Assembly (NCBI RefSeq): GCF_040358985.1
Contig: NZ_CP132932.1
Coordinates: forward strand, 1,984,001 to 2,048,000
Reading direction: 5' to 3'
Source of the DNA: Tunturibacter empetritectus
Lineage (GTDB): Bacteria; Acidobacteriota; Terriglobia; Terriglobales; Acidobacteriaceae
Length of the DNA stretch: 64,000 nt
Under the pieces are notes generated by a model. It was not told the origin of the DNA and made no database searches. It saw nothing but the letters and a program-made list of their open reading frames with translations. Shown in pieces: positions 1 through 64,000 of this stretch. The position numbers and the translations under genes are program-made. The number at the start of each line of letters is the position of its first letter. The stretch's first letter is position 1.

Positions 1-466
1 TGAGGACGTCGAGGTAGGGTACGTCCTTGGTGCGGATCGGAGGGAAGTTGTAGAGGCAGCCCATGATCCAGAGGATGAGTGCGACTAGTGCGAACATGCG
101 TGAGATAGTGAGGCCGATGGCGATTCCGGCGACCATCATCAGGAGCCATTGCACATAGGCGGCGGGAATGTTGACCAGGCCACGGGCGGCGGGGCGGTTG
201 CGTTTGGTGGGATGAAGGCGGTCGAAGGGTGCGTCGAGGACTTCGTTGATGACGTAGTTGCTGCATGCGACGAGCGTCACCGCGACAAATGCCAGCAGCA
301 GCGTGATGAGAAGATGGGGTGTGAAGAGCGCGGGATAGACGCTGAGCGGCACGATGACGCCGGGCAGAACGAAGAGATTCTTGATGGAGTGATCGAGTCT
401 GGCGATGGCGAGATGGGCGCGGAGGCGCTCGGACAAGGAGACGTTGCGCGGGGGAGGCTCGGGCAT
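1..466 (-). CDS. UbiA-family prenyltransferase (partial, C-terminus beyond window)
   Basis: The reverse strand reads without a stop from an ATG at 466 to the window edge (about 155 residues). The protein begins MPEPPPRNVS, followed by a membrane segment rich in Leu/Val/Ile. It then has the UbiA-type prenyl-diphosphate/Mg site, seen here as NEVLDAPFDR followed by HPTKRNRPAARG. The edge carries KDVPYLDVL, a stretch I associate with the decaprenyl-phosphate phosphoribosyltransferase branch of UbiA, an integral inner-membrane enzyme that moves a phosphoribosyl group to a polyprenyl phosphate. The gene is divergent from the FAD oxidoreductase at 627, and the 160-bp gap probably holds both promoters. 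Substrate assignment is inference; membership in the UbiA superfamily is firm. Confidence 0.8.
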   Translation of the reverse strand, partial: MPEPPPRNVSLSERLRAHLAIARLDHSIKNLFVLPGVIVPLSVYPALFTPHLLITLLLAFVAVTLVACSNYVINEVLDAPFDRLHPTKRNRPAARGLVNIPAAYVQWLLMMVAGIAIGLTISRMFALVALILWIMGCLYNFPPIRTKDVPYLDVL

Positions 467-626
467 GTTTTTTGTAAGGGCTCCTTAGCCAGCTGCCTTG
501 GGGCTACGGGCTCAGTGTAGCAAATGGAGATGAAGCCAGTGGATGACGGTGACCTCTGGCAGTGGGCGATTTGTTTACGATAAGCTTGGGTGCGGCGCGG
601 TGTGCGCGTCTGGAGCAGGCGGGCGC

Positions 627-2324
627 ATGTCACGGAGAGCAGTGATTATCGGTGCTGGACCTGCAGGGCTGACTGCAGGGTTGGAGTTGCTGAGACGGTC
701 GGATGTCAGGCCGATCATTCTTGAGGCGAGCGAGGAGATTGGCGGAATCTCGCGCACCATCAAGTACAAGGGCAACCGAATGGATATCGGCGGCCATCGT
801 TTTTTTTCCAAGAGCGATCGCGTGATGCAGTGGTGGGTGGACCTGATGCCGCCCGATGTCGGCGATGCGGGTTCTGAGCCGGAGATTTCGTACCAGGGAA
901 AGAAGCGGATGGTCGCCGTGCCGGCCCGGCTACCGGAGGAGCCTGTGCTGCGTGGGGCCGGGCCGATTGATCCGCATGCGGCGGAAGAGATCGAGGATAA
1001 GGCAGAGAACGAAGGGCCGGTAGAGATGATGGTGACGGCAGCGACGCCGGATCCTGATCCGGACCTGGTGATGCTGATCCGTCCGCGTAAGAGCAGGATC
1101 TATTATCTGCGGAAGTTCTTTGACTATCCAATTACGTTGACGGCGACGACGTTGAAGAATCTGGGAGTTGTCAGGACGTTCCGTGTCGGTACGAGCTATA
1201 TGAAGTCGCAGGTGAGCCAAATTGCGCCGGAGAAGAGTCTGGAAGATTTTTTGATCAACCGGTTTGGTCGGCAGCTCTATCTAACGTTCTTCAAGAGTTA
1301 TACGGAGAAGGTTTGGGGTACGCCCTGCAATGAGATCTCGGCGGAGTGGGGAGCGCAGCGGATCAAAGGGCTGAGTTTGACGACGGCGGTGAAACACTTT
1401 TTGAAGAAGGCGTTTGGAGGCAAGGCAAAGACGGGTGACTTGGCGCAGAAGGGCACAGACACAAGCTTGATCGAGCGGTTCATGTATCCAAAGTTCGGGC
1501 CGGGGCAGTTGTGGGAGCATGTTGCGGATCTGGTTCGTGAGGGCGGCGGCGAGATTCATATGGGTTTGAAGGTGGATCGGATTCACTGCTCGAGAGAAGG
1601 CGGCGTGAAGCGGGTTGTGTCGGTCGATGCGGTGAATGCGGAGGGAGAGCGGCAGACGTTTGCGGGAGACTATTTCTTTTCGACGATGCCGATGCGCGAA
1701 CTGGTGGAGGCGATGGATGCTCCGGTGCCCGAGAATGTGCGCGAGGTGAGCGCGGGGCTGCAGTATCGCGACTTTATCACGGTGGGTCTGCTGGTGGACA
1801 GGCTGAAGGTGAAGGAGCCGGACGGTGGGCTGCTGAAAGATACGTGGATCTACGTGCAGGAACCTGATGTGGTACTGGGACGGTTACAGATCTTCAACAA
1901 CTGGAGCCCGTACCTGGTCGCGGACCCGACGAAGGTTTGGATTGGGCTGGAGTACTTCTGCTACGACACGGACGATTTGTGGAAGATGCCGGATGAAGAG
2001 TTGAAGAAGTTCGCGATTGCCGAGGTAGCGAAGATCGGGATTTTGAACGCAGAAGATGTTTCCGACGGACATGTGGTGCGGGTGCCGAAGACCTATCCGG
2101 CGTACTTTGGCACGTATGACCGGTTCGACGAACTGAGAGAGTTTACCGACGGGTTCGAGAATCTGTTTTTGGTGGGACGAAATGGGATGCATAAGTACAA
2201 CAACCAGGATCACAGTATGTTGACTGCGATGACTGCGGTGGATGGTATTGTTGCTGGGCACATCGATAAGGCTGCGCTGTGGGGGATCAACACGGAGCAG
2301 GAGTACCACGAGGAGAAAAAGTGA
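627..2324 (+). CDS. NAD(P)/FAD-dependent oxidoreductase, UDP-galactopyranose mutase/amine-oxidase-like
   Basis: A 565-residue flavoprotein. Residues 6-14 form the dinucleotide-binding strand and glycine loop (IIGAGPAG), and Glu33 ends the second strand, where it would bind the adenosine ribose. GGISRT and [12 protein letters not shown] follow, as in protoporphyrinogen-oxidase and UDP-galactopyranose-mutase-like flavoproteins. The open frame extends 84 bases upstream, but the homologous part starts at the ATG at 627. Its stop overlaps the GTG of the next gene by 4 bp, so the two are translationally coupled. Position opposite a DPPR-synthase-like UbiA suggests a role in sugar or polyprenyl-linked glycan chemistry, but the substrate cannot be read from sequence. 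A Pro/Glu-rich stretch at about 100-150 looks like a family insertion. Confidence 0.8.
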
Positions 2325-2710
2325 CAAGGATTCTGGTTGTGGGAACGATGCTTCTGGTGATCTTCGTGGCTGTGTTTCGGCAGCGAATCTTTCTGCGTGA
2401 TCCGCTGGGCAAGATGGAGAGAAATGACGTGGCAGTCGATGGGGCACGGCTGTACATCAACTTTTCAAACGATGTGCTGGTCGAGGAGCCGGGGACAGAG
2501 CGGCGGTATTTGGTGCAGGGGTGGAGTGGGATTCCCGGAGTGCCGCAGATTCTGGGCTGCGTCCAAGGGCTGGCGTGCTGGACCGATGCGGACCACGCGT
2601 CCGTCTATCCGCTCGATGGACGTGGTGCGGGTGCCAAGGCGGCGATGAGCGCAAAGGTGGTTACGTTTGCGGACGAGACGGGCGCCAGGATTCGGGTGCA
2701 GTTGAGGTAG
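2321..2710 (+). CDS. small membrane-anchored protein of unknown function
   Basis: The start is taken as the GTG at 2321, which overlaps the stop of the flavoprotein by 4 bp; the frame runs further upstream but only inside that gene. The product is 129 residues. A single hydrophobic segment ([16 protein letters not shown]) lies at the N-terminus, followed by a polar domain with a Cys pair ([11 protein letters not shown]) that could form a disulfide outside the cytoplasm. I recognise no family. Coupling to the flavoprotein suggests an accessory or anchoring subunit, which is inference. A 111-bp gap without an obvious terminator precedes the cytochrome b gene. Confidence 0.6.
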
Positions 2711-2821
2711 CCAGGCTGCGACGTAAAATAGCGCGTAACCTTTTGCGGCGGGGAAAGCTCTAACGATTCGGACCTTGATGGGTTAGACAACTGCACGCGA
2801 GAGTGCATGACGGGAGCTCAA

Positions 2822-3772
2822 ATGCCTGAGAAACCTACGGACAAACAGGAGCCGGTCGAGGAGTTGCAGCCGGCCGCTGAAACTCCACAAGTGAGGGGCG
2901 AGGCTGCGCCGGAGATCTCTGCGGCTCCAATGGCGGAGGCGAGTGATTTAGCGGTAGATGAGTCTGCTGTCTCTGCCCGTTCGACGGGTCCGGCTTCGTC
3001 AGTTACTGCGAATGCAGTCGTCGCGCCAGTGGACGTGAGAGAGCCTGCGGCGGCGACGATACGACTTCAAAAGAAGCATTCCCTGGCGATTCGATGGATG
3101 CACTGGGTGAACTTCCCGGTGCTGTTCACGATGATCTGGAGCGGGTTGTTGATCTACTGGAATGATTCTGATAACGCCTATCAGCATCCGCACGCGGTGT
3201 ATCGGGTGGGCGTCGGATCGCTGACGGTGGTGCGGCTGTTTCCACCGTGGTTCTGGAAGCTGATCAATGCGCCCTATCGTGTGACCGAGGGGCTGGGGTA
3301 TCACTTTTTCTTTATGTGGATCTTTGCGATCAATGGGATCTTGTATGTGTCGTATCTGTTGATCTCGGGGGAGTGGCGGGTGCTGGTGCCGGAGCGCAGA
3401 TCATTTCTGGATGCGATTCAGGTGACGCTGGTGGATCTGCATCTTCGCAAGGGCTTGCCGCCGCAGAAGAAGTACAACGGCGCGCAGAAGATTGCTTATA
3501 CGTCGGTTGTTCTGATGGGGTTGGGGTCGCTGGTCACGGGGCTTTCGATCTACAAGCCGACGCAGGTGCACTGGATCACGTCGCTGCTGGGCGGCTATGA
3601 GATGGCGCGGTGGGAGCACTTCTGGCTGACGATGGGCTTCTGTGCGTTCTTTGTAGTGCATGTAATGCAGGTGATCCTTGCGGGGTGGAATAACTTTCGC
3701 TCGATGGTGAGTGGATATGAGATTGTTCCGGCGACGAAGACTTCGCTGGAAGAGGAGAGGAGGGTGGGATGA
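2822..3772 (+). CDS. cytochrome b/b561-type membrane subunit
   Basis: About 316 residues. The ATG at 2822 is preferred over an in-frame ATG at 2807 because GGGAG lies 8 bases before it. Residues 1-85 are a Glu/Ala/Pro-rich, probably disordered cytoplasmic tail. Four membrane segments follow with candidate heme-ligand histidines: IRWMHW (His94), LGYHFFFMW, and the His residues of EHFW and FVVHVMQ in the last segment. The motif NGAQKIAYT fits the thiosulfate-reductase-like cytochrome b group. The stop overlaps the ATG of the molybdopterin gene (ATGA), so this is very probably its quinol-linked membrane partner, analogous to the MsrP-MsrQ arrangement. Confidence 0.85.
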   Translation: MPEKPTDKQEPVEELQPAAETPQVRGEAAPEISAAPMAEASDLAVDESAVSARSTGPASSVTANAVVAPVDVREPAAATIRLQKKHSLAIRWMHWVNFPVLFTMIWSGLLIYWNDSDNAYQHPHAVYRVGVGSLTVVRLFPPWFWKLINAPYRVTEGLGYHFFFMWIFAINGILYVSYLLISGEWRVLVPERRSFLDAIQVTLVDLHLRKGLPPQKKYNGAQKIAYTSVVLMGLGSLVTGLSIYKPTQVHWITSLLGGYEMARWEHFWLTMGFCAFFVVHVMQVILAGWNNFRSMVSGYEIVPATKTSLEEERRVG

Positions 3773-5028
3773 GCGACGGACAGGAGGAGCGTGAAGAGCA
3801 GGAGCAAAGGCGCAAGTGGGAGAGCGAGAAGAAGGATCGCGACGACGACCTGGAGCGTGATTGGGAGCGCGTGGGAGAGCGGGAGCGGAGAGATTCGCGT
3901 GCCGCAGAGGTAGAGGCGCTGGATGCCGGGGTGAGGGCGCAGTCGGGGCAGAGGACGCGGCGGAGTTTTGTGATTGCGGCGGCAGCGGCTGCGAGCGGAT
4001 ATGGTTTTTATCGGTGGATCGATCGGAGTCCGGGCGACCAACTGATACCGAGGCCGCTGCGGAAGATGCTGGAGTTCAATGCCAGAGTGTCGCGTGGGGC
4101 GTTTGATGAGCGCGGGCTCGCGCCGACATATCCGGTGGCTCGATCCATGGAGCTGCGGACGAACGGCAACTATGGATTGAAGATGAACCTGGTCCCGGAG
4201 AGCTATCGTCTGCAAATGGTGGGAGTGGAGGACGCGAAGAGGCTTCCGCAGTATGTGGAGGATGTGACGGCGTGGGAGTATCAATACGTCGCGAAGCAAG
4301 ACGCTGGGCCGGTGGAGCACGATACGAAGGTCGCACCCAAAGCTGCTGCTGTTGTCGGAAATGGATCGAAAGCCAAGGCAGATCCCAATGGCGACGCGGG
4401 CATGGGCGAAGGGCCGATGATGCAGGGTGGCGCTGCAAGCACGATGGTTGGTGGGGGCGGCGACAAGAAGAACGAAGTGAAGATGCCGCCCGCGTTTGAG
4501 GCTGCGTTTGCTGCGTTGAAGAAAGCGCAGGGGAATAAGCGGCCGCGGGGGCAGGAAGAGGCAGGCATGTCGGACAACACGCTTGATCCTGGTACGCCGG
4601 GGTTGCTGTTGACGATGGACGATGTGACGAGCCTGCCGCACCACGAGTTGGTGACGGAGTTCAAGTGCATCGAAGGATGGAGCCAGGTGGTGCACTGGGG
4701 TGGGCGCCGGTTAGCGGATTTAATTGCGAAGTATCCGCCGGAGAGGAAGCCGGATGGATCGCTGCCGAAATACGTCTATATGGAGACGCCAGATGGGGAC
4801 TACTACTGTGGGTTTAGTCTGCAGGCTTGCATGCATCCGCAGAGCCTGTTGGTGACTGAGATGGCGGGGCGGCCGCTGGCGCAGTGGCACGGAGCACCAA
4901 TTCGGTTACATATGCCGATCAAGTACGGTTACAAACAGATCAAACGGATTGGGCTGATCGCATACACCGACAGACGGCCTGATGACTACTGGACAAAGCT
5001 GGGGTATGACTGGTATGCGGGGCTTTGA
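3769..5028 (+). CDS. molybdopterin-dependent oxidoreductase (sulfite oxidase / MsrP-like fold)
   Basis: A 419-residue protein with a strong upstream GGAGAGGAGGG ribosome site. Residues 1-62 are extremely charged (Glu/Arg/Asp). RTRRSFV (Arg64-Arg65) and a hydrophobic helix then look like a twin-arginine signal or anchor. The catalytic domain carries KCIEGWS with Cys300 as the expected molybdenum ligand, then HWGGRRL and a C-terminal DDYWTKLGYDW. It presumably reduces or oxidises a periplasmic S- or N-oxide using the coupled cytochrome b. Oddities: the charged tail before the TAT motif is much longer than usual, and residues about 176-272 are a Gly/Met/Lys-rich insertion inside the molybdopterin domain. 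Confidence 0.85.
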   Translation: MSDGQEEREEQEQRRKWESEKKDRDDDLERDWERVGERERRDSRAAEVEALDAGVRAQSGQRTRRSFVIAAAAAASGYGFYRWIDRSPGDQLIPRPLRKMLEFNARVSRGAFDERGLAPTYPVARSMELRTNGNYGLKMNLVPESYRLQMVGVEDAKRLPQYVEDVTAWEYQYVAKQDAGPVEHDTKVAPKAAAVVGNGSKAKADPNGDAGMGEGPMMQGGAASTMVGGGGDKKNEVKMPPAFEAAFAALKKAQGNKRPRGQEEAGMSDNTLDPGTPGLLLTMDDVTSLPHHELVTEFKCIEGWSQVVHWGGRRLADLIAKYPPERKPDGSLPKYVYMETPDGDYYCGFSLQACMHPQSLLVTEMAGRPLAQWHGAPIRLHMPIKYGYKQIKRIGLIAYTDRRPDDYWTKLGYDWYAGL

Positions 5029-5037
5029 ATGACTTAA

Positions 5038-5231
5038 GTCCTGCCGGACGGGCCGCCTTCGCGGCGAGCGGTCACTTCGTGACTTGTATACCGCTTCGCG
5101 TGGTGCTCCCGTTGGTCGCAAACGGATGATGATTCCGACCAACGGGAGGGCTGATGCTGCTCACGCTGCGCAGACCGGTACACTCGTCACGAAGTGACCG
5201 CCCCACGAGCAGTGGACCTGTCCGGCAGGAC
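5038..5231. repeat. long nested palindromic element, copy A
   Basis: The 194-bp element starts GTCCTGCCGGACGG and ends with the inverted counterpart CCTGTCCGGCAGGAC. Inside are GGTCACTTCGTGAC with TTGTATACC on the left and a matching GTCACGAAGTGACCG on the right, then an inner arm pair CTCCCGTTGGTCG / CGACCAACGGGAG around a short loop. It fills the convergent gap between the molybdopterin enzyme (stop at 5028) and the NTF2-like gene (stop at 5236). It encodes no plausible protein and could act as a bidirectional terminator or mRNA 3' hairpin. Confidence 0.9.
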
Positions 5232-5235
5232 ACTG

Positions 5236-5586
5236 TCAGCTGGCGATGGTGCCTTGATGGAAGAGGAGCTGCCAGCGGTTGTCGCGAAAGATCCAGAGTG
5301 AGGAGCGATGGGAGACGGCGACTGAGGTGGTGGCACGATAGGTGGCGTGGACGACATTCTCTGCGAGCTGCGCGATGTAGAAGTGGTGGATGGTTGCGGG
5401 GCGAGCTGCGCTGGATAAGAGCACATCGATGGTCTGTTGGCGATTGAAGACGCGGCCGGAGGTGCAGAACTCCCTGTACTCGTCGGCGAAGAGTGGAATG
5501 AGGGCTCTGCGGTCAGTCTCCCGGTCAGGATGGAGGAGACGCTCTTCGAGTGCATAGAGATGGTCTTGAAGTTCGGACTTAGTCAT
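5236..5586 (-). CDS. NTF2-like / DUF4440-type protein
   Basis: The start is taken at the ATG at 5586 (MTKSELQDHL), giving 116 residues; the open frame continues 40 codons upstream but runs into prmC. The size and pattern fit the SnoaL/NTF2-like cone fold: an N-terminal helix with ALEERLL, LIPLFADEYREF, an arm containing FNRQQTIDVLL, and C-terminal strands ending SLWIFRDNRWQLLFHQG. Members range from ketosteroid-isomerase-like enzymes to non-catalytic binding proteins, so no reaction is assigned. It lies 61 bp behind prmC on the same strand and is probably the last gene of that transcript. Its stop is 5 bp from palindromic element A. Confidence 0.75.
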   Translation of the reverse strand: MTKSELQDHLYALEERLLHPDRETDRRALIPLFADEYREFCTSGRVFNRQQTIDVLLSSAARPATIHHFYIAQLAENVVHATYRATTSVAVSHRSSLWIFRDNRWQLLFHQGTIAS

Positions 5587-5647
5587 GGAACGAAGACTCC
5601 AATTGTTAATACGAACGACAGAGTCGAGGGTTTCATTGTGACAGATT

Positions 5648-6535
5648 TTATTGGTTCGGGTTTTTATCCGTGAGGTCGCTGGTGTTCGGCTTGCGCGCAA
5701 GGGCAACGCGCGGGATCTGCTGGAGATCGTTGAGGAAGGTGAGATCGTTCCATCCGGCTAGCAGGTGGGTGAGCGGCTGCTGCTGGCCGTGGCCAATCTC
5801 GAGCGCGAGGAGACCGGTTGGTTTGAGTGCGCTCAGCGCTTCCGGGATGAGCCGCCGGTAGAGGTCGAGGCCGGTCTCGCCTGCGAAGAGCGCGGCGGCG
5901 GGCTCATGCTCGCGAACCTGGGGGTGCAGGGTGAGGCGGTCGGATTCGGGGATATAGGGTGGGTTGCTGACAATGGCGTCGAAGGTTGCGCCGTGAGATT
6001 TGATGGCGGCGAGGAGATCGGAGGTAAGGAACTGGATCCGATCGGCTACGTTGTGGTCGTGAGCGTTCTGCTCTGCGATGGCGAGGGCATCGAGAGATAG
6101 ATCGACGGCGATGATCTCGGCCAGTGGAAGGTGGACGGCGATGGCGATGGCGATGGCTCCCGACCCGGTGCCGATATCGACGAGCCTTACAGGCTGATTC
6201 GCAGGGATGAGTTTGAGCACCGCTTCGACGAGATGTTCGGTCTCGGGGCGAGGGATGAGGACAGCGGGAGTGACGTGGAGACGCAAGCCGTAGAACTCCT
6301 GCTCGCCGGTGATGTACTGGATGGGCTCGAGCTGGCGGCGGCGGTTGATAGCGATCTGATAAAGCGCGTCTTGGGCGGGGGAGAGGTCGCGGTCGGGATA
6401 TGCGATGAGAGTGACGCGGGAGATCTGCAGCGTGTGGAGGAGAAGGAGTTCGGCGTCGCGGTGGGCGTGTTCGCTGAGGTGTGGGTTGGCGGCCAGCTCG
6501 GCTGCAGCGTTGGTGATGGCCTGGCGGAGGGTCAT
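5648..6535 (-). CDS. prmC: peptide chain release factor N5-glutamine methyltransferase
   Basis: A 295-residue SAM-dependent methyltransferase that modifies the glutamine of the GGQ motif in release factors. The N-terminal helical domain (1-90) is followed by QYITGEQEFYGL and VLIPRPETEHLVE, typical of PrmC/HemK. Next come the SAM loop VDIGTGSGAIAIA and the catalytic SNPPYIPESD motif, in which NPPY holds the substrate glutamine amide. Only 8 bp separate it from the secreted-protein gene upstream. prfA, encoding its substrate, lies upstream on the same strand but is separated by three unrelated genes and a terminator, a loosened version of the common prfA-prmC pairing. Confidence 0.95.
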   Translation of the reverse strand: MTLRQAITNAAAELAANPHLSEHAHRDAELLLLHTLQISRVTLIAYPDRDLSPAQDALYQIAINRRRQLEPIQYITGEQEFYGLRLHVTPAVLIPRPETEHLVEAVLKLIPANQPVRLVDIGTGSGAIAIAIAVHLPLAEIIAVDLSLDALAIAEQNAHDHNVADRIQFLTSDLLAAIKSHGATFDAIVSNPPYIPESDRLTLHPQVREHEPAAALFAGETGLDLYRRLIPEALSALKPTGLLALEIGHGQQQPLTHLLAGWNDLTFLNDLQQIPRVALARKPNTSDLTDKNPNQ

Positions 6536-6543
6536 TCTGGCGG

Positions 6544-7359
6544 CTACCTTGGCTGCGGCTGAGCGGTGTCTGAGGTTGTGGGAAGGATGGTAGAGCTGGC
6601 GGCGAAGCGATGGTGGTTGCTGTACTTCGCGGTGAAGCGGAAGGCGTTGGTCTTCGGGGTCTCGGTCGTAAAGGCGATGACCGTGGTGGGCAGCCAGAAG
6701 GATCTTCCGTTGAGAGTGACGGGTGCGAAGTCAACGGAGGCTGTGCCTCGAACTGCCTGATCTTTGCCAACGGGATTGGGGACGGTGCGCTCGATGTGCG
6801 TAACCTGCGCCGAGGCGGTGTCGATGACGAACTTGCCGGTGGTGCCAGGCTGGATGGAGACGCAGGCCGATTGTTTCGCGGCAGATTCACGGGCGGTGAA
6901 GGTGAAAGCTTCCGTACCAGGAGAGGCTGGGGAGGAGCGATCGGACTGGTAGTCGAAGCACTCGTGGCGATCGGAGGAGAGAAATTTTGCAAGTACGCCG
7001 CTGAAGCCTCCGCGGAACGAGATGGGCATGTCGAGTTTCTTGCCGCTCGATGATTTGCCGTTGATCGACTTCACTTCGCGAGACTCTTCGAGGGCGCCGT
7101 CTGGCGAAGGCGATCGCGCGACGCGGAAGAGCGCTTCGACGGTGGTTTCGTGTTTGAGCTGACCGTCATGGATCTCCTGAGAGGTGATGTGCTCGTCACA
7201 GAGAAAGCTGGGGACGGTGGACTTGTACTGCTCGGTGTTGGCTTCGATGCGGGAGAGGATCTGCTCGAGTGCGGGGTCGGGCTGCTGGGCCAGGACAGCG
7301 GCGAAGCAGCCGACAAGGCAGACGGGAGACAGGCGTGCGAGAAGTGAAGAGAGGCGCAT
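6544..7359 (-). CDS. secreted protein of unknown function, acidobacterial type
   Basis: 271 residues with an N-terminal signal peptide (LARLSPVCLVGCFAAVLAQ) and likely cleavage after Ala-Gln. The body begins with a helix (LEQILSRIEANTEQYKSTVPSFLCDEH), then a beta-rich region containing VKSINGKSS, ITHIERTVPNP and NGRSFWLPT. Such proteins with an 'FxCxE' start and a late 'LPT' strand are frequent in Acidobacteriota, but I know no function. It sits between the VOC gene (35 bp) and prmC (8 bp), so it is very likely co-transcribed with both. The start at 7359 gives a complete signal peptide. Confidence 0.75.
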   Translation of the reverse strand: MRLSSLLARLSPVCLVGCFAAVLAQQPDPALEQILSRIEANTEQYKSTVPSFLCDEHITSQEIHDGQLKHETTVEALFRVARSPSPDGALEESREVKSINGKSSSGKKLDMPISFRGGFSGVLAKFLSSDRHECFDYQSDRSSPASPGTEAFTFTARESAAKQSACVSIQPGTTGKFVIDTASAQVTHIERTVPNPVGKDQAVRGTASVDFAPVTLNGRSFWLPTTVIAFTTETPKTNAFRFTAKYSNHHRFAASSTILPTTSDTAQPQPR

Positions 7360-7394
7360 GCGTGACTTTACGGTAGCAGAGGGGAGATGGTTCG

Positions 7395-8249
7395 CTAGCG
7401 GGTTTCGAGGATCAGGACGTTGCCATCGGGATCGATCACGGTGAGGGTGGCTCCGTTTTTGACGGCGAAGATGCCTTCTTTGTGGAGGTGGCGCGCGGCC
7501 TTGCCCAGGTTGCTCGATTCGAGGGTGATGCGAGCATGCATGCCGGTGGTTGCAGGTATGATCTCCAACTCCTGGCCGCTCTCGCCGGGCATGTGGAGGC
7601 TCATCGGATCGTTGGCGATGGGCTTGAAGTTGAGCTGATTGATGTAGAAGTCGCGAGCCGAGGCGGGGTCTGCCATTGGGACTGACACCGCGACCAGCTT
7701 TTCGCCGATGCGGTCTGGACCAAGATGTTTGCCCTGGTCTTCGCTGTGGAGCGAACCCGCGAGGTACTGGGTGTACTCGATGGTCTGTGGACTGGAGGTT
7801 TGCAGAGGGCCCCCCAGGATGAAGCGAAGGTTCCCAGCGGTTGTTTTAAGGATGGGAGTGGGAGTAAGGCCGTGGCTGCGGTAGTCGTCGTTGATCGCCT
7901 GCAGGTCGGCGCCTTCAAAGCATAGGCTCAGGAAGCCGGCATCGGGCTCGGTTGGGTTGGCCGCGTGGAGCTCGATGAACTGGGTGTCGTTGACCTTGAG
8001 GAAGGACTCGTAAGGGACGTTGTCTTTGCGCAGATCGAAGGCCTGTTCGAAGCCGAGCTTCTCGTAGAAGGCCACTGAGGCGGCGAGATCGTGGACGCGA
8101 AGAGCAACGTGGGCGAAGCCGTTGAAGGGCGGTGTCCTGGTATCAGGCTGTGCGTGAAGAAGGGGTGCGAAGAGGATTAAAGCAAGAGTGAAATATCTTG
8201 CTAAAGATAGAGTCGGCCCAGAGCACCCGTTGAGGTGCTGTTTGATCAT
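7395..8249 (-). CDS. secreted VOC-family protein with two glyoxalase-like domains
   Basis: The ATG at 8249 (MIKQHLNG) gives 284 residues; a further in-frame ATG upstream would overlap the NYN gene. A signal peptide (YFTLALILFAPLLHAQ) is followed by a first vicinal-oxygen-chelate domain with HVALRVHDLAASVAFYEKLGF and QFIELH. A second domain has VAVSVPMADPASARDFYINQLNF and ends VIDPDGNVLILE. The DPDGN motif and the paired domains are classic for glyoxalase/dioxygenase-fold enzymes. Metal-ligand His/Glu positions are only partly identifiable, so the reaction is unassigned. The intact export signal is noteworthy, as most VOC enzymes are cytoplasmic. Confidence 0.8.
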   Translation of the reverse strand: MIKQHLNGCSGPTLSLARYFTLALILFAPLLHAQPDTRTPPFNGFAHVALRVHDLAASVAFYEKLGFEQAFDLRKDNVPYESFLKVNDTQFIELHAANPTEPDAGFLSLCFEGADLQAINDDYRSHGLTPTPILKTTAGNLRFILGGPLQTSSPQTIEYTQYLAGSLHSEDQGKHLGPDRIGEKLVAVSVPMADPASARDFYINQLNFKPIANDPMSLHMPGESGQELEIIPATTGMHARITLESSNLGKAARHLHKEGIFAVKNGATLTVIDPDGNVLILETR

Positions 8250-8272
8250 GCCGCGATTCCTTGGGAGATTAG

Positions 8273-8863
8273 TTACGGCCATAACACAGGACGCTTGAAA
8301 TCGATATGGGAGAGTAGTTCGGGTGCGAGGCGAACCTTTGGCGGTTCAATTAAGACAGTTTGCAGGCCCGCTCGGCGGCCGTATTTGAGAGCTGGAACAC
8401 AATCGGTGTCGTTCGAAACCAATACGATCCGTTCAACTGCGTGATTGGCAGCATATGCCGCAATATCCAAACCAATTCGCATATCGACTCCTTTCTGCTC
8501 AAAATCTGGCTGAAAGTCTGCGTCGGTGAGTTGAGCCTGATTTGTTACAGGCGTGCGTTTTGGTTTGAATCCCCTGAATTTCAGCACTCCACGACGAACT
8601 GCGAAGAGATCTTTATGTGAAAGCTCATGGAGCCACGCATCGGATGACTGAAATACGTGAGGCAGACCTGAGACGGGTAGTTTTACTGTGCCCGAATACA
8701 AAGCGCAATCGTAGTAGAGGATTCGAAACAAGGATTCATCGGCTGTTTTGCAGGCTAATGCAAATCGTTCGATGTAATCGGGGTTGTAGATCCTTTTTGC
8801 TTTCTTCGCCTCAACCCTGAGAAACCCACCATCAATTAAAACAGCTACTCTTACATCGGGCAT
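8273..8863 (-). CDS. NYN-domain (LabA/DUF88-like) putative ribonuclease
   Basis: 196 residues beginning MPDVRVAVLIDGGFL. The conserved acidic residues of the PIN-like NYN fold are visible: Asp11 in LIDGG, Asp127 and Asp133 in KGVDMRIGLDI, and Asp152/Asp154 in VSNDTD. A C-terminal GLQTVLIEPPK strand completes the fold. Such proteins are metal-dependent RNases or partners in RNA processing; the target here is unknown. Composition is visibly more AT-rich than flanking genes and codon choice is less GC-biased, suggesting transfer. It is the first gene of the minus-strand run towards prmC, 23 bp before the VOC gene. Confidence 0.85.
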   Translation of the reverse strand: MPDVRVAVLIDGGFLRVEAKKAKRIYNPDYIERFALACKTADESLFRILYYDCALYSGTVKLPVSGLPHVFQSSDAWLHELSHKDLFAVRRGVLKFRGFKPKRTPVTNQAQLTDADFQPDFEQKGVDMRIGLDIAAYAANHAVERIVLVSNDTDCVPALKYGRRAGLQTVLIEPPKVRLAPELLSHIDFKRPVLWP

Positions 8864-8889
8864 TCAAAATGCTCCCCCAAAAATATAAA

Positions 8890-8905
8890 GCCCCCATAAG
8901 GGGGC
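8890..8905 (-). terminator. rho-independent terminator-like hairpin downstream of prfA
   Basis: GCCCCC and GGGGGC form a perfect six-base stem around ATAA. On the minus strand the stem is followed by TTTATATTTTT, the T-rich tail expected when transcription comes from prfA. It separates prfA from the NYN gene, whose start lies 27 bases further on. Confidence 0.75.
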
Positions 8906-9031
8906 GTATAGTGCTCGCCTACGAGCGTAACGGATAACACCACTTTACTCACTCCTTATCAAGATAGCAATAGATGTCGAAAATCTTATTAAGCCACCCG
9001 TCATTTGAACGGTACTAACATAAGCACGGGT

Positions 9032-10108
9032 TCAGGCAGCCTCTGCTTCGGCTTTGAGCTTTTCCGCGGTGTAGTGCGCGATGAGTGCGTCGATGGTGGG
9101 CTGAATCTGGCCTTCCATCACCATCGCGAGCTGGTGGTTGGTGAGGCCGATGCGGTGATCGGTGAGGCGGTTCTGAGGGAAGTTGTAGGTGCGGATCTTC
9201 TCGCTGCGGTCGCCGGAGCCGATCTGCTGCTTGCGATCCTTCGCCTGGAGTTGGTGGATGCGTTCGGCCTCCACTTCATAGAGGCGGGCGCGGAGGACAC
9301 GCATTCCCTTCTCGCGATTCTTGATCTGCGACTTTTCGTCCTGGCAGCTGACGACGGTGTTGGTCGGCAGATGCGTGATGCGGACTGCGGAGTAGGTGGT
9401 GTTCACCGACTGTCCGCCGGGTCCGGAAGAGCAGAAGGTGTCGATGCGCAGATCCTTGGCTTCAATCTTGATGTCGACCTCTTCGGCCTCGGGTAGAACG
9501 GCGACGGTGATGGCGGAGGTGTGGACGCGGCCTTGGGTTTCGGTCGCGGGAACGCGCTGAACGCGATGGACGCCGGACTCGTACTTGAGCTGCGAGTAGA
9601 CGTTTTCGCCTTCGATGATCGCCGTTACGTCCTTCAATCCATGGCCGATGCCAGACTCGGTCTGGGAGAGGATCTCGACCTTCCACTTGTGCTGCTCGGC
9701 GAAGCGCATATACATGCGGAAGACCTCTGCGACGAAGAGTGCTGCCTCGTCGCCGCCGGTGCCGGCACGTAGCTCGAGGATGACGTTCTTCTCGTCGTTA
9801 GGGTCTTTGGGGAGGAGTAGAACTTTGAGCTGCTCCTCTACAGGCTCGAGGCGCGGCTCCAGGGTGTCGAGCTCGGCCTGTGCCATCTCTTTTACCTCGG
9901 GGTCGGGGTCGGCGAGCATGGCTGTAGCCTCGGCGATGCCGTCCCGTATCTTGCGGTACTCGCGAAACTTCTCGACGGTGGGCTCCATGTCGCGGTGCTG
10001 CTTGGCGATGCCCTGAAACTTCTTCTGGTCGTTGACCAGCGTGGGGTCGGACATCTGCCTGCCGAGGTCTTCGTAACGGGCTTCAAGTTGATCGAGGCGG
10101 TCGAACAT
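9032..10108 (-). CDS. prfA: peptide chain release factor 1
   Basis: 358 residues, the normal RF1 length. The protein opens [19 protein letters not shown] and has the stop-codon recognition tripeptide PAT in [14 protein letters not shown], which marks RF1 (UAA/UAG) rather than RF2. The catalytic GGQ lies in [20 protein letters not shown], and the glutamine is the substrate of PrmC encoded downstream. The C-terminal [16 protein letters not shown] is also canonical. Expression probably starts in the 256-bp gap shared with the divergent DNA ligase gene and ends at the hairpin at 8890-8905. Confidence 0.97.
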
Positions 10109-10364
10109 GGCTACTCCATTGAGTAAAAAGGAATTAGGGGATCAGAAGGGTCGGGGTAGAGGAGAGGCGCAGCTAGGCAAAATCGTGGCGGTCGGGAGAC
10201 TCGGCCACGCGGGAGAGAGACACCGAATTTGCGGCTGTGTTCATGTCTGTTTAGATGTTACTCCTTGTGCCTACGGTGCAGCCAGCCCCTTTTTGGCATC
10301 TTTACTGAGTGGAATCAGTTGATCCCAAACGGGGAATCGGGCATTCGGGGTGAGGGTTGAAGCT

Positions 10365-12422
10365 ATGGCGTTGTTTGCGGTGGTGGCGGAGCTGGCAGAG
10401 CAGTTGGCGCAGGAGGCTGGAAAGCTGAAGAAGCGCGCAGTTATGGCAGAGGCGATCGCGAAGGTGCACTCAGCAAGTCCGGAGAGTGGGTCGGAGAGCG
10501 AAGACTCAGGTTTGCTGGCGCTCTATCTTGCCGGAACGCCGTTTGCAGAGGCGGATTCGCGGAAGCTGAACGCCGGCGGGGCGTTACTCTCGAAGGCGCT
10601 GCTGGCGGTCAGTGGAGCCAGCGATCAGGCGCTGACGGCGGCGTACCGGCGGCACGGAGACATGGGTGCGGCGGCCTTTGATCTGCTGATCGCAGCGAGA
10701 GAGGAGAATGCTCCTGAGCTGACGCTGGCCGAGGTAGCCGAAGCGTTTGCTGCGATGGCCGTGGCGAAGACGACGGCGATTCGTGCGGCTCTGGTCGAGG
10801 GTTTGCTGCGGCGGGCGACTCCGCTCGAGGCAAAGTATCTGCTGAAGCTGATGCTTGGCGATATGCGAATTGGAGTGAAGCAGAGCCTGGTGGAGGAGGC
10901 GATTGCCGCTGCGGCTGGAGCTTCTGTGGAAGCTGTACGTCGAGCGGTGATGCTCGAGGCGGATCTTGGTAGCGCCGTGCAGCGAGCCTTCTCCGGGACC
11001 CTGCCTGAGGCAAGGATGCGGCTGTTTCATCCGCTGGGATTCATGCTGGCGTCGCCGGTGGAGACGCCGGAGGAGGCGGTGGAGCGGTTCACCGAAAAGC
11101 CCGCGAAGGTGCCGGTTGTGAAGACCGGCAAGCCTCGCAAAGACAAGAAGGCAGTGACCGTAGAAGCGGCGAACGAAGTGATGGAAGAAGCTGCGGTGCC
11201 GCAAAGTTTTGATGCGAGTGCCGATGTCGACGCCGAGCAGTTTGCCGATGCTTCGCCCGAAGATGTACTTGCAAAAGGGACGCAGGCGGGCGGTAATGCG
11301 ACGCTCGCAAACGCCACAGATGCCCAGGGCGTGCAGGCGTTTCTCGAAGACAAGTACGACGGGATGCGGGCGCAGATACACTGCGGAGACTCCGGTCAGC
11401 CGGGGCGGGTGGCGATCTACTCTCGCAACAAGGAAGACGTTACCGAAAGCTTCCCAGAGCTCGAGGAGGCGTTTGCGCAGGTTCGCGCCGACCCGGATGC
11501 AGATGCGAGTGAAGGTTCCCTGATCCCGTACTCTCTGATATTCGACGGGGAGATTCTGGGATGGGACTTCGAACAGGCGCGTGCTCTCCCGTTCGCCGTG
11601 CTGGGGCAGAGGATTGGGCGTAAGCGAGTTTCGAACGAGTGGCGCCAGCAGGTGCCGGTCATCTTTATGGCCTTCGACCTGATGTGCGCCGATGGCGAAC
11701 TGCTGCTGGAGCTGCCGTTACGGGAGCGGCGCAATCGGCTGGAGGCGGTGGTGGAGCGACTGGTAGAGCGCGTGGCCTCTCCGCTGGTGGTGGACGAGCG
11801 GGCGCGTGATTCGCAGGCGGTGTTGTTTGCAGGCGAGCAGAGCGCTGGATTGGAGAGGCTGATGATCTCGCCGTCGCGGCTGGTGGAGTCTGCGGAAGAT
11901 ATTGACCGGGCTTACGCCGATGCACGAGCGCGAGCGAATGAGGGTGTGATGCTGAAGGCCGCGGAGTCAATCTATCAGCCGGGTCGGCGGGGGCTGGCGT
12001 GGGTAAAGCTGAAGCGCGAGTTGGCGACGCTGGACGTGGTGGTGACGGGCGCGGAGTTTGGGCATGGGCGGCGCGCAGGCATCTTGAGCGACTATACGTT
12101 CGCGGTGCGCGGCGATGCGGGCGAGCTACTCAACGTCGGCAAAGCCTACTCGGGCCTGACGGACGTCGAGATCGGCGAGATGAGCGCGTGGATGATGGAG
12201 CACACTCTCGAAGACCAGGGGCACTTTCGCACGGTGGAACCGCTGATGGTGCTGGAGGTAGCGTTCAACAACATTATGCGCAGCGGCCGTCACGCGAGCG
12301 GGTTTGCGCTTCGTTTTCCGCGCATCCTGAAGATCCGGACGGACAAGCCTGTGGCCGAGATTGATACCGTCTCGCGGGTGGAAGAGGTGTATCAGTCTCA
12401 GGTCGACAAACCGGTGGAATGA
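10365..12422 (+). CDS. ATP-dependent DNA ligase with unusual linker
   Basis: About 685 residues. The ATG at 10365 (MALFAVVAELAEQL) is preferred over a GTG at 10350. Residues 1-235 form the helical DNA-binding domain (LLRRATPLEAKYLLKLML and GDMRIGVKQSLVEEAI are characteristic). The nucleotidyltransferase domain has EDKYDGMRAQ with the adenylated Lys330, then YSRNKEDVTE, FDGEILGW and EGVMLK. An OB-fold domain ends the protein. Family members normally pass almost directly from the DNA-binding domain to motif I. Here residues about 243-322 are a Lys/Ala/Asp-rich low-complexity insertion. It seals nicks in repair, additional to the housekeeping NAD-dependent ligase expected elsewhere. Confidence 0.93.
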   Translation: MALFAVVAELAEQLAQEAGKLKKRAVMAEAIAKVHSASPESGSESEDSGLLALYLAGTPFAEADSRKLNAGGALLSKALLAVSGASDQALTAAYRRHGDMGAAAFDLLIAAREENAPELTLAEVAEAFAAMAVAKTTAIRAALVEGLLRRATPLEAKYLLKLMLGDMRIGVKQSLVEEAIAAAAGASVEAVRRAVMLEADLGSAVQRAFSGTLPEARMRLFHPLGFMLASPVETPEEAVERFTEKPAKVPVVKTGKPRKDKKAVTVEAANEVMEEAAVPQSFDASADVDAEQFADASPEDVLAKGTQAGGNATLANATDAQGVQAFLEDKYDGMRAQIHCGDSGQPGRVAIYSRNKEDVTESFPELEEAFAQVRADPDADASEGSLIPYSLIFDGEILGWDFEQARALPFAVLGQRIGRKRVSNEWRQQVPVIFMAFDLMCADGELLLELPLRERRNRLEAVVERLVERVASPLVVDERARDSQAVLFAGEQSAGLERLMISPSRLVESAEDIDRAYADARARANEGVMLKAAESIYQPGRRGLAWVKLKRELATLDVVVTGAEFGHGRRAGILSDYTFAVRGDAGELLNVGKAYSGLTDVEIGEMSAWMMEHTLEDQGHFRTVEPLMVLEVAFNNIMRSGRHASGFALRFPRILKIRTDKPVAEIDTVSRVEEVYQSQVDKPVE

Positions 12423-12566
12423 CCCGAACGCTGTCCGGTAGGACTGCAGCGAGGAAGCCTTCGGGCTCGCCGAGTTTAACCGACAGAACCTTGTATTTCT
12501 TGATTGCTATGGCTCCCTCTGGCTGCTAAAGTCCGTTCCACAGCCACCTAGTTCGTCGGGGAGACG

Positions 12567-14165
12567 ATGATCGAAGACAGCCACGCGCCAGGCAGGGTAA
12601 CCCAATTTGTCGTCCTACTGATCAGCTTCGTTCTGCTGGATCTTCTATCCCTGCCTATCTTTTTTTCGTACTACCTCTGGGTCTTTGCCGATAGAAGCAA
12701 CTTCCTCAACCTCGACTACATGCTCGCCGAACATCTTCACCTGGGGGTGGATGCCTTTTATCAGTACGGGCTTCTTCCGGTCTTGATTCAGCACGGCCTG
12801 TTTGCGATCTTCGGCCGCGGCTACTGGCCGATGATTGGTTGCACGATCGTCGTGTTGATCCTGATGGTGGTGTTCTGGACTTATTTTCTGCGTGACCTCT
12901 CCTCGCGGTGGTTGTATCTCGCCGCGGTGGTCGCGGTCGCTCCTCTTCTTCTGTGGGTCAATCCCAACTTCCCTTACTCTCTGGTGCAGTTGTCGATGTT
13001 GTTTGCTCTGCTCTTTCTTGTGGAGGGGCGTGCGGACGTGGCGCTTGCCGTCTCGGTGATTGGCTGCTTCAGCGTTCCGTCGTTGCCGCTGCTTCTCACT
13101 GGACTTCTCGCTCTCTATATCGCAGCGGACTGGTGGTTCAACAGCGACCGTTCGATTCGGCTTCTGGTCCGTCGCTTTGCTCCCGGCGTTCTGACGTACG
13201 TTGTCTTGTTCGCCGGTCTAAGCGCCTACTTTGGGGTTCAATCCACTCTGGTAACGGCGCTCCCCATGCTGGGACTAAAGTTTTACTATGGCACGGCGGG
13301 CAAGATGGACTACAACGACCTGAAGGGCTTCCTGCATCCCGCCGGCCACAGTTTGAAGTACTACCTCGGGTATTACGTCGTCACGCCGATTACATGGTGG
13401 ATCCTCAGCACGCTCGCCCTGGCTGCTATGGGAGCCTGGGCGCTGCGCGTAATGATCCGCAGCGGCAGACCCGATCCCAGGCACGCCGCCGTAGCCTTCT
13501 GCGCGGCGCTGCAGCTTTTCTTTGCCGTCGCAGCGTACAAGGGCGACGGGCAGCACATTATCTACGACCCAATCGTTGCAGCTGGCGTACTCCTTGGCAT
13601 CTCGCTGCTCACGATTCCTCGCTGGCAGAATCGCTCGCTGATCCTCTTTATCTGCATAGGACTATGTGCGCAGCTGGGGCAGGCCAGACTCACTCTGGCT
13701 GCGTGGCGGGGGACTCATCGCTACCCCGTTACAAAAAACCTCTACGCAGAGCCTGAGTACGCTGAGCAGATGGCGAAGATCCTCGAGATCGCCTCGACGA
13801 AGAAACTTTTGATGATGTCGAATGCAACGGGCGTTCACGGCTACTATCCAACGATCGGCTCTCCGGACGCATGGTTTCTTATGCCGCACCAGCAGCTTCC
13901 TGCGGATCGCGAGCGCATCATCGCCGGTGTTCGCGCGGCCGAGGTGGTGGTCGAGGACACCACGCACGTCCCGTACTTTACCGACCGCGATCCGGATGTT
14001 CAGGCTCAACTCCGCTCGATGTGCCTGACCGACGTAACCCGCGACTTCCAGATATGGTGGCGAAATCCGCCGGAGTCCGCCACCTGCAAACTCAACCTGC
14101 GCAATACGCGAAGCAGTGCGGAGTCAACGGCAACGATGTCGGACTCTGCGCCCGTACCTCATTGA
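12567..14165 (+). CDS. polytopic membrane protein of unknown function (glycosyltransferase-39-like topology)
   Basis: 532 residues with about ten hydrophobic segments between residues 12 and 375 (for example FVVLLISFVLLDLLSLPIFF and WLYLAAVVAVAPLLL). A soluble C-terminal domain of about 150 residues contains LLMMSNATGVHGYYPTIGS and VVEDTTHVPYF. An acidic motif in the first external loop (NFLNLDYMLAEHLHLGVDAFYQYG) resembles the loop of lipid-linked-sugar-using glycosyltransferases of the ArnT/GT39 type, but I cannot place it in a named family. It starts 144 bp after the ligase and ends 50 bp before the GH127 gene, so it may be co-transcribed with the latter. Confidence 0.65.
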   Translation: MIEDSHAPGRVTQFVVLLISFVLLDLLSLPIFFSYYLWVFADRSNFLNLDYMLAEHLHLGVDAFYQYGLLPVLIQHGLFAIFGRGYWPMIGCTIVVLILMVVFWTYFLRDLSSRWLYLAAVVAVAPLLLWVNPNFPYSLVQLSMLFALLFLVEGRADVALAVSVIGCFSVPSLPLLLTGLLALYIAADWWFNSDRSIRLLVRRFAPGVLTYVVLFAGLSAYFGVQSTLVTALPMLGLKFYYGTAGKMDYNDLKGFLHPAGHSLKYYLGYYVVTPITWWILSTLALAAMGAWALRVMIRSGRPDPRHAAVAFCAALQLFFAVAAYKGDGQHIIYDPIVAAGVLLGISLLTIPRWQNRSLILFICIGLCAQLGQARLTLAAWRGTHRYPVTKNLYAEPEYAEQMAKILEIASTKKLLMMSNATGVHGYYPTIGSPDAWFLMPHQQLPADRERIIAGVRAAEVVVEDTTHVPYFTDRDPDVQAQLRSMCLTDVTRDFQIWWRNPPESATCKLNLRNTRSSAESTATMSDSAPVPH

Positions 14166-14215
14166 TCGCAGCCCACCGGGTGACAGATCGATCTCAACAG
14201 GCAGAGAATGCTGGA

Positions 14216-16081
14216 GTGAGCCTTGAGATCTCGAGACGCGAGTTGTTGCGGGGTGGGGCTGCTGTTGCGGCTGGTGGGGCGCTGCAACGTACCGGATTTG
14301 CCGCTGTTAGCGCGGGGCCGCTCGAAGAGGTTGGTTATTCGCAGGTGACGCTCAAGAGTGCGCCGCACCTGGCTCAGATGGAGAACGCGCGCGCCATACT
14401 CATGGGGATCAGCGACGACAGCCTGTTGATGCCGTTCCGAAAGATGGTGGGACAGGATGCGCCGGGCGAAGATATCGGCGGGTGGTATCAGTACCGGGCG
14501 GACTATGACTACAGAAAAGAAGACGCGGGGCTGGCGCCGAGTGCAACGTTCGGGCAGTGGGTGTCGGCCTTGTCGCGGATGTATGCGATCACGGGCGATC
14601 CCGCGTTGCGCGAGCGTGTCGTGCGTCTGAATCGTCTCTACGCCAAGACAATCGCCACTGAGTACTATGCCAACAACCGCTTTCCCGCCTATTGCTTCGA
14701 CAGGCTGGTCTGCGGGCTGATGGATGCGCACCGGCTCGCGGGAGACGACGATGCCTTGGCGATCCTGGAGCGCACACGAAAGGCTGCATTGCCTGAGTTG
14801 CCGTCCCGCGCGGTGGACCGCGAGGTCGTTTGGAGGCAGGGCAAAGATGTCTCCTGGACCTGGGATGAGAGCTACACCCTTCCGGAGAATTTGTATCTCG
14901 TATCGTTGCAGATGAACGGAGAGGGGCACATCTACCGCGAGATGGCAGAGCGTTATCTTGATGACGCAAGCTACTTCGATCCACTGGCACGTGGAGAGAA
15001 CGTGCTCGGAGGCAGGCACGCGTACAGCTATGTCAATGCCTTGTGCTCCGCAATGCAGGCTTATCTTGTCGGCGGAAGCGAGAAGCATCTGCGCGCCGCG
15101 AAGAATGGCTTCGACATGCTTCTTGCTCAAAGCTTCGCAACCGGCGGGTGGGGACCGGATGAGATGTTGAAGGCTCCTGGATCGGGTAAGGTCTTCGCAA
15201 GCCTGGCAACGAGTCACAACAGCTTCGAGACACCTTGCGGAGCCTATGCGCACATGAAACTGACGCGGTACCTGCTACGCTGCACACGCGACGGCCGTTA
15301 TGGCGACAGCATGGAGCGGGTAATGTACAACACCGTCATGGGCGCCATGCCGCTGCAGCCCGATGGCCACGCCTTCTATTACTCGGACTACCGCTCGCGA
15401 CCTTCGGAGAAGGCAGGGGATGGTACAAACGGCACGTTGGACATCGGAGCAAAGCGGGTTTATTCAACCCACCGGTGGCCCTGTTGTTCGGGAACGCTGC
15501 CGCAGGTCGCCGCGGACTACTGGATCAACGGATATTTCCACGAGCCGGGAGCGATGTGGGTTAACCTCTATCTGCCATCTGTTCTTCGGTGGAGCGAAGG
15601 CGGCGCACAGCTCGAGATGGAATTGGAAGGAGATTATCCGGAGACGCCGGAGGTTCGCCTGCGCCTGAAGACCACGCGCGTGGTGCCGTTTGCACTGAAG
15701 TTGCGAATTCCGGCCTGGGCCGACGGGGCCACGCTGCAGGTGAACGGTAGCCCCTTTCCGATGACAGTAGCGTTGGGGTTCGCCACGGTGCAGCGCAGAT
15801 GGCGGACCGGCGATACGGTGAAGCTGCAACTGCCGATGAAGCCGAGAATCGAGACGTTGGATGAGGCGCATCCCGAGACGGCAGCGGTCCTGTTTGGGCC
15901 GAGGGTGTTGCTCGCACTGGCTTCCGGGCCAGTAGTGGCACGCAGAGCGCAAGCTCTCGCTGTAGAACAGGACAAGCAACGCGAGTGGATATTGGAGAGC
16001 ACCAACGGGCCAGTAAAGATGGTTCCTTTTACCTCGGTTGGGGACCAGGAGTATCTGACCTATCTCCAACTGATGAGCTAA
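14216..16081 (+). CDS. GH127-family glycoside hydrolase (DUF1680; beta-L-arabinofuranosidase-like), TAT-exported
   Basis: No ATG lies near the start. The GTG at 14216 gives 621 residues and places SRRELLRGGAAVAAGG as a twin-arginine signal at residues 6-21; a GTG at 14180 is the alternative. The (alpha/alpha)6 barrel contains WTWDESYTLPENLY and TGDPALRERVVRLNRLY. The family's Cys pair is present as PCCSGTLPQ (Cys423-Cys424), one Cys being the nucleophile and zinc ligand in characterised members. An upstream FETPCGAY supplies a Glu and a Cys with one extra residue between them compared with the usual ETC/ESC. C-terminal beta-domains complete the enzyme. It likely removes arabinofuranose from plant glycans; the exact linkage is inference. 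Confidence 0.87.
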   Translation: MSLEISRRELLRGGAAVAAGGALQRTGFAAVSAGPLEEVGYSQVTLKSAPHLAQMENARAILMGISDDSLLMPFRKMVGQDAPGEDIGGWYQYRADYDYRKEDAGLAPSATFGQWVSALSRMYAITGDPALRERVVRLNRLYAKTIATEYYANNRFPAYCFDRLVCGLMDAHRLAGDDDALAILERTRKAALPELPSRAVDREVVWRQGKDVSWTWDESYTLPENLYLVSLQMNGEGHIYREMAERYLDDASYFDPLARGENVLGGRHAYSYVNALCSAMQAYLVGGSEKHLRAAKNGFDMLLAQSFATGGWGPDEMLKAPGSGKVFASLATSHNSFETPCGAYAHMKLTRYLLRCTRDGRYGDSMERVMYNTVMGAMPLQPDGHAFYYSDYRSRPSEKAGDGTNGTLDIGAKRVYSTHRWPCCSGTLPQVAADYWINGYFHEPGAMWVNLYLPSVLRWSEGGAQLEMELEGDYPETPEVRLRLKTTRVVPFALKLRIPAWADGATLQVNGSPFPMTVALGFATVQRRWRTGDTVKLQLPMKPRIETLDEAHPETAAVLFGPRVLLALASGPVVARRAQALAVEQDKQREWILESTNGPVKMVPFTSVGDQEYLTYLQLMS

Positions 16082-16169
16082 ATGGATAAGGCAACCCATA
16101 GGCCGAAGACAAAAAATCGCAGAGGTAAAAATCTAACACCCAATGATCTCTGGATGCATCTTAAGCTCC

Positions 16170-17204
<1,035 letters not shown>

Positions 17205-17282
17205 ACGCGTAGAATTGGCGATGATCTCGGGGCCTCGTGGACTCCCTGCGAGCCTCGCCAATTTTAGTACTTGTGAGGTTGA

Positions 17283-19196
17283 ATGCGCCGAAGGTTTCCT
17301 GCGTTGGTTTTGTTTTGTCTTTTAGTTCTTGCTGGAGGCTACGCGGCGGTAACCTTCCTGCCGCAGTTCATTCTCGGATACCTGGGTATGCCGCGACGCT
17401 ATCATGTGTATGCGCAGAGGCATCGATTCACGGTTCAGGGCGATCACTTTGTACTGGATGGCAAGCCCTTCCCGATCATCTCGGGAGAGATGCACTATCC
17501 GCGAATTCCGCGAGCGTATTGGCGCCAGCGATTCCGAATGGCCAAAGCGATGGGCTTGAACACGATCACGACATATGTCTTCTGGAACGTGCATGAACCG
17601 AAGCCGGGTGTATACGACTTTTCCGGCAACAACGATGTCGCAGAGTTTGTTCGTGAGGCTCAGCAGGAAGGCCTCTACGTAATCCTGCGGCCCGGGCCTT
17701 ATGTCTGCGCGGAGTGGGAGTTTGGCGGCTATCCCTCGTGGCTGCTGAAGGATCACGAGACCAGGGTGCGCACCAGCGACCCAAAGTTCATGGCGCCCAC
17801 TGCTCGATGGATTGCGCGGCTGGGAAAGGAGCTTGCTCCCTTGCAGGTGGGCAATGGCGGCCCTATTATCCTCACGCAGGTGGAGAATGAATACGGATCG
17901 TTCGGCCGCGATCATGCTTACATGGAGCAGATTCACAAGCTTCTCGTCGATGCGGGATTCACTCAGTCGCAGCTCTATACCGCGGACGGCCCGGAGCAGG
18001 TGCCGAATGGCTCCTTGCCGGAGCTTCCTGTCGGGATCAACTTTGGAGGCGAAGAAGATGGCGCAGCAGAGCGGGCATTCGCGAAGCTGAAAGAGGTCCG
18101 TCCGAACGGACCATTCATCAACAGCGAGTACTGGGCCGGTTGGTTCGATCACTGGGGAGCAGACCATGCGAACACCCACGCGGATAAGCAGGCAGACAAT
18201 CTGCAATGGATGCTGGCGCATGGTTACTCCGTCAGCTTCTATATGTTTCACGGCGGAACCAGCTTTGGCTGGATGAATGGCTCGAACGGCGATCAGAAAG
18301 GCAGCTACGAGCCGGACGTCACCAGCTACGACTACGACGCAGCGCTGGATGAAGGGGGGCGTCCCACGCCGAAGTACTTCGTGTTTCGCGACCTCATCGC
18401 AAAGTCCACCGGCATCACCGCGTCACCCGTGCCTGAAGTCGCACCGGCGATTCGAACTCCGGAGTCTAGATTTGTCGAGTCCGCATCCTTATGGGAGAAT
18501 CTGCCCACGCCCATCCGATCGGATCATCCGCTCAGCATGGAAGATGTCGACCAGTCCTATGGCTACATTCTGTATCGCACGACCTTGCAGTCAGCCGATC
18601 AGGGTGAGCTGGTTCTCGATGAACTTCACAGCTACGCCCAGGTCTATCTGGATGGCAAATTGCTTGGAACTCTCGATAGGCGACTAAAGCAGGATCGTCT
18701 TACACTTCCTGCGACTGCCGACAAAGCGCGTCTCGACATTCTGGTGGAAAATACCGGCCGGATCAACTTTGGCAAAGCCATTGGTGGCGAACGCGCCGGA
18801 ATAACAAAGCAGGTCACGTTGGGCGGCAAGGAACTCACAGGTTGGGAGATCTATCCGTTGCCGATGAACAATACCGCGAGCTTGAAGTTTTCAAAGCAGC
18901 CCTGCGAAGGCGCTTGTTTTTATCGCGCCAGCTTTGAGCTAAGCACCCTTGGCGATACCTTCCTCGACACCAGCCAATTGACGAAGGGCCAGCTTTGGCT
19001 CAATGGCCGCGCGCTGGGCCGCATCTGGACCATCGGGCCACAAAAGACACTCTATGCTCCGGCACCGTGGATGATGACGGGAAGCAATGAAGTGATCGTA
19101 TTCGATCTGCAGGGCAAGATGGGCGCGGCTGTCCGTGGGCTGGACAAACCAGTACTTGGTGCACCACCAACGAAAGAGTCTCCCGTAGCCCGGTAG
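17283..19196 (+). CDS. GH35 beta-galactosidase, exported/anchored
   Basis: 637 residues. An N-terminal hydrophobic stretch (ALVLFCLLVLAGGYAAVTFL) acts as signal or anchor. The GH35 barrel is unmistakable: HYPRIPRAYWRQRF, TYVFWNVHEP, RPGPYVCAEWEFGGYP, then PIILTQVENEYGSFG with acid/base Glu203, and NSEYWAGWFDHWG with nucleophile Glu282. C-terminal jelly-roll domains contain LDELHSYAQVYLDG and KGQLWLNGRALGRIW. It would release terminal beta-galactose from plant galactans or xyloglucan side chains in the periplasm. Transcription ends at the hairpin at 19212. Confidence 0.95.
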   Translation: MRRRFPALVLFCLLVLAGGYAAVTFLPQFILGYLGMPRRYHVYAQRHRFTVQGDHFVLDGKPFPIISGEMHYPRIPRAYWRQRFRMAKAMGLNTITTYVFWNVHEPKPGVYDFSGNNDVAEFVREAQQEGLYVILRPGPYVCAEWEFGGYPSWLLKDHETRVRTSDPKFMAPTARWIARLGKELAPLQVGNGGPIILTQVENEYGSFGRDHAYMEQIHKLLVDAGFTQSQLYTADGPEQVPNGSLPELPVGINFGGEEDGAAERAFAKLKEVRPNGPFINSEYWAGWFDHWGADHANTHADKQADNLQWMLAHGYSVSFYMFHGGTSFGWMNGSNGDQKGSYEPDVTSYDYDAALDEGGRPTPKYFVFRDLIAKSTGITASPVPEVAPAIRTPESRFVESASLWENLPTPIRSDHPLSMEDVDQSYGYILYRTTLQSADQGELVLDELHSYAQVYLDGKLLGTLDRRLKQDRLTLPATADKARLDILVENTGRINFGKAIGGERAGITKQVTLGGKELTGWEIYPLPMNNTASLKFSKQPCEGACFYRASFELSTLGDTFLDTSQLTKGQLWLNGRALGRIWTIGPQKTLYAPAPWMMTGSNEVIVFDLQGKMGAAVRGLDKPVLGAPPTKESPVAR

Positions 19197-19211
19197 TGCT
19201 CCTCAAAAAGA

Positions 19212-19239
19212 AGAGCCTCAGGCACGTTCCTGAGGCTCT
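19212..19239. terminator. bidirectional terminator between GH35 and the beta-barrel gene
   Basis: A perfect 11-bp stem, AGAGCCTCAGG with CCTGAGGCTCT, encloses a 6-base loop in the gap between two convergent genes. On the minus strand it is followed by CTTTTTGAGG, a short T run, so termination is probably more efficient for the minus-strand gene. Confidence 0.88.
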
Positions 19240-19265
19240 CTTAGACGTTGCATTGGTTGCTGCGG

Positions 19266-20876
19266 TTAGAATTTCATCAGAAACGCCACGGTCAGGCGGT
19301 TCTCGCTCTCGCGAAGATCGGGACTCCACCCTGCAACGACTGAACCCGGTGCTCCGAATGTATTTCCTCCTGGCGGAGTGACGCCACCGGGTCCGGCGAA
19401 GTATGGGACGTTCGCTGCACGGTGGTTGTACTCCAACCGATAGGTGAAGTACTGGCTCGGCATGTAGTCGGCTGTCACCGAAGCGTCCCATGCCTTGAAG
19501 GGATCACCCGGATTCTCCGTGAAGTAAGGTGTGCCTGAAGATGCGGTCGCTCCGTTGATCGGTGGGAGAAGGACGAGGTAACGGCCGGGGTTGTTGATGC
19601 GTCCACCGCCAACGGTCAGGCCGTATTTATCACGGTCAAACCAGAGCCGGTTGTAAAACATGAAGCCGAGAAAGCTCTGCTTTGGCCCGTTCTTGCCGTT
19701 CCCCATGCAACTGACCCCGCCGCCACTCTCGCAACCAGCATCGCCGGTAAGCGTCATCGCAGCTTTGCTGATGGTTGCCATGGGGCGGTCATAGTACTTG
19801 TACTCGATGCTGTCGTCGGTGTGATACCGTGTGCGGTTGCCGATGCCAAGCGCGTCCTCGCCATAGCCGTACTGGTTGCCGAGAATCTCCAGCTTGCCGG
19901 TGGGTCGATAGAGGATCTGTCCGCCCAGGCCGGGCCGATTGTTGAAGCGGCCATATGACTGCCAGCCATTGATGAACCACGGCTCGATCTTCAACTTGGC
20001 CGTCGGATACCACTGCACGCGCACGCCATTGAAGAACCACGGAGTGTTTGAGGAGACGTACGACGGCTGATAGGCCCAGTTGTCGAACTGATAAAACGAA
20101 AACAGGCCGACGTAAGAGAGGAAGATACCGGCATCCACGTTGAGGCCGTGCTGCACGTTGAAGTGGTAGCCTGCGTTGGCCTCGCCCACATAACGATAGG
20201 CGTCGGCGAGGTCCCACTGCCCCCGTGAGGGGCTGGCGTCGTTGCGCGGTGTGGCTGTGGCGTAGAGGCCGATCTGGCTCAAAACCCGGGCGTGCACATT
20301 GTTCAAGTGGAAGTCGCCGCCGATCCCAAGATCCGTCAGCGTTACCTCGCTGGACCGAAAGACCTCGCTCGAACCAACGATGGTGTCGTCCTGCGGATGG
20401 CGGAAGTCATAGGTATAGCTCACATCGGAGCGAATCTCCGGGGTAAAGAACTTCGTTGCATAAGGAGTGTCCTTGGTGCGTGCGTTGCCGTTCAGCCAGG
20501 TAAAGTCCGCAAAGGCGAACGGCTCTGAGTGTGGGCTTTTGGGGTCAGTCACCTCCGGCTCCGCCTCCGTAAGAACAGAAGAGGAGGCAGAGGCCTTGGC
20601 TGTTGTGACGTGGTGCGTCTCCGGCGCAATGGCACTGGCCGTCTTCAGAGCCGTCAACTCCTTCTGAATCTCCTCCAGCTTATCCTGCAACTGCTGAATC
20701 TTCTGATCCTGAGCTGTCTGGTGCTCCGGTGTGGACTGAGTATTCTCTACGGCCGTCTGCAGATTCGGCTCTGTCGTCTGAGCCCGAAGATTGCTTGCGC
20801 AAACAGCCATCCCCGCTGCAAAGGTAAACGCAGCCAGACCGAATCGCTGACCGCATAAGGTTATTCTGTTTTTCAC
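19266..20876 (-). CDS. outer-membrane beta-barrel protein (porin-2/OmpL-like)
   Basis: The start is chosen at the GTG at 20876 (VKNRITLCGQ), which has GGAG nine bases upstream; an ATG 51 bases earlier is possible but lacks such a site. About 536 residues. A signal peptide ends at NLRAQ. A short coiled coil follows (KIQQLQDKLEEIQKELTALK), as in porins anchored to peptidoglycan. The rest alternates aromatic/polar strands (FADFTWLNGN, YRLEYNHRAANVPYF) and ends LTVAFLMKF with the terminal Phe that BAM recognises. It probably forms a diffusion channel; the solute is unknown. The GH35 gene next to it is convergent and thus not in the same operon. Confidence 0.85.
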   Translation of the reverse strand: MKNRITLCGQRFGLAAFTFAAGMAVCASNLRAQTTEPNLQTAVENTQSTPEHQTAQDQKIQQLQDKLEEIQKELTALKTASAIAPETHHVTTAKASASSSVLTEAEPEVTDPKSPHSEPFAFADFTWLNGNARTKDTPYATKFFTPEIRSDVSYTYDFRHPQDDTIVGSSEVFRSSEVTLTDLGIGGDFHLNNVHARVLSQIGLYATATPRNDASPSRGQWDLADAYRYVGEANAGYHFNVQHGLNVDAGIFLSYVGLFSFYQFDNWAYQPSYVSSNTPWFFNGVRVQWYPTAKLKIEPWFINGWQSYGRFNNRPGLGGQILYRPTGKLEILGNQYGYGEDALGIGNRTRYHTDDSIEYKYYDRPMATISKAAMTLTGDAGCESGGGVSCMGNGKNGPKQSFLGFMFYNRLWFDRDKYGLTVGGGRINNPGRYLVLLPPINGATASSGTPYFTENPGDPFKAWDASVTADYMPSQYFTYRLEYNHRAANVPYFAGPGGVTPPGGNTFGAPGSVVAGWSPDLRESENRLTVAFLMKF

Positions 20877-21039
20877 TGACGCTCTCCATTCCTTACAGCC
20901 GCCGTGGCTGGTGCAAGGAACCGCCAAGCCGCAAGACGCTGATACTCAGAGCGTAGCGAGCTTGCTATAACGAGTTCGTCAAGAAGGCATAATGAATCCA
21001 TAAAGGGCGTGAAGTTTTGAGCTTGGGCTAAAAGAGAGA

Positions 21040-21065
21040 GGGTTGCCTCCACTTGGACGCAACCC
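21040..21065 (-). terminator. terminator-like hairpin after the MFS gene
   Basis: GGGTTGC pairs with GCAACCC across a 12-base loop, 27 bases beyond the stop of the minus-strand MFS gene. The minus-strand sequence continues CTCTCTCTTTTAG. Confidence 0.65.
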
Positions 21066-21092
21066 TTTGGTTTTCTTGACTAACGTGCGTAA

Positions 21093-22763
21093 CTAGTGGC
21101 CGGCGGAAGGGCTTGCATGCTTGGGCGGCCGCGGAATGAAAAACAGCAGCGGCAGCATGCAGGCGCAGAAGACCGCGAGGTACTGGATGATGTCGAGATA
21201 ACCGAGCATGCCGGCCTGACGGTGCAGCTCGTTGTAAAGGTAGGCCTGGGCAGTGTGGGAGCCGGCGCCTGTCATGGGGTTGCCGCCACTGTGTCCGCCA
21301 AACATCCCCTTCAGCTTTGCGACTTGATTCATGAAGGCCTGATTGCCCGAGGTAAGATTGCGAACCATGTTGTTCTCATGCGCTGCGGTGCGGCGGATCA
21401 GCATGGTCGCGACGAACGCCGTTCCGCATGAGCCGCCGATGTTACGCGCCAGGTTGGTAAGGCCCGAGACGTCGTTGTTCTCCGATTGCTTCACGCCAAT
21501 ATAGGCGATGGTGTTGATCGGGATAAACAGGAACGCAATACCCGAAGCCTGGAAGCAGCGCACGAAGACCAGGTAGCCATAGCTCACGCCAAGGTTCAGC
21601 GTGTGCATCGTGATCAGAGACAGTGTCAGCATGACGAAGCCATAGCCGATGAGCTTGCGTGGATCGATCTTGCCCACCAGAATGCCGACGATCGGCATCA
21701 TGCACATCATCATCAGACCCGCGGGCGAAAGCACCAGCCCGGCAAGTTCGGCAGTGTACCCAAGCAGCGTCTGCACAAACTGCGGAATCAGGATAGTAGT
21801 GCCGTAGAGTGAAAAGCCGAGCACGAACATCAGGACGAAGCTGATGGCGAAGTTGCGGCGTTTGAAGAGGGTGAGGTTAAGGATTGGGCGGTGGCCTTCG
21901 CGCAGTTGTTTGAGCTCCCACCAGATCATGGTCACGAAAGCGACCACCACGGTGACGGTGAAGAAGGTGATCAGTTTTGAGGCGAACCAGTCATCCTCCT
22001 GGCCCTTGTCAAGAATGAACTCGAGCGAGCCGAAGGTAAGTCCCAGCAGGCCGAAGCCGAGAAAGTCCAGTTTGATACCCCCCTTCTGCGAGAGCTCAAC
22101 CTGCTTCTTCACGTAGGGAGGATCTTCGACGATGCGCGAGGTAAGGAACAGCGAGATCAGGCAGATGGGGACGTTGAGAAAGAAGATCCAGCGCCAGTCG
22201 AAGTTGTCGGTGATGTAGCCGCCCAGCGTGGGCCCAATGGCAGGCGCGCAGACGACGGCGAGGCCATACATCGCGAAGGCCTGCCCGCGCTTCTCTGGTG
22301 GAAAGGTGTCAGCCAGGATCGCCTGTTCCGACGGTGCAAGGCCGCCGCCTCCAACGCCCTGCAGGATGCGGCAGAAGATCAGGATCGGCAGCGAAGGAGC
22401 AAAGCCGCAGAGAGCCGAGCTGATGCCGAACAGCGCGACGCAGATCATGTAGAACTTCTTGCGCCCGATGAACGTCGTCATATAAGCGCCGGCAGGCAGA
22501 ATAATCGCATTCGCAACCAGGTAGGCGGTGAGCACCCACGTGGCCTCATCCTGGGTTGCGCCCAAGCCGCCCGCGATGTGCGGCAGCGCGACGTTGGCGA
22601 TCGAGGAGTCGAGAACCTCCATAAACGTCGCCAGCGTCACCGTCATGGCGATAATCCACGGGTTGATCCGCGGACGCCAGGGGCGTTCCACTGCGGGGTG
22701 ATGCTCGGGACTATTCGCTTCAGAGAGCTGGGCCTCGGGGAGGTCTAATACAGTAGCTGCCAT
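21093..22763 (-). CDS. DHA2-family MFS multidrug exporter (EmrB/QacA type)
   Basis: 556 residues with about 14 transmembrane helices after a 35-residue cytoplasmic N-tail, as expected for the 14-TMS DHA2 branch. The D1 motif is VLDSSIANVALPHIAGGL. Motif A is seen as IGRKKFY and the antiporter motif C as CAPAIGPTLGGYI. FFLNVPIC is also typical. It exports hydrophobic drugs or organic compounds by proton exchange across the inner membrane. No HlyD-type adaptor or TolC-type channel lies next to it, unlike many EmrAB operons. It stands alone between two terminator-bounded gaps. Confidence 0.93.
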   Translation of the reverse strand: MAATVLDLPEAQLSEANSPEHHPAVERPWRPRINPWIIAMTVTLATFMEVLDSSIANVALPHIAGGLGATQDEATWVLTAYLVANAIILPAGAYMTTFIGRKKFYMICVALFGISSALCGFAPSLPILIFCRILQGVGGGGLAPSEQAILADTFPPEKRGQAFAMYGLAVVCAPAIGPTLGGYITDNFDWRWIFFLNVPICLISLFLTSRIVEDPPYVKKQVELSQKGGIKLDFLGFGLLGLTFGSLEFILDKGQEDDWFASKLITFFTVTVVVAFVTMIWWELKQLREGHRPILNLTLFKRRNFAISFVLMFVLGFSLYGTTILIPQFVQTLLGYTAELAGLVLSPAGLMMMCMMPIVGILVGKIDPRKLIGYGFVMLTLSLITMHTLNLGVSYGYLVFVRCFQASGIAFLFIPINTIAYIGVKQSENNDVSGLTNLARNIGGSCGTAFVATMLIRRTAAHENNMVRNLTSGNQAFMNQVAKLKGMFGGHSGGNPMTGAGSHTAQAYLYNELHRQAGMLGYLDIIQYLAVFCACMLPLLFFIPRPPKHASPSAGH

Positions 22764-22894
22764 GTGTGGTGATTGGATTTGCCTCGAGGAGGCCCGGATT
22801 CAGAGAGTTTCAGACAAAATTTGAGTGAACGCCATTGAAATGGTCCGCTTTTTTACCATATCCAGCGTCGGCCACTGCATCCTGCCGCTTGGTT

Positions 22895-23674
22895 TTAGAG
22901 CGATCGAATAATCGACGCCGCTATGCTTTCCACTGGAACGGTCTTGCGTTGTGGTGCATCCCGCGCCGGATCGTAGTAGAGCAGCCGGCCACAGCTCTCG
23001 CAGGTCATCATGGTCTCGTCATTGCTGCGATCGCGAAGGTCGTTCCAGCGCTGCGGCCTCACCATCATCTGGCAGGCCATGCACTTCTGATTGAGCGCCT
23101 CGGCTACGCCTGTTCCCTTTGCCTTTGCGATTCGGTCATAAGTGGAGAGCGCGGCCTCGCCGATCTCAGCACGCACGGCGATACGTTTCTCCTCGACAGC
23201 TGCCAGCAGGGTCTTATCGGCGGCAACGGTGTCGGCCGCCCGGGCTCGTTCGCGCTCCAGCGTGGCGGTCGCGTCGGTGACGGCGTCGTCCGCGAGTTTC
23301 TTCTGCAACTCGAGTCCCTCACTGCGCTCCATGCTCTCGATCTCGGCGTCCTCAAGTTTGCTGATCTCCGCCTGTGCAAAGGCGATCTCGTGCTCGAACG
23401 CGGTCACCTGCACGGTCGTTGTGGCGAGGTCCATGTGTTTGCGCGTGCGGTCGATCTTGGCCTTTTGATCCTTGACGTCGGACTCCTGCCGCCGCCGCAT
23501 CGCCTCCTCTTTAGCGATCAGATCGACGATGACGGCGCGCTGTCCCTGGGTCGCCTTCGCCTTGGTCTCCAGCGTAGCGACGTGCTTCGACAGAGCCACC
23601 ATCTCATCGCGAAGCCGCTTGGCCTCGACGTCATACCCCTGCAATACGATCAGCTTTTCAAGATCCGGATGCAT
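22895..23674 (-). CDS. coiled-coil protein with C-terminal C4 zinc ribbon (DUF164/CdsZ-like)
   Basis: The ATG at 23674 (MHPDLEKLIVLQ) follows GGAAGGAGAG; the open frame continues 24 codons upstream without family resemblance. The product has 259 residues. Residues 5-185 are an almost continuous heptad-rich coiled coil (Glu/Lys/Ala/Arg), followed by CMACQMMV and TCESCGRLLYYD, forming a C-x2-C...C-x2-C zinc ribbon. This layout matches the widespread 'zinc ribbon domain-containing' proteins, which bind nucleic acid or proteins in characterised cases; the role here is unknown. It lies 101 bp downstream of the M1 peptidase stop and could share its transcript. Confidence 0.85.
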   Translation of the reverse strand: MHPDLEKLIVLQGYDVEAKRLRDEMVALSKHVATLETKAKATQGQRAVIVDLIAKEEAMRRRQESDVKDQKAKIDRTRKHMDLATTTVQVTAFEHEIAFAQAEISKLEDAEIESMERSEGLELQKKLADDAVTDATATLERERARAADTVAADKTLLAAVEEKRIAVRAEIGEAALSTYDRIAKAKGTGVAEALNQKCMACQMMVRPQRWNDLRDRSNDETMMTCESCGRLLYYDPARDAPQRKTVPVESIAASIIRSL

Positions 23675-23775
23675 CTCGCGTCTCTCCTTCCCCTCGGTTC
23701 GATCGCTGAAAAATTCAACAACAGCGGAAGTCCCGAAGTCTAGCACCGCGTGCGCCAGTTGTTAAGTATGCGCCT

Positions 23776-25476
23776 TTATTGCTTGGCTAGCTTATCCACG
23801 TTGATGTAGTACAGATCGGTCGCCACCTCAAACTGATCCTTGGTGAGCGGCGTCTTCATGGTCTGCCACTCGGTGGTGGGATGAATCATCTCCCAGTGCT
23901 CCTTCAAGCCTACGCGCACCGGCATGGCGAAGTCTTTTTCGTCGACCTGCCAGCGATATTGGACTGTGCCTGAGGCCTCGTCGAACTTCAGCTCCAGCGT
24001 GGGAATCGCCGTATGGCGCAGATACTGATCGAAGACCGGTGTCAGGTTCATCCCGGTCTGCTGGTTGAAGTACTGCACGACATCCTCGGTCATGATGTTC
24101 TGATATTTGAAGTGCTGGTAGAAGTCGTGGATCAGCGCAAACCAGCGAGCGTCATCATCCACAATGCTGCGCAGCGTGTTGATAAACAGTGCGCCTTTAA
24201 AGTACTGGTCCTGCGGTGGCTCGGCATTGGTGCCGCGCGCGGTGATAATCGGACGATCGTTCTTCACCTTTTTCTTCAGCGCGTTGACGTACTTCACCTC
24301 ATCCTCGTGGCCGTAGTTGTACTCCACGTAGAGGCACTCCAGGTAGGTGGTCCAGCCCTCGTGGATCCACATATCGGACTTGTCAGCCGCCGTGATCGCG
24401 TTGCCGAACCACTCGTGTCCGCTCTCGTGAATGATGATGAAGTCGAAGCGCGGGCTGATACCAACGCCGGTCCAGTCCCGGTCAAGATAGCCATTATGAA
24501 AGTGGTTGCCGTACGCGACAGCGCTCTGATGCTCCATGCCCGCGTACGGAACCTCGATGAGTTTGTAGCCGTCTTTCTTGAACGGATACTCGCCGAAGTA
24601 GTGGTAGTAGGCCTTCATCATGCCAGGTACCTGAGCGAACTGACGCTTCGCCCCTTCAAGATCCTCCGGCAGAACGTAGTAGTCCAGAGGCAGGTCGCCA
24701 AACTTGTCGTCGAAGTGAACGTAGTTGCCGATGTTCAACGCGACGTCGTAGTTGTTGATGGGGTAATGCACCTTCCAGTCCCAGCGCGTATATCCATCGC
24801 CGAGATCCTTCTTGCCCATAAACTTTCCATTCGACACATCCATCAGGCCGTTCGGAACAGCGACGTTGATCTCCATGCCCTCCTGCGGCTCATCGCGCCA
24901 CTGGTCTTTATTCGGCCACCAGACGCTCGCGCCGGTCTCTTCACAGGCGGTGTTGATCCAGGGATGTCCGGCGGTGTCCTGCTTAAAAGTGAAGCAGCCG
25001 AAACGGCCAGTCTCCACGGGGCTTCCCGAGTAGTGAACGTCGATTGAGTAGGTATGGCCAGCGCGCAGGGTCTTTGGGAAGTCTACGAAGAAGGTGCCGC
25101 CGTCACGCTCATACTTCAGCGTGCTCTTGCCCATAGATATCTTGTCGATCTGCAACGTAGCAAAGAGTTCAAGCTGAATGCGCGTGCCGTCTGCAAGCAT
25201 CTTGAAGCGAATCATATTGCTTCCGCTAATGAACTTCTTGGCCGGATCGACGCGCAGGTCGAGACGATAGAAGAGCAGATCGTTATTGGCGCGATAAGGC
25301 CCGTAGGCTCCGCGCAGAAGGTCGGCGTGTGTAGGTTCTTTGATCGCTGGTTTGTTGACCGCAGGCGGAGCCGTTGCGTTGGCAGCAGGCGTCGACGTCT
25401 GCGCGAAGAGCGGCGAGAGACTGCAGGACAGCAGGAAAAACCTGAAGAGCCGGTTGCGGAAGGCGTTCGTGAGCAT
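23776..25476 (-). CDS. M1-family zinc metallopeptidase, secreted
   Basis: 566 residues from the ATG at 25476 (MLTNAFRNRLF). The signal peptide ends in SLSPLFAQ and is followed by a Thr/Ala/Pro linker. The N-terminal beta-saddle domain precedes the thermolysin-like domain with YAGMEHQSAVAYGN, the M1 exopeptidase-type GxMEN region altered to G-M-E-H. The zinc site is HESGHEW: His350, His354 and catalytic Glu351, with Glu373 (WIHEGW) as third ligand at the correct spacing. The usual large C-terminal helical domain is short. It probably acts as an aminopeptidase on periplasmic peptides. It is divergent from the nucleotidase gene across 113 bp. Confidence 0.93.
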   Translation of the reverse strand: MLTNAFRNRLFRFFLLSCSLSPLFAQTSTPAANATAPPAVNKPAIKEPTHADLLRGAYGPYRANNDLLFYRLDLRVDPAKKFISGSNMIRFKMLADGTRIQLELFATLQIDKISMGKSTLKYERDGGTFFVDFPKTLRAGHTYSIDVHYSGSPVETGRFGCFTFKQDTAGHPWINTACEETGASVWWPNKDQWRDEPQEGMEINVAVPNGLMDVSNGKFMGKKDLGDGYTRWDWKVHYPINNYDVALNIGNYVHFDDKFGDLPLDYYVLPEDLEGAKRQFAQVPGMMKAYYHYFGEYPFKKDGYKLIEVPYAGMEHQSAVAYGNHFHNGYLDRDWTGVGISPRFDFIIIHESGHEWFGNAITAADKSDMWIHEGWTTYLECLYVEYNYGHEDEVKYVNALKKKVKNDRPIITARGTNAEPPQDQYFKGALFINTLRSIVDDDARWFALIHDFYQHFKYQNIMTEDVVQYFNQQTGMNLTPVFDQYLRHTAIPTLELKFDEASGTVQYRWQVDEKDFAMPVRVGLKEHWEMIHPTTEWQTMKTPLTKDQFEVATDLYYINVDKLAKQ

Positions 25477-25589
25477 TGACTTTAGCCTATCGCGATTTCT
25501 ACACGGTGAAGCGCCCAAACAACGAGACGCGAAGGCAGTGGTCCGTTTTTTTGGACACCTGCGCGGACACCTGCTAAAACAAAGACCTG

Positions 25590-26123
25590 ATGGCAATCCC
25601 CCGAATCTGCATCGACATGGACGAGGTGATGGCGGATGCGCTCGGCGAGCATCTCCTGCGCTACAACCAGCACTTCGGCGAGAACGTAACCCTCAAAGAC
25701 CTCCAGGGCAAGTGGTTGTGGGACGTCGTCTCAGTGGATCGCCACACCGTGCTCGACGCATACCTTCGCTCCGAAGACTTCTTCGAGGTCCTGGCCGTGA
25801 TGCCGGAGTCGCAGCGTGTCCTCGAGCGGCTGCACACCAACTATGAGGTCTTTATCGCCACCGCAGCAATGGAGGTTCCCACCTCTTTCCAGGCAAAGTA
25901 CCGCTGGCTGGCGAAGCACTTCCCCTTCATCCCCGCATCCAACATCGTCTACTGCGGCGACAAGAGCATCCTGCGCGCAGACTACCTAATAGACGACAAT
26001 CCCCGGCAGCTGCGGCGTTTCATGGGCGAAGGCATTCTCTATACCTCACCCCACAACGCCGGGGTCACCGGCTACAGGCGCGTCAACGACTGGCTCGACG
26101 TAGAGAAGCTGTTTTTGGGCTGA
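25590..26123 (+). CDS. 5'(3')-deoxyribonucleotidase, NT5C type (HAD fold)
   Basis: 177 residues. The HAD nucleophile motif is ICIDMDEVMAD, in which the first Asp is phosphorylated and the second protonates the leaving group. FIATAAMEVPTS supplies motif II, YCGDKSIL the Lys, and DYLIDDNPRQL the motif IV acids. Size and motif spacing fit the small nucleotidases that dephosphorylate deoxyribonucleotides. The cap residues resemble those of Gram-positive YorS/NT5C proteins more than phosphoglycolate phosphatases. The last codons and stop are part of a 23-bp tandem repeat. Confidence 0.88.
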   Translation: MAIPRICIDMDEVMADALGEHLLRYNQHFGENVTLKDLQGKWLWDVVSVDRHTVLDAYLRSEDFFEVLAVMPESQRVLERLHTNYEVFIATAAMEVPTSFQAKYRWLAKHFPFIPASNIVYCGDKSILRADYLIDDNPRQLRRFMGEGILYTSPHNAGVTGYRRVNDWLDVEKLFLG

Positions 26124-26155
26124 CCGCGAAGTTGTTTTTGAGCTGACCACGAAGC
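26110..26155. repeat. 23-bp tandem repeat spanning a stop codon
   Basis: Two adjacent units, TGTTTTTGGGCTGACCGCGAAGT and a near-identical one with two substitutions plus a changed last base, cover the last codons and TGA of the nucleotidase gene. A third, degraded piece (CTGACCACG) follows. The repeat duplicates the gene end including its stop codon. Confidence 0.8.
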
Positions 26156-26185
26156 ACTCTCTGCTCTGACCACGCACCCGCTTCG

Positions 26186-26623
26186 TCAGGCGTACAGGTT
26201 CGATTCGAAGCGCTGCAACGCGGCATCGGACCAGGCATGGCTGGACTTGCGCCACGTATCGCCCTGCTCCGAGATGAAGTTCGGAAAGTCCATGCGGCAG
26301 TATCCGCAACGCGCCTGAAAGTCATAGAGAGCCTGCGCGGTTCCATCGAGATAGAGCACGGCCTGCAGGCCATCGCGCGACCACTCCACCGAGGCGATGC
26401 GTTGCGGCTCAGGGCGCTGCAACTCGGCGTCGCTTTTGGCCAGCGCGGCTACGTTGTAGATCAGCATTGCGTCCATAATGCTGTGTTCATGCACCTCCTG
26501 CGAGCGATCGCAGGCATAAAAATATCCAGCGACACCTTCGTCTTCGAAGACCACGGTCCACGGAACGACGGGCGAGTTGACTGAGAGAAAGGCACGGCCA
26601 GGGGTAAAAGAAAGCGACTGCAT
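26186..26623 (-). CDS. DUF2251-like protein of unknown function
   Basis: The start is uncertain. The ATG at 26623 gives 145 residues beginning MQSLSFTPGRAFLSVNSP; an ATG at 26695 would add 24 poorly conserved-looking residues. The body carries PWTVVFEDEGVAGYFYA, DAMLIYNVAAL, and a C-terminal Cys-Tyr motif RCGYCRMDFPN. This pattern resembles DUF2251 proteins, whose function is unknown to me. There is no signal peptide in the short form, so it is probably cytoplasmic. It faces the membrane-protein gene at 26787 divergently, with three 11-bp direct repeats in the shared upstream region. Confidence 0.65.
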   Translation of the reverse strand: MQSLSFTPGRAFLSVNSPVVPWTVVFEDEGVAGYFYACDRSQEVHEHSIMDAMLIYNVAALAKSDAELQRPEPQRIASVEWSRDGLQAVLYLDGTAQALYDFQARCGYCRMDFPNFISEQGDTWRKSSHAWSDAALQRFESNLYA

Positions 26624-26700
26624 ATCTCTCACGATACACTCGATGAGGCGGCTGCCGAACCCCTCCGGCGGTGTAGGTTGCGCGGCAATGTGCATGCCAG

Positions 26701-26733
26701 TTGCACCGCAATTGCACCCGAATTGCACCCGGA
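26701..26733. promoter_or_regulatory. three 11-bp direct repeats (possible operator)
   Basis: TTGCACCGCAA, TTGCACCCGAA and TTGCACCCGGA follow each other directly, so TTGCACC recurs at exactly 11-bp spacing, close to one helical turn. They lie in the divergent gap between the DUF2251-like gene and the membrane-protein gene. Confidence 0.45.
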
Positions 26734-26786
26734 TAGCCAAATGCGAGATCAGACTTAAGGAAAGATAAAGGCCGGCATACTTCAGA

Positions 26787-27995
26787 ATGGGAATGAAGCT
26801 CCCCCGCATCAAGTTCGGACGACCGCAGCAGTTGGCTGCGTTGCTGTTGCTGATTTTTCTAGGCGAGTGCCTGTGGGTTATTGGGCGGCAGCAGCTCTCG
26901 CAGCAGGACTATCGTTATGCCGAGTGCGGCCGCGAGATGTGGGAGCGCCCCTCGCCGCTGGCCGGCTACTTCACCACCTGCGGCAATCTCAATGGCGACG
27001 GCACCTTTGCCTATCGCGTCGCCGGTCTTCCGCTCACCGTGCAGCGCCTGGCAATGCTCGGCGCAGATAAGCTTCGCAAGCCGGAGAATCGACTCTACAC
27101 GCAAGGCTCGTTGAACGGCTCGACCTGGGAGGCGCGGCACGAGCTCTTCAGCGTCAAATATCTCCTTCATCTGCCTTTCCTCTTCTTCGCAATCTGGCTT
27201 GGCGGCGGCCTGTGGTGGGTCTCGCGCAGACTCTTTGGCAACGAAGGAGGATTCTTCGCACTCGGGCTCTACTGCTTCTGTCCGGCGATCGTTCGCTCCG
27301 CAGTCACACCCAACAACGAAGTCCTGGCGATGTGGGGACTCTACGGCCTCGTCTATACCGCCATGGGAGTCGCTCATGCGATGCAGGGTCCGCGGCGTAA
27401 ATGGCGGCCGCGCATCGCGCTCCTCACCCTCGCCCTGGGACTCACCGCCGCCGCGCATCTGCTCGCAGCCATCCTCGGCTTTGTGATGGCGGTCGTGTGG
27501 ATGATGTATCTCGCGCAGCGCCGTCGCAGCTATGTCATGCAGATCCTCGTCTTCTCCGCGGTCGGCGCACTGGCGATCCTCTTCGCGTCTTATGCCTTCC
27601 GCCTCGCTCCATTCAGCTACATCTTCACCGGCGGCGGAGCGCGTCTCTGGTTTGCGCTGGATGGAGCAAAACGCTTCTTCCTGAACTTCGCAAATGCTCC
27701 CATTGTCGTAGCCACGCTCGTAGCGCTTGTGCTCTATGTCTCCATCCGCCGCTGCCGCTACTTTGGCAACACCGCCCCACTCGTCATGGTTCTGCTGCTC
27801 TCTCCGCTGGTCACCACGCAGACAGTATCGCAACCCTGGCTGTGGGCGCTGCCCTTTCTCTTCACCTTCGTCGGCGGAGTCTTCGCGGACGCTCTGGAGA
27901 CGCGCCAGCGCAGGATGTTTCTCGCCCTCTCCGGAGCAATCCTTTTCATGCAGGCGATTCTCTGCTTCTCGCTCCTGCCAGAGATCGCGCGTTAG
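26787..27995 (+). CDS. polytopic membrane protein, glycosyltransferase-like, unknown function
   Basis: 402 residues with about nine membrane segments (LAALLLLIFLGECLWVI, FLFFAIWLGGGLWWV, IALLTLALGLTAAAHLLAAILGF). A large first periplasmic loop carries ECGREMWERP and GTFAYRVAGLPLTVQR. After the second helix comes RLFGNEGGFFALGLYCFCPAIVRSAVTPNN, reminiscent of dolichyl-phosphate-mannose-type glycosyltransferases, where an acidic loop motif is catalytic; the acidic pair expected there is not clearly present. Family assignment is tentative. The gene ends five bases before palindromic element B. Confidence 0.65.
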   Translation: MGMKLPRIKFGRPQQLAALLLLIFLGECLWVIGRQQLSQQDYRYAECGREMWERPSPLAGYFTTCGNLNGDGTFAYRVAGLPLTVQRLAMLGADKLRKPENRLYTQGSLNGSTWEARHELFSVKYLLHLPFLFFAIWLGGGLWWVSRRLFGNEGGFFALGLYCFCPAIVRSAVTPNNEVLAMWGLYGLVYTAMGVAHAMQGPRRKWRPRIALLTLALGLTAAAHLLAAILGFVMAVVWMMYLAQRRRSYVMQILVFSAVGALAILFASYAFRLAPFSYIFTGGGARLWFALDGAKRFFLNFANAPIVVATLVALVLYVSIRRCRYFGNTAPLVMVLLLSPLVTTQTVSQPWLWALPFLFTFVGGVFADALETRQRRMFLALSGAILFMQAILCFSLLPEIAR

Positions 27996-28000
27996 AAGCG

Positions 28001-28236
28001 GTCCTGCCGGACGGGCCTCCTGCGCGGAGGGCGGTCACTTCGTGACGCGTATACCTTGTTTGGGCGAGGCTGGCTGCTCCGATCTTCCCGTTGGTCGGAA
28101 TCATCTTCTTTCGCGACCAACGGGAGCGCCAACCGAAGGGGTATACAAGTCACGAAGTGACCGCCGCCGAATCGGGGTCCCCACAAACAGGTCTTCGTTT
28201 TTGGGGTGACCAAGCAGGGCGCCCGTCCGGCAGGAC
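28001..28236. repeat. long nested palindromic element, copy B (with extra module)
   Basis: 236 bp from GTCCTGCCGGACGGG to CCCGTCCGGCAGGAC, with inner arms GGTCACTTCGTGAC / GTCACGAAGTGACC and CCCGTTGGTCG / CGACCAACGGG. The right half carries an extra ~55-bp module (GGGGTCCCCACAAACAGG ... TTTTTGGGGTGACC) that can form its own hairpin. It begins five bases after the stop of the membrane-protein gene and lies before the L,D-transpeptidase gene. Confidence 0.9.
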
Positions 28237-28328
28237 CCGGCAGTTGCGCGGAGTTGTCGGCTGATGCGGCATAATGGGTCCGCACCCTCATAAATCTGCT
28301 GCGCCCTGAAGGATGGTCTCGTCCCGTG

Positions 28329-30086
28329 ATGATGAAAGTTTCTCTCCGCTCCGCCTGCACCGCATCTGCTCTTACCGTTTTGCTGCTGGTGGGCGGATGC
28401 CATCGCCACCGTAAGTCGAAGTCACAACCCAACACGACGGCGTACGCAGACAAGCTGCATGAGATGGTCGAGAAAAAAGTGCTGCCGCCCGAAAAGGTCG
28501 ACACCACCAAGGTCCCCAACCTGCGCTGGCCGAACTTCTCCGACTACCAATCCATCGTGGCCACCTTCTATGACGACCGCAACTACGAGGTCGCCTGGAC
28601 CCGCGACGGAGCACCGACTGCCTCCGCAAAGGGCTTCATCCAGGCATTCCAGGACGCCGCGACGAAGGGTCTGATCCCGGAAGACTACGACGCGCCGCGC
28701 TGGGCCGATCGCGTTCAAGCCCTCAACAGCAAATCCGAAGACGCCATCTCGCTCTTCGACGTAGCGATGACGGTCAATGTGATGCGCTACATCTCCGATC
28801 AGCGCATGGGCCGTGTCAATCCATCGCACTTCAACTTCGAGATTCCGGTACAGGATAAGAAGTACGACCTTGCCGAGTTCGTCTCCGACAACGCCGTAGA
28901 CGCCACCGACGTGCCGAAGCTCATCACCAGTGTCGAACCCGACTCCGAAGAATACCGCCAGACCGAAGCTGCCCTCGCGCACTACATGGACCTCGCGAAG
29001 AAGCAGGGCGAAGCCCATGCGGATGCACTTCCCGCCGTTCCGAAGGCAATCTCGGTGGGCGGCACTTATGCCGCGCTCCCAGCCCTGCTGGCCAGGCTCC
29101 AACTCGAAGGCGACGCCGAACCCAACGCCACCGTCGCGTCTCCCACCACCTTCGACCCTACCCTCTCCGACGCCGTCAAGCACTATCAGCATCGCCACGG
29201 CCTCACCGAAGACGGCAAACTCACGCCGCAGACCATCAAGTCCCTCAACGTCCCCATGGACCTTCGCGTCGCGCAGTTGCAGGACTCGCTCGAGCGCTGG
29301 CGCTGGCTCCCCGAGCCCTACCTGCACGCCCGCCTGATGGTCAATCTGCCGGAGTTCGTCCTGCGCGGCTTCGACCCCGACCACAAGCTCGACTTCACCA
29401 TGCGCGTCGTCGTCGGCCAGGTAAAAGGCGAACACGAAACGCCCGTCTTTACGCACATGATGAAGTACCTCGTCTTCCGCCCCTACTGGAGCGTTCCAGT
29501 CGACATCGCCCGCAAAGAGCTGGTGCCGCACATCGAGTCCAACCGCGGCTACCTCGCCAGCAAGAACTTCGAGGTCACTAACAACAAGGGCATCGTCCAG
29601 ACCGACTACACCGCCCACCAGGTAGCCCAGGGCGCCGTGATGGTCCGCGAAAAGCCCGGCCCCAAGAACTCGCTCGGCCTGGTCAAGTTTATCTTCCCCA
29701 ACCAGTACGACATCTACCTCCACTCCACTCCCGCCGTATCTCTCTTCGACCAGACCCGCCGCGACTTCAGCCACGGCTGCATCCGCGTTCAGAAACCCGC
29801 CGACCTCGCCACCTGGGTTCTCCAAGGCCAGGGTGAGTGGGATCTCGACAAAGTAAACGAGGCGATGAACAGTGGCCCGGACAACAAGACCGTCAGCTTC
29901 AAGACGCCTTTGCCCATCGTCATCTTTTATCTCACCGCCATCGTCGAAGACGGCGGCGAAGTCCACTTCTTCGACGACATCTACAACTACGACACCGAGA
30001 TGCAGAAGGTCTTCTCCAAGGGGCCGCCCTACCCGGTCAAACCCGAACCCATCGTGCCCAAAACCAAGGAGGGCGAAACGGTCTAG
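28329..30086 (+). CDS. L,D-transpeptidase (YcbB/LdtD-like) lipoprotein
   Basis: 585 residues from the ATG at 28329; GTG at 28326 and ATG at 28332 are close alternatives. The signal ends at the lipobox LLVGGC. A scaffold domain follows, then a peptidoglycan-binding-type helix bundle (LSDAVKHYQHRHGLTEDGKLTPQTIKSLN). The YkuD catalytic domain contains HSTPAVSLFDQTRRDFSHGCIRVQKP, with nucleophile Cys484 in SHGCIRV. LERWRWLPE, a hallmark of the YcbB subgroup, precedes it. It forms 3-3 crosslinks in peptidoglycan at the periplasmic face. Between catalytic core and C-terminus lies a short extension ending PKTKEGETV. Confidence 0.95.
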   Translation: MMKVSLRSACTASALTVLLLVGGCHRHRKSKSQPNTTAYADKLHEMVEKKVLPPEKVDTTKVPNLRWPNFSDYQSIVATFYDDRNYEVAWTRDGAPTASAKGFIQAFQDAATKGLIPEDYDAPRWADRVQALNSKSEDAISLFDVAMTVNVMRYISDQRMGRVNPSHFNFEIPVQDKKYDLAEFVSDNAVDATDVPKLITSVEPDSEEYRQTEAALAHYMDLAKKQGEAHADALPAVPKAISVGGTYAALPALLARLQLEGDAEPNATVASPTTFDPTLSDAVKHYQHRHGLTEDGKLTPQTIKSLNVPMDLRVAQLQDSLERWRWLPEPYLHARLMVNLPEFVLRGFDPDHKLDFTMRVVVGQVKGEHETPVFTHMMKYLVFRPYWSVPVDIARKELVPHIESNRGYLASKNFEVTNNKGIVQTDYTAHQVAQGAVMVREKPGPKNSLGLVKFIFPNQYDIYLHSTPAVSLFDQTRRDFSHGCIRVQKPADLATWVLQGQGEWDLDKVNEAMNSGPDNKTVSFKTPLPIVIFYLTAIVEDGGEVHFFDDIYNYDTEMQKVFSKGPPYPVKPEPIVPKTKEGETV

Positions 30087-30144
30087 CAATCGTGTAAGGT
30101 CTAGCACCGTGTAAACTGCTGTCCTCGAAACAGGGAGAGAAAGC

Positions 30145-30780
30145 ATGCCAGCTGAAAACTTCAACCCCCGCGTAGACATGTACGTCGCGAAGTCCAAGCC
30201 CTTTGCCCAGCCAATTCTCGAGCACCTCCGCGAGCTTATTCACAAAGCCTGTCCCAACGTGCAAGAGAGCATCAAGTGGAGCATGCCGTTCTTCGAGTAT
30301 GGCGGCGTCAACCTCGGCAACATGGCGGCTTTTAAAGAGCACTGCAGCTTCGGTTTCTGGGGCAAAGAGATCTCCGCGGTCTTACATGAGGCAGGCATCG
30401 TCCAGCGTGGTGGCATGGGCAACCTCGGACGCATCACCACCGTCAAGGACCTGCCCTCCGATAAGCAGATGCTCTTCTTCATCCGTCAGGCCACCGGCTT
30501 CATCGATCGCGGTGAGTACACCAGCCCCATGGCAGCCAAAAACAAATTGGTAAAACCGCCGAAGCCCGCTATCGAAGACCCTGCCGAACTCACCGCCGCG
30601 CTCAAGAAGAACAAAAAAGCCGCTGCAGTCTTCGCTTCCTTCAGCCCCAGCTGCAAGCGCGAGTACACCGAGTGGATCGCCGACGCCAAGCGCCCCGAGA
30701 CCCGCGAAAAACGCATCGCAACGGCAATCGAGTGGATCGCCGAAGGCAAGCAGCGCAACTGGAAGTATCAAAACTGCTAG
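30145..30780 (+). CDS. YdeI / DUF1801-type protein
   Basis: 211 residues preceded by GGGAGAG eight bases before the ATG. The N-terminal DUF1801 domain reads LEHLRELIHKACPNVQESIKWSMPFFEYGG, followed by FGFWGKEI. The C-terminal helical domain reads FASFSPSCKREYTEWIADAKRPETREKRIATAIEWIAEGKQRNWKYQ, the bacteriocin-protection YdeI signature. In other bacteria such proteins have been linked to resistance to cationic peptides, but biochemistry is not settled. It starts 59 bp after the L,D-transpeptidase stop on the same strand and could be in its operon, which would fit an envelope-stress role (inference). Confidence 0.9.
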   Translation: MPAENFNPRVDMYVAKSKPFAQPILEHLRELIHKACPNVQESIKWSMPFFEYGGVNLGNMAAFKEHCSFGFWGKEISAVLHEAGIVQRGGMGNLGRITTVKDLPSDKQMLFFIRQATGFIDRGEYTSPMAAKNKLVKPPKPAIEDPAELTAALKKNKKAAAVFASFSPSCKREYTEWIADAKRPETREKRIATAIEWIAEGKQRNWKYQNC

Positions 30781-30906
30781 CGGTCTGCGCTCTGGCAAAT
30801 CCACGTAAGCTGTTCTTACGTACCTATCAACAATCACACTTACGTTCTCGCCCTTTACCAAAATTCTCTGTATGCATCCTTCCACGAAACGATAGACTCG
30901 AGGGCG

Positions 30907-32076
30907 ATGTCCTCCGTACCCAGGCCAGCAACCGCAAACGACGATCGAATGCATCCCGCTGCTCCGAAAACTACACTCCTCGATGCCGCTCTCTTCCGGC
31001 GAAGGCTGATGAGCTGGTACCGCACCCACGCACGCGAGCTCCCCTGGCGTCACGTCAGCGATCCCTACCGCACCTGGCTCTCCGAGGTTATGCTCCAGCA
31101 GACCCGCGTCGCCGCTGTCGTCGAGCACTACCAGAGCTTTCTCCGGCGCTTCCCCACGATCCTCGCCCTGGCGCTCGCGCCGGAGTCTGAAGTTCTCGCC
31201 CTCTGGTCGGGCCTCGGATACTACCGCCGCGCACGCATGCTGCACAAGGCCGCACAGTTCCTCATCGAAGAGCGTGGCGGCATCCTGCCCGGCACCGCCG
31301 CCGAGCTGCGCACCCTTCCCGGCATCGGCGAGTACACCAGCGCCGCCATCGCCAGCATTGCCTTCGGAGAGAGTATCGCTGTAGTCGACGGCAACGTGGA
31401 GCGCGTCCTGTTGCGCCTCACCGGACGGCCGGAGCAGAGAGACGCCGCCGGCCGCGCCTTCGTTCAGCAACAAGCCTCGGCCCTGGTGCCGAAACGGCGA
31501 ATCGGCGAGCAGACCAACGCCGCAGGCGATCACAACCAGGCCATGATGGAGCTAGGCGCCACCCTCTGTCTGCCCAAGGCCCCACTCTGCCTGCACTGCC
31601 CCGTCTATGCCCTCTGCAAGACCCGCGGCGAGCATCTCACACCGCCTCGCGCCGCGCAGCTCAGCCGTCCCGCCGCCTATCTGCTCAACCTGCGAAAGCG
31701 CGGCACCCTCACCGAAGTCCTGCTTGAGCGTCGCCCAGAAGACGCCAGTCTGATGCCGGACATGTACGAGCTGCCCCCGCTTCCGCAGGATGCAGTCCAA
31801 GGCCGCGAACCTCTGCTGCGCCTGCGCCACGCCATCACCAACACCAACTACTATGTCCAGGTCTACGCCGCCAGCGGACCACAGGACCGCGGCCTGCGCC
31901 GTGCCGTTCCTGCCGCAAAGGGCGATCTGCACTGGGTCCCCACCAACAAGCTCAACTCCAAACCGCTCACCGGACTCGCGCGCAAAGTACTCCAGCGGCT
32001 CGATGTTATGAAGGTCGATCTCCCCAGGCTACCGGCAGCTTCCAACCCACCGAAAAGGACGATCTCGGCCCGCTGA
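30907..32076 (+). CDS. mutY: A/G-specific adenine glycosylase
   Basis: 389 residues. After a 15-residue N-tail (an ATG at 30949 is an alternative start) come LPWRHVSDPYRTWLSEVMLQQTRV, carrying the catalytic Glu. The helix-hairpin-helix is LPGIGEYTSAAIASIAF, followed by the catalytic Asp in AVVDGNVERVLLRL. The [4Fe-4S] cluster cysteines are spaced C-x6-C-x2-C-x5-C in CLPKAPLCLHCPVYALC. A C-terminal NUDIX-like domain reads the 8-oxoguanine. It removes adenine mispaired with 8-oxoG. It is convergent with the XRE-cupin regulator. Confidence 0.96.
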   Translation: MSSVPRPATANDDRMHPAAPKTTLLDAALFRRRLMSWYRTHARELPWRHVSDPYRTWLSEVMLQQTRVAAVVEHYQSFLRRFPTILALALAPESEVLALWSGLGYYRRARMLHKAAQFLIEERGGILPGTAAELRTLPGIGEYTSAAIASIAFGESIAVVDGNVERVLLRLTGRPEQRDAAGRAFVQQQASALVPKRRIGEQTNAAGDHNQAMMELGATLCLPKAPLCLHCPVYALCKTRGEHLTPPRAAQLSRPAAYLLNLRKRGTLTEVLLERRPEDASLMPDMYELPPLPQDAVQGREPLLRLRHAITNTNYYVQVYAASGPQDRGLRRAVPAAKGDLHWVPTNKLNSKPLTGLARKVLQRLDVMKVDLPRLPAASNPPKRTISAR

Positions 32077-32141
32077 GAGATCCCGCTCCCAGCGGGCCGC
32101 AACGAACTTGGTGCCGCGGCGACTCCCCGTACCGAAAACAT

Positions 32142-32978
32142 CTAGTGCATCTGTGGAGCGGCCTTCTTGCCAGCGGCAGCGGCAGCAGCCTGAGCGAGCA
32201 TCGAGCCCGGAACACCGCGAACTTTTCCATTGGTGGCGTTCGTCGACCGCGCTCCACTCCCTAACTGCATCAGCACAGGATGCTGCAACGTCACGATCAC
32301 CGCCGTCGCCGCCGTCTTGCCCGTGCACATATAGCTGTGGATCGTGTTCGCATCGAAGTACACCGCATCCCCCGCCTCCACAGTGTGAATCGTCTCGCCA
32401 TGCCGCACCGCGAGCGAGCCCGAAAGCAGGTAAAGAAACTCGCAGCCAACATGCTGATGCGCGCGCGGCGAACGGCCCTCTTTCTCCGGCAGAAACTCCG
32501 CGAAGTAAGGATCAAGCTGGCGGTCGGGAACCAGGTACCCCAGGCTCTCGAAATAATAGGCAGGGTCGTCGGCGCCGGTCTGCGGCAGGCGCACCCGCTC
32601 ATCGCGGCGATGCACCCGGAACAGCGTCTGCGGCTCAGGATCAAAGAAGTAGCTCAGATCCTTCGAGAAAACCATCGCGATGCGCGCCAGGTTGCGCAGC
32701 GTCGGCACCACGCGTCCGGTCTCCAGCTGCGACAGGAAGCTGGCCGACAGCCCGGTGTGACGGCCCAGCTCGACCAGGCCCATCGACTTTTTCAATCGCA
32801 GGTGCTTGATGCGCTCCCCAATGCGCTTCTCGGCGATAAACGACTCGGCGGCCTCTCCATCGATCTGAAGGTGGCGAATACCCAGCAACGGGTTTGCCTC
32901 GCCGCCTGGAATCAGGCTGCTAGTGGGAGCGGGAGTCTCGGCGAGGGGCAGAAGGGAGGAGGATATAGTTTTGCTCAT
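32142..32978 (-). CDS. XRE-family transcriptional regulator with C-terminal cupin domain
   Basis: 278 residues. The helix-turn-helix domain spans about 53-112 (IGERIKHLRLKKSMGLVELGRHTGLSASFLSQLETGRVVPTLRNL). The cupin barrel spans about 165-245, with HQHVGCEFLYLLSGSLAVRHG and GDAVYFDANTIHSY carrying the His/Glu positions typical of a small-molecule or metal site. A 40-residue N-terminal leader and an Ala/Lys tail flank them. Such proteins repress or activate amino-acid, polyamine or phosphonate genes in response to a ligand. The target here is unknown; autoregulation from the 350-bp upstream gap is plausible. The initiator ATG follows GGGAGGAGG. Confidence 0.92.
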   Translation of the reverse strand: MSKTISSSLLPLAETPAPTSSLIPGGEANPLLGIRHLQIDGEAAESFIAEKRIGERIKHLRLKKSMGLVELGRHTGLSASFLSQLETGRVVPTLRNLARIAMVFSKDLSYFFDPEPQTLFRVHRRDERVRLPQTGADDPAYYFESLGYLVPDRQLDPYFAEFLPEKEGRSPRAHQHVGCEFLYLLSGSLAVRHGETIHTVEAGDAVYFDANTIHSYMCTGKTAATAVIVTLQHPVLMQLGSGARSTNATNGKVRGVPGSMLAQAAAAAAGKKAAPQMH

Positions 32979-33143
32979 AAGATTTTTATTCGCTACGCCA
33001 ACAGACGTTGAAACCCCGTCAAAAGATGTACGAAGGGCCTCACTTTCTGGATTGGATGCAGTTTTTTAACATTCACGCCGCACTCTGGCAAAAAAGATCT
33101 TCATCTGGCGTGTGCGGGAGGTGAGCTCTGAGCGAACCCTCTT

Positions 33144-33294
33144 GCTCCCGTTGGTCGCAGGCTGAGCTCGTGCCGACCAACGGGAGGAACTACCGAAGGG
33201 GTATACCCGTCACGAAGTGACCGCTCGAACCGGGGCCCCCCGCAGGTTTTCGTTTGCGGGGTGGCCAAGCGCAGTGGGCCCGTCCGGGCAGGAC
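33144..33294. repeat. long nested palindromic element, copy C (left end eroded, extra module)
   Basis: 151 bp recognisable from GCTCCCGTTGGTCG through CGACCAACGGGAG and GGTATACCCGTCACGAAGTGACCG to CCCGTCCGGGCAGGAC. The outer left arm is missing or degraded. The right side carries the extra module (CCGGGGCCCCCCGCAGG ... GCGGGGTGGCC) also seen in copies B and F. It lies in the 352-bp gap between the divergent XRE-cupin and FN3 lipoprotein genes, and nothing else is seen there. Confidence 0.85.
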
Positions 33295-33330
33295 AGAGCT
33301 TCGATCTGGCCCTATGATGGTCACAGACCA

Positions 33331-34578
33331 ATGAAGTCTTTGCTCCCCAGCCGTACGCAGACTCGGCGATGGCTATTCCTCGGTGTCATCGCGCTGCCGA
33401 TCGTCTTCGCCGTGGGTTGCGCCAGTCCCGGCCCGCCCCACGCCCCCTCCCTCAATCTGCCCGAGGTCGTAAAAGACCTCACCGCCGAGAGAGTCGGCGA
33501 CAGGGTCACGCTTCATTGGACGACTTCCGAGAAGACCACCGATCACCTTGCAATCAAAGGCACAATCACCGCAGAGATCTGCCGTGCTTCTCTCCCGGCC
33601 ACCGCTTCCACTTCCGCCTGCACGATGGTCAAGCGTCTCACCGTACAAAGTGGACCGAGCCAGACCGAAGAGGTCCTTTCCCCCTTGCTGACGGCAGATC
33701 CTGCATCGCTCCTCGCCTACAAGGTCCAGCTCTTCAACCCTCATAACCGCTCAGCTGGCTCTTCCTCCGAGGCCTTCATCGCCGCCGGCACAGCCCCGCC
33801 GCCAGTCGAGCAGCTTCGGGCAACCTCCGTCCGAGAGGGCATTCAGCTGGAGTGGCAGCAGCCAAACACCTCTTCAAGCAACTCGCAGGTACAGCTTGAC
33901 CGCCACGTCATCGCCTCCACGACCAGCACCCAGGCTCCCACCCCGGCAAGTTCAGCCTCCACCCCCGCAGCCAGGCCCGCACTCCGCAGCAAATCCAGAA
34001 AGCCATCGCCGGCCATCACCTTCGCCTCCGCGAAACCGCAGACCACGTCGACCGCACAGCCGAAGACGCCGGACGACGTGAAGTTAGAGACCCCGAAACA
34101 GACAGCCGACGCAGGCGGCACCATCGACCAGACCACACAGAAGGGCGACAGCTACCGCTACACGGCCAGGAGGGTTCGTGAGATCTCCCTCGCCGGCCAC
34201 ACTCTCGAACTTCGCAGTGAGATCTCCACTCCGGTCACCGTTACCATGCTCGACACCTTTCCCCCCGCCATCCCCACCGGCCTCGAAGCCGTGCCCGGGG
34301 GAGCCACCCCATCCGACCGGTCCATCGATCTTTCATGGACGCCCAACACAGATGTCGATCTCGCCGGGTATAGTGTGTATCGACAGGAAGTTACCTCGAC
34401 AGGCCAAGTTGCGGGACCAGCAACGCGCCTGAACCCATCCCCGATCGTCGGTCCTGCCTACCGCGATCAAACCGCCATCCCAGGGCATCGCTACGCCTAT
34501 CGCGTCACTGCGGTCGATGCCATCGGAAACGAGAGCGCCCCGAGCGCCGAAGTGCAGGAAATATTAAGGGAGCAATAA
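33331..34578 (+). CDS. lipoprotein with two fibronectin type III-like domains
   Basis: 415 residues from the ATG at 33331 (MKSLLPSRTQTRRW); the frame runs upstream into the repeat. The signal ends at the lipobox FAVGCA, so it is lipid-anchored. An FN3-like domain starts at PEVVKDLTAERVGDRVTLHW, and the second ends the protein with DRSIDLSWTPNTDVDLAGYSVY and YRVTAVDAIGNESAPS. Between them lies a Thr/Ser/Pro/Lys-rich linker of about 90 residues. The FN3 folds suggest carbohydrate or protein binding at the cell surface; no catalytic motif is seen. The FAH gene begins eight bases after its stop, so the two are co-transcribed. Confidence 0.82.
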   Translation: MKSLLPSRTQTRRWLFLGVIALPIVFAVGCASPGPPHAPSLNLPEVVKDLTAERVGDRVTLHWTTSEKTTDHLAIKGTITAEICRASLPATASTSACTMVKRLTVQSGPSQTEEVLSPLLTADPASLLAYKVQLFNPHNRSAGSSSEAFIAAGTAPPPVEQLRATSVREGIQLEWQQPNTSSSNSQVQLDRHVIASTTSTQAPTPASSASTPAARPALRSKSRKPSPAITFASAKPQTTSTAQPKTPDDVKLETPKQTADAGGTIDQTTQKGDSYRYTARRVREISLAGHTLELRSEISTPVTVTMLDTFPPAIPTGLEAVPGGATPSDRSIDLSWTPNTDVDLAGYSVYRQEVTSTGQVAGPATRLNPSPIVGPAYRDQTAIPGHRYAYRVTAVDAIGNESAPSAEVQEILREQ

Positions 34579-34586
34579 AAAAACAC

Positions 34587-35435
34587 ATGCGTTACTGCAA
34601 GTACCTGTCGTCGGAAAACGACACCTTTCTCCCACGCTATGCCCTCGTCGAGAAGCGCAACGGCATCCTCTGGGCCACACTGCCCATGCAGGCCCCTCAG
34701 GAAGACCTCAACACCCGCATCCTCGGCGGCGTCCCCATCCCCACCCTCGCAATCGACTTCGAGCCCACCCCGCTCGACGACCTGCATCTCCTCCCACCGG
34801 TCACCCCCTCGAAGATCCTCTGCGTTGGCCGCAACTACCGCGACCACGCTGCCGAGCTGGGCAACGAAGTCCCCAAAGAGCCGCTCCTCTTCTTCAAGCC
34901 ACCCTCCTCGCTGCTCGGCCCCAAAGGCACCATCCGCATGCCCGCCATCTCCAACCGCGTTGATTACGAAGGAGAACTAGGCGTCGTCATCGGCCGCCGC
35001 TGCTACCGGATCGGTCCCGACGAAGACGTCCGCCCCTACATTCGCGGCTACGTCTGCGTCAACGACGTCACCGCCCGTGACATCCAGAAGTCCGACGGCC
35101 AGTGGACCCGCGCCAAGGGCTTCGACACCTTCTGCCCCGTCGGCCCCATCGTCTCCGACGAGATCGACCCCGTCGGATTCGCCGACAAAGCCCCAGCGCC
35201 GGTCACCATCACCACCCGCCTCAACGGCGTCGTCAAGCAGCAGGGCAGCACCCGCGACCTCATCTTCCCCATCGCCGACCTGCTCCGCTACATCACCGCC
35301 ACCATGACCCTCGAGCCCGGCGACCTCATTCCCACAGGAACCCCAGCAGGAGTAGGAGCCGTCCAGCCTGGCGACCGCATCCAAGTGGAAATAGACGGTC
35401 TCGGCGTCCTCGATAATCAATTTGCCGCCGGCTGA
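34587..35435 (+). CDS. fumarylacetoacetate hydrolase-family protein
   Basis: 282 residues. An N-terminal domain of about 70 residues precedes the FAH fold: KILCVGRNYRDHAAELG, PLLFFKPPSSLLGP, and the metal-binding DYEGELGVVIGRRC, whose acidic residues bind Mg/Ca. CVNDVTARDIQ and KGFDTFCPVGP follow, then LIPTGTPAGVG at the C-terminus. Family members cleave C-C bonds or decarboxylate/isomerise keto acids in aromatic and sugar-acid catabolism. The closest roles are 2-hydroxyhepta-2,4-diene-1,7-dioate isomerase or acylpyruvase, which sequence alone cannot separate. It starts eight bases after the lipoprotein stop. Confidence 0.92.
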   Translation: MRYCKYLSSENDTFLPRYALVEKRNGILWATLPMQAPQEDLNTRILGGVPIPTLAIDFEPTPLDDLHLLPPVTPSKILCVGRNYRDHAAELGNEVPKEPLLFFKPPSSLLGPKGTIRMPAISNRVDYEGELGVVIGRRCYRIGPDEDVRPYIRGYVCVNDVTARDIQKSDGQWTRAKGFDTFCPVGPIVSDEIDPVGFADKAPAPVTITTRLNGVVKQQGSTRDLIFPIADLLRYITATMTLEPGDLIPTGTPAGVGAVQPGDRIQVEIDGLGVLDNQFAAG

Positions 35436-35525
35436 CCACCGCCGCGCTCTAACAGACAGCTGCACAAAACAGCGCAATCCCTCAGAGCTTGATAAAATCT
35501 CTACTAACAGCCAAGGAGAAAGATT

Positions 35526-36524
35526 ATGGCATCGTTACTCGAACAGCTTCGCGGATACACCACCGTCGTCTCCGACAGCGGAGACTTCAACGCCATCCAG
35601 CAGTTCCGCCCACAGGATGCGACCACGAACCCCTCTCTGATCGCCGCCGCCGCCGAGAAAGCCGAGTACCAGTCTGTTGTCGACGACGTGCTCAAAGCAG
35701 TACGCAAAGAAGCAGGCCCCAACGCCTCCGACAAAGAAGTCGCTGCAATCGCCTTCCGGCCCCTCGAAGTCGCCTTCGGCCTCAAGATCCTCGACATCGT
35801 CCCTGGCCGCGTCTCGACCGAGGTTGACGCCCGCCTCTCCTACGACACCGAAAAGTCAATCGACGAAGCCCACGCCATCATTGCTCTCTATGACAAGGCC
35901 GGCATCTCGCGCGACCGCGTCCTCATCAAGCTTGCCTCCACCTGGGAGGGAATCCGTGCCGCTGAGATCCTCGAGAAGGAGGGCATCCACTGCAACATGA
36001 CGCTGCTCTTCGGCATTCATCAGGCCGTCGCTGCCGCTGAAGCCAAGGCCACCCTCATCTCGCCCTTCGTTGGACGCATCCTCGACTGGTACAAGAAAGA
36101 CACCGGCAAGGACTACGCTCCTGCCGAAGACCCCGGCGTTGAGTCTGTCACCACCATCTACAACTACTACAAGAAATTCGGCTACAAGACTGTCGTCATG
36201 GGCGCGAGCTTCCGCAATATTGGTGAGATTACTGAACTCGCTGGTTGCGACCTGCTCACCATCGCACCAAAGCTGCTTGACGAGCTTGAAAAGACCCAGG
36301 GCGAGCTGCCGCGCAAGCTCGATCCCGCGAAAGCACAGAGCCTGGACATCAAGAAGATCCCGATCGACAAAGCCACCTTCGACAAGATGCACGCCGAAGA
36401 TCGCATGGCCACCGACAAGCTGAAGGAAGGCATTGACGGCTTCTCCAAGGCCATCGTCGATCTCGAAGTGATCCTCGAAAAACGTCTCAGCGAGATCAAC
36501 GAACCAGCCGCAGCAGCTCGCTAA
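35526..36524 (+). CDS. tal: transaldolase
   Basis: 332 residues, the size of the E. coli TalB type. [21 protein letters not shown] and DATTNPSLI open the barrel. Schiff-base Lys135 lies in [13 protein letters not shown], preceded by the [22 protein letters not shown] signature. [18 protein letters not shown] and [14 protein letters not shown] are also canonical. It transfers a dihydroxyacetone unit between pentose-phosphate and glycolytic sugars in the cytoplasm. A strong AAGGAGAAAG precedes the ATG. A stem-loop at 36554 ends the transcript. Confidence 0.97.
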
Positions 36525-36553
36525 TTCTCAACAGCCAATTCAACGTTTTCCCT

Positions 36554-36582
36554 CTCGGCGGCCTCTCAAAAAGGTCGCCGAG
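36554..36582 (+). terminator. stem-loop after tal
   Basis: CTCGGCG pairs with CGCCGAG (with near-complementary GCC/GGT extension) around an A-rich loop, 30 bases after the tal stop. The following TTGTCTGTAAC is only moderately T-rich, so efficiency is uncertain. Confidence 0.55.
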
Positions 36583-36616
36583 TTGTCTGTAACAAAACTT
36601 TATTAAGGGCCAACCG

Positions 36617-36649
36617 CCTCGCCTCAGACTTTGTCTAAATAAGGCGAGG
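36617..36649 (+). promoter_or_regulatory. 5'-UTR hairpin that covers the ribosome binding site
   Basis: CCTCGCCT (36617-36624) pairs perfectly with AGGCGAGG (36642-36649), and the loop holds a second small stem (AGAC-TTT-GTCT). The right arm contains the GAGG Shine-Dalgarno bases that lie six bases before the ATG at 36656. When folded, the site would be hidden, which suggests translational control of the downstream secreted protein. Confidence 0.6.
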
Positions 36650-36655
36650 TGAAAC

Positions 36656-37057
36656 ATGCACCCGATTAAAATCCTTGCCGCAACTACGGTTGTCGCTTTC
36701 AGCTTTGCGGTAGCTGCTCCCAAATCCCAGGCTCAAATCGCAGTCAACATCGGCCCCGCCCCGGTGTGCCCCTACGGCTACTATGACGTCGCCCCCTATA
36801 ACTGCGCTCCCTACGGCTACTACGGTCCCGAGTGGTTCTCCAGTGGCGTCTTCATCGGCTCAGGCCCCTGGTTCCACGGTCCCGACCACTTCAACGGCCA
36901 CGTCGACAATCACTTCCATCCCGAACACGGATATCACGGCCCCTATCCTGCCCGAGGCGAAGCCGCACGTCCTGAGAACCACGTCGACCACATGGAGAAC
37001 TTCCACGGCAACGAGACGCGCGACGGCCATGGCCACGCAGGCGGCGAACACCGCTAA
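36656..37057 (+). CDS. secreted His/Gly/Tyr-rich protein of unknown function
   Basis: 133 residues. Signal peptide MHPIKILAATTVVAFSFAVA with cleavage near SQAQ. The mature part starts with a Tyr/Pro/Cys motif (VCPYGYYDVAPYNCAPYGYYGPEWF), whose two Cys can pair, followed by GVFIGSGPWFHGPDHFNGHVD. The C-terminal half is strongly His-enriched (about one residue in six), suggesting metal binding. I have a general impression of similar short secreted proteins in Acidobacteriota but know no function. It is a monocistronic gene between terminators, with a ribosome site hidden in a hairpin. Confidence 0.75.
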   Translation: MHPIKILAATTVVAFSFAVAAPKSQAQIAVNIGPAPVCPYGYYDVAPYNCAPYGYYGPEWFSSGVFIGSGPWFHGPDHFNGHVDNHFHPEHGYHGPYPARGEAARPENHVDHMENFHGNETRDGHGHAGGEHR

Positions 37058-37136
37058 CTCAATACGTAACCAAAAGAGTTAAAAATGTAACAAATAAAGT
37101 TACGTATACCTTGAATCAAGAAACACCGCAGTTACA

Positions 37137-37179
37137 AGAGAGGGGGCAGAGACCGTTTCCAGTCTCTGCCCTCTCTCTT
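37137..37179. terminator. bidirectional terminator between the His-rich gene and the GGDEF gene
   Basis: GGGCAGAGAC and GTCTCTGCCC form a perfect 10-bp stem, extended by AGAG/CTCT pairing, with an eight-base loop. It lies between two convergent genes. A second inverted repeat, ATACGTAAC (37062) / GTTACGTAT (37099), sits just upstream in AT-rich DNA. Confidence 0.8.
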
Positions 37180-37192
37180 CACCTCGCGACCT

Positions 37193-38617
37193 TCACAATA
37201 CCGAAACTCTACCTCTCCCACTCGCCACCGCAGCCATCTGCGAGTCCACCACAGCTGTCGTCAGTCCACCCACCCCCTTGGCCGACTGCGCTCCCGGCCG
37301 GTGCTTGGATGCATACATCCTCTGGTCCGCCACCCGCAGCAGACGGATCGAGTCCTGCGCGTCCTGCGGATACACCGCCATGCCAACGCTCGCCGAAACC
37401 ACCATCGGCTTGCCCTCCATCATCAGCGGCTGCTCCAGCGCCCCGCGAACCGACTCCAACAGGTGTCCGAGCCCCTGCTCCGGCTCCACATCCGCCGCCA
37501 CAATCACAAACTCATCCCCACCCAGCCGCGCCAGCGTATCCGACGCCCGCACCCCCCGGCGCAGGTTCATCGAAACCTCGAGCAGCACCTGGTCGCCTAT
37601 CTGGTGTCCCATCGTGTCGTTGATCTTCTTGAAGCCGTTCAGATCCAGAATGATCAGCGCCAGCCGGCTCCCCGTGCGATCCGCCCGGTCGATCGCCATC
37701 GTCAGCCGGTCGGCAAGCAGGCGCCGGTTCGGCAGTCCCGTCAATTCATCATGCAGCGCCAGCCACTCGTTGCTCGAGATCTGCTCCTCCAGCATCACCA
37801 GGATCATCCCAATCGAGATCAGCGACTTCTGCATATTCCAGATATGCGACGCAATATCGGCATACGCGCGATACTGCACAATCCACGGATGCAGCAGCAG
37901 GCACAGCGACCAGATCGTAAAGCCGGTCACAATCGCCAGCCTCCCGGTGCTTCCCGCCGGCAGCCGCCGCTGGAAGTTCAGCGCAGCCGTCGCATAGACG
38001 CAGCACAGGCTCCAGTACACCGCTGCCCGGTAGTCGGAGAGATGGATCAGATATCCCATCGCCATCCACGCGCACACATGCAGCACCGCCACCGTCAGGC
38101 TGCGGCGAAGATACAGCGAGGTCGATACCCCAACCACCATACCCGCTGCCATGCAAGGGAAGAACGCAATCCCCGTATACAGGTGCAGCCCATACACCGT
38201 GCACAAAGCCAGCAGCGGCAACGCATTCAGGCCCAGGTACAGCAGCCGCGCACTCTTCGAGACGGGGTTCACTCCCGACGCCCATACAAAGATCATGCCC
38301 GTCAGCAGGTAGCAGTCCATCACAATCACATGCAGAATCTTCTGCGGTGGTCCGTTCGGTGCGTAGAACGTATGCGCCGCCGCCTCCACCAGCGTAAAGA
38401 ACAGGCCCAGCAGCCACAGGTCCGCACGCTCCTGCGGATGCCGCTTCCGCAGCAACACCAGGATCACAATCAGGATCAACAACGCCAGCAGATCGGGGAG
38501 AAAGGCAAAGTTCATCGGGACCCGGGCATCCGTCGCACTTGGATTTGGCCCCAGCCACAGGCCAAGCGGGATGCGTTTGCTTCCTCTACCTGCGACGGCC
38601 AGCTTCGCCATCGCCAT
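37193..38617 (-). CDS. membrane-bound diguanylate cyclase (GGDEF)
   Basis: The start is taken at the ATG at 38617, with AGGG four bases before it; ATG at 38515, directly before the first membrane segment, is the main alternative. About 474 residues. Seven or eight membrane helices occupy the N-terminal half as an unclassified sensor. The cyclase domain has HDELTGLPNRRLLADRL, DLNGFKKINDTMGHQIGDQVL and LARLGGDEFVIV with an intact GGDEF. RASD five residues before GGDEF is the RxxD inhibitory site, so product inhibition by c-di-GMP is expected. No EAL domain. The C-tail is Ala/Gly/Arg-rich. Confidence 0.92.
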   Translation of the reverse strand: MAMAKLAVAGRGSKRIPLGLWLGPNPSATDARVPMNFAFLPDLLALLILIVILVLLRKRHPQERADLWLLGLFFTLVEAAAHTFYAPNGPPQKILHVIVMDCYLLTGMIFVWASGVNPVSKSARLLYLGLNALPLLALCTVYGLHLYTGIAFFPCMAAGMVVGVSTSLYLRRSLTVAVLHVCAWMAMGYLIHLSDYRAAVYWSLCCVYATAALNFQRRLPAGSTGRLAIVTGFTIWSLCLLLHPWIVQYRAYADIASHIWNMQKSLISIGMILVMLEEQISSNEWLALHDELTGLPNRRLLADRLTMAIDRADRTGSRLALIILDLNGFKKINDTMGHQIGDQVLLEVSMNLRRGVRASDTLARLGGDEFVIVAADVEPEQGLGHLLESVRGALEQPLMMEGKPMVVSASVGMAVYPQDAQDSIRLLRVADQRMYASKHRPGAQSAKGVGGLTTAVVDSQMAAVASGRGRVSVL

Positions 38618-39232
38618 AAAGCCCTGAAACTTTTGAAACCCAAACAATAGTCCAAAAACACCATCAGCGCGATGGCAAAAGCATCTTCTACAAAAATAAA
38701 TTTGTAACAAACAACACTGCAGAGGAAGCACTGCGCAGAACCCTCCTGAGACGGGCAAACGCTGCCTCGGTCAACTCTTCTGAAGACAGCCGGAAAAAAT
38801 TACAGAGCAAAATTTCTGCCCCCCCGCGGGATCTTTGAAACTTCGTTGCACTAACTTGCGGGGGCCCTGGTAGCTCGTCGGTCTCACAGAGATAGAAACG
38901 CTGTTTGTCGCACAATTATGCGGTATTCCCAAGCCAATCGAACATAAAAATTCCGCTGCAGAGAAGCTGCAAACAACGGAACATTGCTGATTTTTCCACT
39001 AAATTTATTACCTCAATCGCATCAATCGGATAGCCGTTCTCCCCACAGTCTGCCCCGCTAAAACTTCAGCATGGCGAAGAGTGGGAACGCAATGGTAGTG
39101 AACATAATCTGCAAACCGTTACAGACATAATTCGTTTAGAAACAACATTCACTACAAAAAAACAAACGAGCATGTCAGGGATCTGCTCTTCGATTTCCGT
39201 CGATTCGAGTCAACTATCGCTGCCCGCAAAAA
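38618..39232. other. AT-rich intergenic region
   Basis: About 615 bases without a supported gene between the start of the GGDEF gene and the terminator of the FecR-like gene. It includes stretches rich in A/T (around 38940-39000 and 39110-39170) and a tRNA-fMet-like fragment at 38857-38886. Open frames here are short and lack ribosome sites. Confidence 0.6.
38857..38886 (+). pseudogene. relic of the 5' half of an initiator tRNA gene
   Basis: TGCGGGG is followed, after a gap shorter by several bases than in a real tRNA, by CCTGGTAGCTCGTCGG and then TCTCA. The 16-base block is identical to the D-arm region of bacterial tRNA-fMet as I remember it from E. coli, and CTCA continues the anticodon stem. 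The anticodon loop, T-arm and 3' acceptor are absent, so this is not a functional gene. Confidence 0.4.
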
Positions 39233-39274
39233 AGTAGAGGGTTGAAGGTCATTACGACCAACCAACCCTCTACT
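39233..39274 (-). terminator. strong terminator of the FecR-like gene
   Basis: AGTAGAGGGTTG pairs with CAACCCTCTACT (12 bp, perfect) around an 18-base loop containing GGTC...GACC. On the minus strand it is followed by TTTTTTGCGG. It begins 26 bases after the stop codon of the gene at 39300. Confidence 0.9.
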
Positions 39275-39299
39275 TGCGTAAACCTACTTAGGTGATCGC

Positions 39300-40337
39300 T
39301 TACCGGTGCCCGCCACCACCGCCGTGGAACCCGCCGCCGCCACCCCCTTGGAATCCGCCGCCATGGAAACCTCCACCTGCGGCCGTTGCGCCATGGAAGC
39401 CTCCGCCCGCGACCGCTGCGCCCCGATACCCTCCGTTGCCGCCACGGAAGCCATAGCCGCCACGGTAGCCGTACCCTCGCCCATAGAAGCCACGGCCATA
39501 CACAAAGCCGCCGCCATACAGGTAGTACGGCGAGTAGAAGCCGTAGCCGAACGGACTAAAGAACGGCCCGCCACCCGGCAGCCAGTCATAGGAGTAGAGA
39601 CCTGCATCCCACGCCCAGCCCGGTGCAAACCCACCATAGCCATAGTCCGGCCCATATCCCGCATACTGCGCAGCGAGATTCACGTTCGCCTCGCCCAGGT
39701 ACTGCGAGCGCAGCTCACTCCAGCGATATAGATCATCTTGCGAGCGGTCTTTGTTGAAGCTCACCGGCTTCACCGCCTCGCCAACAAGAATGATCTGCTT
39801 GCCGCCCTTTACCTCCACCGGCTTCACCTTGCTCTCAAGATCATTGCCGGGATAGACCGCCGCCTTCCCGTCGAACGTGCGCACCGTATTCGCATCCGCG
39901 TTGAACTCATACAGGCCGTTCTTTAGAATCTGCGTCTGACCGCCCTTCTGATCGATCAGGATCATATTCTGCGGATAGAGCTGATCCGCCTCCACCTCGG
40001 CGCGCCCCTGCTCCACGCTTACCTCGGTGTGAGTCAGATCCGGCTTGATCATCTTCACGGTGCTGTTCTTATCCAGCCGCAGAAACACGCCCGGCGTCAG
40101 CAGCATCTCAGCTCTTCCATCCGCCGTTGCAAGATATTGGCCCGGCTGTATCTCGGCCTGGCCCACGGATCGTGCCGTAACCTGGCGGCCGTCGATCGAA
40201 GCCTGGCCTTCCACGTAGTTGAGAGATCCTGGGCGGGCTGGGTTCGCGCCTTGCTGCTGAGCGCTCTGCTGCTGAGCAATGACAGGCGGAAGCAGAGTCG
40301 CCAGGGAAAGAAGAACGATTGATTTGAGCCCTGACAT
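39300..40337 (-). CDS. FecR-domain-like secreted protein with Gly/His-rich tail
   Basis: 345 residues. Signal peptide ending LLPPVIAQQ. Residues about 35-190 form a FecR/SpoVS-adhesin-like beta region: GQASIDGRQVTARSVGQAEIQPGQYLAT, then AEMLLTPGVFLRLDKNSTVKM and VEQGRAEVEA. The C-terminal 140 residues are Gly/Tyr/Phe-rich, then repeats of GGGFHG ending GGGGHR. In classical FecR the domain senses siderophore transport, but there is no sigma factor or TonB receptor nearby, and the domain here is probably structural at the envelope. The tail may bind metal or form a sticky surface. The gene is monocistronic. Confidence 0.78.
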   Translation of the reverse strand: MSGLKSIVLLSLATLLPPVIAQQQSAQQQGANPARPGSLNYVEGQASIDGRQVTARSVGQAEIQPGQYLATADGRAEMLLTPGVFLRLDKNSTVKMIKPDLTHTEVSVEQGRAEVEADQLYPQNMILIDQKGGQTQILKNGLYEFNADANTVRTFDGKAAVYPGNDLESKVKPVEVKGGKQIILVGEAVKPVSFNKDRSQDDLYRWSELRSQYLGEANVNLAAQYAGYGPDYGYGGFAPGWAWDAGLYSYDWLPGGGPFFSPFGYGFYSPYYLYGGGFVYGRGFYGRGYGYRGGYGFRGGNGGYRGAAVAGGGFHGATAAGGGFHGGGFQGGGGGGFHGGGGGHR

Positions 40338-40570
40338 ATTCGTAAAACCTCTGTTTATTTAGATGAAACAGAAGGAGAAACGTAACATTATGCTCAACCC
40401 ATGCCTGACCATTGGACCCCATGTGGTTCAATAAGTTGCTGCCCTGACCAAAGGCGACGGAGGAATGACAAGGCGGGGACAAGACTTCATCAAAGACACC
40501 GAAAACGAATCTTTCGACACCGAAAACAGCCTTCAAAGGCAGTTGTAAAAGTTATGTCTCTTTACGAAGC
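40338..40570. other. intergenic region before element D
   Basis: Upstream region of the FecR-like gene (divergent side). No gene is supported. The only structure noticed is a short direct repeat, GACACCGAAAAC, at about 40495 and 40516. Confidence 0.5.
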
Positions 40571-40748
40571 GTCCTGCCGGACGGGCGCCCTGCGCTGGCG
40601 GCGGGCGTTTGCACGCCATTTTAAAGCTTCGCCCGGTCCTTCCGCTGGTCGGAATCAACACCCTTCGCGACCAACGGGAGCGCCAACCGAAGGGGTATAC
40701 AAGTCACGAAGTGACCGCACGCCGCGTAGGCGGCCCGTCCGGCAGGAC
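40571..40748. repeat. long nested palindromic element, copy D
   Basis: 178 bp from GTCCTGCCGGACGGG to CCCGTCCGGCAGGAC. The right half has CGACCAACGGGAG, GGTATACAAGTCACGAAGTGACCG. The left half has GGGCGTTTGCACGCC in place of the GTCACTTCGTGAC arm, so the two halves are mismatched at that level. The right end lies five bases from the hslU stop codon. Confidence 0.9.
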
Positions 40749-40753
40749 AGTTT

Positions 40754-42346
40754 CTACAAAATATAACGCGAAAGATCTTGATCCTTCACAATCGAAGCCA
40801 CCTGCTGCCGCACATACTCCGGATCAACCACGATCACCTTCTCCACGCCCGTTGCGGTCTGCCGCTCGATCACCGGCAGCGGCGGCGATGGCATCTGCGG
40901 CTCCGACGTAAGCGAAGCAGAGACAGGCACTTCGCCCACAACGCCCTCCTCCGTAATCTCCGCCCGCGGGCTCTTGAACAGATCCGGAGCCTGGAAGCTG
41001 ATCTCATCGAGCACGCGTTCCAGAATCGTATGCAGTCTCCGAGCCCCAATGTTTTCCGTAGTTTCGTTCACCCTGAAGGCAAACTGCGCCATCTCCGCAA
41101 TCGCCTCCTTGGTAAACTCCAGCTTCAACCCCTCCGTCTCCAGAAGCGCTGTAGACTGCTTCACCAGCGACGACTTCGGCTCCGTAAGAATGCGAATAAA
41201 GTCGTTCACCGTCAACGAGTTCAACTCCACGCGAATCGGAAAACGTCCCTGCAACTCCGGAATCAGATCGCTAGGCTTCGACACATGAAATGCCCCTGCA
41301 GCAATAAACAGGATGTGATCGGTCGAAACCATCCCATACTTCGTGCTAACCGTAGTCCCTTCCACGATCGGCAGAATATCGCGCTGTACGCCCTCGCGCG
41401 AGACATCCGGCCCGTGCCCACCCTCGCGCCCGGCAATCTTGTCGATCTCATCCAGAAACACAATCCCCGAATCCTCAACCCGCTCCACCGCAAGCCGATT
41501 CACCTGATCCATATCGATCAGCCTGCTCTCCTCCTCCTGCACCAGGTAGTCGAAGGCCTCTGCCACCTTCATCTTGCGCTTCTTCGTGCGCTGTCCAAAC
41601 AGCCCCGGCAGCATGTCCTTCAGATTGATATCCATCTCCTCAGAACCCTGATTTGAGATCACCTCAAAGCTAGGCTGGTTACGGTCGCGCACATCCAGTT
41701 CCACTGTGCGCTCATCCAGCTTGCCCTCGCGAAACTGTTGCCGCAGCTTCTCTCTCGTCCGATGCTCACGGTCCCCCGGCTTCTCCTCGGAGTCATCCAC
41801 TGCCCCCGCCACAGGCAGCTGAATCACATTGCTCCCAGGCTCGTGCGTCGCCGCAGCGGCAGTTGCAGCAGGAGCGGCCGTTGGCGTCGGAGGCAGCAGC
41901 AGATCGATCAGACGATCCTCCGCCGCAAGCTCCGCCTTGTCCTCCACCTCTTCCATCTTCTCTTCGCGAACCATGTCGATCGCGATCTCCACCAGGTCGC
42001 GCACAATCGACTCCACATCGCGCCCAACATACCCGACCTCGGTAAACTTCGAGGCCTCCACCTTCAGAAACGGCGAGTTCGTCAGCTTGGCCAGCCTTCG
42101 CGCAATCTCCGTCTTTCCCACGCCCGTTGGCCCGATCATGATGATGTTCTTCGGCATGATCTCATCAGCCAGCTCTGGCGGAAGCTTCTGCCGGCGCATG
42201 CGATTACGCAGCGCAATCGCCACCGCCCGCTTGGCCGCATGCTGTCCCACCACGTACTTATCGAGCTCCGTGACGATCTCACGCGGCGTCATCTCGTCCA
42301 GTGCAAGCGCCTGATCTTCAGCAGTTCCAGGTAAAAAAATTGCCAT
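40754..42346 (-). CDS. hslU: ATP-dependent protease ATPase subunit HslU
   Basis: 530 residues, clearly longer than the usual ~440. [30 protein letters not shown] opens the protein. Walker A is GPTGVGKT (72-79) and Walker [10 protein letters not shown]. The C-terminal DLSRYIL is the tail that docks into HslV. The extra length comes from an Ala/Pro-rich segment in the I-domain (about 150-200) and a ~45-residue insertion near the C-terminus before VDPEYVRQQ. It unfolds substrates for HslV, encoded 63 bp upstream in the same operon. Element D follows its stop almost immediately. Confidence 0.95.
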
Positions 42347-42409
42347 CGTGCTGTACTCCTTGTCGCATGTCGCAGCGACGAATCTTTGAACCTCTACGAA
42401 CTGTCGAGC

Positions 42410-43099
42410 CTACTGGTTCTCTGCCGTCTCGGACTTCAGCTCTTCCACCGTCACCTGGTCATTGGTATAGATGCAGATCTGTCCGGCAATCTTTAGACTC
42501 TTCACGGCAATCTCTCGGGCGCTTAAATCGGTGTTCTCCATCAAAGCCCGCGCGCTGGCCAGGGCAAAGCTGCCTCCGCTGCCAATCGTCGCGATCCCTT
42601 CATCCGGATCGATCACATCGCCGGTGCCCGACAGCAGAAACGTATGTTTCGAATCGGCCACAATCAACAGCGCTTCAAGCTGCCGCAACATCTTGTCCGT
42701 GCGCCAGTCCTTGGCCAGCTCCACCGCTGCCCGCCCCAGGTTGCCCGCATACTGCTCCAGCTTCGTCTCAAACCGCGCAAACAGCGAGAACGCATCCGCA
42801 GTCGATCCCGCAAATCCCGCCAGAACCTTGTCCTGGTACAGACGCCGGATCTTCTTCGCCGACCCCTTCATAATCGTCGAGCCAAGCGACACCTGCCCAT
42901 CGGCAGCCATCACCACGGAGTCGCCGCGACGCACACAGATAACGGTAGTGGAGCGAATCCGCCGCCCGTCGCCCAAATCCAGTGGGTGGGCGATGCCAAG
43001 CGGGTGGGGAACGCCAAGCGGCTCGGCGATGCGAAGCGGAAGAGTGGAGTTTTTAGCGGGAGCGGACAACTTGGAAATAGAGGACGAAGGCGGCTTCAT
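42410..43099 (-). CDS. hslV: ATP-dependent protease peptidase subunit HslV with N-terminal extension
   Basis: The ATG at 43099 follows GAAGG with ideal spacing and gives 229 residues. The mature peptidase is recognised from [23 protein letters not shown], then [25 protein letters not shown] and [17 protein letters not shown]. In characterised HslV the catalytic Thr is exposed by removing only Met. Here Thr51 lies behind a 50-residue leader containing four hexapeptide repeats (PLxxxx). Either the leader is processed, or translation starts internally at TTG (nine codons before the Thr) or ATT. The peptidase pairs with HslU downstream. Confidence 0.93.
42968..43039 (-). repeat. 18-bp tandem repeat in the hslV leader
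   Basis: Four imperfect 18-bp units encode [18 protein letters not shown] and PLDLGD. On the plus strand the unit reads close to GCGATGCCAAGCGGGTGG. The array ends seven codons before the expected catalytic threonine. Confidence 0.88.
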
Positions 43100-43197
43100 G
43101 GGCAACCTTCAGTATATCGTCAATCCTCCATTCCTCTACGCCCGCGCATCGCCCATCCGTCAATCCAGGTAGAGGGGCGATTCCCAAGCACAAGCGT

Positions 43198-44793
43198 TCA
43201 TCTGCGGCAGCTCGCGTTCTCCGCATTCGGAAACGCCAGAAAAGTAATGCTTGCCGGAGCAAGACGAACCACCCCGGCAGCCTGCGCCTCTCCTTCGAGC
43301 GAAGGAAGATCCCCTTCGGAGTTAACCTGCAACTCCACGCCATTCAGCTCCACTTTGTTGTCCATCAGGTCCTTCGCCGTCAACGTGTAGCGCTTCGACT
43401 TCGCTGGCACCTTGAGTTCCTGAGCCGTCGTACGATCGGCGTTGATCGCCAGCAACGCCACACCTCCCGCTTGATTCCGCAGGCAGTGCGCGTACATATG
43501 CAGATTCGGCGAAGGCGAAGCATCAGCATCGAGCACCGTCGTCCCCATCAGCTTCCGCCATAACAAAGCAGACCAGTAGTTCGGGCGGGGAATCAGCGTA
43601 GCCTCATCCACCAGCGCGTAATCGCTCGCTGCCAGTGTGTTGTGCATCACCACCTGCACACCCCGCTTCGCCAAAGTTCCAAGTTGATTCAGGTAACGGA
43701 AGCTGTCGATAAAGTCCGAAGCCCACGGATTGCCGCCACACGCCGTCTCGCCTGTCTCGGTCAGCCAAAGCGGTTTACCCGGCGCAAATCGATCGCGTAG
43801 CTTCGCATAGAAATCCTCATCCCGATTCGTCCGCGACAGCCAATCATCCGTCAGCGCCGCCTCCGATGTCGTCTGCATCGCCGCGCCCATCATCTTGCAT
43901 CGCTGCGAGACGCCCCCGTAAAAGTGATACGAAAATGCATCCACACCAGGTCCGGACGCAGCCATCATGTCCTCGGTCTTGATCATCGAATTCGGCGGCA
44001 GTCCAACCGCAAGCCCTATCTCCCCAACCGACCCGGGGCCGAGAATCACCATCTCGGGCGCAGCTTCCTTCGCAAATCCGCGAAACACCTTGAAGTCTCT
44101 TCCATACGCCGCGGCATCATAGCCCTTCGGCGCGCCCCCCATCCCGGCAAAGGTCGGCTCGTTGAACATCTCCGCCGCCGCAATACTGCCCCCGGCCGCC
44201 TTCGTGTATGAGAGCACCTTCTTTGCCTCCACCGGAGTCCAGACGCCCTCGGCATCGCGCACCCCTGGGCTTATCGCGAAAGACGTCACAATCTTCGCAT
44301 CCACAGCCTTCGAAAAATCGATGACGCCCTTCCACTCCGGCCGCGTCAGCACGGCGTTGAAACCTATTGGCGGAGTCGCCGGTACCGGCTCGTCCGAATC
44401 ATGGAAGTAGGTCGTGTTCTCCCAGGTTCCGCTAACCCTTACATACGAAGGCGCCAGTCCCGCCGCAAGCTTGCGCAACCGCGGGTTCGCCAGGTTGATC
44501 GGCTCACGGTACCGAAACGCGGAAGGATCCATCCCCGCAGGAGCCGAGTTCTTCGCGCTGGCCGGCACATCCTGCTCGGCGCTGCCTTGTTTCTTGTAAG
44601 GAGCCCAGAAACGTCCGCCAGTCACCTCAACCATCTCGATGTTGAACGATTGAAAGCGCTCTTCTACCGTACCGACCTTCGGCATCTTCGCAGGGGTAAT
44701 CGCAACAGGAGCTTGAGCGAGGAGAGTCAGCGGCCATGCAGGTGCGATCAACGCAAGCCCCAGCAGAGATCTAAACCATTTCGTTCCATTCAT
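43198..44793 (-). CDS. GH79 heparanase-like glycoside hydrolase, secreted
   Basis: 531 residues from the ATG at 44793 (MNGTKWFRSLL), preceded by GGGAGTGACG. A signal peptide ends LTLLAQ. The barrel contains AAEMFNEPTF, with acid/base Glu212, and LWLTETGETACGGNPWASDF, with nucleophile Glu346 in TETGE. The C-terminal part (VDEATLIPRPNYWSALLWRKLMGT, VELNGVELQV, ITFLAFPNA) aligns by eye with human heparanase order of motifs. Family members cleave glucuronide linkages, so a role on arabinogalactan proteins or other glucuronic-acid-bearing polymers is likely. It starts its own transcript after the divergent gene at 44998. Confidence 0.9.
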   Translation of the reverse strand: MNGTKWFRSLLGLALIAPAWPLTLLAQAPVAITPAKMPKVGTVEERFQSFNIEMVEVTGGRFWAPYKKQGSAEQDVPASAKNSAPAGMDPSAFRYREPINLANPRLRKLAAGLAPSYVRVSGTWENTTYFHDSDEPVPATPPIGFNAVLTRPEWKGVIDFSKAVDAKIVTSFAISPGVRDAEGVWTPVEAKKVLSYTKAAGGSIAAAEMFNEPTFAGMGGAPKGYDAAAYGRDFKVFRGFAKEAAPEMVILGPGSVGEIGLAVGLPPNSMIKTEDMMAASGPGVDAFSYHFYGGVSQRCKMMGAAMQTTSEAALTDDWLSRTNRDEDFYAKLRDRFAPGKPLWLTETGETACGGNPWASDFIDSFRYLNQLGTLAKRGVQVVMHNTLAASDYALVDEATLIPRPNYWSALLWRKLMGTTVLDADASPSPNLHMYAHCLRNQAGGVALLAINADRTTAQELKVPAKSKRYTLTAKDLMDNKVELNGVELQVNSEGDLPSLEGEAQAAGVVRLAPASITFLAFPNAENASCRR

Positions 44794-44997
44794 ATTCGTC
44801 ACTCCCGGGAGCATCCACGTCATTTAGTTTGAACTTCGCCGGAATTCTACTCTCAGCGGATAAGAATAAGAAACCCTCTATTTAAATTTCTTTTGAAGCA
44901 CCTGACCTTCGCCGCAATCCCCCAAAAGAACGTTACTGACACAGCACCTTCCCCCTCCCGATCCCCTCGTCATGGACTATGCTTTTTGGCAGAGACT

Positions 44998-45525
44998 GTG
45001 TTTGCGCTGATTCCAACCCACCTGCCGTACGTCCTCCGTTCGCCGCGAGTCCTCATCGCCATGGGAGCAACGACAGCGGCAGCAATCGGCGTCGTCAGCT
45101 ACGTCCTCACGCGCAAAAAACCCACTGCCGAAGAGGTCGAGCGCGAGCGTCGCGAGACCTTGGCGCGAGTCGGCCGCATCACCGACGGAACCATCATGGA
45201 CACCATGGTCGCGGAGGTTCGCAAACCTGCCCTCGATCTCGCAGACGACCCGGAACCAGCCCGCCAGGGCCCTCTAACGCCAGAGATGATCGTCTACGTC
45301 TACCGCATCGCCGGCGTGACCTACGAGTGCGCCCAGGACGTCACCATGCTTCCAGAGCTGGTTTATGGCGTTCGCACCGATCTTCCCATTCAGGTTCGCT
45401 ACGCTCCGCAAAATCCCGCCAATAGCATCATTGTGGCGGAGACCTGGAGCGGCCTACGGCTGGGAACACGCACACCCGTACCCTATCCCACCTCGGACGA
45501 AGAGGAACTCGGCGAACCTATCTAG
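44998..45525 (+). CDS. DUF3592-like membrane protein
   Basis: The start is uncertain: the open frame begins with TTG at 44893, GTG at 44998 gives 175 residues, and ATG at 45061 gives 154. A hydrophobic helix (VLIAMGATTAAAIGVVSYVL) is followed by a charged coiled stretch (EEVERERRETLARVGRITDGTI). Then come beta-strands IVYVYRIAGVTYECAQDV and LPIQVRYAPQNPANSII. The last motif, a V-x-Y-x-P-x-NP-x-x-S pattern, is typical of DUF3592. Function is unknown. The cation-efflux gene starts 110 bp downstream on the same strand. Confidence 0.65.
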   Translation: MFALIPTHLPYVLRSPRVLIAMGATTAAAIGVVSYVLTRKKPTAEEVERERRETLARVGRITDGTIMDTMVAEVRKPALDLADDPEPARQGPLTPEMIVYVYRIAGVTYECAQDVTMLPELVYGVRTDLPIQVRYAPQNPANSIIVAETWSGLRLGTRTPVPYPTSDEEELGEPI

Positions 45526-45635
45526 CCGCGAGGCCTGCCGGCTTCAGTTTCAGATCGCCTTTAACTCCTCCCTGGTCTTTCAACCGGCAGTTATCCCGAT
45601 TGAACCGAATCCCTGCGCAGACTACACTTAACGTC

Positions 45636-46583
45636 ATGCACATGGTCGCCACTCCGAACAGCAAGATGCAGCGAGTCTTGCAGCTGTCCATGGTGCTCAC
45701 CCTGGCCTATGTTGGTGCGACCTTCTTCTTCGGTCTACGGGCACACTCCCTGGCCCTCATCTCAGAGGCAGGACACAACGTCAGCGACCTGCTCGCCATT
45801 GTGCTCTCCTTCGTAGCCGTTTATTTTCAGGCACGTCCCGCAACCGATCAGAAGACCTTCGGATACCAGCGTGCCGGTGTCCTCGCCGCGTTCGTCAACG
45901 CCGCAACCCTCGTCGTGCTCTCGTTATGGATCGCCTTTGCCGCAGTCCACCGTTTCAGCGCACCCGTCGACGTGCAGCCCAAGCTGATGATGTACGTCGC
46001 GGCCGCCGGTGTGCTAATGAACGGCACCATCGCAACCCTGCTCTGGAAGTTCTCCGGCGACGTCAATATCCGCAGTGTCTTCCTGCACATGCTCGGCGAC
46101 ACGCTCTCCACCGCCGCGGTCATTGCAGGCGGCGCAGCCATCTTCTTCACCCACCTGTCGTGGATCGATCCGGTGCTCTCCATCCTCATCGCCGGCATGA
46201 TCCTCTACAGCTCCGTCGGAATCATTCGTGAGACGCTGAACATTCTGCTCGAAGGCACGCCACGCAATCTTGAGCTCGGCGAGATTCGTCAGGCGATGGC
46301 CTCGGTCGGCGGCGTCCTCAACGTCCACGACCTTCATGTCTGGAGCCTCGGCTCCCAGTCCCACGCGCTTGCCAGCCACGTCACCATCGCTGAGATGCCC
46401 ATGTCTGAGTGCAGCGGCATCCTCGCAGACATCAAGTGCGCTCTACGCGACCGCTTTCACATCACCCACACCACGATTCAGTTTGAGATCACCGGCTGCG
46501 AGACCACCCATGGCTGCGCCGCCCCGCCAGAGCTCGAGGCAATCGGCGCCCACAGCCACGATCATCACGGTCACGCTCACTGA
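45636..46583 (+). CDS. cation diffusion facilitator family transporter (CzcD/ZitB-like)
   Basis: 315 residues from the ATG at 45636 (MHMVATPNSKM). Six transmembrane helices. The zinc site is built from His47 and Asp51 in SEAGHNVSDLLA and the HxxxD of FLHMLGDTLSTA. The cytoplasmic C-terminal domain has VGGVLNVHDLHVWSLGSQSHALASHVTI and a His-rich tail (HSHDHHGHAH) likely to bind Zn2+. It exports Zn2+/Co2+/Cd2+ by proton exchange. The first HxxxD sits in EAGHNVSD, where other subfamilies have DAFHMLSD. Element E begins three bases after the stop. Confidence 0.94.
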   Translation: MHMVATPNSKMQRVLQLSMVLTLAYVGATFFFGLRAHSLALISEAGHNVSDLLAIVLSFVAVYFQARPATDQKTFGYQRAGVLAAFVNAATLVVLSLWIAFAAVHRFSAPVDVQPKLMMYVAAAGVLMNGTIATLLWKFSGDVNIRSVFLHMLGDTLSTAAVIAGGAAIFFTHLSWIDPVLSILIAGMILYSSVGIIRETLNILLEGTPRNLELGEIRQAMASVGGVLNVHDLHVWSLGSQSHALASHVTIAEMPMSECSGILADIKCALRDRFHITHTTIQFEITGCETTHGCAAPPELEAIGAHSHDHHGHAH

Positions 46584-46586
46584 TTA

Positions 46587-46777
46587 GTCCTGCCGGACGG
46601 GCGCCCTGCGCGGGCGGCGGTCACTTCGTGACTTGTATACCCCTTCGGCTGGTCCTCCCGTTGGTCGGAGGGAAGATTATTCCGACCAACGGAGGAGCCA
46701 AGCCGATAACCCGCCAAGAAAAGGTATACGCCCCACGAAGTGGGCGCCCTCCGCGTAGGAGGCCCGTCCGGCAGGAC
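46587..46777. repeat. long nested palindromic element, copy E
   Basis: 191 bp, GTCCTGCCGGACGGGCGCCC to CCCGTCCGGCAGGAC, with GGTCACTTCGTGACTTG / CCACGAAGTGGGC arms and CTCCCGTTGGTCGG / CCGACCAACGGAGGAG inner arms. It occupies nearly the whole convergent gap between the CDF gene (3 bases away) and osmC-like gene (9 bases away). Confidence 0.9.
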
Positions 46778-46786
46778 ACTTATCCT

Positions 46787-47209
46787 CTAAACCAGCGTAG
46801 CGTCGACGGTGATCGTCGCAGCCTTCAACACCTTCGACACCGGGCAGCCGACCTCGGCATTGTGTACCAGCTCATCGAACTTTGCCTTATCAATGCCAGG
46901 AATCTTCCCCTTAGTGGTCAGGTGAATCTTGGTGATCGTAGGCGCGCCGTGAACATCGAGCGTCAGCGTCGCGGTCGTCTCAATGGTGTCGGGAGTAAAG
47001 CCCGCCTCAGTAAGCTGGCCGCTCAGAGCCATCGTGAAGCAGCCCGCATGTGCCGCCGCAATCAACTCCTCGGGGTTTGTCCCCACACCATCGGCAAAAC
47101 GAGTCTTGAAGCTGTACTGCGTATCCTTCAACGTGCCGCTCTGTGTGGAGATGGTGCCGGTGCCGTCCATAATCTTGCCATGCCATACTGCGCTGCCAGT
47201 GCGATCCAT
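46787..47209 (-). CDS. OsmC-family peroxiredoxin
   Basis: 140 residues, the classic OsmC length. The catalytic cysteines are Cys57 in AAHAGCFTMALSGQL and Cys122 in AEVGCPVSKVL, the spacing used for thiol-dependent reduction of organic hydroperoxides. TNPEELIAAAHAGCF and the strand ETTATLTLDVHG are typical. It is cytoplasmic. It stands alone, with element E at its 3' end. The upstream gap of 108 bp to the divergent zinc-ribbon gene presumably contains its promoter. Confidence 0.95.
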   Translation of the reverse strand: MDRTGSAVWHGKIMDGTGTISTQSGTLKDTQYSFKTRFADGVGTNPEELIAAAHAGCFTMALSGQLTEAGFTPDTIETTATLTLDVHGAPTITKIHLTTKGKIPGIDKAKFDELVHNAEVGCPVSKVLKAATITVDATLV

Positions 47210-47317
47210 CGTAGTTCTCCTTTTGTTTTCAACTGTTACCTGTCAACAGTACCTTCTTCGATGCGCCGCTTGCGCCAAAGGACCTTGAAAAAATCCCATC
47301 CGCGATAGCATCTTGAA

Positions 47318-47494
47318 ATGCCGCCGATCCCAGCCGTCGAAGCATCCGCAGACCAGCCCCTCGCGTCATGCCCCATCTCCACCGAGCACCACTCCCGTTT
47401 CTGCCCCACCTGCTCCTCGCGCCTTGAAGACAGCCGCTGCAAGCTTATCTGCCGAACCTGCGGCTACTTTCTAAGCTGCGCCGACTTCTACTAA
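47318..47494 (+). CDS. 58-residue zinc-ribbon protein
   Basis: A small gene starting with the ATG at 47318 and ending with TAA at 47492-47494. The encoded protein begins MPPIPAVEASADQP and its second half is a zinc ribbon: FCPTCSSRLEDSRCKLICRTCG, with C-x2-C and C-x2-C pairs, ending YFLSCADFY. Cys spacing resembles rubredoxin/RNA-polymerase-like ribbons. No strong ribosome site is visible, but the third-base GC bias and compact ribbon argue for a real gene. The closing motif (CRTCGYFLSCADFY) is one I associate with short, conserved hypothetical proteins in Acidobacteriota, from memory only. Confidence 0.6.
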   Translation: MPPIPAVEASADQPLASCPISTEHHSRFCPTCSSRLEDSRCKLICRTCGYFLSCADFY

Positions 47495-47523
47495 CTCGCA
47501 GACTGAGCCCCGCAGAGCCCTCT

Positions 47524-47770
47524 CAGAAACTGTCCTGCCGGACGGACCCACTGCGCTAGGCCACCCCACGAACGAAGACCTGTTTGCGGGGACCCCGGTT
47601 CGGGCGGGCGTTCACACGCCTTTTTAGAGCTTCGCGTGGTCCTCCCGTTGGTCGGAATTATCTTTGTTCGCGACCAACGGGAGCGCCAACCGAAGGGGTA
47701 TACAAGTCACGAAGTGACCGCCCGAATCGGGTGGCAAGCGCAGCGGGTCCGTCCGGCAGGACAGTTTCTG
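47524..47770. repeat. long nested palindromic element, copy F (longest, extra module, extended ends)
   Basis: 247 bp. Its outermost arms are longer than in other copies: CAGAAACTGTCCTGCCGGAC pairs with GTCCGGCAGGACAGTTTCTG. The left half carries the extra module in inverted orientation (CCACCCCACGAACGAAGACC ... GCGGGGACCCCGG) and a GGGCGTTCACACGCC arm. The right half has GGTATACAAGTCACGAAGTGACCG. It lies between the zinc-ribbon gene and the convergent M28 peptidase. Confidence 0.9.
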
Positions 47771-47801
47771 GACAGATTCTCAGGCCGTACCTTCGCGCGA
47801 T

Positions 47802-49484
47802 CTACCTCCCCTGGCTAGCCTTCCGCGCCGCCTCGAACTCATCCTTCGCCTTCCACTGAATCATCGCCGGCGCGCTCAAAGCCTCCCACCCCAACTCCAT
47901 CCCAAACCGGTCGAGCTTCGCGTTCCCGCTGAAGTCCCAGTCCTCGTGGAAGTTGTCGCTGAAGTTGTGATAGTCGTGCTCCGTGAACTCCTCATGTTGC
48001 TTATGACCCCAGGCCGCATCATGCCCTTCATAAAGATTCCCCGTCTCAATCGAGAACGCCGGAATCCCAACTCTGGACAGGCTGAAGTGGTCCGAGCGGT
48101 AGTAGCTCCCCGCCGAAGGCTTCGGGTCCGGCACAATTGCAAGATTGAACCTCTTCGCCGTAGCCTCCACCGTCGGATAAAACGTCGTCCTCTGCGCCCC
48201 ATTCACATTTGTCTCCAGCGGCACCCCAATCGGCAGAATCATGTCGTAATTGATATCCAGCTCAATCTGCCCCGCCGGAATCGGCGGATGCTGCCCCAGA
48301 TACTCCGACCCCAGCAGCCCCTGCTCCTCCGCCGTCACCGAAGCAAAGACGATCGAGTGCGGCAGCTTCACCCCCGACTCCGCCCACGCCCGCGCCATCT
48401 CCAGCAGCATCCCGCAGCCCGTGCCATTATCCGCCGCGCCGTTATAGATATTGTCACCAGCCATCCCCGCCACAAACCCCAGGTGATCGTAGTGAGCCGT
48501 ATACATCACCGCCTGATCCTTGCCGCCAGCATTCGCACCCGGCAAAATCCCCACCACATTCGGCGACTGGAACGGCCGCACCGTGCTCTCAACATGCGCC
48601 TGCAACCGCACCGGAAGCTCCACCGCCTTGAACCCACGCTTGCCCGCCGCAACAATCTCCGCATCCGCATCCAGCCCACTCGCAGCAAAGATCTTCTTCG
48701 CCACATCAAGCTGAATCCAACTCGCCGCCTCGAGCTGCGGATTCTTATCATCCCGCAGATATGTCTTTTCGCTGGTATTTGAGTTCTTCACCACATCCCA
48801 GCCATAGCTCGCCAAGTCCGTGCGATGAATAATCAGCGCGCCCACCGCGCCCCTTCGCGCCGCCTCTTCAAACTTGTACGTCCAGCGCCCATAGTAGGTC
48901 AGCGCATCACCGCCAAAGAAGTTCGGATCGGTCGAAGGTGGATCGCCCACGATGCACAGAATCACCTTCCCCTTCACATCCACGCCAGCGTAGTCGTCCC
49001 ACTGAAACTCCGGTGCAATCGCACCATAGCCCACAAACACAATCGGCGCATCGATATCCACGCTAGGCGTCAGCTTTCGGTTGCTCACCGTATAGTCTTC
49101 CGCATACGTCAGATCGATCGAATGCAGATCAATCGACATCCCCGCAGGCTTCTTCGGAATCAACGACATCGTCGTCTTCTCCGGAATCACCTTCATCCCC
49201 ACAAAATTAATCTGCTGTAGAAAAGTTCCGTTATCCCCACCCGGCTTCAGCCCATACAGTGCAAACTGCGTGGCAATATACTTCGCCGCAATCTCGCTCC
49301 CGCGCAGTCCTGGTCCGCGTCCCTCCAGCAGGTCGTCCGACAGAAAGCGCACCTGCGCGCGAATCTTCTCACCGTCAATCGAGGCCTCCGCCGCCTTCAC
49401 CGCTGGCGGAATCGACTGTGCGATCAAGGCGGTGGAAAGTGAGAGAAAAGCGGCAACCACAACTGAGGCAGAACGAATCTTCAT
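47802..49484 (-). CDS. M28-family metallopeptidase with PA domain, secreted
   Basis: 560 residues from the ATG at 49484 (MKIRSASVVVAAF). Signal peptide ends STALIAQ. VRFLSDDLLEGRGPGLRGSEIAAKYIATQFALYGLKP is the usual M28 start. A protease-associated insert (about 140-290, with IVFVGYGAIAPEF and GKVILCIVGDPP) precedes the di-zinc domain. The ligands lie in TAHYDHLG (His), GAADNGTG (Asp), TAEEQGLLGSEYL (catalytic Glu and ligand Glu), and YRSDHFSL. It cleaves N-terminal residues from peptides outside the cytoplasm. The C-terminal 60 residues (DYHNFSDNFHEDWDFSG) are a typical extension. Confidence 0.94.
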   Translation of the reverse strand: MKIRSASVVVAAFLSLSTALIAQSIPPAVKAAEASIDGEKIRAQVRFLSDDLLEGRGPGLRGSEIAAKYIATQFALYGLKPGGDNGTFLQQINFVGMKVIPEKTTMSLIPKKPAGMSIDLHSIDLTYAEDYTVSNRKLTPSVDIDAPIVFVGYGAIAPEFQWDDYAGVDVKGKVILCIVGDPPSTDPNFFGGDALTYYGRWTYKFEEAARRGAVGALIIHRTDLASYGWDVVKNSNTSEKTYLRDDKNPQLEAASWIQLDVAKKIFAASGLDADAEIVAAGKRGFKAVELPVRLQAHVESTVRPFQSPNVVGILPGANAGGKDQAVMYTAHYDHLGFVAGMAGDNIYNGAADNGTGCGMLLEMARAWAESGVKLPHSIVFASVTAEEQGLLGSEYLGQHPPIPAGQIELDINYDMILPIGVPLETNVNGAQRTTFYPTVEATAKRFNLAIVPDPKPSAGSYYRSDHFSLSRVGIPAFSIETGNLYEGHDAAWGHKQHEEFTEHDYHNFSDNFHEDWDFSGNAKLDRFGMELGWEALSAPAMIQWKAKDEFEAARKASQGR

Positions 49485-49555
49485 CAAGGCAGGCTCCTGC
49501 ACGACGGCATTCTTCGGATACCACGAGTCTAATCGATGGCCGGCAGGGATATCTC

Positions 49556-49626
49556 TTCGCGACCAACGGGAGCGCCAACCGAAGGGGTATACAAGTCACG
49601 AAGTGACCGCCCCGCGCGCAGCGGGT
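49556..49626. repeat. half-length palindromic element, copy G
   Basis: Only the right half is present: CGCGACCAACGGGAGCG, CCAACCGAAGGGGTATACAAGTCACGAAGTGACCG and a GCGCAGCGGG end. The terminal CCGTCCGGCAGGAC is missing. It lies between the divergent M28 peptidase and GH27 genes. Confidence 0.85.
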
Positions 49627-49661
49627 TTCTAGATATTGTTTGCGCGTAGCGGCCTTTTGAT

Positions 49662-51026
49662 ATGTTTATTCGCATGGTGATGAAGCGTTTTAGCGCAGCT
49701 CTGACGATTCTCCTCGCAATCCCGGCAACTGCCCAGGACAAGACGCTGGCCCCCACACCGCCCATGGGATGGAACAGCTGGGACGCCTACGGCGCTACCA
49801 TCAACGAGTCTCAGTTCCGCGCCAACATGGTCGTTCTCGCCGCTCAGTTGAAGGAGTTCGGCTGGCAGTACGTCGTCATCGACGAAGGCTGGTACCTCCA
49901 GAACCCCGAGAACATCTCCATGCCGCAGGCTCTGCGCTACACCATCAACCTCCGCGGACAGTACGAGCCCGCGCCCAACCGCTTCCCCTCGTCCGCGACC
50001 GGCAGCGGCTTCAAACCACTCAGCGACGCCGTCCACGACGACGGCCTCAGATTCGGAATCCACATCCTCCGGGGCATCCCAAAAAAGACCGTCTTCGCCA
50101 ACACCCACATCGGCTCCACCCGATACCGCGCCGCCATTGCCGCGGACACCACCGACACCTGCTCCTGGAACCCGGACAACTTCGGCGTCAAAGCCAACCT
50201 CGCCGGACAAGCTTGGTACGACGCCCTGATAAAGCAGTACGCCTCCTGGGGCGTCGACTTCCTCAAGGTCGACTGCATCGCACACCCCTACAAGAGCGCA
50301 GAGATTCGCATGATCCACAAAGCCATCGAGCGCTCCGGCCGCCCCATGGTCCTCAGCCTCTCGCCCGGGCCCACACCGATCGACCACGCTGGCGAAGTGG
50401 CAAAGAACGCGCAGATGTGGCGCATCTCAGATGACATCTGGGACCACTGGGACAAGGACCCCGACGCCGAATGGTCGCAAAGCATAAAGGGCCAGCTCCC
50501 CATCCTTGCCCAGTGGGCCGATCAGGCAAAGCCTGGAAGCTGGCCCGATGCCGATATGCTCCCCATTGGCCAACTCCGCCCAAACCCCGGCTACGGCAAA
50601 CCACGAAACTCAAGGCTCACCCAGGACGAGCAGAGAACCATGATCACCCTCTGGGCCATCACGCGATCGCCTCTCTTCCTCGGCGGAAATCTAACCCAGA
50701 TGGACGACGCCCTCAAGTCGCTGATCACCAACCAGGAAGTCCTCGATATGGATCGCTACTCCACAAACAGCGAAAGAAACACAGAGGACGGCTCGCTCGT
50801 CACCTGGACCTCCCACTCCATCCGCGGAGACAAGCACTACCTCGCCCTCTTCAATCTCAGCGACGCACCCGTGCACATCGACAAGACCTTCGCCCAGTAC
50901 GGCTATGTCGACAAAGCACAATACAAAGTCCGCGACCTCTGGCAGAGAAAAGAGCTAGGCCTGCTGAACTCCCTCCAGGTCGATCTCCCCCCACACGGCT
51001 CCGTCGTCTACTCCCTCCACGACTAA
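49662..51026 (+). CDS. GH27 alpha-galactosidase, secreted
   Basis: 454 residues counting from the ATG at 49662; ATGs at 49674 and 49680 are equally possible and give a cleaner signal peptide (MKRFSAALTILLAIPATAQ). The barrel begins TPPMGWNSWDAYG, then VVIDEGWY. Nucleophile Asp204 lies in WGVDFLKVDCI, and the acid/base region is MWRISDDIWDHW. The C-terminal beta-domain contains LALFNLSDAPVHI and ends GSVVYSLHD. It releases terminal alpha-galactose, for example from galactomannan or raffinose sugars. The last 26 codons have a decayed paralog at 52363. Confidence 0.94.
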   Translation: MFIRMVMKRFSAALTILLAIPATAQDKTLAPTPPMGWNSWDAYGATINESQFRANMVVLAAQLKEFGWQYVVIDEGWYLQNPENISMPQALRYTINLRGQYEPAPNRFPSSATGSGFKPLSDAVHDDGLRFGIHILRGIPKKTVFANTHIGSTRYRAAIAADTTDTCSWNPDNFGVKANLAGQAWYDALIKQYASWGVDFLKVDCIAHPYKSAEIRMIHKAIERSGRPMVLSLSPGPTPIDHAGEVAKNAQMWRISDDIWDHWDKDPDAEWSQSIKGQLPILAQWADQAKPGSWPDADMLPIGQLRPNPGYGKPRNSRLTQDEQRTMITLWAITRSPLFLGGNLTQMDDALKSLITNQEVLDMDRYSTNSERNTEDGSLVTWTSHSIRGDKHYLALFNLSDAPVHIDKTFAQYGYVDKAQYKVRDLWQRKELGLLNSLQVDLPPHGSVVYSLHD

Positions 51027-51421
51027 TTTGTCCTAACCCGAGTTGTAGCAAACGCTCGATATGGTCGTCATCCTGAACGGAGTGAAGGATCCCCGTATTT
51101 GCGGTTGCCGTTGCGGTTGCCGTTGCCATCGTGGTTGATGTAGTCGTTGTAACTGCCGTTGCCTGTCCTTTTGTTGTCATCCCCGAAGGGGATCTGCGTT
51201 CGCATTTGTTTTAGTCTTTGCTCGAGTTGACCCCACTTTCTGGGTGCCCCATTCATCGCGCATTTTGCGATGAGTGGGAATGCAATCTTTCCCAGCCAAC
51301 TGTTGCGGTTGCTCGTTTTGCTTGTCATTCTGAGCGAGCGGCGAGAAGCCTGTTCTAACCAGGCCTTCGCCGCCAGCCTCAGCTGTATCTCGCGCATGAC
51401 GATCGTCAAAACGTCAACTTC
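51027..51421. other. intergenic region with simple repeats
   Basis: 395 bases without a supported gene between GH27 and the convergent SRPBCC gene. It contains GTCATCCTGAACGGAGTGAAGGATCC (51067-51092), of a kind also found at 52519-52544. A 12-bp tandem repeat (51102-51127) follows. An imperfect inverted repeat CATTCATCGC / GCGATGAGTG lies near 51250-51280. A TCATTCTGAGCGAGCGGCGAG stretch lies near 51327. Confidence 0.6.
51102..51127 (+). repeat. 12-bp tandem repeat
   Basis: Two units of CGGTTGCCGTTG with a partial third, all downstream of the GH27 stop. The region continues with related TTGCC/GTTG motifs. It is likely simple-sequence expansion. Confidence 0.6.
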
Positions 51422-51931
51422 CTACTTCGCCTGCTTTAGGCCCGCAATAACCGCAGCAACTTTATCGAGTATCTGGTTCCAGCCCTCGAGTTGACCGCTA
51501 TTTTTCGCGCTCTCCATGGGTTCATTTCCAATGTGGGTAAGCTTCGTCTGGCCGTTGCCGAGATCCTCAAAGAGGGTCACGTCGTACGCGCCGTCTATAG
51601 CCTCATGTTCTATTCCTAATTGTTCAGGCTCGACCTTGTTTCCCTTCGAGTCCGAAAAGTACATGGAAGAAACGATCTTCTCGTGCAGAACAATCTCGTG
51701 GTACTCCACCGCATTCCAGAACTCCTGTCCATCCGGTGTCTTCATGCAGAGGAGAGATTTTCCTCCAACGCGAAAATCCATCTGACAAACCGGCGCAGTA
51801 AAGCCCTTCGGTCCCCACCACTGCATCACGTACTTCGGGTCTGTCCACGCCTTCCAAACCAACTCGCGTGGGGCATCAAAAACTCTTGTAACTACCATCC
51901 GCTCAACTTCGCTAACCGTGTTTTCTGTCAT
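51422..51931 (-). CDS. SRPBCC / AHSA1-like protein
   Basis: 169 residues with the Bet v1-like AHSA1 pattern: VVTRVFDAPRELVWKAWTDPKYVMQWWGPKGFTAP near the start, MDFRVGGKSLLCMKTPDG, and a final helix GWNQILDKVAAVIAGLKQ. The fold binds hydrophobic ligands. In pairs with an ArsR-like regulator, the two often form a small stress-responsive operon. Here its ATG overlaps the upstream ArsR-like stop by 4 bp, so it is translationally coupled. Ligand unknown. Confidence 0.92.
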   Translation of the reverse strand: MTENTVSEVERMVVTRVFDAPRELVWKAWTDPKYVMQWWGPKGFTAPVCQMDFRVGGKSLLCMKTPDGQEFWNAVEYHEIVLHEKIVSSMYFSDSKGNKVEPEQLGIEHEAIDGAYDVTLFEDLGNGQTKLTHIGNEPMESAKNSGQLEGWNQILDKVAAVIAGLKQAK

Positions 51932-52260
51932 CTCTTGACCTCCTCTTTCTTCATTTGATTTACAACTACATCCAGCTTGTCGAAACTCTCTTCCCAGAAT
52001 CGGCGATAGCTAATCGCCCAGTCGCTGACTGTCTTGATCGCCTCTGGCCTGAGCGTGCACACACTCTCTCGTCCACGCTTCGTCTTGATTACAATCCGCG
52101 CCCGCACCAGGTAGGCAATATGTTTTGAAATCATCTGCTGCGAGACTGCAAACGGCTCCGTCAATCCGTGCACAGAGGCAGGCCCACGGGAGAGTCGTTC
52201 GACCATCGCCCGTCGGGTTGGATCAGACAGAGCCGTAAATGTTGTATCTAACCTATCCAC
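51928..52260 (-). CDS. ArsR-family transcriptional regulator
   Basis: 110 residues from the GTG at 52260; a TTG at 52266 is also possible and no ATG is available. The winged-helix motif is TFTALSDPTRRAMVERLSRGPASVHGLTEPFAVSQQMISKHIAYLVRARIV. The metal-binding Cys positions of classical ArsR/SmtB (CxC) are missing, so metal sensing is unlikely. It resembles the regulators coupled to AHSA1-like proteins. It overlaps the SRPBCC gene by 4 bp and probably regulates its own operon. Confidence 0.9.
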   Translation of the reverse strand: MDRLDTTFTALSDPTRRAMVERLSRGPASVHGLTEPFAVSQQMISKHIAYLVRARIVIKTKRGRESVCTLRPEAIKTVSDWAISYRRFWEESFDKLDVVVNQMKKEEVKR

Positions 52261-52362
52261 AACCAAATGGTAGTGGGTTTTCTGTGAATGTCAAGTCCGA
52301 AGATCATCAATACGCTCACCGGGAAGGACGGGAAGGATCGGTTAGCGGGAAGTCAGGTCATG

Positions 52363-52443
52363 GGAAAAGAGCTAGGTCTCCTCAACTCCTTCCAGGTCGA
52401 CCTACCCCCACACGGCTCAGTCGTCTACTCCCTCCACGACTAA
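52363..52443 (+). pseudogene. remnant of a second GH27 alpha-galactosidase gene (3' tail only)
   Basis: The frame encodes KELGLLNSFQVDLPPHGSVV and YSLHD followed by TAA, matching the last 26 residues of the intact GH27 at 49662 except for two changes. Most nucleotide differences are silent third-base changes (GGC/GGT, CTG/CTC, GAT/GAC, TCC/TCA). Homology also continues a little past the stop (AGCAAAC...GTCGTCATC). No GH27 coding sequence is found upstream of it. Confidence 0.82.
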
Positions 52444-52704
52444 CTGCCAGAGGTCACTTGCAGCAAACACTCTATAGGTCGTCATCTGCAACGTAGCAAA
52501 CAAACAATCTCTACGGTCGTCATCCTGAACGTAGTGAAGGATCCCGGTCTTTGTTGTTGCTGTTGACTGTCCTTCTTTTCATCGACGTAAGCCATGATTT
52601 ATAGGACGGGCGGAGCGGATAGTTTCCAGGGTAAAGGTTTCGCCTTCGACGTGAGGCCGAGCCGGTCACTTCCGAGAAGCGCGTTTTACAGGACTAACGC
52701 TTCG
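52444..52704. other. intergenic region
   Basis: 261 bases with no supported gene. It holds the second GTCATCCTGAACGTAGTGAAGGATCC-type motif (52519-52544), followed by TTGTTGTTGCTGTTG. Confidence 0.5.
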
Positions 52705-53613
52705 TTAGTGCCTTTGGGATCTTAATAAAAAAACGGTTGCGACTGCTAGCGAGGCTGCTATAGCCCATTTGACCCGAGTAGATGCCATTGATTTGTACCT
52801 TCGCTCAGGTTGAGGCAATGGATTCCCTGAAGTCGCGGCGAGTATCAAACGCGCGGCTAGTTCGGGGCTGTCCCACTGGGGGAAGTGGCCGCAGTTCGGG
52901 AACCAGTAGAGTTGCGCGTCCGGAAACTTGGACTTCGCCCGGGCAGCTTGACGCGGCAGACATACGTGATCGTCTACGCCCCAACCGATCACGAGAGGAG
53001 CCAGAACCGAGCCTTTGGGGCTGCCACGCTGCACCTCACCATGTGCCAGGTTTTTGAGGAGCTCATCGAAGGAAGGAGACGCTGCGAAGGACCGCATCTC
53101 CGTAAGCGCAAGGTCAGAGCGGAGGGACCAGGGATGTGCAGAGAATTGAGCAAACAGTGCGGTGCGACCCACTGGACTGCTCGTGATGGCGGGCATCACG
53201 GGCTGCAGCGCTCGGACCAGCTGCACTGACGCCGCCACTGAGTAGTAAAAGACGGGAACCTCCCAACCTTCCCAGAAACCTCCCGGATCCAGTGAAACAA
53301 CAGCGCCGAGTACACCACCGCGCCGGACAAGCTCAAGAACAAGGCGTGCTCCCATCGAGCTTCCAACCGCATCTATGCCAAGTAGACCCTCTTCTTTCAA
53401 AAACTCCGTGACTGCATCGGCGAGCGTGCCAATGGATACGGAGCCGGATAGGGGCGGCGTTCGGCCATGGCCGGGGAGGTCAACGGCTATGACCTCACGG
53501 CCGCCCTTTGTGAGCCGGTCGATGACAAGCTCCCACGATGCCCAACTTCCGCCGATGCCATGTACGAGTAAAAGCGGTTTACCTGATCCGCGACGAACTG
53601 TATGAAACTTCAT
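52705..53613 (-). CDS. alpha/beta hydrolase with C-terminal membrane anchor
   Basis: 302 residues from the ATG at 53613 (MKFHTVRRGSGKP). LLLVHGIGGSWASWE supplies the oxyanion region. The nucleophile elbow is GSSMGARLVLEL. A late His lies in NCGHFPQWDSPE, with the acid in the preceding strand GWGVDDHVC. The final 25 residues contain a hydrophobic segment (WAIAASLAVATVFLL) followed by RSQRH, resembling a tail anchor, which is unusual for this fold. Substrate unknown. The gene stands alone. Confidence 0.88.
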   Translation of the reverse strand: MKFHTVRRGSGKPLLLVHGIGGSWASWELVIDRLTKGGREVIAVDLPGHGRTPPLSGSVSIGTLADAVTEFLKEEGLLGIDAVGSSMGARLVLELVRRGGVLGAVVSLDPGGFWEGWEVPVFYYSVAASVQLVRALQPVMPAITSSPVGRTALFAQFSAHPWSLRSDLALTEMRSFAASPSFDELLKNLAHGEVQRGSPKGSVLAPLVIGWGVDDHVCLPRQAARAKSKFPDAQLYWFPNCGHFPQWDSPELAARLILAATSGNPLPQPERRYKSMASTRVKWAIAASLAVATVFLLRSQRH

Positions 53614-53890
53614 ACTTCTTTGGATGCGCAATTTCTTACGTTACTTCGTTTTTCTTTGATCCCCAATTGAACGACCTGGCTTTGCCGACATGCTGCGCGA
53701 CTTCAGCATTGCATCCCCGCGTCACTCTGCCTTGTCGGCACCCGCTTGCCGCAGCACATGGGGATCTCGCGCATTACTCACGATTTGCCTCTATGCATCC
53801 ATGACGAAACTCGTATGGCGTCTTGCCATGGACAAGTCCCATCATGTTGCCGGTGCTCGGAGAATGTGCGTCGAAGTACCGGCGTAGTGT

Positions 53891-54526
53891 TTACGCTCCG
53901 GCCTGGAGCTCTTCCGAGATCCTCTGCGTTATTTTTACGTGCTCTTTAAACACGGCGAGCGAGAGTGTCCCGAGATGCCGTCCCTGGCCTTCTGCCATGT
54001 CGCTTTTCGGGGGAGCCGGATGCCCAAGATAAGCCTGGGTCAAATCCCGGAGTTCTATATGGTTTTCCAGCTGAGCCGCAATGTAAGCCTTGTCAAACTC
54101 CGGACCGGTCGGAGCATTCTTAATTTTTTCTAGCGTTGCTTTTGCCTTCGTGGTCATGGTTGGTACTGGCGTGTCGAGTTCCTTTAGCACGGTCGTCACG
54201 GCGATCGCTTCAGTCAGTTCAAATCCGGCGAACTCCTTGGCGTCGGCCCTGGATGCGCGCTCGACCGCGATCTTGCTTGTCACCAGCGAAAGTTCTGCGC
54301 GACCAATGACAGCCATCCCGAACTCTTTCACATTACTGGGGTTCATCATGTGGGCACCGGGATCAGTGCCAATCGTAGGGTTATCCTGCGCGAGACTATT
54401 GGGAGCGGATGAGAGCGTTAAGCCTGCAAGCCCCAGGCCGGCGGCGGTCGCGCCTTTGAGAAAACTCCGACGGTTAGCACTCATATGGTTCGGCTGGTTC
54501 TGAACTGCGGTCACATTTTTTTTCAT
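53891..54526 (-). CDS. DUF4142-family protein, TAT-exported
   Basis: The ATG at 54526 (MKKNVTAVQ) follows AGGAG with a four-base spacer; the ATG at 54484 (MSANRRSFLKG) is a second option. 211 residues. The twin-arginine motif NRRSFLKGATAAGLGLAGL leads to SAPNSLAQ. The mature part is all-helical: FGMAVIGRAELSLVTSKIAVERASRADAKEFAGFELTEAIAV and YIAAQLENHIELRDLTQAYLG, with the repeated helical pairs of DUF4142, a ferritin-like four-helix fold without obvious metal ligands. It may be an envelope-stress protein. Function not established. Confidence 0.9.
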   Translation of the reverse strand: MKKNVTAVQNQPNHMSANRRSFLKGATAAGLGLAGLTLSSAPNSLAQDNPTIGTDPGAHMMNPSNVKEFGMAVIGRAELSLVTSKIAVERASRADAKEFAGFELTEAIAVTTVLKELDTPVPTMTTKAKATLEKIKNAPTGPEFDKAYIAAQLENHIELRDLTQAYLGHPAPPKSDMAEGQGRHLGTLSLAVFKEHVKITQRISEELQAGA

Positions 54527-54805
54527 AAAACTCCTGGGTAAAATTGCCGTTGATGTGTATCGAAAAGTGAAAATGCCTGCGGTGCTACTCGAAAGTAGGA
54601 TGCCCCTTGAGATTAGGTGCAGCTGAGATGGCAAAACCCGTTTCAGTGGGATCAACCTGAAAGTAAGTTCAGAAACCACGCGGGCACACGAAAGAGGACT
54701 GGTGGGCCGACGCGGCTGAAGAAGCCTTGGCGCGCGATATTCAAAGCGCGCGGTTCACATAAAGTTGCTTCCCGCCGTTCTTCGCCTTAGTATCGCCCCA
54801 GGGGC

Positions 54806-55855
54806 ATGGCGAAGATAGACCTCAATCAAGCGCGATCCACCGAAGCTGAACGTCTCGTCTCGGCGGGCAAAGCCGACGACGATGACGCCTTCGAACTCAA
54901 GCTGCGCCCCACGCGCCTCGCCGAGTTTATAGGTCAGGAAAAAGCCAAAGAGCAGTTAGCCATCGCCCTCGAAGCAGCAAAGTCACGCGGCGAAGCCCTC
55001 GACCACGTCCTCCTCTTCGGCCCTCCCGGCCTCGGCAAAACGACTCTAGCCACCATCATCGCGAACGAGCTAGGCGTCGGCTACCAGCAAACCTCAGGCC
55101 CTGCCCTCCAGATCCAGGGCGACCTGACCGCCATCCTCACCAACCTCCGCGAGAAGCAGGTCCTCTTCCTCGATGAGATCCACCGGCTCCAGCCAGTCCT
55201 TGAAGAAAAGCTCTACACCGCGCTGGAGGACTACAAGCTCGACATCATCATCGGCCAGGGCCCCGCCGCTCGCACCCACGTGATGGAGATTCGCCCCTTC
55301 ACCTTCGTGGCCGCCACCACGCGCCCCGGCCTGCTCTCCTCCCCGCTACGCAGCCGCTTCGGAATCCTTCTCCGCTTGGAGTTCTACACCGACGACCAGC
55401 TCCGCTTCGTCGTCGAGCGCTCCGCCGAAGTCCTCGGCGTTCCCATCGACCAGGATGGCGCGGCCGAAATCGCCATGCGCTCCCGGGGCACCCCGCGCAT
55501 AGCCAACCGCCTGCTGCGCCGCGTCCGCGACTACGCCCAGGTTCGCGCTAAAGGCGTCATCGACCGCCCCACGGCGCAAGCTGCTTTGTCACTCCTCGAA
55601 GTAGACGCCCACGGCTTCGACGAACTCGACCGCCGCCTCCTCCGCACCATCATCGAGAAGTACGACGGTGGCCCCGTAGGCCTCAACACCCTGGCCGCTG
55701 CGTTAGCTGAAGAGCAGGACGCGCTCGAAGAGGTCTACGAGCCATTCCTCATCCAGATCGGCTTCCTCGACCGCACCCCAAGAGGCCGAGTTGCAACCCG
55801 CCTTGCCTACGAGCACCTGGGTATAGAGATGCCTCGCAAGCTAAGCCTCTTTTAG
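54806..55855 (+). CDS. ruvB: Holliday junction branch migration DNA helicase RuvB
   Basis: 349 residues. [47 protein letters not shown] includes Walker [31 protein letters not shown] includes Walker B. The sensor and arginine-finger region is [19 protein letters not shown]. The winged-helix C-domain ends [17 protein letters not shown]. It drives branch migration with RuvA, which is not in this window. Its stop codon lies three bases from palindromic element H. Confidence 0.97.
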
Positions 55856-55857
55856 CC

Positions 55858-55953
55858 CCGACCAACGGGAGGACGTAGGCACCGAACCGACCAAGACCGG
55901 TACACAAGTCACGAAGTGACCGCCCTCCGCGTAGGAGGCCCGTCCGGCAGGAC
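55858..55953. repeat. half-length palindromic element, copy H
   Basis: 96 bp corresponding to the right half only: CGACCAACGGGAGG, CCGGTACACAAGTCACGAAGTGACCG, and the terminal CCCGTCCGGCAGGAC. The left half is absent. It begins immediately behind the ruvB stop. Confidence 0.88.
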
Positions 55954-56014
55954 AGCTTCATTAGCACTTCAAAAATAAAGTTGAAAAACGTGGCATATTT
56001 TTCGTCGCCAAATC

Positions 56015-56125
56015 TGTGGTGTTTCCAGCCACACATTCACCACGATCTACACCACGTTTCACCATCCAAAACACCACGTTACGACACCACAATTTTGCAA
56101 AAACCCCTGCAAACCACCACAACAG
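56015..56125. repeat. CCAC-rich low-complexity stretch
   Basis: ACCAC recurs many times (CACCACG, ACACCACGTTT, ACACCACGTTA, GACACCACAA, AACCACCACAAC) in about 110 bases between ruvB and the GDPD stop. No reading frame is supported on either strand. Confidence 0.5.
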
Positions 56126-56153
56126 AAAAAACTCCGCCAACAGAACCGGAAAA

Positions 56154-57344
56154 TTACTGCCGCAAGGTAGCCGGAGCGAACTCCGTGCTGAGCATCTTCG
56201 GCGGTCCAGTCAGGTAGTAGGTGGGAATCTTCGGGAACTGCTCCTCCACCAGAATCAGCGTTCGGAAATCAAAGCTCTGCACCTCGGCTCGCGACTCCAT
56301 GTGATTGCGAACAATCGCACCGCACAGCGCAGTCACAAAGGTCTGCGGGTCGAAGGTGTGATTGGTCTTAGGCTCGGTATGCTCTGGCAGCGGAGGAAGC
56401 GGCTGACCAGCCGGATCTTCAGGAAACGGAGTGATCTTCGTCTCGAGATTGAACCGGACGGTGCGAGCGTTGGCTGCGCGGGCGGCGGCATCGGGATGAG
56501 ATTTACCTGCGCCTTTGCTGTAGTAGTCCACGTAGAAGCGTGTGAAGCGAAAGAGCTGCTCGGCGTAGGTTGGAACGTAGGGGCTGATAAGGTGCTCGTG
56601 CTTTGCAAATGCCACCGCAACAGGAGACAGCGCAAGATCGTTCTGCTGGTCGTCGAACTTGGCGTTTCCGAAGGCCGGACCGTGGTGAAGCTTGTCGCAG
56701 ATGAAGGTGCTCTGAGCTTCTGCCAGCGAGATATCGCGGGTGTAGATGCGCTCTTCGCGGGTATACGGTTTGCCGTCCACGCGGCGGCAGGACTCCGGGT
56801 TCAGGAACTGATCGTGCCATATCAGGGAGACGTGATCGCTGGTGACGCCGGTGTCGGTTTCGAGTTCGGTGGCAAGATGGTCGAGGCCGGATTCGAAGGA
56901 TGGGAGTGTGTTTTCCGGGCGCAGACCGCGGCCTCCGCGATGGGCCGAGACGACAAAGGTCTTGAAGTATTCCGCTTCTTCAGGGTGAGCGGCCTTTTGC
57001 TCGGCAACGACCTGCTGCAGGATGTTGGGATAGTCGGAGATGATGCCGTCGACGCGAAGATCAATCAGAGCGCGCATCTTTGCCGGATCGTTCGTGGTCC
57101 ATGGAATAACTCTGAAGCCGGCCTTATGCAGCTCGGCAACGTTCACAGGGGGATTGGCGCCCAGCAGAGTTGCGTCGACGGGAGAGAGCACCGGAGTCTG
57201 GGCGTTATGCGCCTTAGCGTGCTTGTCGGCTGCGGTCATGAGTCCAACGAAGGGATTTTGCATAGGAGCCTGCTGGGCGGTAAGGGTCGCGGTGGTGAGA
57301 AGGAGACTTGCGGCGGATAAAACCGTTCGTGTGGAGGTTAACAT
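56154..57344 (-). CDS. glycerophosphodiester phosphodiesterase-like protein, apparently circularly permuted
   Basis: 396 residues with signal peptide (LSAASLLLTTATLTAQ). Active-site motifs are present: SAHRGGRGLRPENTLPSF with His135, Arg136 and Glu144; ELETDTGV (Glu, Asp164); and LIWHDQFLNP (His177). RFNLETKIT and VQSFDFRTL follow. The motif that normally ends the family, VIPWTTNDPAKMRALIDLRVDGIISDYP, lies here at residues 79-106, before the active site, and the C-terminus ends soon after IPTYYLTG. This order suggests circular permutation of the TIM barrel. It would hydrolyse glycerophosphodiesters outside the cytoplasm. Confidence 0.85.
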   Translation of the reverse strand: MLTSTRTVLSAASLLLTTATLTAQQAPMQNPFVGLMTAADKHAKAHNAQTPVLSPVDATLLGANPPVNVAELHKAGFRVIPWTTNDPAKMRALIDLRVDGIISDYPNILQQVVAEQKAAHPEEAEYFKTFVVSAHRGGRGLRPENTLPSFESGLDHLATELETDTGVTSDHVSLIWHDQFLNPESCRRVDGKPYTREERIYTRDISLAEAQSTFICDKLHHGPAFGNAKFDDQQNDLALSPVAVAFAKHEHLISPYVPTYAEQLFRFTRFYVDYYSKGAGKSHPDAAARAANARTVRFNLETKITPFPEDPAGQPLPPLPEHTEPKTNHTFDPQTFVTALCGAIVRNHMESRAEVQSFDFRTLILVEEQFPKIPTYYLTGPPKMLSTEFAPATLRQ

Positions 57345-57401
57345 GAGGGCCCATGATAGTGGGTTGAAGTTGCTTTGGTGTGAACGCGAAGGGTTGGAGG
57401 A

Positions 57402-57803
57402 TCACATTTCGCGGTCCCACAATGACCAACTTATGAGATGAACTCTCCATGTGCCGATCCGACTTCGCAGTATCCACAGATGGCTTCCGAGGAGTTGTCT
57501 CGGAGCGGGGTCTTCCGTGGAGGAGAAGATGGTTTTGTAGCTTGCTGTCAGGTAAGCGATCTCGTTGGACCCTCGGATGCAACGGTCGGTGATTTCGATG
57601 GAGTGGATCTTTGTCCCCGCGGGCGTCATCTTCGCTGCGACTGCGGGGCGTCCGAGCACGGGCTGGGCGTCAGGCGGCCACAGTTCGATGTCATCGGCGC
57701 ATAGTGCCATCAAGCTGTGATCTTCTCCGGCGACTTCGTGCGCGATCCAGTCAGAATGGATTCGCTCAATCTCTCGGATGGCGTAGTTTGTGAGTTTGCC
57801 CAT
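57402..57803 (-). CDS. SnoaL/NTF2-like protein (DUF4440-type)
   Basis: 133 residues from the ATG at 57803 (MGKLTNYAIREIE); the upstream open frame is antisense-like and unconserved. The pattern IREIERIHSDWIAHEVAGEDHSLMALCADDIELWPPDAQPVLGR matches the cone-fold SnoaL family. Strands follow (IHSIEITDRCIRGSNEIAYLTASYKTIF), and the end is SHLWILRSRIGTWRVHLISWSLW. No reaction is assigned. It lies 44 bp downstream of ruvX on the same strand. Confidence 0.78.
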   Translation of the reverse strand: MGKLTNYAIREIERIHSDWIAHEVAGEDHSLMALCADDIELWPPDAQPVLGRPAVAAKMTPAGTKIHSIEITDRCIRGSNEIAYLTASYKTIFSSTEDPAPRQLLGSHLWILRSRIGTWRVHLISWSLWDREM

Positions 57804-57847
57804 ATGCCGAACAGGGATAGCAGATGCGGTTCTCGCGGTGCAAGGCG

Positions 57848-58342
57848 TTATTTGCCTTCTCGAGCGTCTCGATCGCTTACGTCTCCGAGGTCGCTTTGCT
57901 CCAGCGCAGCCTTCGCTTCGGCCTGTACTGTGGCCTCCATCCAACCTTGCAGGATGACGACTGCTGCGACCTGATCGATGACATACTTGCGCTCGCGGCG
58001 GCGGTGTCCGGCTTCGTTGAGAATCTCGTGTGCTGCGACCGAGCTGAGGCGTTCATCCCAGAGCTGCACGGGAAGGCCGGAGCGCTTTTCGAGCTCTTCG
58101 GCGAACTCATGCACCTTCGCGGCCCAGGGACTTACCTCGCCTGACATATGCAGCGGGTTACCGACCACAATCTTGACTACTTCATGCTTGCGAATCAGGC
58201 GTAGCAGGCTGCGCAGATCCTCGCCGCGGGTCTTGCGCCACAGCGTTAACAGAGGCTGCGCCGTGTATCCGAGCGGGTCAGAGAGCGCGACGCCCACACG
58301 AATCTTTCCCACGTCCAACGCCATCACGCGGCCGGTCGTCAT
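57848..58342 (-). CDS. ruvX: Holliday junction resolvase-like / pre-16S rRNA nuclease RuvX
   Basis: 164 residues. The RNase-H-fold signature MALDVGKIRVGVALSDPLGYTAQPLLTL carries the first catalytic Asp. VVKIVVGNPLHMSGEVS, VQLWDERLSSVAA with the Glu, and YVIDQVAAVVILQGWME complete the motif set. It processes the 5' end of 16S rRNA in E. coli. Neighbouring murQ (68 bp upstream) and the SnoaL-like gene may share its transcript. Confidence 0.95.
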   Translation of the reverse strand: MTTGRVMALDVGKIRVGVALSDPLGYTAQPLLTLWRKTRGEDLRSLLRLIRKHEVVKIVVGNPLHMSGEVSPWAAKVHEFAEELEKRSGLPVQLWDERLSSVAAHEILNEAGHRRRERKYVIDQVAAVVILQGWMEATVQAEAKAALEQSDLGDVSDRDAREGK

Positions 58343-58410
58343 ACGCTCAGTCTACCGCTGCTTCATGGGAGACCTGGTGCGGAGACCCTGGTGCGGGTTA
58401 AGGTTCGAAT

Positions 58411-59307
58411 TCAGGGCTTCCGATTCAGGAGCGCGGCGAGATTGCCGTGGTGGGCTTTCAGCTTTGCTTCTGCGGTGGGGCGGTCGATGGAGAGCTTCTG
58501 CATCACGATGGCGGTCTTCACGGTGCCTCCATCGGTAAGCAGTTTTGCGGCGGCGGGCTGGTCGATGCCGGTGGCGGCCATGAGGATGCGCTGGGCGCGG
58601 TCGACGAGTTTGATATTGGTGGTCTGCATGTTGACCATAAGGTTGCCGTAGACGGCTCCCGTCCTGATCATGACGCCGGTGGAGATCATGTTGAGGATCA
58701 GCTTGGTGGCGGTGCCGGCCTTCATGCGCGTGCTGCCGGTCAGGATCTCGGGTCCGGTGATGGGAGCGATGGAGATCTCCGCAACTTCGGCCATCGCGGA
58801 GTTGGGGACGCAGGTGAGGGAGATGGTGAGTGCGCCTAGTTGGCGAGCGTGCGTGAGGGCTCCGAGGACGTAAGGAGTGCGTCCGCTGGCGGCGATGCCG
58901 AGGACAGTGTCGTTGGCGGTGAGTGAGTGAGCTGCGAGGTTTGCGGCTCCCTGTTCCGGGGAGTCTTCGGATTGTTCGCTGGAGTTGCGGAGGGCGCTGT
59001 CGCCACCGGCGATGATGCCCTGAATGAGGGTTGGTGGAACCGAGAAGGTTGGAGGACACTCACTGGCGTCAAGTACGCCGAGACGGCCGCTGGTGCCTGC
59101 GCCGATGTAGAAGAGGCGGCCGCCTTCCGCGAAGCGCTTTGCGATGGCGTCGATGGCTTTAGCGACTTCGGGAAGGACGGCGGCTACGGCGGCGGCGACC
59201 TTGGCGTCCTCTGCGTTGATGAGGCGAAGCATGTCCAGAGTGGGGAGTTCGTCGATGTGTTCGGTGAAGGGGTTGCGGGCTTCGGTGGCGAGGTTGGCGA
59301 GATTCAT
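58411..59307 (-). CDS. murQ: N-acetylmuramic acid 6-phosphate etherase
   Basis: 298 residues from the ATG at 59307 (MNLANLATEARNP), with GGAG seven bases upstream; an ATG 12 bases earlier lacks one. The SIS domain has GRLFYIGAGTSGRLGVLDASECPPTF, whose Glu is the catalytic acid/base. TPYVLGALTHARQLGALTISLTC and EILTGSTRMKAGTATKLILNMIST are family signatures. It removes lactate from MurNAc-6-phosphate during wall recycling in the cytoplasm. No amgK or murP homolog is seen next to it. Confidence 0.96.
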   Translation of the reverse strand: MNLANLATEARNPFTEHIDELPTLDMLRLINAEDAKVAAAVAAVLPEVAKAIDAIAKRFAEGGRLFYIGAGTSGRLGVLDASECPPTFSVPPTLIQGIIAGGDSALRNSSEQSEDSPEQGAANLAAHSLTANDTVLGIAASGRTPYVLGALTHARQLGALTISLTCVPNSAMAEVAEISIAPITGPEILTGSTRMKAGTATKLILNMISTGVMIRTGAVYGNLMVNMQTTNIKLVDRAQRILMAATGIDQPAAAKLLTDGGTVKTAIVMQKLSIDRPTAEAKLKAHHGNLAALLNRKP

Positions 59308-59456
59308 GGGTGACTCCATGATGGAGGAAGAGGCGGCATCGCGCTAGGGTTGAATCACGACGTGGCACCTCGCCGTCTTTGTGGCTCCCGGCCGGCGACG
59401 ATTCCGGTTGCTTTAGACTGCGGCGTAAAATCTGTGCCGAAGACGAAGGAGGAGAT

Positions 59457-60077
59457 ATGCCGAAGCGAGAGTTTTTAGCTCTAGTGGCGTGCCTGTTGAT
59501 GGCGACCGTAGCAGGTGCGAAGAACAAGGCTGAGAAAAATGTGCCGGATTACATTCTCCGAGCGAAGACCGTAAATGTGATGGTGGATCCTGGAGCGGGT
59601 ATCGATCTGAAGGATCCGCGAGCCAATCAAGTGGCGCAGAAGGATGTTGAGACGGCGCTGTTGAACTGGGGAAGGTTTCAGCCTGTGATCTTCACCCAAA
59701 ACGTGGATCTGATTATCGTGATTTGCAAAGGGCACAAGCAGGTTGTGGATACGACGATCAGTGATCCTCGCCAGAATAATCGGGCGGGTGTGATTGACCC
59801 GACGGCGAATGGTGTGTCGGTTGGGGCGCAGCATGGGAACGGGGCGGGAATGCCGGATGCAAGCTCGCATGAGCCGACACATCCTCAGACGGAGATTGGG
59901 ACGACGGAGGACACTTTTTTTGTGTACAACGGCGATGCCGAGAGGCCTCTCGAGGGCCCGGTGGGATGGAGCTATGTCGCGAAGGATGGACTTCGTTCGC
60001 ATAATGTTCCTGCTGTGGAGGAGTTCAGGAAGGCGTTGGCTGCGGCAGACAAGGCTGCGGCTGCGAAGCATCCCTAG
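59457..60077 (+). CDS. small secreted protein of unknown function, acidobacterial type
   Basis: The ATG at 59457 follows GGAGGAGAT, giving 206 residues. The signal peptide ends LLMATVAGA. The body contains AKTVNVMVDPGAGIDLKDPRANQVAQKDVETALLNWGRF, an alpha/beta stretch, then DLIIVICKGH and VDTTISDPRQNNRAG. A C-terminal FRKALAAADKAAAAKHP helix ends it. I recognise no fold with certainty. Similar secreted proteins seem common in Acidobacteriota. The next gene starts about 100 bp later on the same strand. Confidence 0.7.
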   Translation: MPKREFLALVACLLMATVAGAKNKAEKNVPDYILRAKTVNVMVDPGAGIDLKDPRANQVAQKDVETALLNWGRFQPVIFTQNVDLIIVICKGHKQVVDTTISDPRQNNRAGVIDPTANGVSVGAQHGNGAGMPDASSHEPTHPQTEIGTTEDTFFVYNGDAERPLEGPVGWSYVAKDGLRSHNVPAVEEFRKALAAADKAAAAKHP

Positions 60078-60179
60078 TTCGCATGGTTTTCTCTAACTTT
60101 CGAAGTGTTTGGGTGGATCGGAGGTTCGAAACCCGTAAAATAGAAGAGATACGCAAAACGCAAAGGACGACCGAGGCAG

Positions 60180-61112
60180 ATGGCAATGGGAACGCAAGAG
60201 ATTTTGGCTGGACAGGTTGAAGTGGCGGCGAAGGCGGCTGGGCTGGTTGTGGTTTCGAGCGCGACAGGACAGGATTTTTCAGGGAACCCGACGACGCGGT
60301 TCATGCTGGCACTGGCTGCGGACCACTCGAAGACTCAAGTGCTTGAACTGAGCGACAAGTTCGATTTCAGCCGGGCGGATATGCTGGCCGAGGTTGGGGT
60401 TTATCTGGGGGAGACGGCGAAGCGGCTGAAGAATCCGCAGCAGGATTATTATCTGACGCTGCATGGGCTGCCGCTGAGCTTTGAGAAGTTTACGTGGCCG
60501 TTCCACGCGTCGACCTCGGGTGCGGATACGTTCCTGGTGCATGGCGAAGTCCATCTGCAGGATGGCGAGGGAAGCCCGCTGCATGCGAAGGTGGCGGCGT
60601 CGATGACGGTGACGTTTGCGGAGATCGTGAAGGCTCCGGAGCAGCCGTTTGCTGAGGGATTTATCTATAACGCGGTGCGAAAGACGATGGATCAGGGGCA
60701 GCTGGAGCTGGTGAAGAGCGGGAATCGGCAGCCTGTGCCGGTGACGACGCGGTTCTATAGCCCGTGGAAGAAGCGATTCAACTTCAACGACACGACCGAG
60801 GGGCAGCGGCAGGAGTATCTGGCTGCGAAGGTGTTCTGGCTGTCGGGCGTGCTGGGCGGCGGACAGCCGGTGTGGCTGCTGGATCCTCGGGACGCGCAGT
60901 ATTTGAACACGACTGTGGAGGAGCTGAAGAAGACCGCGGCGGCACTTGCGGGCGAAGGTCTGATTCACCTGGCGGCGGATACCGAGTATGCCACGCCCAC
61001 CGAGGCTTTGATGGGACATCGTGCGCAGTATGCTGCTGAACTTGCGCATGCGCTGGCCTTCATCAAACCTACGTTCAATGAGGATATGCGCGGCGGCCAT
61101 ACCAATATGTAG
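60180..61112 (+). CDS. conserved protein of unknown function (310 residues)
   Basis: No signal peptide is visible. The N-terminal 140 residues form a beta-rich region (VEVAAKAAGLVVVSSATGQDFSGNPTTRFMLALAADHSKTQVLELS). The C-terminal half has FYSPWKKRFNFNDTTEGQRQEYLAAKVFWLSGVLGGGQPVWLLDPRDAQYL. This ends in a coiled region and THRAQ-type helices (EALMGHRAQYAAELAHALAF). I do not recognise a family. It is probably cytoplasmic. Codon use is like its neighbours. Confidence 0.6.
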   Translation: MAMGTQEILAGQVEVAAKAAGLVVVSSATGQDFSGNPTTRFMLALAADHSKTQVLELSDKFDFSRADMLAEVGVYLGETAKRLKNPQQDYYLTLHGLPLSFEKFTWPFHASTSGADTFLVHGEVHLQDGEGSPLHAKVAASMTVTFAEIVKAPEQPFAEGFIYNAVRKTMDQGQLELVKSGNRQPVPVTTRFYSPWKKRFNFNDTTEGQRQEYLAAKVFWLSGVLGGGQPVWLLDPRDAQYLNTTVEELKKTAAALAGEGLIHLAADTEYATPTEALMGHRAQYAAELAHALAFIKPTFNEDMRGGHTNM

Positions 61113-61251
61113 CTGAAGAATGTGGGTTCAACTACCCTGCATTTTGAGAGGTAACGCAACGGTTCTCTGTGAATTTGCCAGTAATTGCCGGGTTATGATA
61201 AGTTCCGTCTGGCCTTCCGGTGCATCTACTGACTGGAAGGAAAGAGGAAAC

Positions 61252-61584
61252 ATGATGAAGAACCTAACTCGAATGGCAACACCACTGATTGCAGTGGTAC
61301 TTATGAGCGGTGCAACACTTTTCGCACACGCTCAGGCAAACCAGGCACCCACCACCGAGAGCCGCAGCTGGAATACGCCTCCTGCAGGTACTGAGCAGGC
61401 GCAGTCAGCCTACCGCGACGGAGTTGAGGCGGCTCAGTTGGACATGACCGCAAAACGCAAGATCGACGCGAAGGCGTCTCACCTGTACGTTCATCCTCCG
61501 GTCAAGGGAGCGGCGCGTGATGAGTACCGCTCGAACTTTACCGCTGGATATGAGGCTGCGGTGAAGCACAACTCAGGCGTTTAG
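61252..61584 (+). CDS. small secreted protein of unknown function
   Basis: 110 residues from the ATG at 61252 (MMKNLTRMATPLIAV), preceded by AAGAGGAAA. The signal peptide ends TLFAHAQ. The mature part has two repeated-looking helices (QSAYRDGVEAAQLDMTAKRKIDAKASHLYVHPPV and RDEYRSNFTAGYEAAVKH), with a Tyr-Arg-x-x-x-x-Gly pattern in each. A hairpin terminator follows the gene. Confidence 0.75.
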   Translation: MMKNLTRMATPLIAVVLMSGATLFAHAQANQAPTTESRSWNTPPAGTEQAQSAYRDGVEAAQLDMTAKRKIDAKASHLYVHPPVKGAARDEYRSNFTAGYEAAVKHNSGV

Positions 61585-61621
61585 TCGCCGCGGTAAAACT
61601 CTGCGAGGTCAAGAAACGAGA

Positions 61622-61646
61622 GGGCTCCTTAGGGGGCCTTTTCTTC
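61622..61646 (+). terminator. rho-independent terminator
   Basis: GGCTCC pairs with GGGGCC (one G-T pair) around TTAG, followed by TTTTCTTCT. It lies 38 bases after the stop of the gene at 61252. Confidence 0.75.
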
Positions 61647-61761
61647 TGCGTTGCGCGAGGGATGCGCTCCGCTGATTTTTCTCCAGCTAAACTCTTATAA
61701 GGGCGACAAAAAAGATCCTTCATTCATTCAGGACGTTTGGTTAGGACGCCTCGCCATACGC

Positions 61762-63555
61762 ATGTCCGACAACTTCGCACAAACCGTCAAGCAACAGGCC
61801 GACATCGTCCGCATCATTGGGGACTACCTCAAGCTGCGCAAATCCGGCGCCCAGAACTATACCGGCCTGTGCCCGTTTCACAAGGAAAAGACGGGATCTT
61901 TCTCGGTCAACGCCGTCCACGGCTACTTCTACTGTTTTGGCTGCCACGAAAAAGGTGATGTCTTCACCTTTGTGATGAAGCTGGAAAACATTAGCTTTCC
62001 GGAGGCTATTCGCGTGGTGGCCACCAAATGCGGCATTCCTCTCCCCAAACGCGAGTTCAGCTCCCCCGAGGAGGCCCGCGAAGCCGGTATTCGCCGCCAG
62101 CTTGTGGATATTCACGAGGCCGCGACGCAGTACTTTGAAGCAGCTCTCAAAGCTCCGGAAGCCGCACGTGCTCGCGAGTACTTGACTGGACGCGGCGTTA
62201 CGGCTGAGACCATCGCAAAGTTCCGCATCGGCTTTGCCCCCGACGACTTCAACCACATGCGCAACGCTCTGAAGCCGCACTTCAGTGAAGAGGTGATGCA
62301 AGCCAGTGGCCTGTTCAAGTCGAAGGAGCAGGCCGACGGTAGCCAGGGACAACTCTACGCGGGCTTCCGCAAACGAGTCATGTTCCCCATCGCCAACGAA
62401 CAAGGCAAGACCATCGCCTTCACCGCGCGCGCCCTTGACGCCCAGGACGAAAAGGGCCGCGACATCGCAAAGTACGTGAACTCTCCAGAGACCGCGCTCT
62501 ACAGCAAAGGCCAGGTCCTGTTCAACCTTGACAAAGCCAAGGCGGAGATCCGGAGCCTCGGCTTCGCGCTGCTCGTGGAAGGCCAGATGGACTGTATCTC
62601 CGTCTACATGGCGGGCATCAAGGGCGTTCTTGCGACCTCCGGTACCGCCTTCACAGAAATGCAAATTCGTTTGCTCAGCCGATTTACCAAACGCGTCATT
62701 GTTAACTTCGACCCTGACACGGCCGGTACCGCGGCCACGGAGAAGTCCATCGCGCTGCTCACCGAAGAAGACTTCGAGGTAAAGGTCGTCACCCTGGAAG
62801 GAGGCCTCGATCCGGACCGCTACATTCGCGAACATGGCATCCAGCAGTACATGGCGGCCCTGCGCAGTGCGAAGCGCCACTCGGACTACCTGATCGACCG
62901 AGCACGCGAACAGTTTCCCGGGCGAACCTCCGATGCCAAGGTGAAGGCTCTCAACTTCCTCCTTCCTCACATCCGCCGGATGCCGAATCGCATTCAGCGG
63001 GACGAGTTCGCCGCGGATGCTGCGCAAAAACTCTTTATCGACTCTGCGATTCTGCGCCAGGAGCTCAAACAGGCTGCAGCACAACGCGTCGAAAGCGTTC
63101 GCTCCCATGCCCACGACCCCGCAAGCGAGACCGAGCGAGTGCTTCTCCGCGCGCTCGTTCTTCCCGAAGGTGACCCGGCTCGTACTCTAGCCGCCGAACA
63201 GCTCACCCAACATCCTGAGTGGTACGAGAGTCTTCCGTCGGCTGCGTTACTGGAGTCTCTTGCCAACGCTCCAGTTCCCTCTAACCCTCTCGACGCTGCT
63301 CCTGATGAACCCAGCCGCATTCTTCTGGCTCGCACTCTTCAGGACACAGAAGACTCTGATAGCGCCCCCGCCAACGCGCAATCCATGACGGAGCGCGTAG
63401 AAAACACGCTCGAAACGCTCAAATATCGTCAGCTCGAACGCCATCAGCGCGAGCTCCGAAGTTTGATTGCCGAAGCCGACCGCCGAGGCGACCATGAAAT
63501 GCTGGCCAACCTGACTGCGGAGAAGATTCAGATAGACCGAAGGCTGAAAGAGTAG
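61762..63555 (+). CDS. dnaG: DNA primase
   Basis: 597 residues from the ATG at 61762 (MSDNFAQTVKQQ), chosen because the upstream frame is unconserved. The CHC2 zinc ribbon has Cys37, His40, Cys58 and Cys61. The N-terminal catalytic region has FHKEKTGSFSV and YVNSPETALYSKGQVLFNL. The TOPRIM domain carries Glu273 in LLVEGQMD and Asp317/Asp319 in NFDPDTAG. The C-terminal helicase-binding part (about 440-597) is helical and less conserved. It makes RNA primers at the replication fork. No rpoD is seen within this window to complete the usual rpsU-dnaG-rpoD pattern. Confidence 0.96.
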   Translation: MSDNFAQTVKQQADIVRIIGDYLKLRKSGAQNYTGLCPFHKEKTGSFSVNAVHGYFYCFGCHEKGDVFTFVMKLENISFPEAIRVVATKCGIPLPKREFSSPEEAREAGIRRQLVDIHEAATQYFEAALKAPEAARAREYLTGRGVTAETIAKFRIGFAPDDFNHMRNALKPHFSEEVMQASGLFKSKEQADGSQGQLYAGFRKRVMFPIANEQGKTIAFTARALDAQDEKGRDIAKYVNSPETALYSKGQVLFNLDKAKAEIRSLGFALLVEGQMDCISVYMAGIKGVLATSGTAFTEMQIRLLSRFTKRVIVNFDPDTAGTAATEKSIALLTEEDFEVKVVTLEGGLDPDRYIREHGIQQYMAALRSAKRHSDYLIDRAREQFPGRTSDAKVKALNFLLPHIRRMPNRIQRDEFAADAAQKLFIDSAILRQELKQAAAQRVESVRSHAHDPASETERVLLRALVLPEGDPARTLAAEQLTQHPEWYESLPSAALLESLANAPVPSNPLDAAPDEPSRILLARTLQDTEDSDSAPANAQSMTERVENTLETLKYRQLERHQRELRSLIAEADRRGDHEMLANLTAEKIQIDRRLKE

Positions 63556-63656
63556 TAACTCATCTTCATCTCTTCATCATTTCTCAGGAACATCCTTCCG
63601 AGCAGCGGGTTAGAAGAAAGTAGACTTGTCCTGTATCTAGAAAACAAATCTCAATT

Positions 63657-64000
63657 ATGAGCATGGACGTCTCCACAAAGCGAAGGCTGATGCTCGGCTT
63701 CCTGACCAACTGGGTGGGGAAACTCTCCTCGACCGTAATTCAGTTCGTCCAGATCCCGGTCTTCCTCCACTTCTGGAGCGTCCCCCTCTATGGCGAATGG
63801 ATGATCGTCAACTCCATTCCTGCGTATCTCAGCTTCAGCAACGTCGGCTTCGGTTCAGTCGCAGGCAATGAGATGACGATGCTGATTGCCCGCGATGACC
63901 GAGCTGCTGCGCTGCGCGTCTTCCAGAGTTGTTGGTGGCTGATTGCCCTCATCTGCACTGCTACGATCGTTCTGCTTTCGGGAACCCTGTACTATCTACC
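63657..64000 (+). CDS. oligosaccharide flippase / polysaccharide biosynthesis protein (partial)
   Basis: Open from the ATG at 63657 to the window end (114 residues). MSMDVSTKRRLMLGFLTNWVGKLSSTVIQFVQIPVFLHFW begins the transporter with a membrane helix, and GEWMIVNSIPAYLSFSNVGFGSVAGNEMT is typical of Wzx/MATE-type flippases. At least three membrane segments are visible. It may open an exopolysaccharide cluster to the right. It is the only gene at this edge and is cut at 64000. Confidence 0.85.
   Translation, partial: MSMDVSTKRRLMLGFLTNWVGKLSSTVIQFVQIPVFLHFWSVPLYGEWMIVNSIPAYLSFSNVGFGSVAGNEMTMLIARDDRAAALRVFQSCWWLIALICTATIVLLSGTLYYL

Follow-up and report, generated by a model that had tools for sequence, protein, structure and literature searches.

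ERIC and NEMIS-type elements are imperfect palindromes of ~100-200 bp that lie near genes, and their RNA hairpins can affect mRNA stability. REPINs, as presented in the parts of PMC3116915 compared here, are doublets of REP sequences that form hairpins and are tied to RAYT genes. The REPs with GTAG or CGTC tags are described in sections of PMC3733652 as 20-40 bp long, with a single stem of 5-13 bp and the tag on one side only; CGTC repeats are likewise reported there to lack a transposase. A further process to be considered is template-switch mutation, which according to the relevant passages of PMC8794818 can introduce several compensatory bases per event into RNA genes.

The family described here was recognized in a window, that is, the whole stretch of 64,000 nucleotides analyzed, for which the first-pass annotation had listed eight copies of a palindromic intergenic element. 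All eight places hold members of one family, five full and three partial (strand is given where one was assigned):

5038..5231: full element; left arm 5038-5118 (81 nt), right arm 5136-5231 (96 nt); convergent genes on either side, with stops 9 bp and 4 bp away
28001..28236: full element; left arm 28001-28097 (97 nt), right arm 28114-28236 (123 nt), which includes an extra hairpin module; other modules are present at orthologous sites
33145..33222: partial element; outer hairpin missing, inner motifs of both arms and right middle hairpin present, then extra-hairpin-like sequence; flanking called genes divergent
40571..40748: full element; left arm 40571-40651 of B-type (GC hairpin, then a T-rich stretch), right arm 40668-40748 of M-type (81 nt)
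46587..46777: full element; left arm 46587-46667 (81 nt), right arm 46683-46777 (95 nt); two convergent called stops at 3 bp and 9 bp
47532..47762: full element; left arm 47532-47654, of B-type and carrying the extra module; right arm 47671-47762
49560..49608, minus strand: half element; inner motif and middle hairpin only; flanking called genes divergent
55859..55953, minus strand: single complete arm (95 nt); inner end 3 bp past a stop codon

The 14-base end motif is found in the window 27 times at no more than 3 mismatches (shuffled mean 11.35, largest 19). Several hundred copies per genome had been anticipated if the density in the window was typical; the whole genome contains 202 exact occurrences of the motif (93+109), with 0 for the reversed control; a covariance model finds at least 150 arms. 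A listing of 63 clusters in 864 kb, comprising 18 full elements and 13 further two-arm clusters, contains one spurious self-overlapping match that was discounted. The resulting 62 real clusters correspond to a spacing of about one per 14 kb instead of the one per 8 kb estimated from the window, and by extrapolation to ~360 copies per genome if the spread is even. The family is found mainly in one genus, that of Edaphobacter-type bacteria, and high copy numbers are patchy within it: 15 of 60 same-genus genomes have at least 10 exact end motifs. The carrier G014 has 171 end motifs.

While the family is real, its first description has to be revised in form as well as in density. Each full element is not one long nested palindrome but two unlike arms built of small local hairpins. 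The middle arm pair, thought to be common to all copies, has the exact motif on both sides in only two of the eight (5038 and 28001); in the remaining six, one side carries another hairpin or is absent. An arm with E and I motifs is mostly 81, 95-97 or 122-137 nt long and forms a chain of small predicted local hairpins, with three or more small stems in each arm, and arms are found singly or as inverted pairs. Among the classed full elements pooled from related genomes, 55 of 69 pair an alpha arm with a non-alpha arm, a number reached in 0 of 20000 shuffles, and the 80 full elements pooled for this comparison and for the count of identical hairpin-2 stems in 62 elements include orthologous, non-independent copies. 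The dinucleotide behind hairpin M is the same in both arms of the element in 1 of 22 cases (11.9 when shuffled); that it nearly always differs between arms fits a pairing of unlike arms.

Covariation is strong in the local stems, and pairing across the arms is not conserved. In the three local hairpins of 49 arms from the window genome, 98.7% of 700 cells pair, compared with 89.9% after shuffling, and the cells changed on both sides number 55 versus 13.2, a count reached in 0 of 500 shuffles. A set of 32 arms, 12 of which come from the relative TAA 166, has both-side changes in 9 of 15 pairs (0/500 shuffles). The variable hairpin-2 pairs of 26 full elements form locally at a fraction of 0.97 and across arms at 0.66, and the two arms of an element have identical hairpin-2 stems no more often than after shuffling (10 of 62, compared with 10.4). 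Outside the E hairpin, only a T at position -1 (71-80% in the window genome and its relatives G032 and G025) and a weak AAG at -8 to -6 are seen. Rfam 15 gave 0 matches in the window at the curated score; with a lax threshold, 1.4 kb around two copies matched only long-hairpin miRNA models, the best at 51 bits against a cut-off of 268.

The initial comparison with REP/BIME- or MITE-type families is partly supported, in its first half, and a classical MITE fits badly. REP/BIME sequences are the best comparison because the elements are extragenic and high in copy number, occur as inverted doublets and singlets, and lie behind stops and between convergent genes. In the passages of PMC3116915 compared, REPINs are likewise extragenic high-copy inverted doublets accompanied by singlets, with an inferred non-autonomous spread, and compensatory changes between copies are also described. 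REPINs differ, as far as the same passages go, in being made of short REPs and in having a cognate RAYT flanked by the repeat, whereas the arms here are mostly 81-137 nt with several hairpins and unlike partners, and no RAYT adjoins the repeat (PMC3116915). GTAG/CGTC REPs share the position behind stops and between convergent genes within 20 bp, the head-to-head dimers, the alternative complementary stem residues and also heterodimers, which the sections compared leave without explanation (PMC3733652). Unlike these REPs as described there, each arm of the present family has three or more small stems and falls outside the 20-40 bp size. No unpaired GTAG or CGTC tag was found at the arm ends examined; the letters CGTC that can be read at the foot on the opposite strand are part of the stem. 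To our knowledge, local multi-hairpin arms and unlike doublets are not among the features of ERIC and NEMIS-type elements, which we set apart by description. The likeness to those elements, again by description, lies in size class and in place near genes (MITE passages in PMC3733652). Enterobacterial BIMEs are, in the portions of PMC2817692 and PMC3733652 compared, intergenic mosaics of hairpin units and optional modules as well; the modules here differ, and an exchange of one hairpin between near neighbors was not found in those BIME descriptions. Unlike doublets of multi-hairpin arms are an architecture not found in the parts of the literature compared.

Genes were called with a simple hexamer script, not taken from an annotation. 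Far from being in coding regions as often as between genes, not one of the 62 real clusters is contained within a called gene, though 83.7% of the sequence is coding, and two overlap coding sequence by more than half, in agreement with the intergenic location given originally. In the sample from the window genome, convergent gene pairs hold 21 of the 62 clusters (10.2 expected, P 6e-4) and divergent pairs hold 5 (17.8 expected, P 6e-5); the window itself has two copies in a divergent context. With orthologous copies among those counted, the pooled figure of 44 of 118 in a convergent context is left out of the evidence. The proposed distance of 2-10 bases from a stop codon holds for full copies, whose medians, pooled from own and related stretches, are 8 bp to either stop between convergent genes and, in tandem pairs, 9 bp past the upstream stop; it holds less for single arms, with medians of 17-22 bp in the same pooled stretches. 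Single arms in a tandem context face either way (15 versus 11). It is noted that a directional RNA device might be expected to show polarity; full elements have no clear polarity relative to genes.

Judged solely from their position, a role of the elements at mRNA 3' ends is plausible. They could be a host-selected 3'-end device, either a bidirectional terminator or an RNase-processing hairpin, that is kept at gene ends and for which mobility is only a distant origin. The short distances to stops agree with such a device, as does the occupancy of most comparable sites in related species (164 occupied, 18 empty and 77 unclear; n=259, reciprocal comparisons included). However, the site at 5038, occupied in G025 and G032, is empty in another relative, G047, where the convergent stops are 8 bp apart with no element between them, and an element is therefore not required there. 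The patchy distribution within the genus also argues against a 3'-end device, as do the absence of a clear orientation and the lack of a T run in M-type arms, only the B-type arm being a GC hairpin followed by T. We regard this explanation as rather unlikely. A directional terminator function of the B-type arm was considered separately and rejected, its orientation towards genes having no clear bias. A scan of 16 kb of the window gave terminator-like matches at close to the background level (18, compared with 14.6 shuffled, sd 3.4).

Mobility was examined from sites and from candidate enzymes. The within-species site difference examined is a deletion; the element at 47532, absent from G025 and G032, is deleted in the same-species genome M8UP22 with a scar left. 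No clear fresh insertion was found: with one element as query, the best other match among the 40 candidates scored out of 227 has 84% across the element. The statement that no transposase is nearby holds for Y1/RAYT genes, the families searched. None of the 25 Y1_Tnp matches in 16 genomes lies beside the repeat (flanks of ~1.5 kb, shorter at four loci), the sole exception at these loci being one E-like match with 2 mismatches in L172, and four carriers (G014, G029, G002 and G028) have no Y1 match at E 1e-3. A RAYT as the mover was consequently rejected, the flanking repeat not being found at Y1 genes. One 24-base pattern, looked for in viral_contigs as a sign of viral carriers, had 0 exact matches there. 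A replichore strand bias, hinted at by the places of the end motif among the matches listed, was dropped.

A classical MITE, with terminal inverted repeats and mobilized by the DDE transposase of a parent insertion sequence, would account for the same motif at both outer ends of full copies in the window genome, and for one site where a 5-6 bp direct repeat surrounds the element and which is empty in two relatives. Yet in TAA 166 the outer ends of one element are a GCGC and a GGCC stem (in two elements, and with one mismatch in a third), each paired locally; being unlike, these end stems do not form terminal inverted repeats. Single arms make up many of the copies, another empty site is without a flanking direct repeat, and no consistent target duplication appears among the sites compared. 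Three intervals flanked by end motifs, considered as candidates for an autonomous element, all hold ordinary-looking genes as judged by eye. Taken together, these points make a classical MITE very unlikely.

We propose instead that these are REP-like interspersed elements with one or two predicted multi-hairpin arms, mostly just behind stops, which would be non-autonomous mobile DNA moved in trans and whose hairpins, if transcribed, would cap mRNA 3' ends. We consider this account, on balance, probable. The elements would likely have spread by means of an enzyme acting in trans, which would have recognized folded single-stranded arms, and the hairpins may now act in the RNA as 3' barriers. Hairpin 2 would be exchanged by short-tract copying, through template switching or gene conversion, from a donor copy less than 3 kb away.

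Hairpin 2 changes faster than its surroundings. Between two genomes of one species, its stem has 19 differences in 168 (11%), compared with 2/252 in the E hairpin and 1/276 in the M hairpin at a flank identity of 97.9%; the rates come only from arms in which the E and M motifs were recognized with no more than 2 changes, so the E and M rates are somewhat lowered. Within the species, hairpin 2 is changed in 5 of 21 arms (sites with identical sequence included), and 4 of the 5 are fully paired in both genomes. Full pairing is kept in 8 of 10 changed stems between the window genome and G025 and in 5 of 7 between the window genome and G032, but in only 3 of 6 between G025 and G032; that most changed arms at orthologous sites stay fully paired would also suit a 3'-end device. 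The left-arm hairpin 2 of the element at 46587 is different in G025, G032 and G014. For each of the five arms changed within the species, one or both genomes contain the identical version elsewhere, either in the partner arm or in a copy at a distance of at most 770 bp.

The whole version of hairpin 2 is common to 23 of 112 pairs of copies less than 3 kb apart, 3.5 times the shuffled 6.5, and to 9 of 167 at 3-20 kb (9.6 shuffled). These counts pool six sets, two of which derive from a single genome and two from a single species, and therefore include orthologous, non-independent pairs. When loop and bulge are disregarded, sharing of the stem at 3-20 kb is also somewhat more frequent than expected by chance (40/167 versus 30.7, P 0.036). 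For comparison, the dinucleotide behind M is not shared at 250-3000 bp (9 of 26 pairs, 10.2 shuffled). Within one element of the pooled set, the full version with stem, loop and bulge is the same in both arms above chance (12/58 versus 3.5 shuffled), and the stem alone in 16/58 versus 10.5 (P 0.04). An apparent depletion of identical hairpin 2 in two arms (2/26) was ruled out by a count of 10/62 against 10.4 shuffled, which differs from the 58-element results in sample and definitions. It is likely that neighboring copies copy hairpin 2 from each other.

Pairing might also be kept by mutation and not by selection, template switching rewriting the stems as perfect hairpins in elements useless to the host. 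Such a mechanism is described for RNA genes in the passages of PMC8794818 compared, and it would agree with the simultaneous change of at least two pairs in most of the changed arms (4 of 5 within species, 8 of 10 between the window genome and G025), with the full pairing kept in the same proportions, and with identical hairpin-2 versions at 250-3000 bp whatever the orientation (6/26 same, 5/28 opposite). However, mutation alone does not account for the conservation of the hairpin loops across species between which the E stem has been replaced, and the E and M hairpins hardly change between orthologs. We consider mutation as the sole cause improbable. In RNA genes, as far as those passages describe it, template switching makes or repairs a stem within one gene, whereas in the present family it is apparently a whole hairpin version that moves from one dispersed copy to a neighboring one (PMC8794818). 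We raise tentatively, as a possibility, that hairpin 2 is a replicating cassette, copied in one folded piece and in either orientation during replication, its source being the closest copy or the partner arm; in hundreds of dispersed elements, stems would then stay perfect as their letters change, owing to copying and not to letter-by-letter selection.

The fixed chromosomal sites in close relatives provide many natural replicates of multi-pair stem change, often still paired, which makes the origin of compensatory changes, paired selection or template switching, directly testable. They also call for caution, since in repeated DNA covariation alone can overstate selection on structure. Hairpin exchange between neighbors would show how a structure changes its letters and yet keeps its pairing. 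If the cassette reading of hairpin 2 is true, compensatory covariation, which is commonly taken to prove a selected structure, would in this family be largely a trace of local copying.

The end motif GTCCTGCCGGACGG, which the first-pass annotation had reported as shared by its listed copies, was confirmed for the full copies, that is, those with two complete arms. With up to 3 mismatches it occurs 27 times in the window, against a shuffled-window mean of 11.35. Further copies lie elsewhere in the 5.03-Mb genome, where GTCCTGCCGGACGG has 93 forward and 109 reverse matches, its reversed control has 0, and a covariance model of the single arm finds at least 150. The 864 kb contiguous around the window contain 63 three-motif clusters: 18 full doublets, 13 other two-arm copies, 31 single arms or fragments and one spurious self-overlapping match. 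At up to 2 mismatches, the motifs were absent from 40 kb taken from the 115-kb contig 2 and from the whole of contig 3 (17 kb).

The placement that had been claimed for these elements, almost only between genes and close behind stop codons, is upheld, closeness to the stop mainly for full copies. Based on a simple gene caller, by which 83.7% of the 864 kb is coding, none of 62 clusters lies inside a gene and 2 of 62 overlap coding sequence by more than half. Convergent gene pairs hold 21 of the 62, where the share of intergenic bases predicts 10.2 (P 6e-4), and divergent pairs hold 5, against a predicted 17.8 (P 6e-5). Pooling our own and related stretches, full copies in tandem pairs lie at a median of 9 bp after the upstream stop and 117 bp ahead of the next gene, and those in convergent pairs at a median of 8 bp from either stop. 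Neither single arms nor doublets have a clear preferred direction.

Each arm is predicted to fold into a chain of small local hairpins.

Parts of an arm, from outer to inner
Hairpin E, outermost: GTCC-TGCC-GGAC
Hairpin 2: three variable pairs, then C-TNCGC-G, plus one bulged base
Hairpin M: GGTCAC-TTC-GTGACC, alternatively a B-type GC hairpin and then T
GTATACC stretch, ahead of the inner motif: carries one more hairpin, short or long
Inner motif

Of 80 full elements, 14 have an extra hairpin module of ~41 bp in one arm, and none has it in both.

Extra modules of the CCCCACGAAC...GTTCGTGGGG type, at hairpin 2 of some arms
Window ~28165-28215
Window ~33223-33260
Window ~47560-47612

The two arms of a doublet are of unlike types. 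Among the 80 full elements, pooled from our own genome and four others (G032, G025, G014 and G052), both arms could be classed in 69, and 55 of these have one arm of the alpha type (short M-type) and one of a different type, a number matched by none of 20000 shuffles. The remaining classed doublets are 2 alpha-alpha and 12 with two non-alpha arms. As a side observation, doublets of two B-type arms number 0 among the 80, with ~4.5 expected.

A long nested palindrome, as first proposed for the unit, is not borne out. The variable hairpin-2 pairs of 26 elements form locally at 0.97 versus 0.66 across arms, and the same hairpin-2 stem is present in both arms of 10 of 62 elements (10.4 shuffled). 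In alignment A1 (49 own-genome arms), three local hairpins are paired in 98.7% of cells versus 89.9% with shuffled partners, and 55 cells are changed on both sides versus 13.2. Alignment A2 (32 arms, 12 of them of the kind found in the carrier TAA 166, with one row, L279, that probably has no true E hairpin) has both-side changes at 9 of 15 pairs; 0 of 500 shuffles reached as high. Because local pairing and covariation are high while cross-arm pairing is weaker and stem sharing no higher than shuffled, it is the local hairpins, not the long fold, that are conserved. In TAA 166 the entire E stem is swapped for GCGC/GCGC or GGCC/GGCC with the TGCC loop retained, and in three elements the ends are not mutual inverted repeats.

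Full TAA 166 elements whose two end stems differ, GCGC at one end and GGCC at the other, each locally paired
L207
L265
L254, with one mismatch

Of 176 perfectly paired hairpin-2 stems from our own and related stretches, 170 belong to six versions, each one pair from CCCC/GGGG; CCCC/GGGG itself is absent among the 176. That stem was seen in one MAG, NGEE_A_bin35 (L223, L244).

At orthologous sites the hairpin-2 version changes, with E and M retained.

Differences at orthologous sites, and arms with a changed hairpin 2
Within species (own genome and M8UP22): hairpin-2 stem 19/168, E 2/252, M 1/276, mean flank identity 97.9%; 5 changed arms, 4 fully paired in both genomes
Own and G025: stem 36/104, E 1/156, M 4/170, flanks 90.2%; 10 changed, 8 fully paired in both
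Own and G032: stem 26/72, E 1/108, M 0/104; 7 changed, 5 fully paired in both
Own and G014: 2 changed, 2 fully paired in both
G025 and G032: stem 18/104, E 2/156, M 3/146; 6 changed, 3 fully paired in both

Two or more pairs are altered in 4 of the 5 arms changed within species; template switching is described as an origin of multi-pair changes in PMC8794818. For all 5, at least one of the two genomes has an identical stem, loop and bulge in the other arm of the element or in a copy at a distance of 547-770 bp. Six sets of stretches were pooled for a test of sharing against distance, a pool in which orthologous pairs are not independent: copies less than 3 kb apart have the whole hairpin-2 version in common in 23 of 112 pairs versus 6.5 shuffled (0 of 2000 shuffles as high), and those 3-20 kb apart in 9 of 167 versus 9.6. 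The stem alone is shared in 32 of 112 pairs below 3 kb (19.9 shuffled, P 0.006) and, weakly above chance, in 40 of 167 at 3-20 kb (30.7, P 0.036); it is therefore the whole version that supports a limit of 3 kb. Orientation had no effect on sharing of the whole version at 250-3000 bp (same 6/26, opposite 5/28).

Comparison of sites between stretches gave 164 occupied, 18 empty and 77 unclear, a total of 259 that includes reciprocal comparisons and depends on the chosen thresholds. Of the M8UP22 sites, 18 could be matched in our own genome, and every one of these is occupied. The element at window 47532, surrounded by a 5-6 bp direct repeat, was lost in M8UP22 via deletion between short homologies, its outer end remaining as a scar; G025 and G032 have neither the element nor that scar. 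At the window 5038 site the element is absent from a relative, G047, with the two stops 8 bp apart.

In a search of 100 genomes, 15 of the 60 from the same genus have 10 or more copies of the end motif, and no other genus has more than one; the middle motif is found in 19, every one same-genus. One of these 19, G028, has 70 middle motifs and 0 exact GTCC end motifs. Within the family, the arm model, with matches counted up to 11 per genome, finds the repeat in 50 of 398 genomes, 34 of them same-genus, and in 6 of 79 genera overall; carriers among the matches listed include strains of Edaphobacter lichenicola (NCBI name now Tunturiibacter lichenicola) and Granulicella, TAA 166 and MAGs. G368, from another genus of the family, has at least 11 arm-model matches and may be a second high-copy host outside the main genus.

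The search for a RAYT flanked by the same arms, conducted with the Y1_Tnp family, came out against such an arrangement: the repeat adjoins neither of the two own Y1_Tnp genes and none of 23 more in 15 relatives, and four of the carriers searched have no Y1_Tnp match.

Y1_Tnp (RAYT-like) genes in our own genome, G000
C1:464378 (L121), amid its own, different palindromes
C1:617956 (L122), amid its own, different palindromes

Judged by eye, the palindromes around them are of the GGGCACGGCTTCAGCCGTGCC type and the GGGTGCCCCATCC...AGGGTGGGGTATT type. Since the two genes lie amid distinct palindromes, our own genome may contain at least two other REP-like families.

Literature searches on the motif strings returned unrelated titles, as judged by title, and those on Acidobacteria or related repeats gave no description of the repeat family, as judged from listings, with most subscription journals outside the scope of both. 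Palindromes of Granulicella aggregans are among those counted by RepRanger (PMC12306157), where the passages concerned do not name the repeat family. The facts fit a REP/BIME-like element, one of the readings offered by the first-pass annotation. REPs are likewise known to have heterodimers, convergent placement and alternative stems (PMC3733652), and REPINs to have compensatory changes between copies (PMC3116915). An enzyme would have spread the element in the past; the element would then have been kept behind stop codons with its local hairpins maintained, and hairpin 2 would have been exchanged between copies over short distances. From the position behind stops, we infer that the hairpins serve in RNA as 3' barriers.
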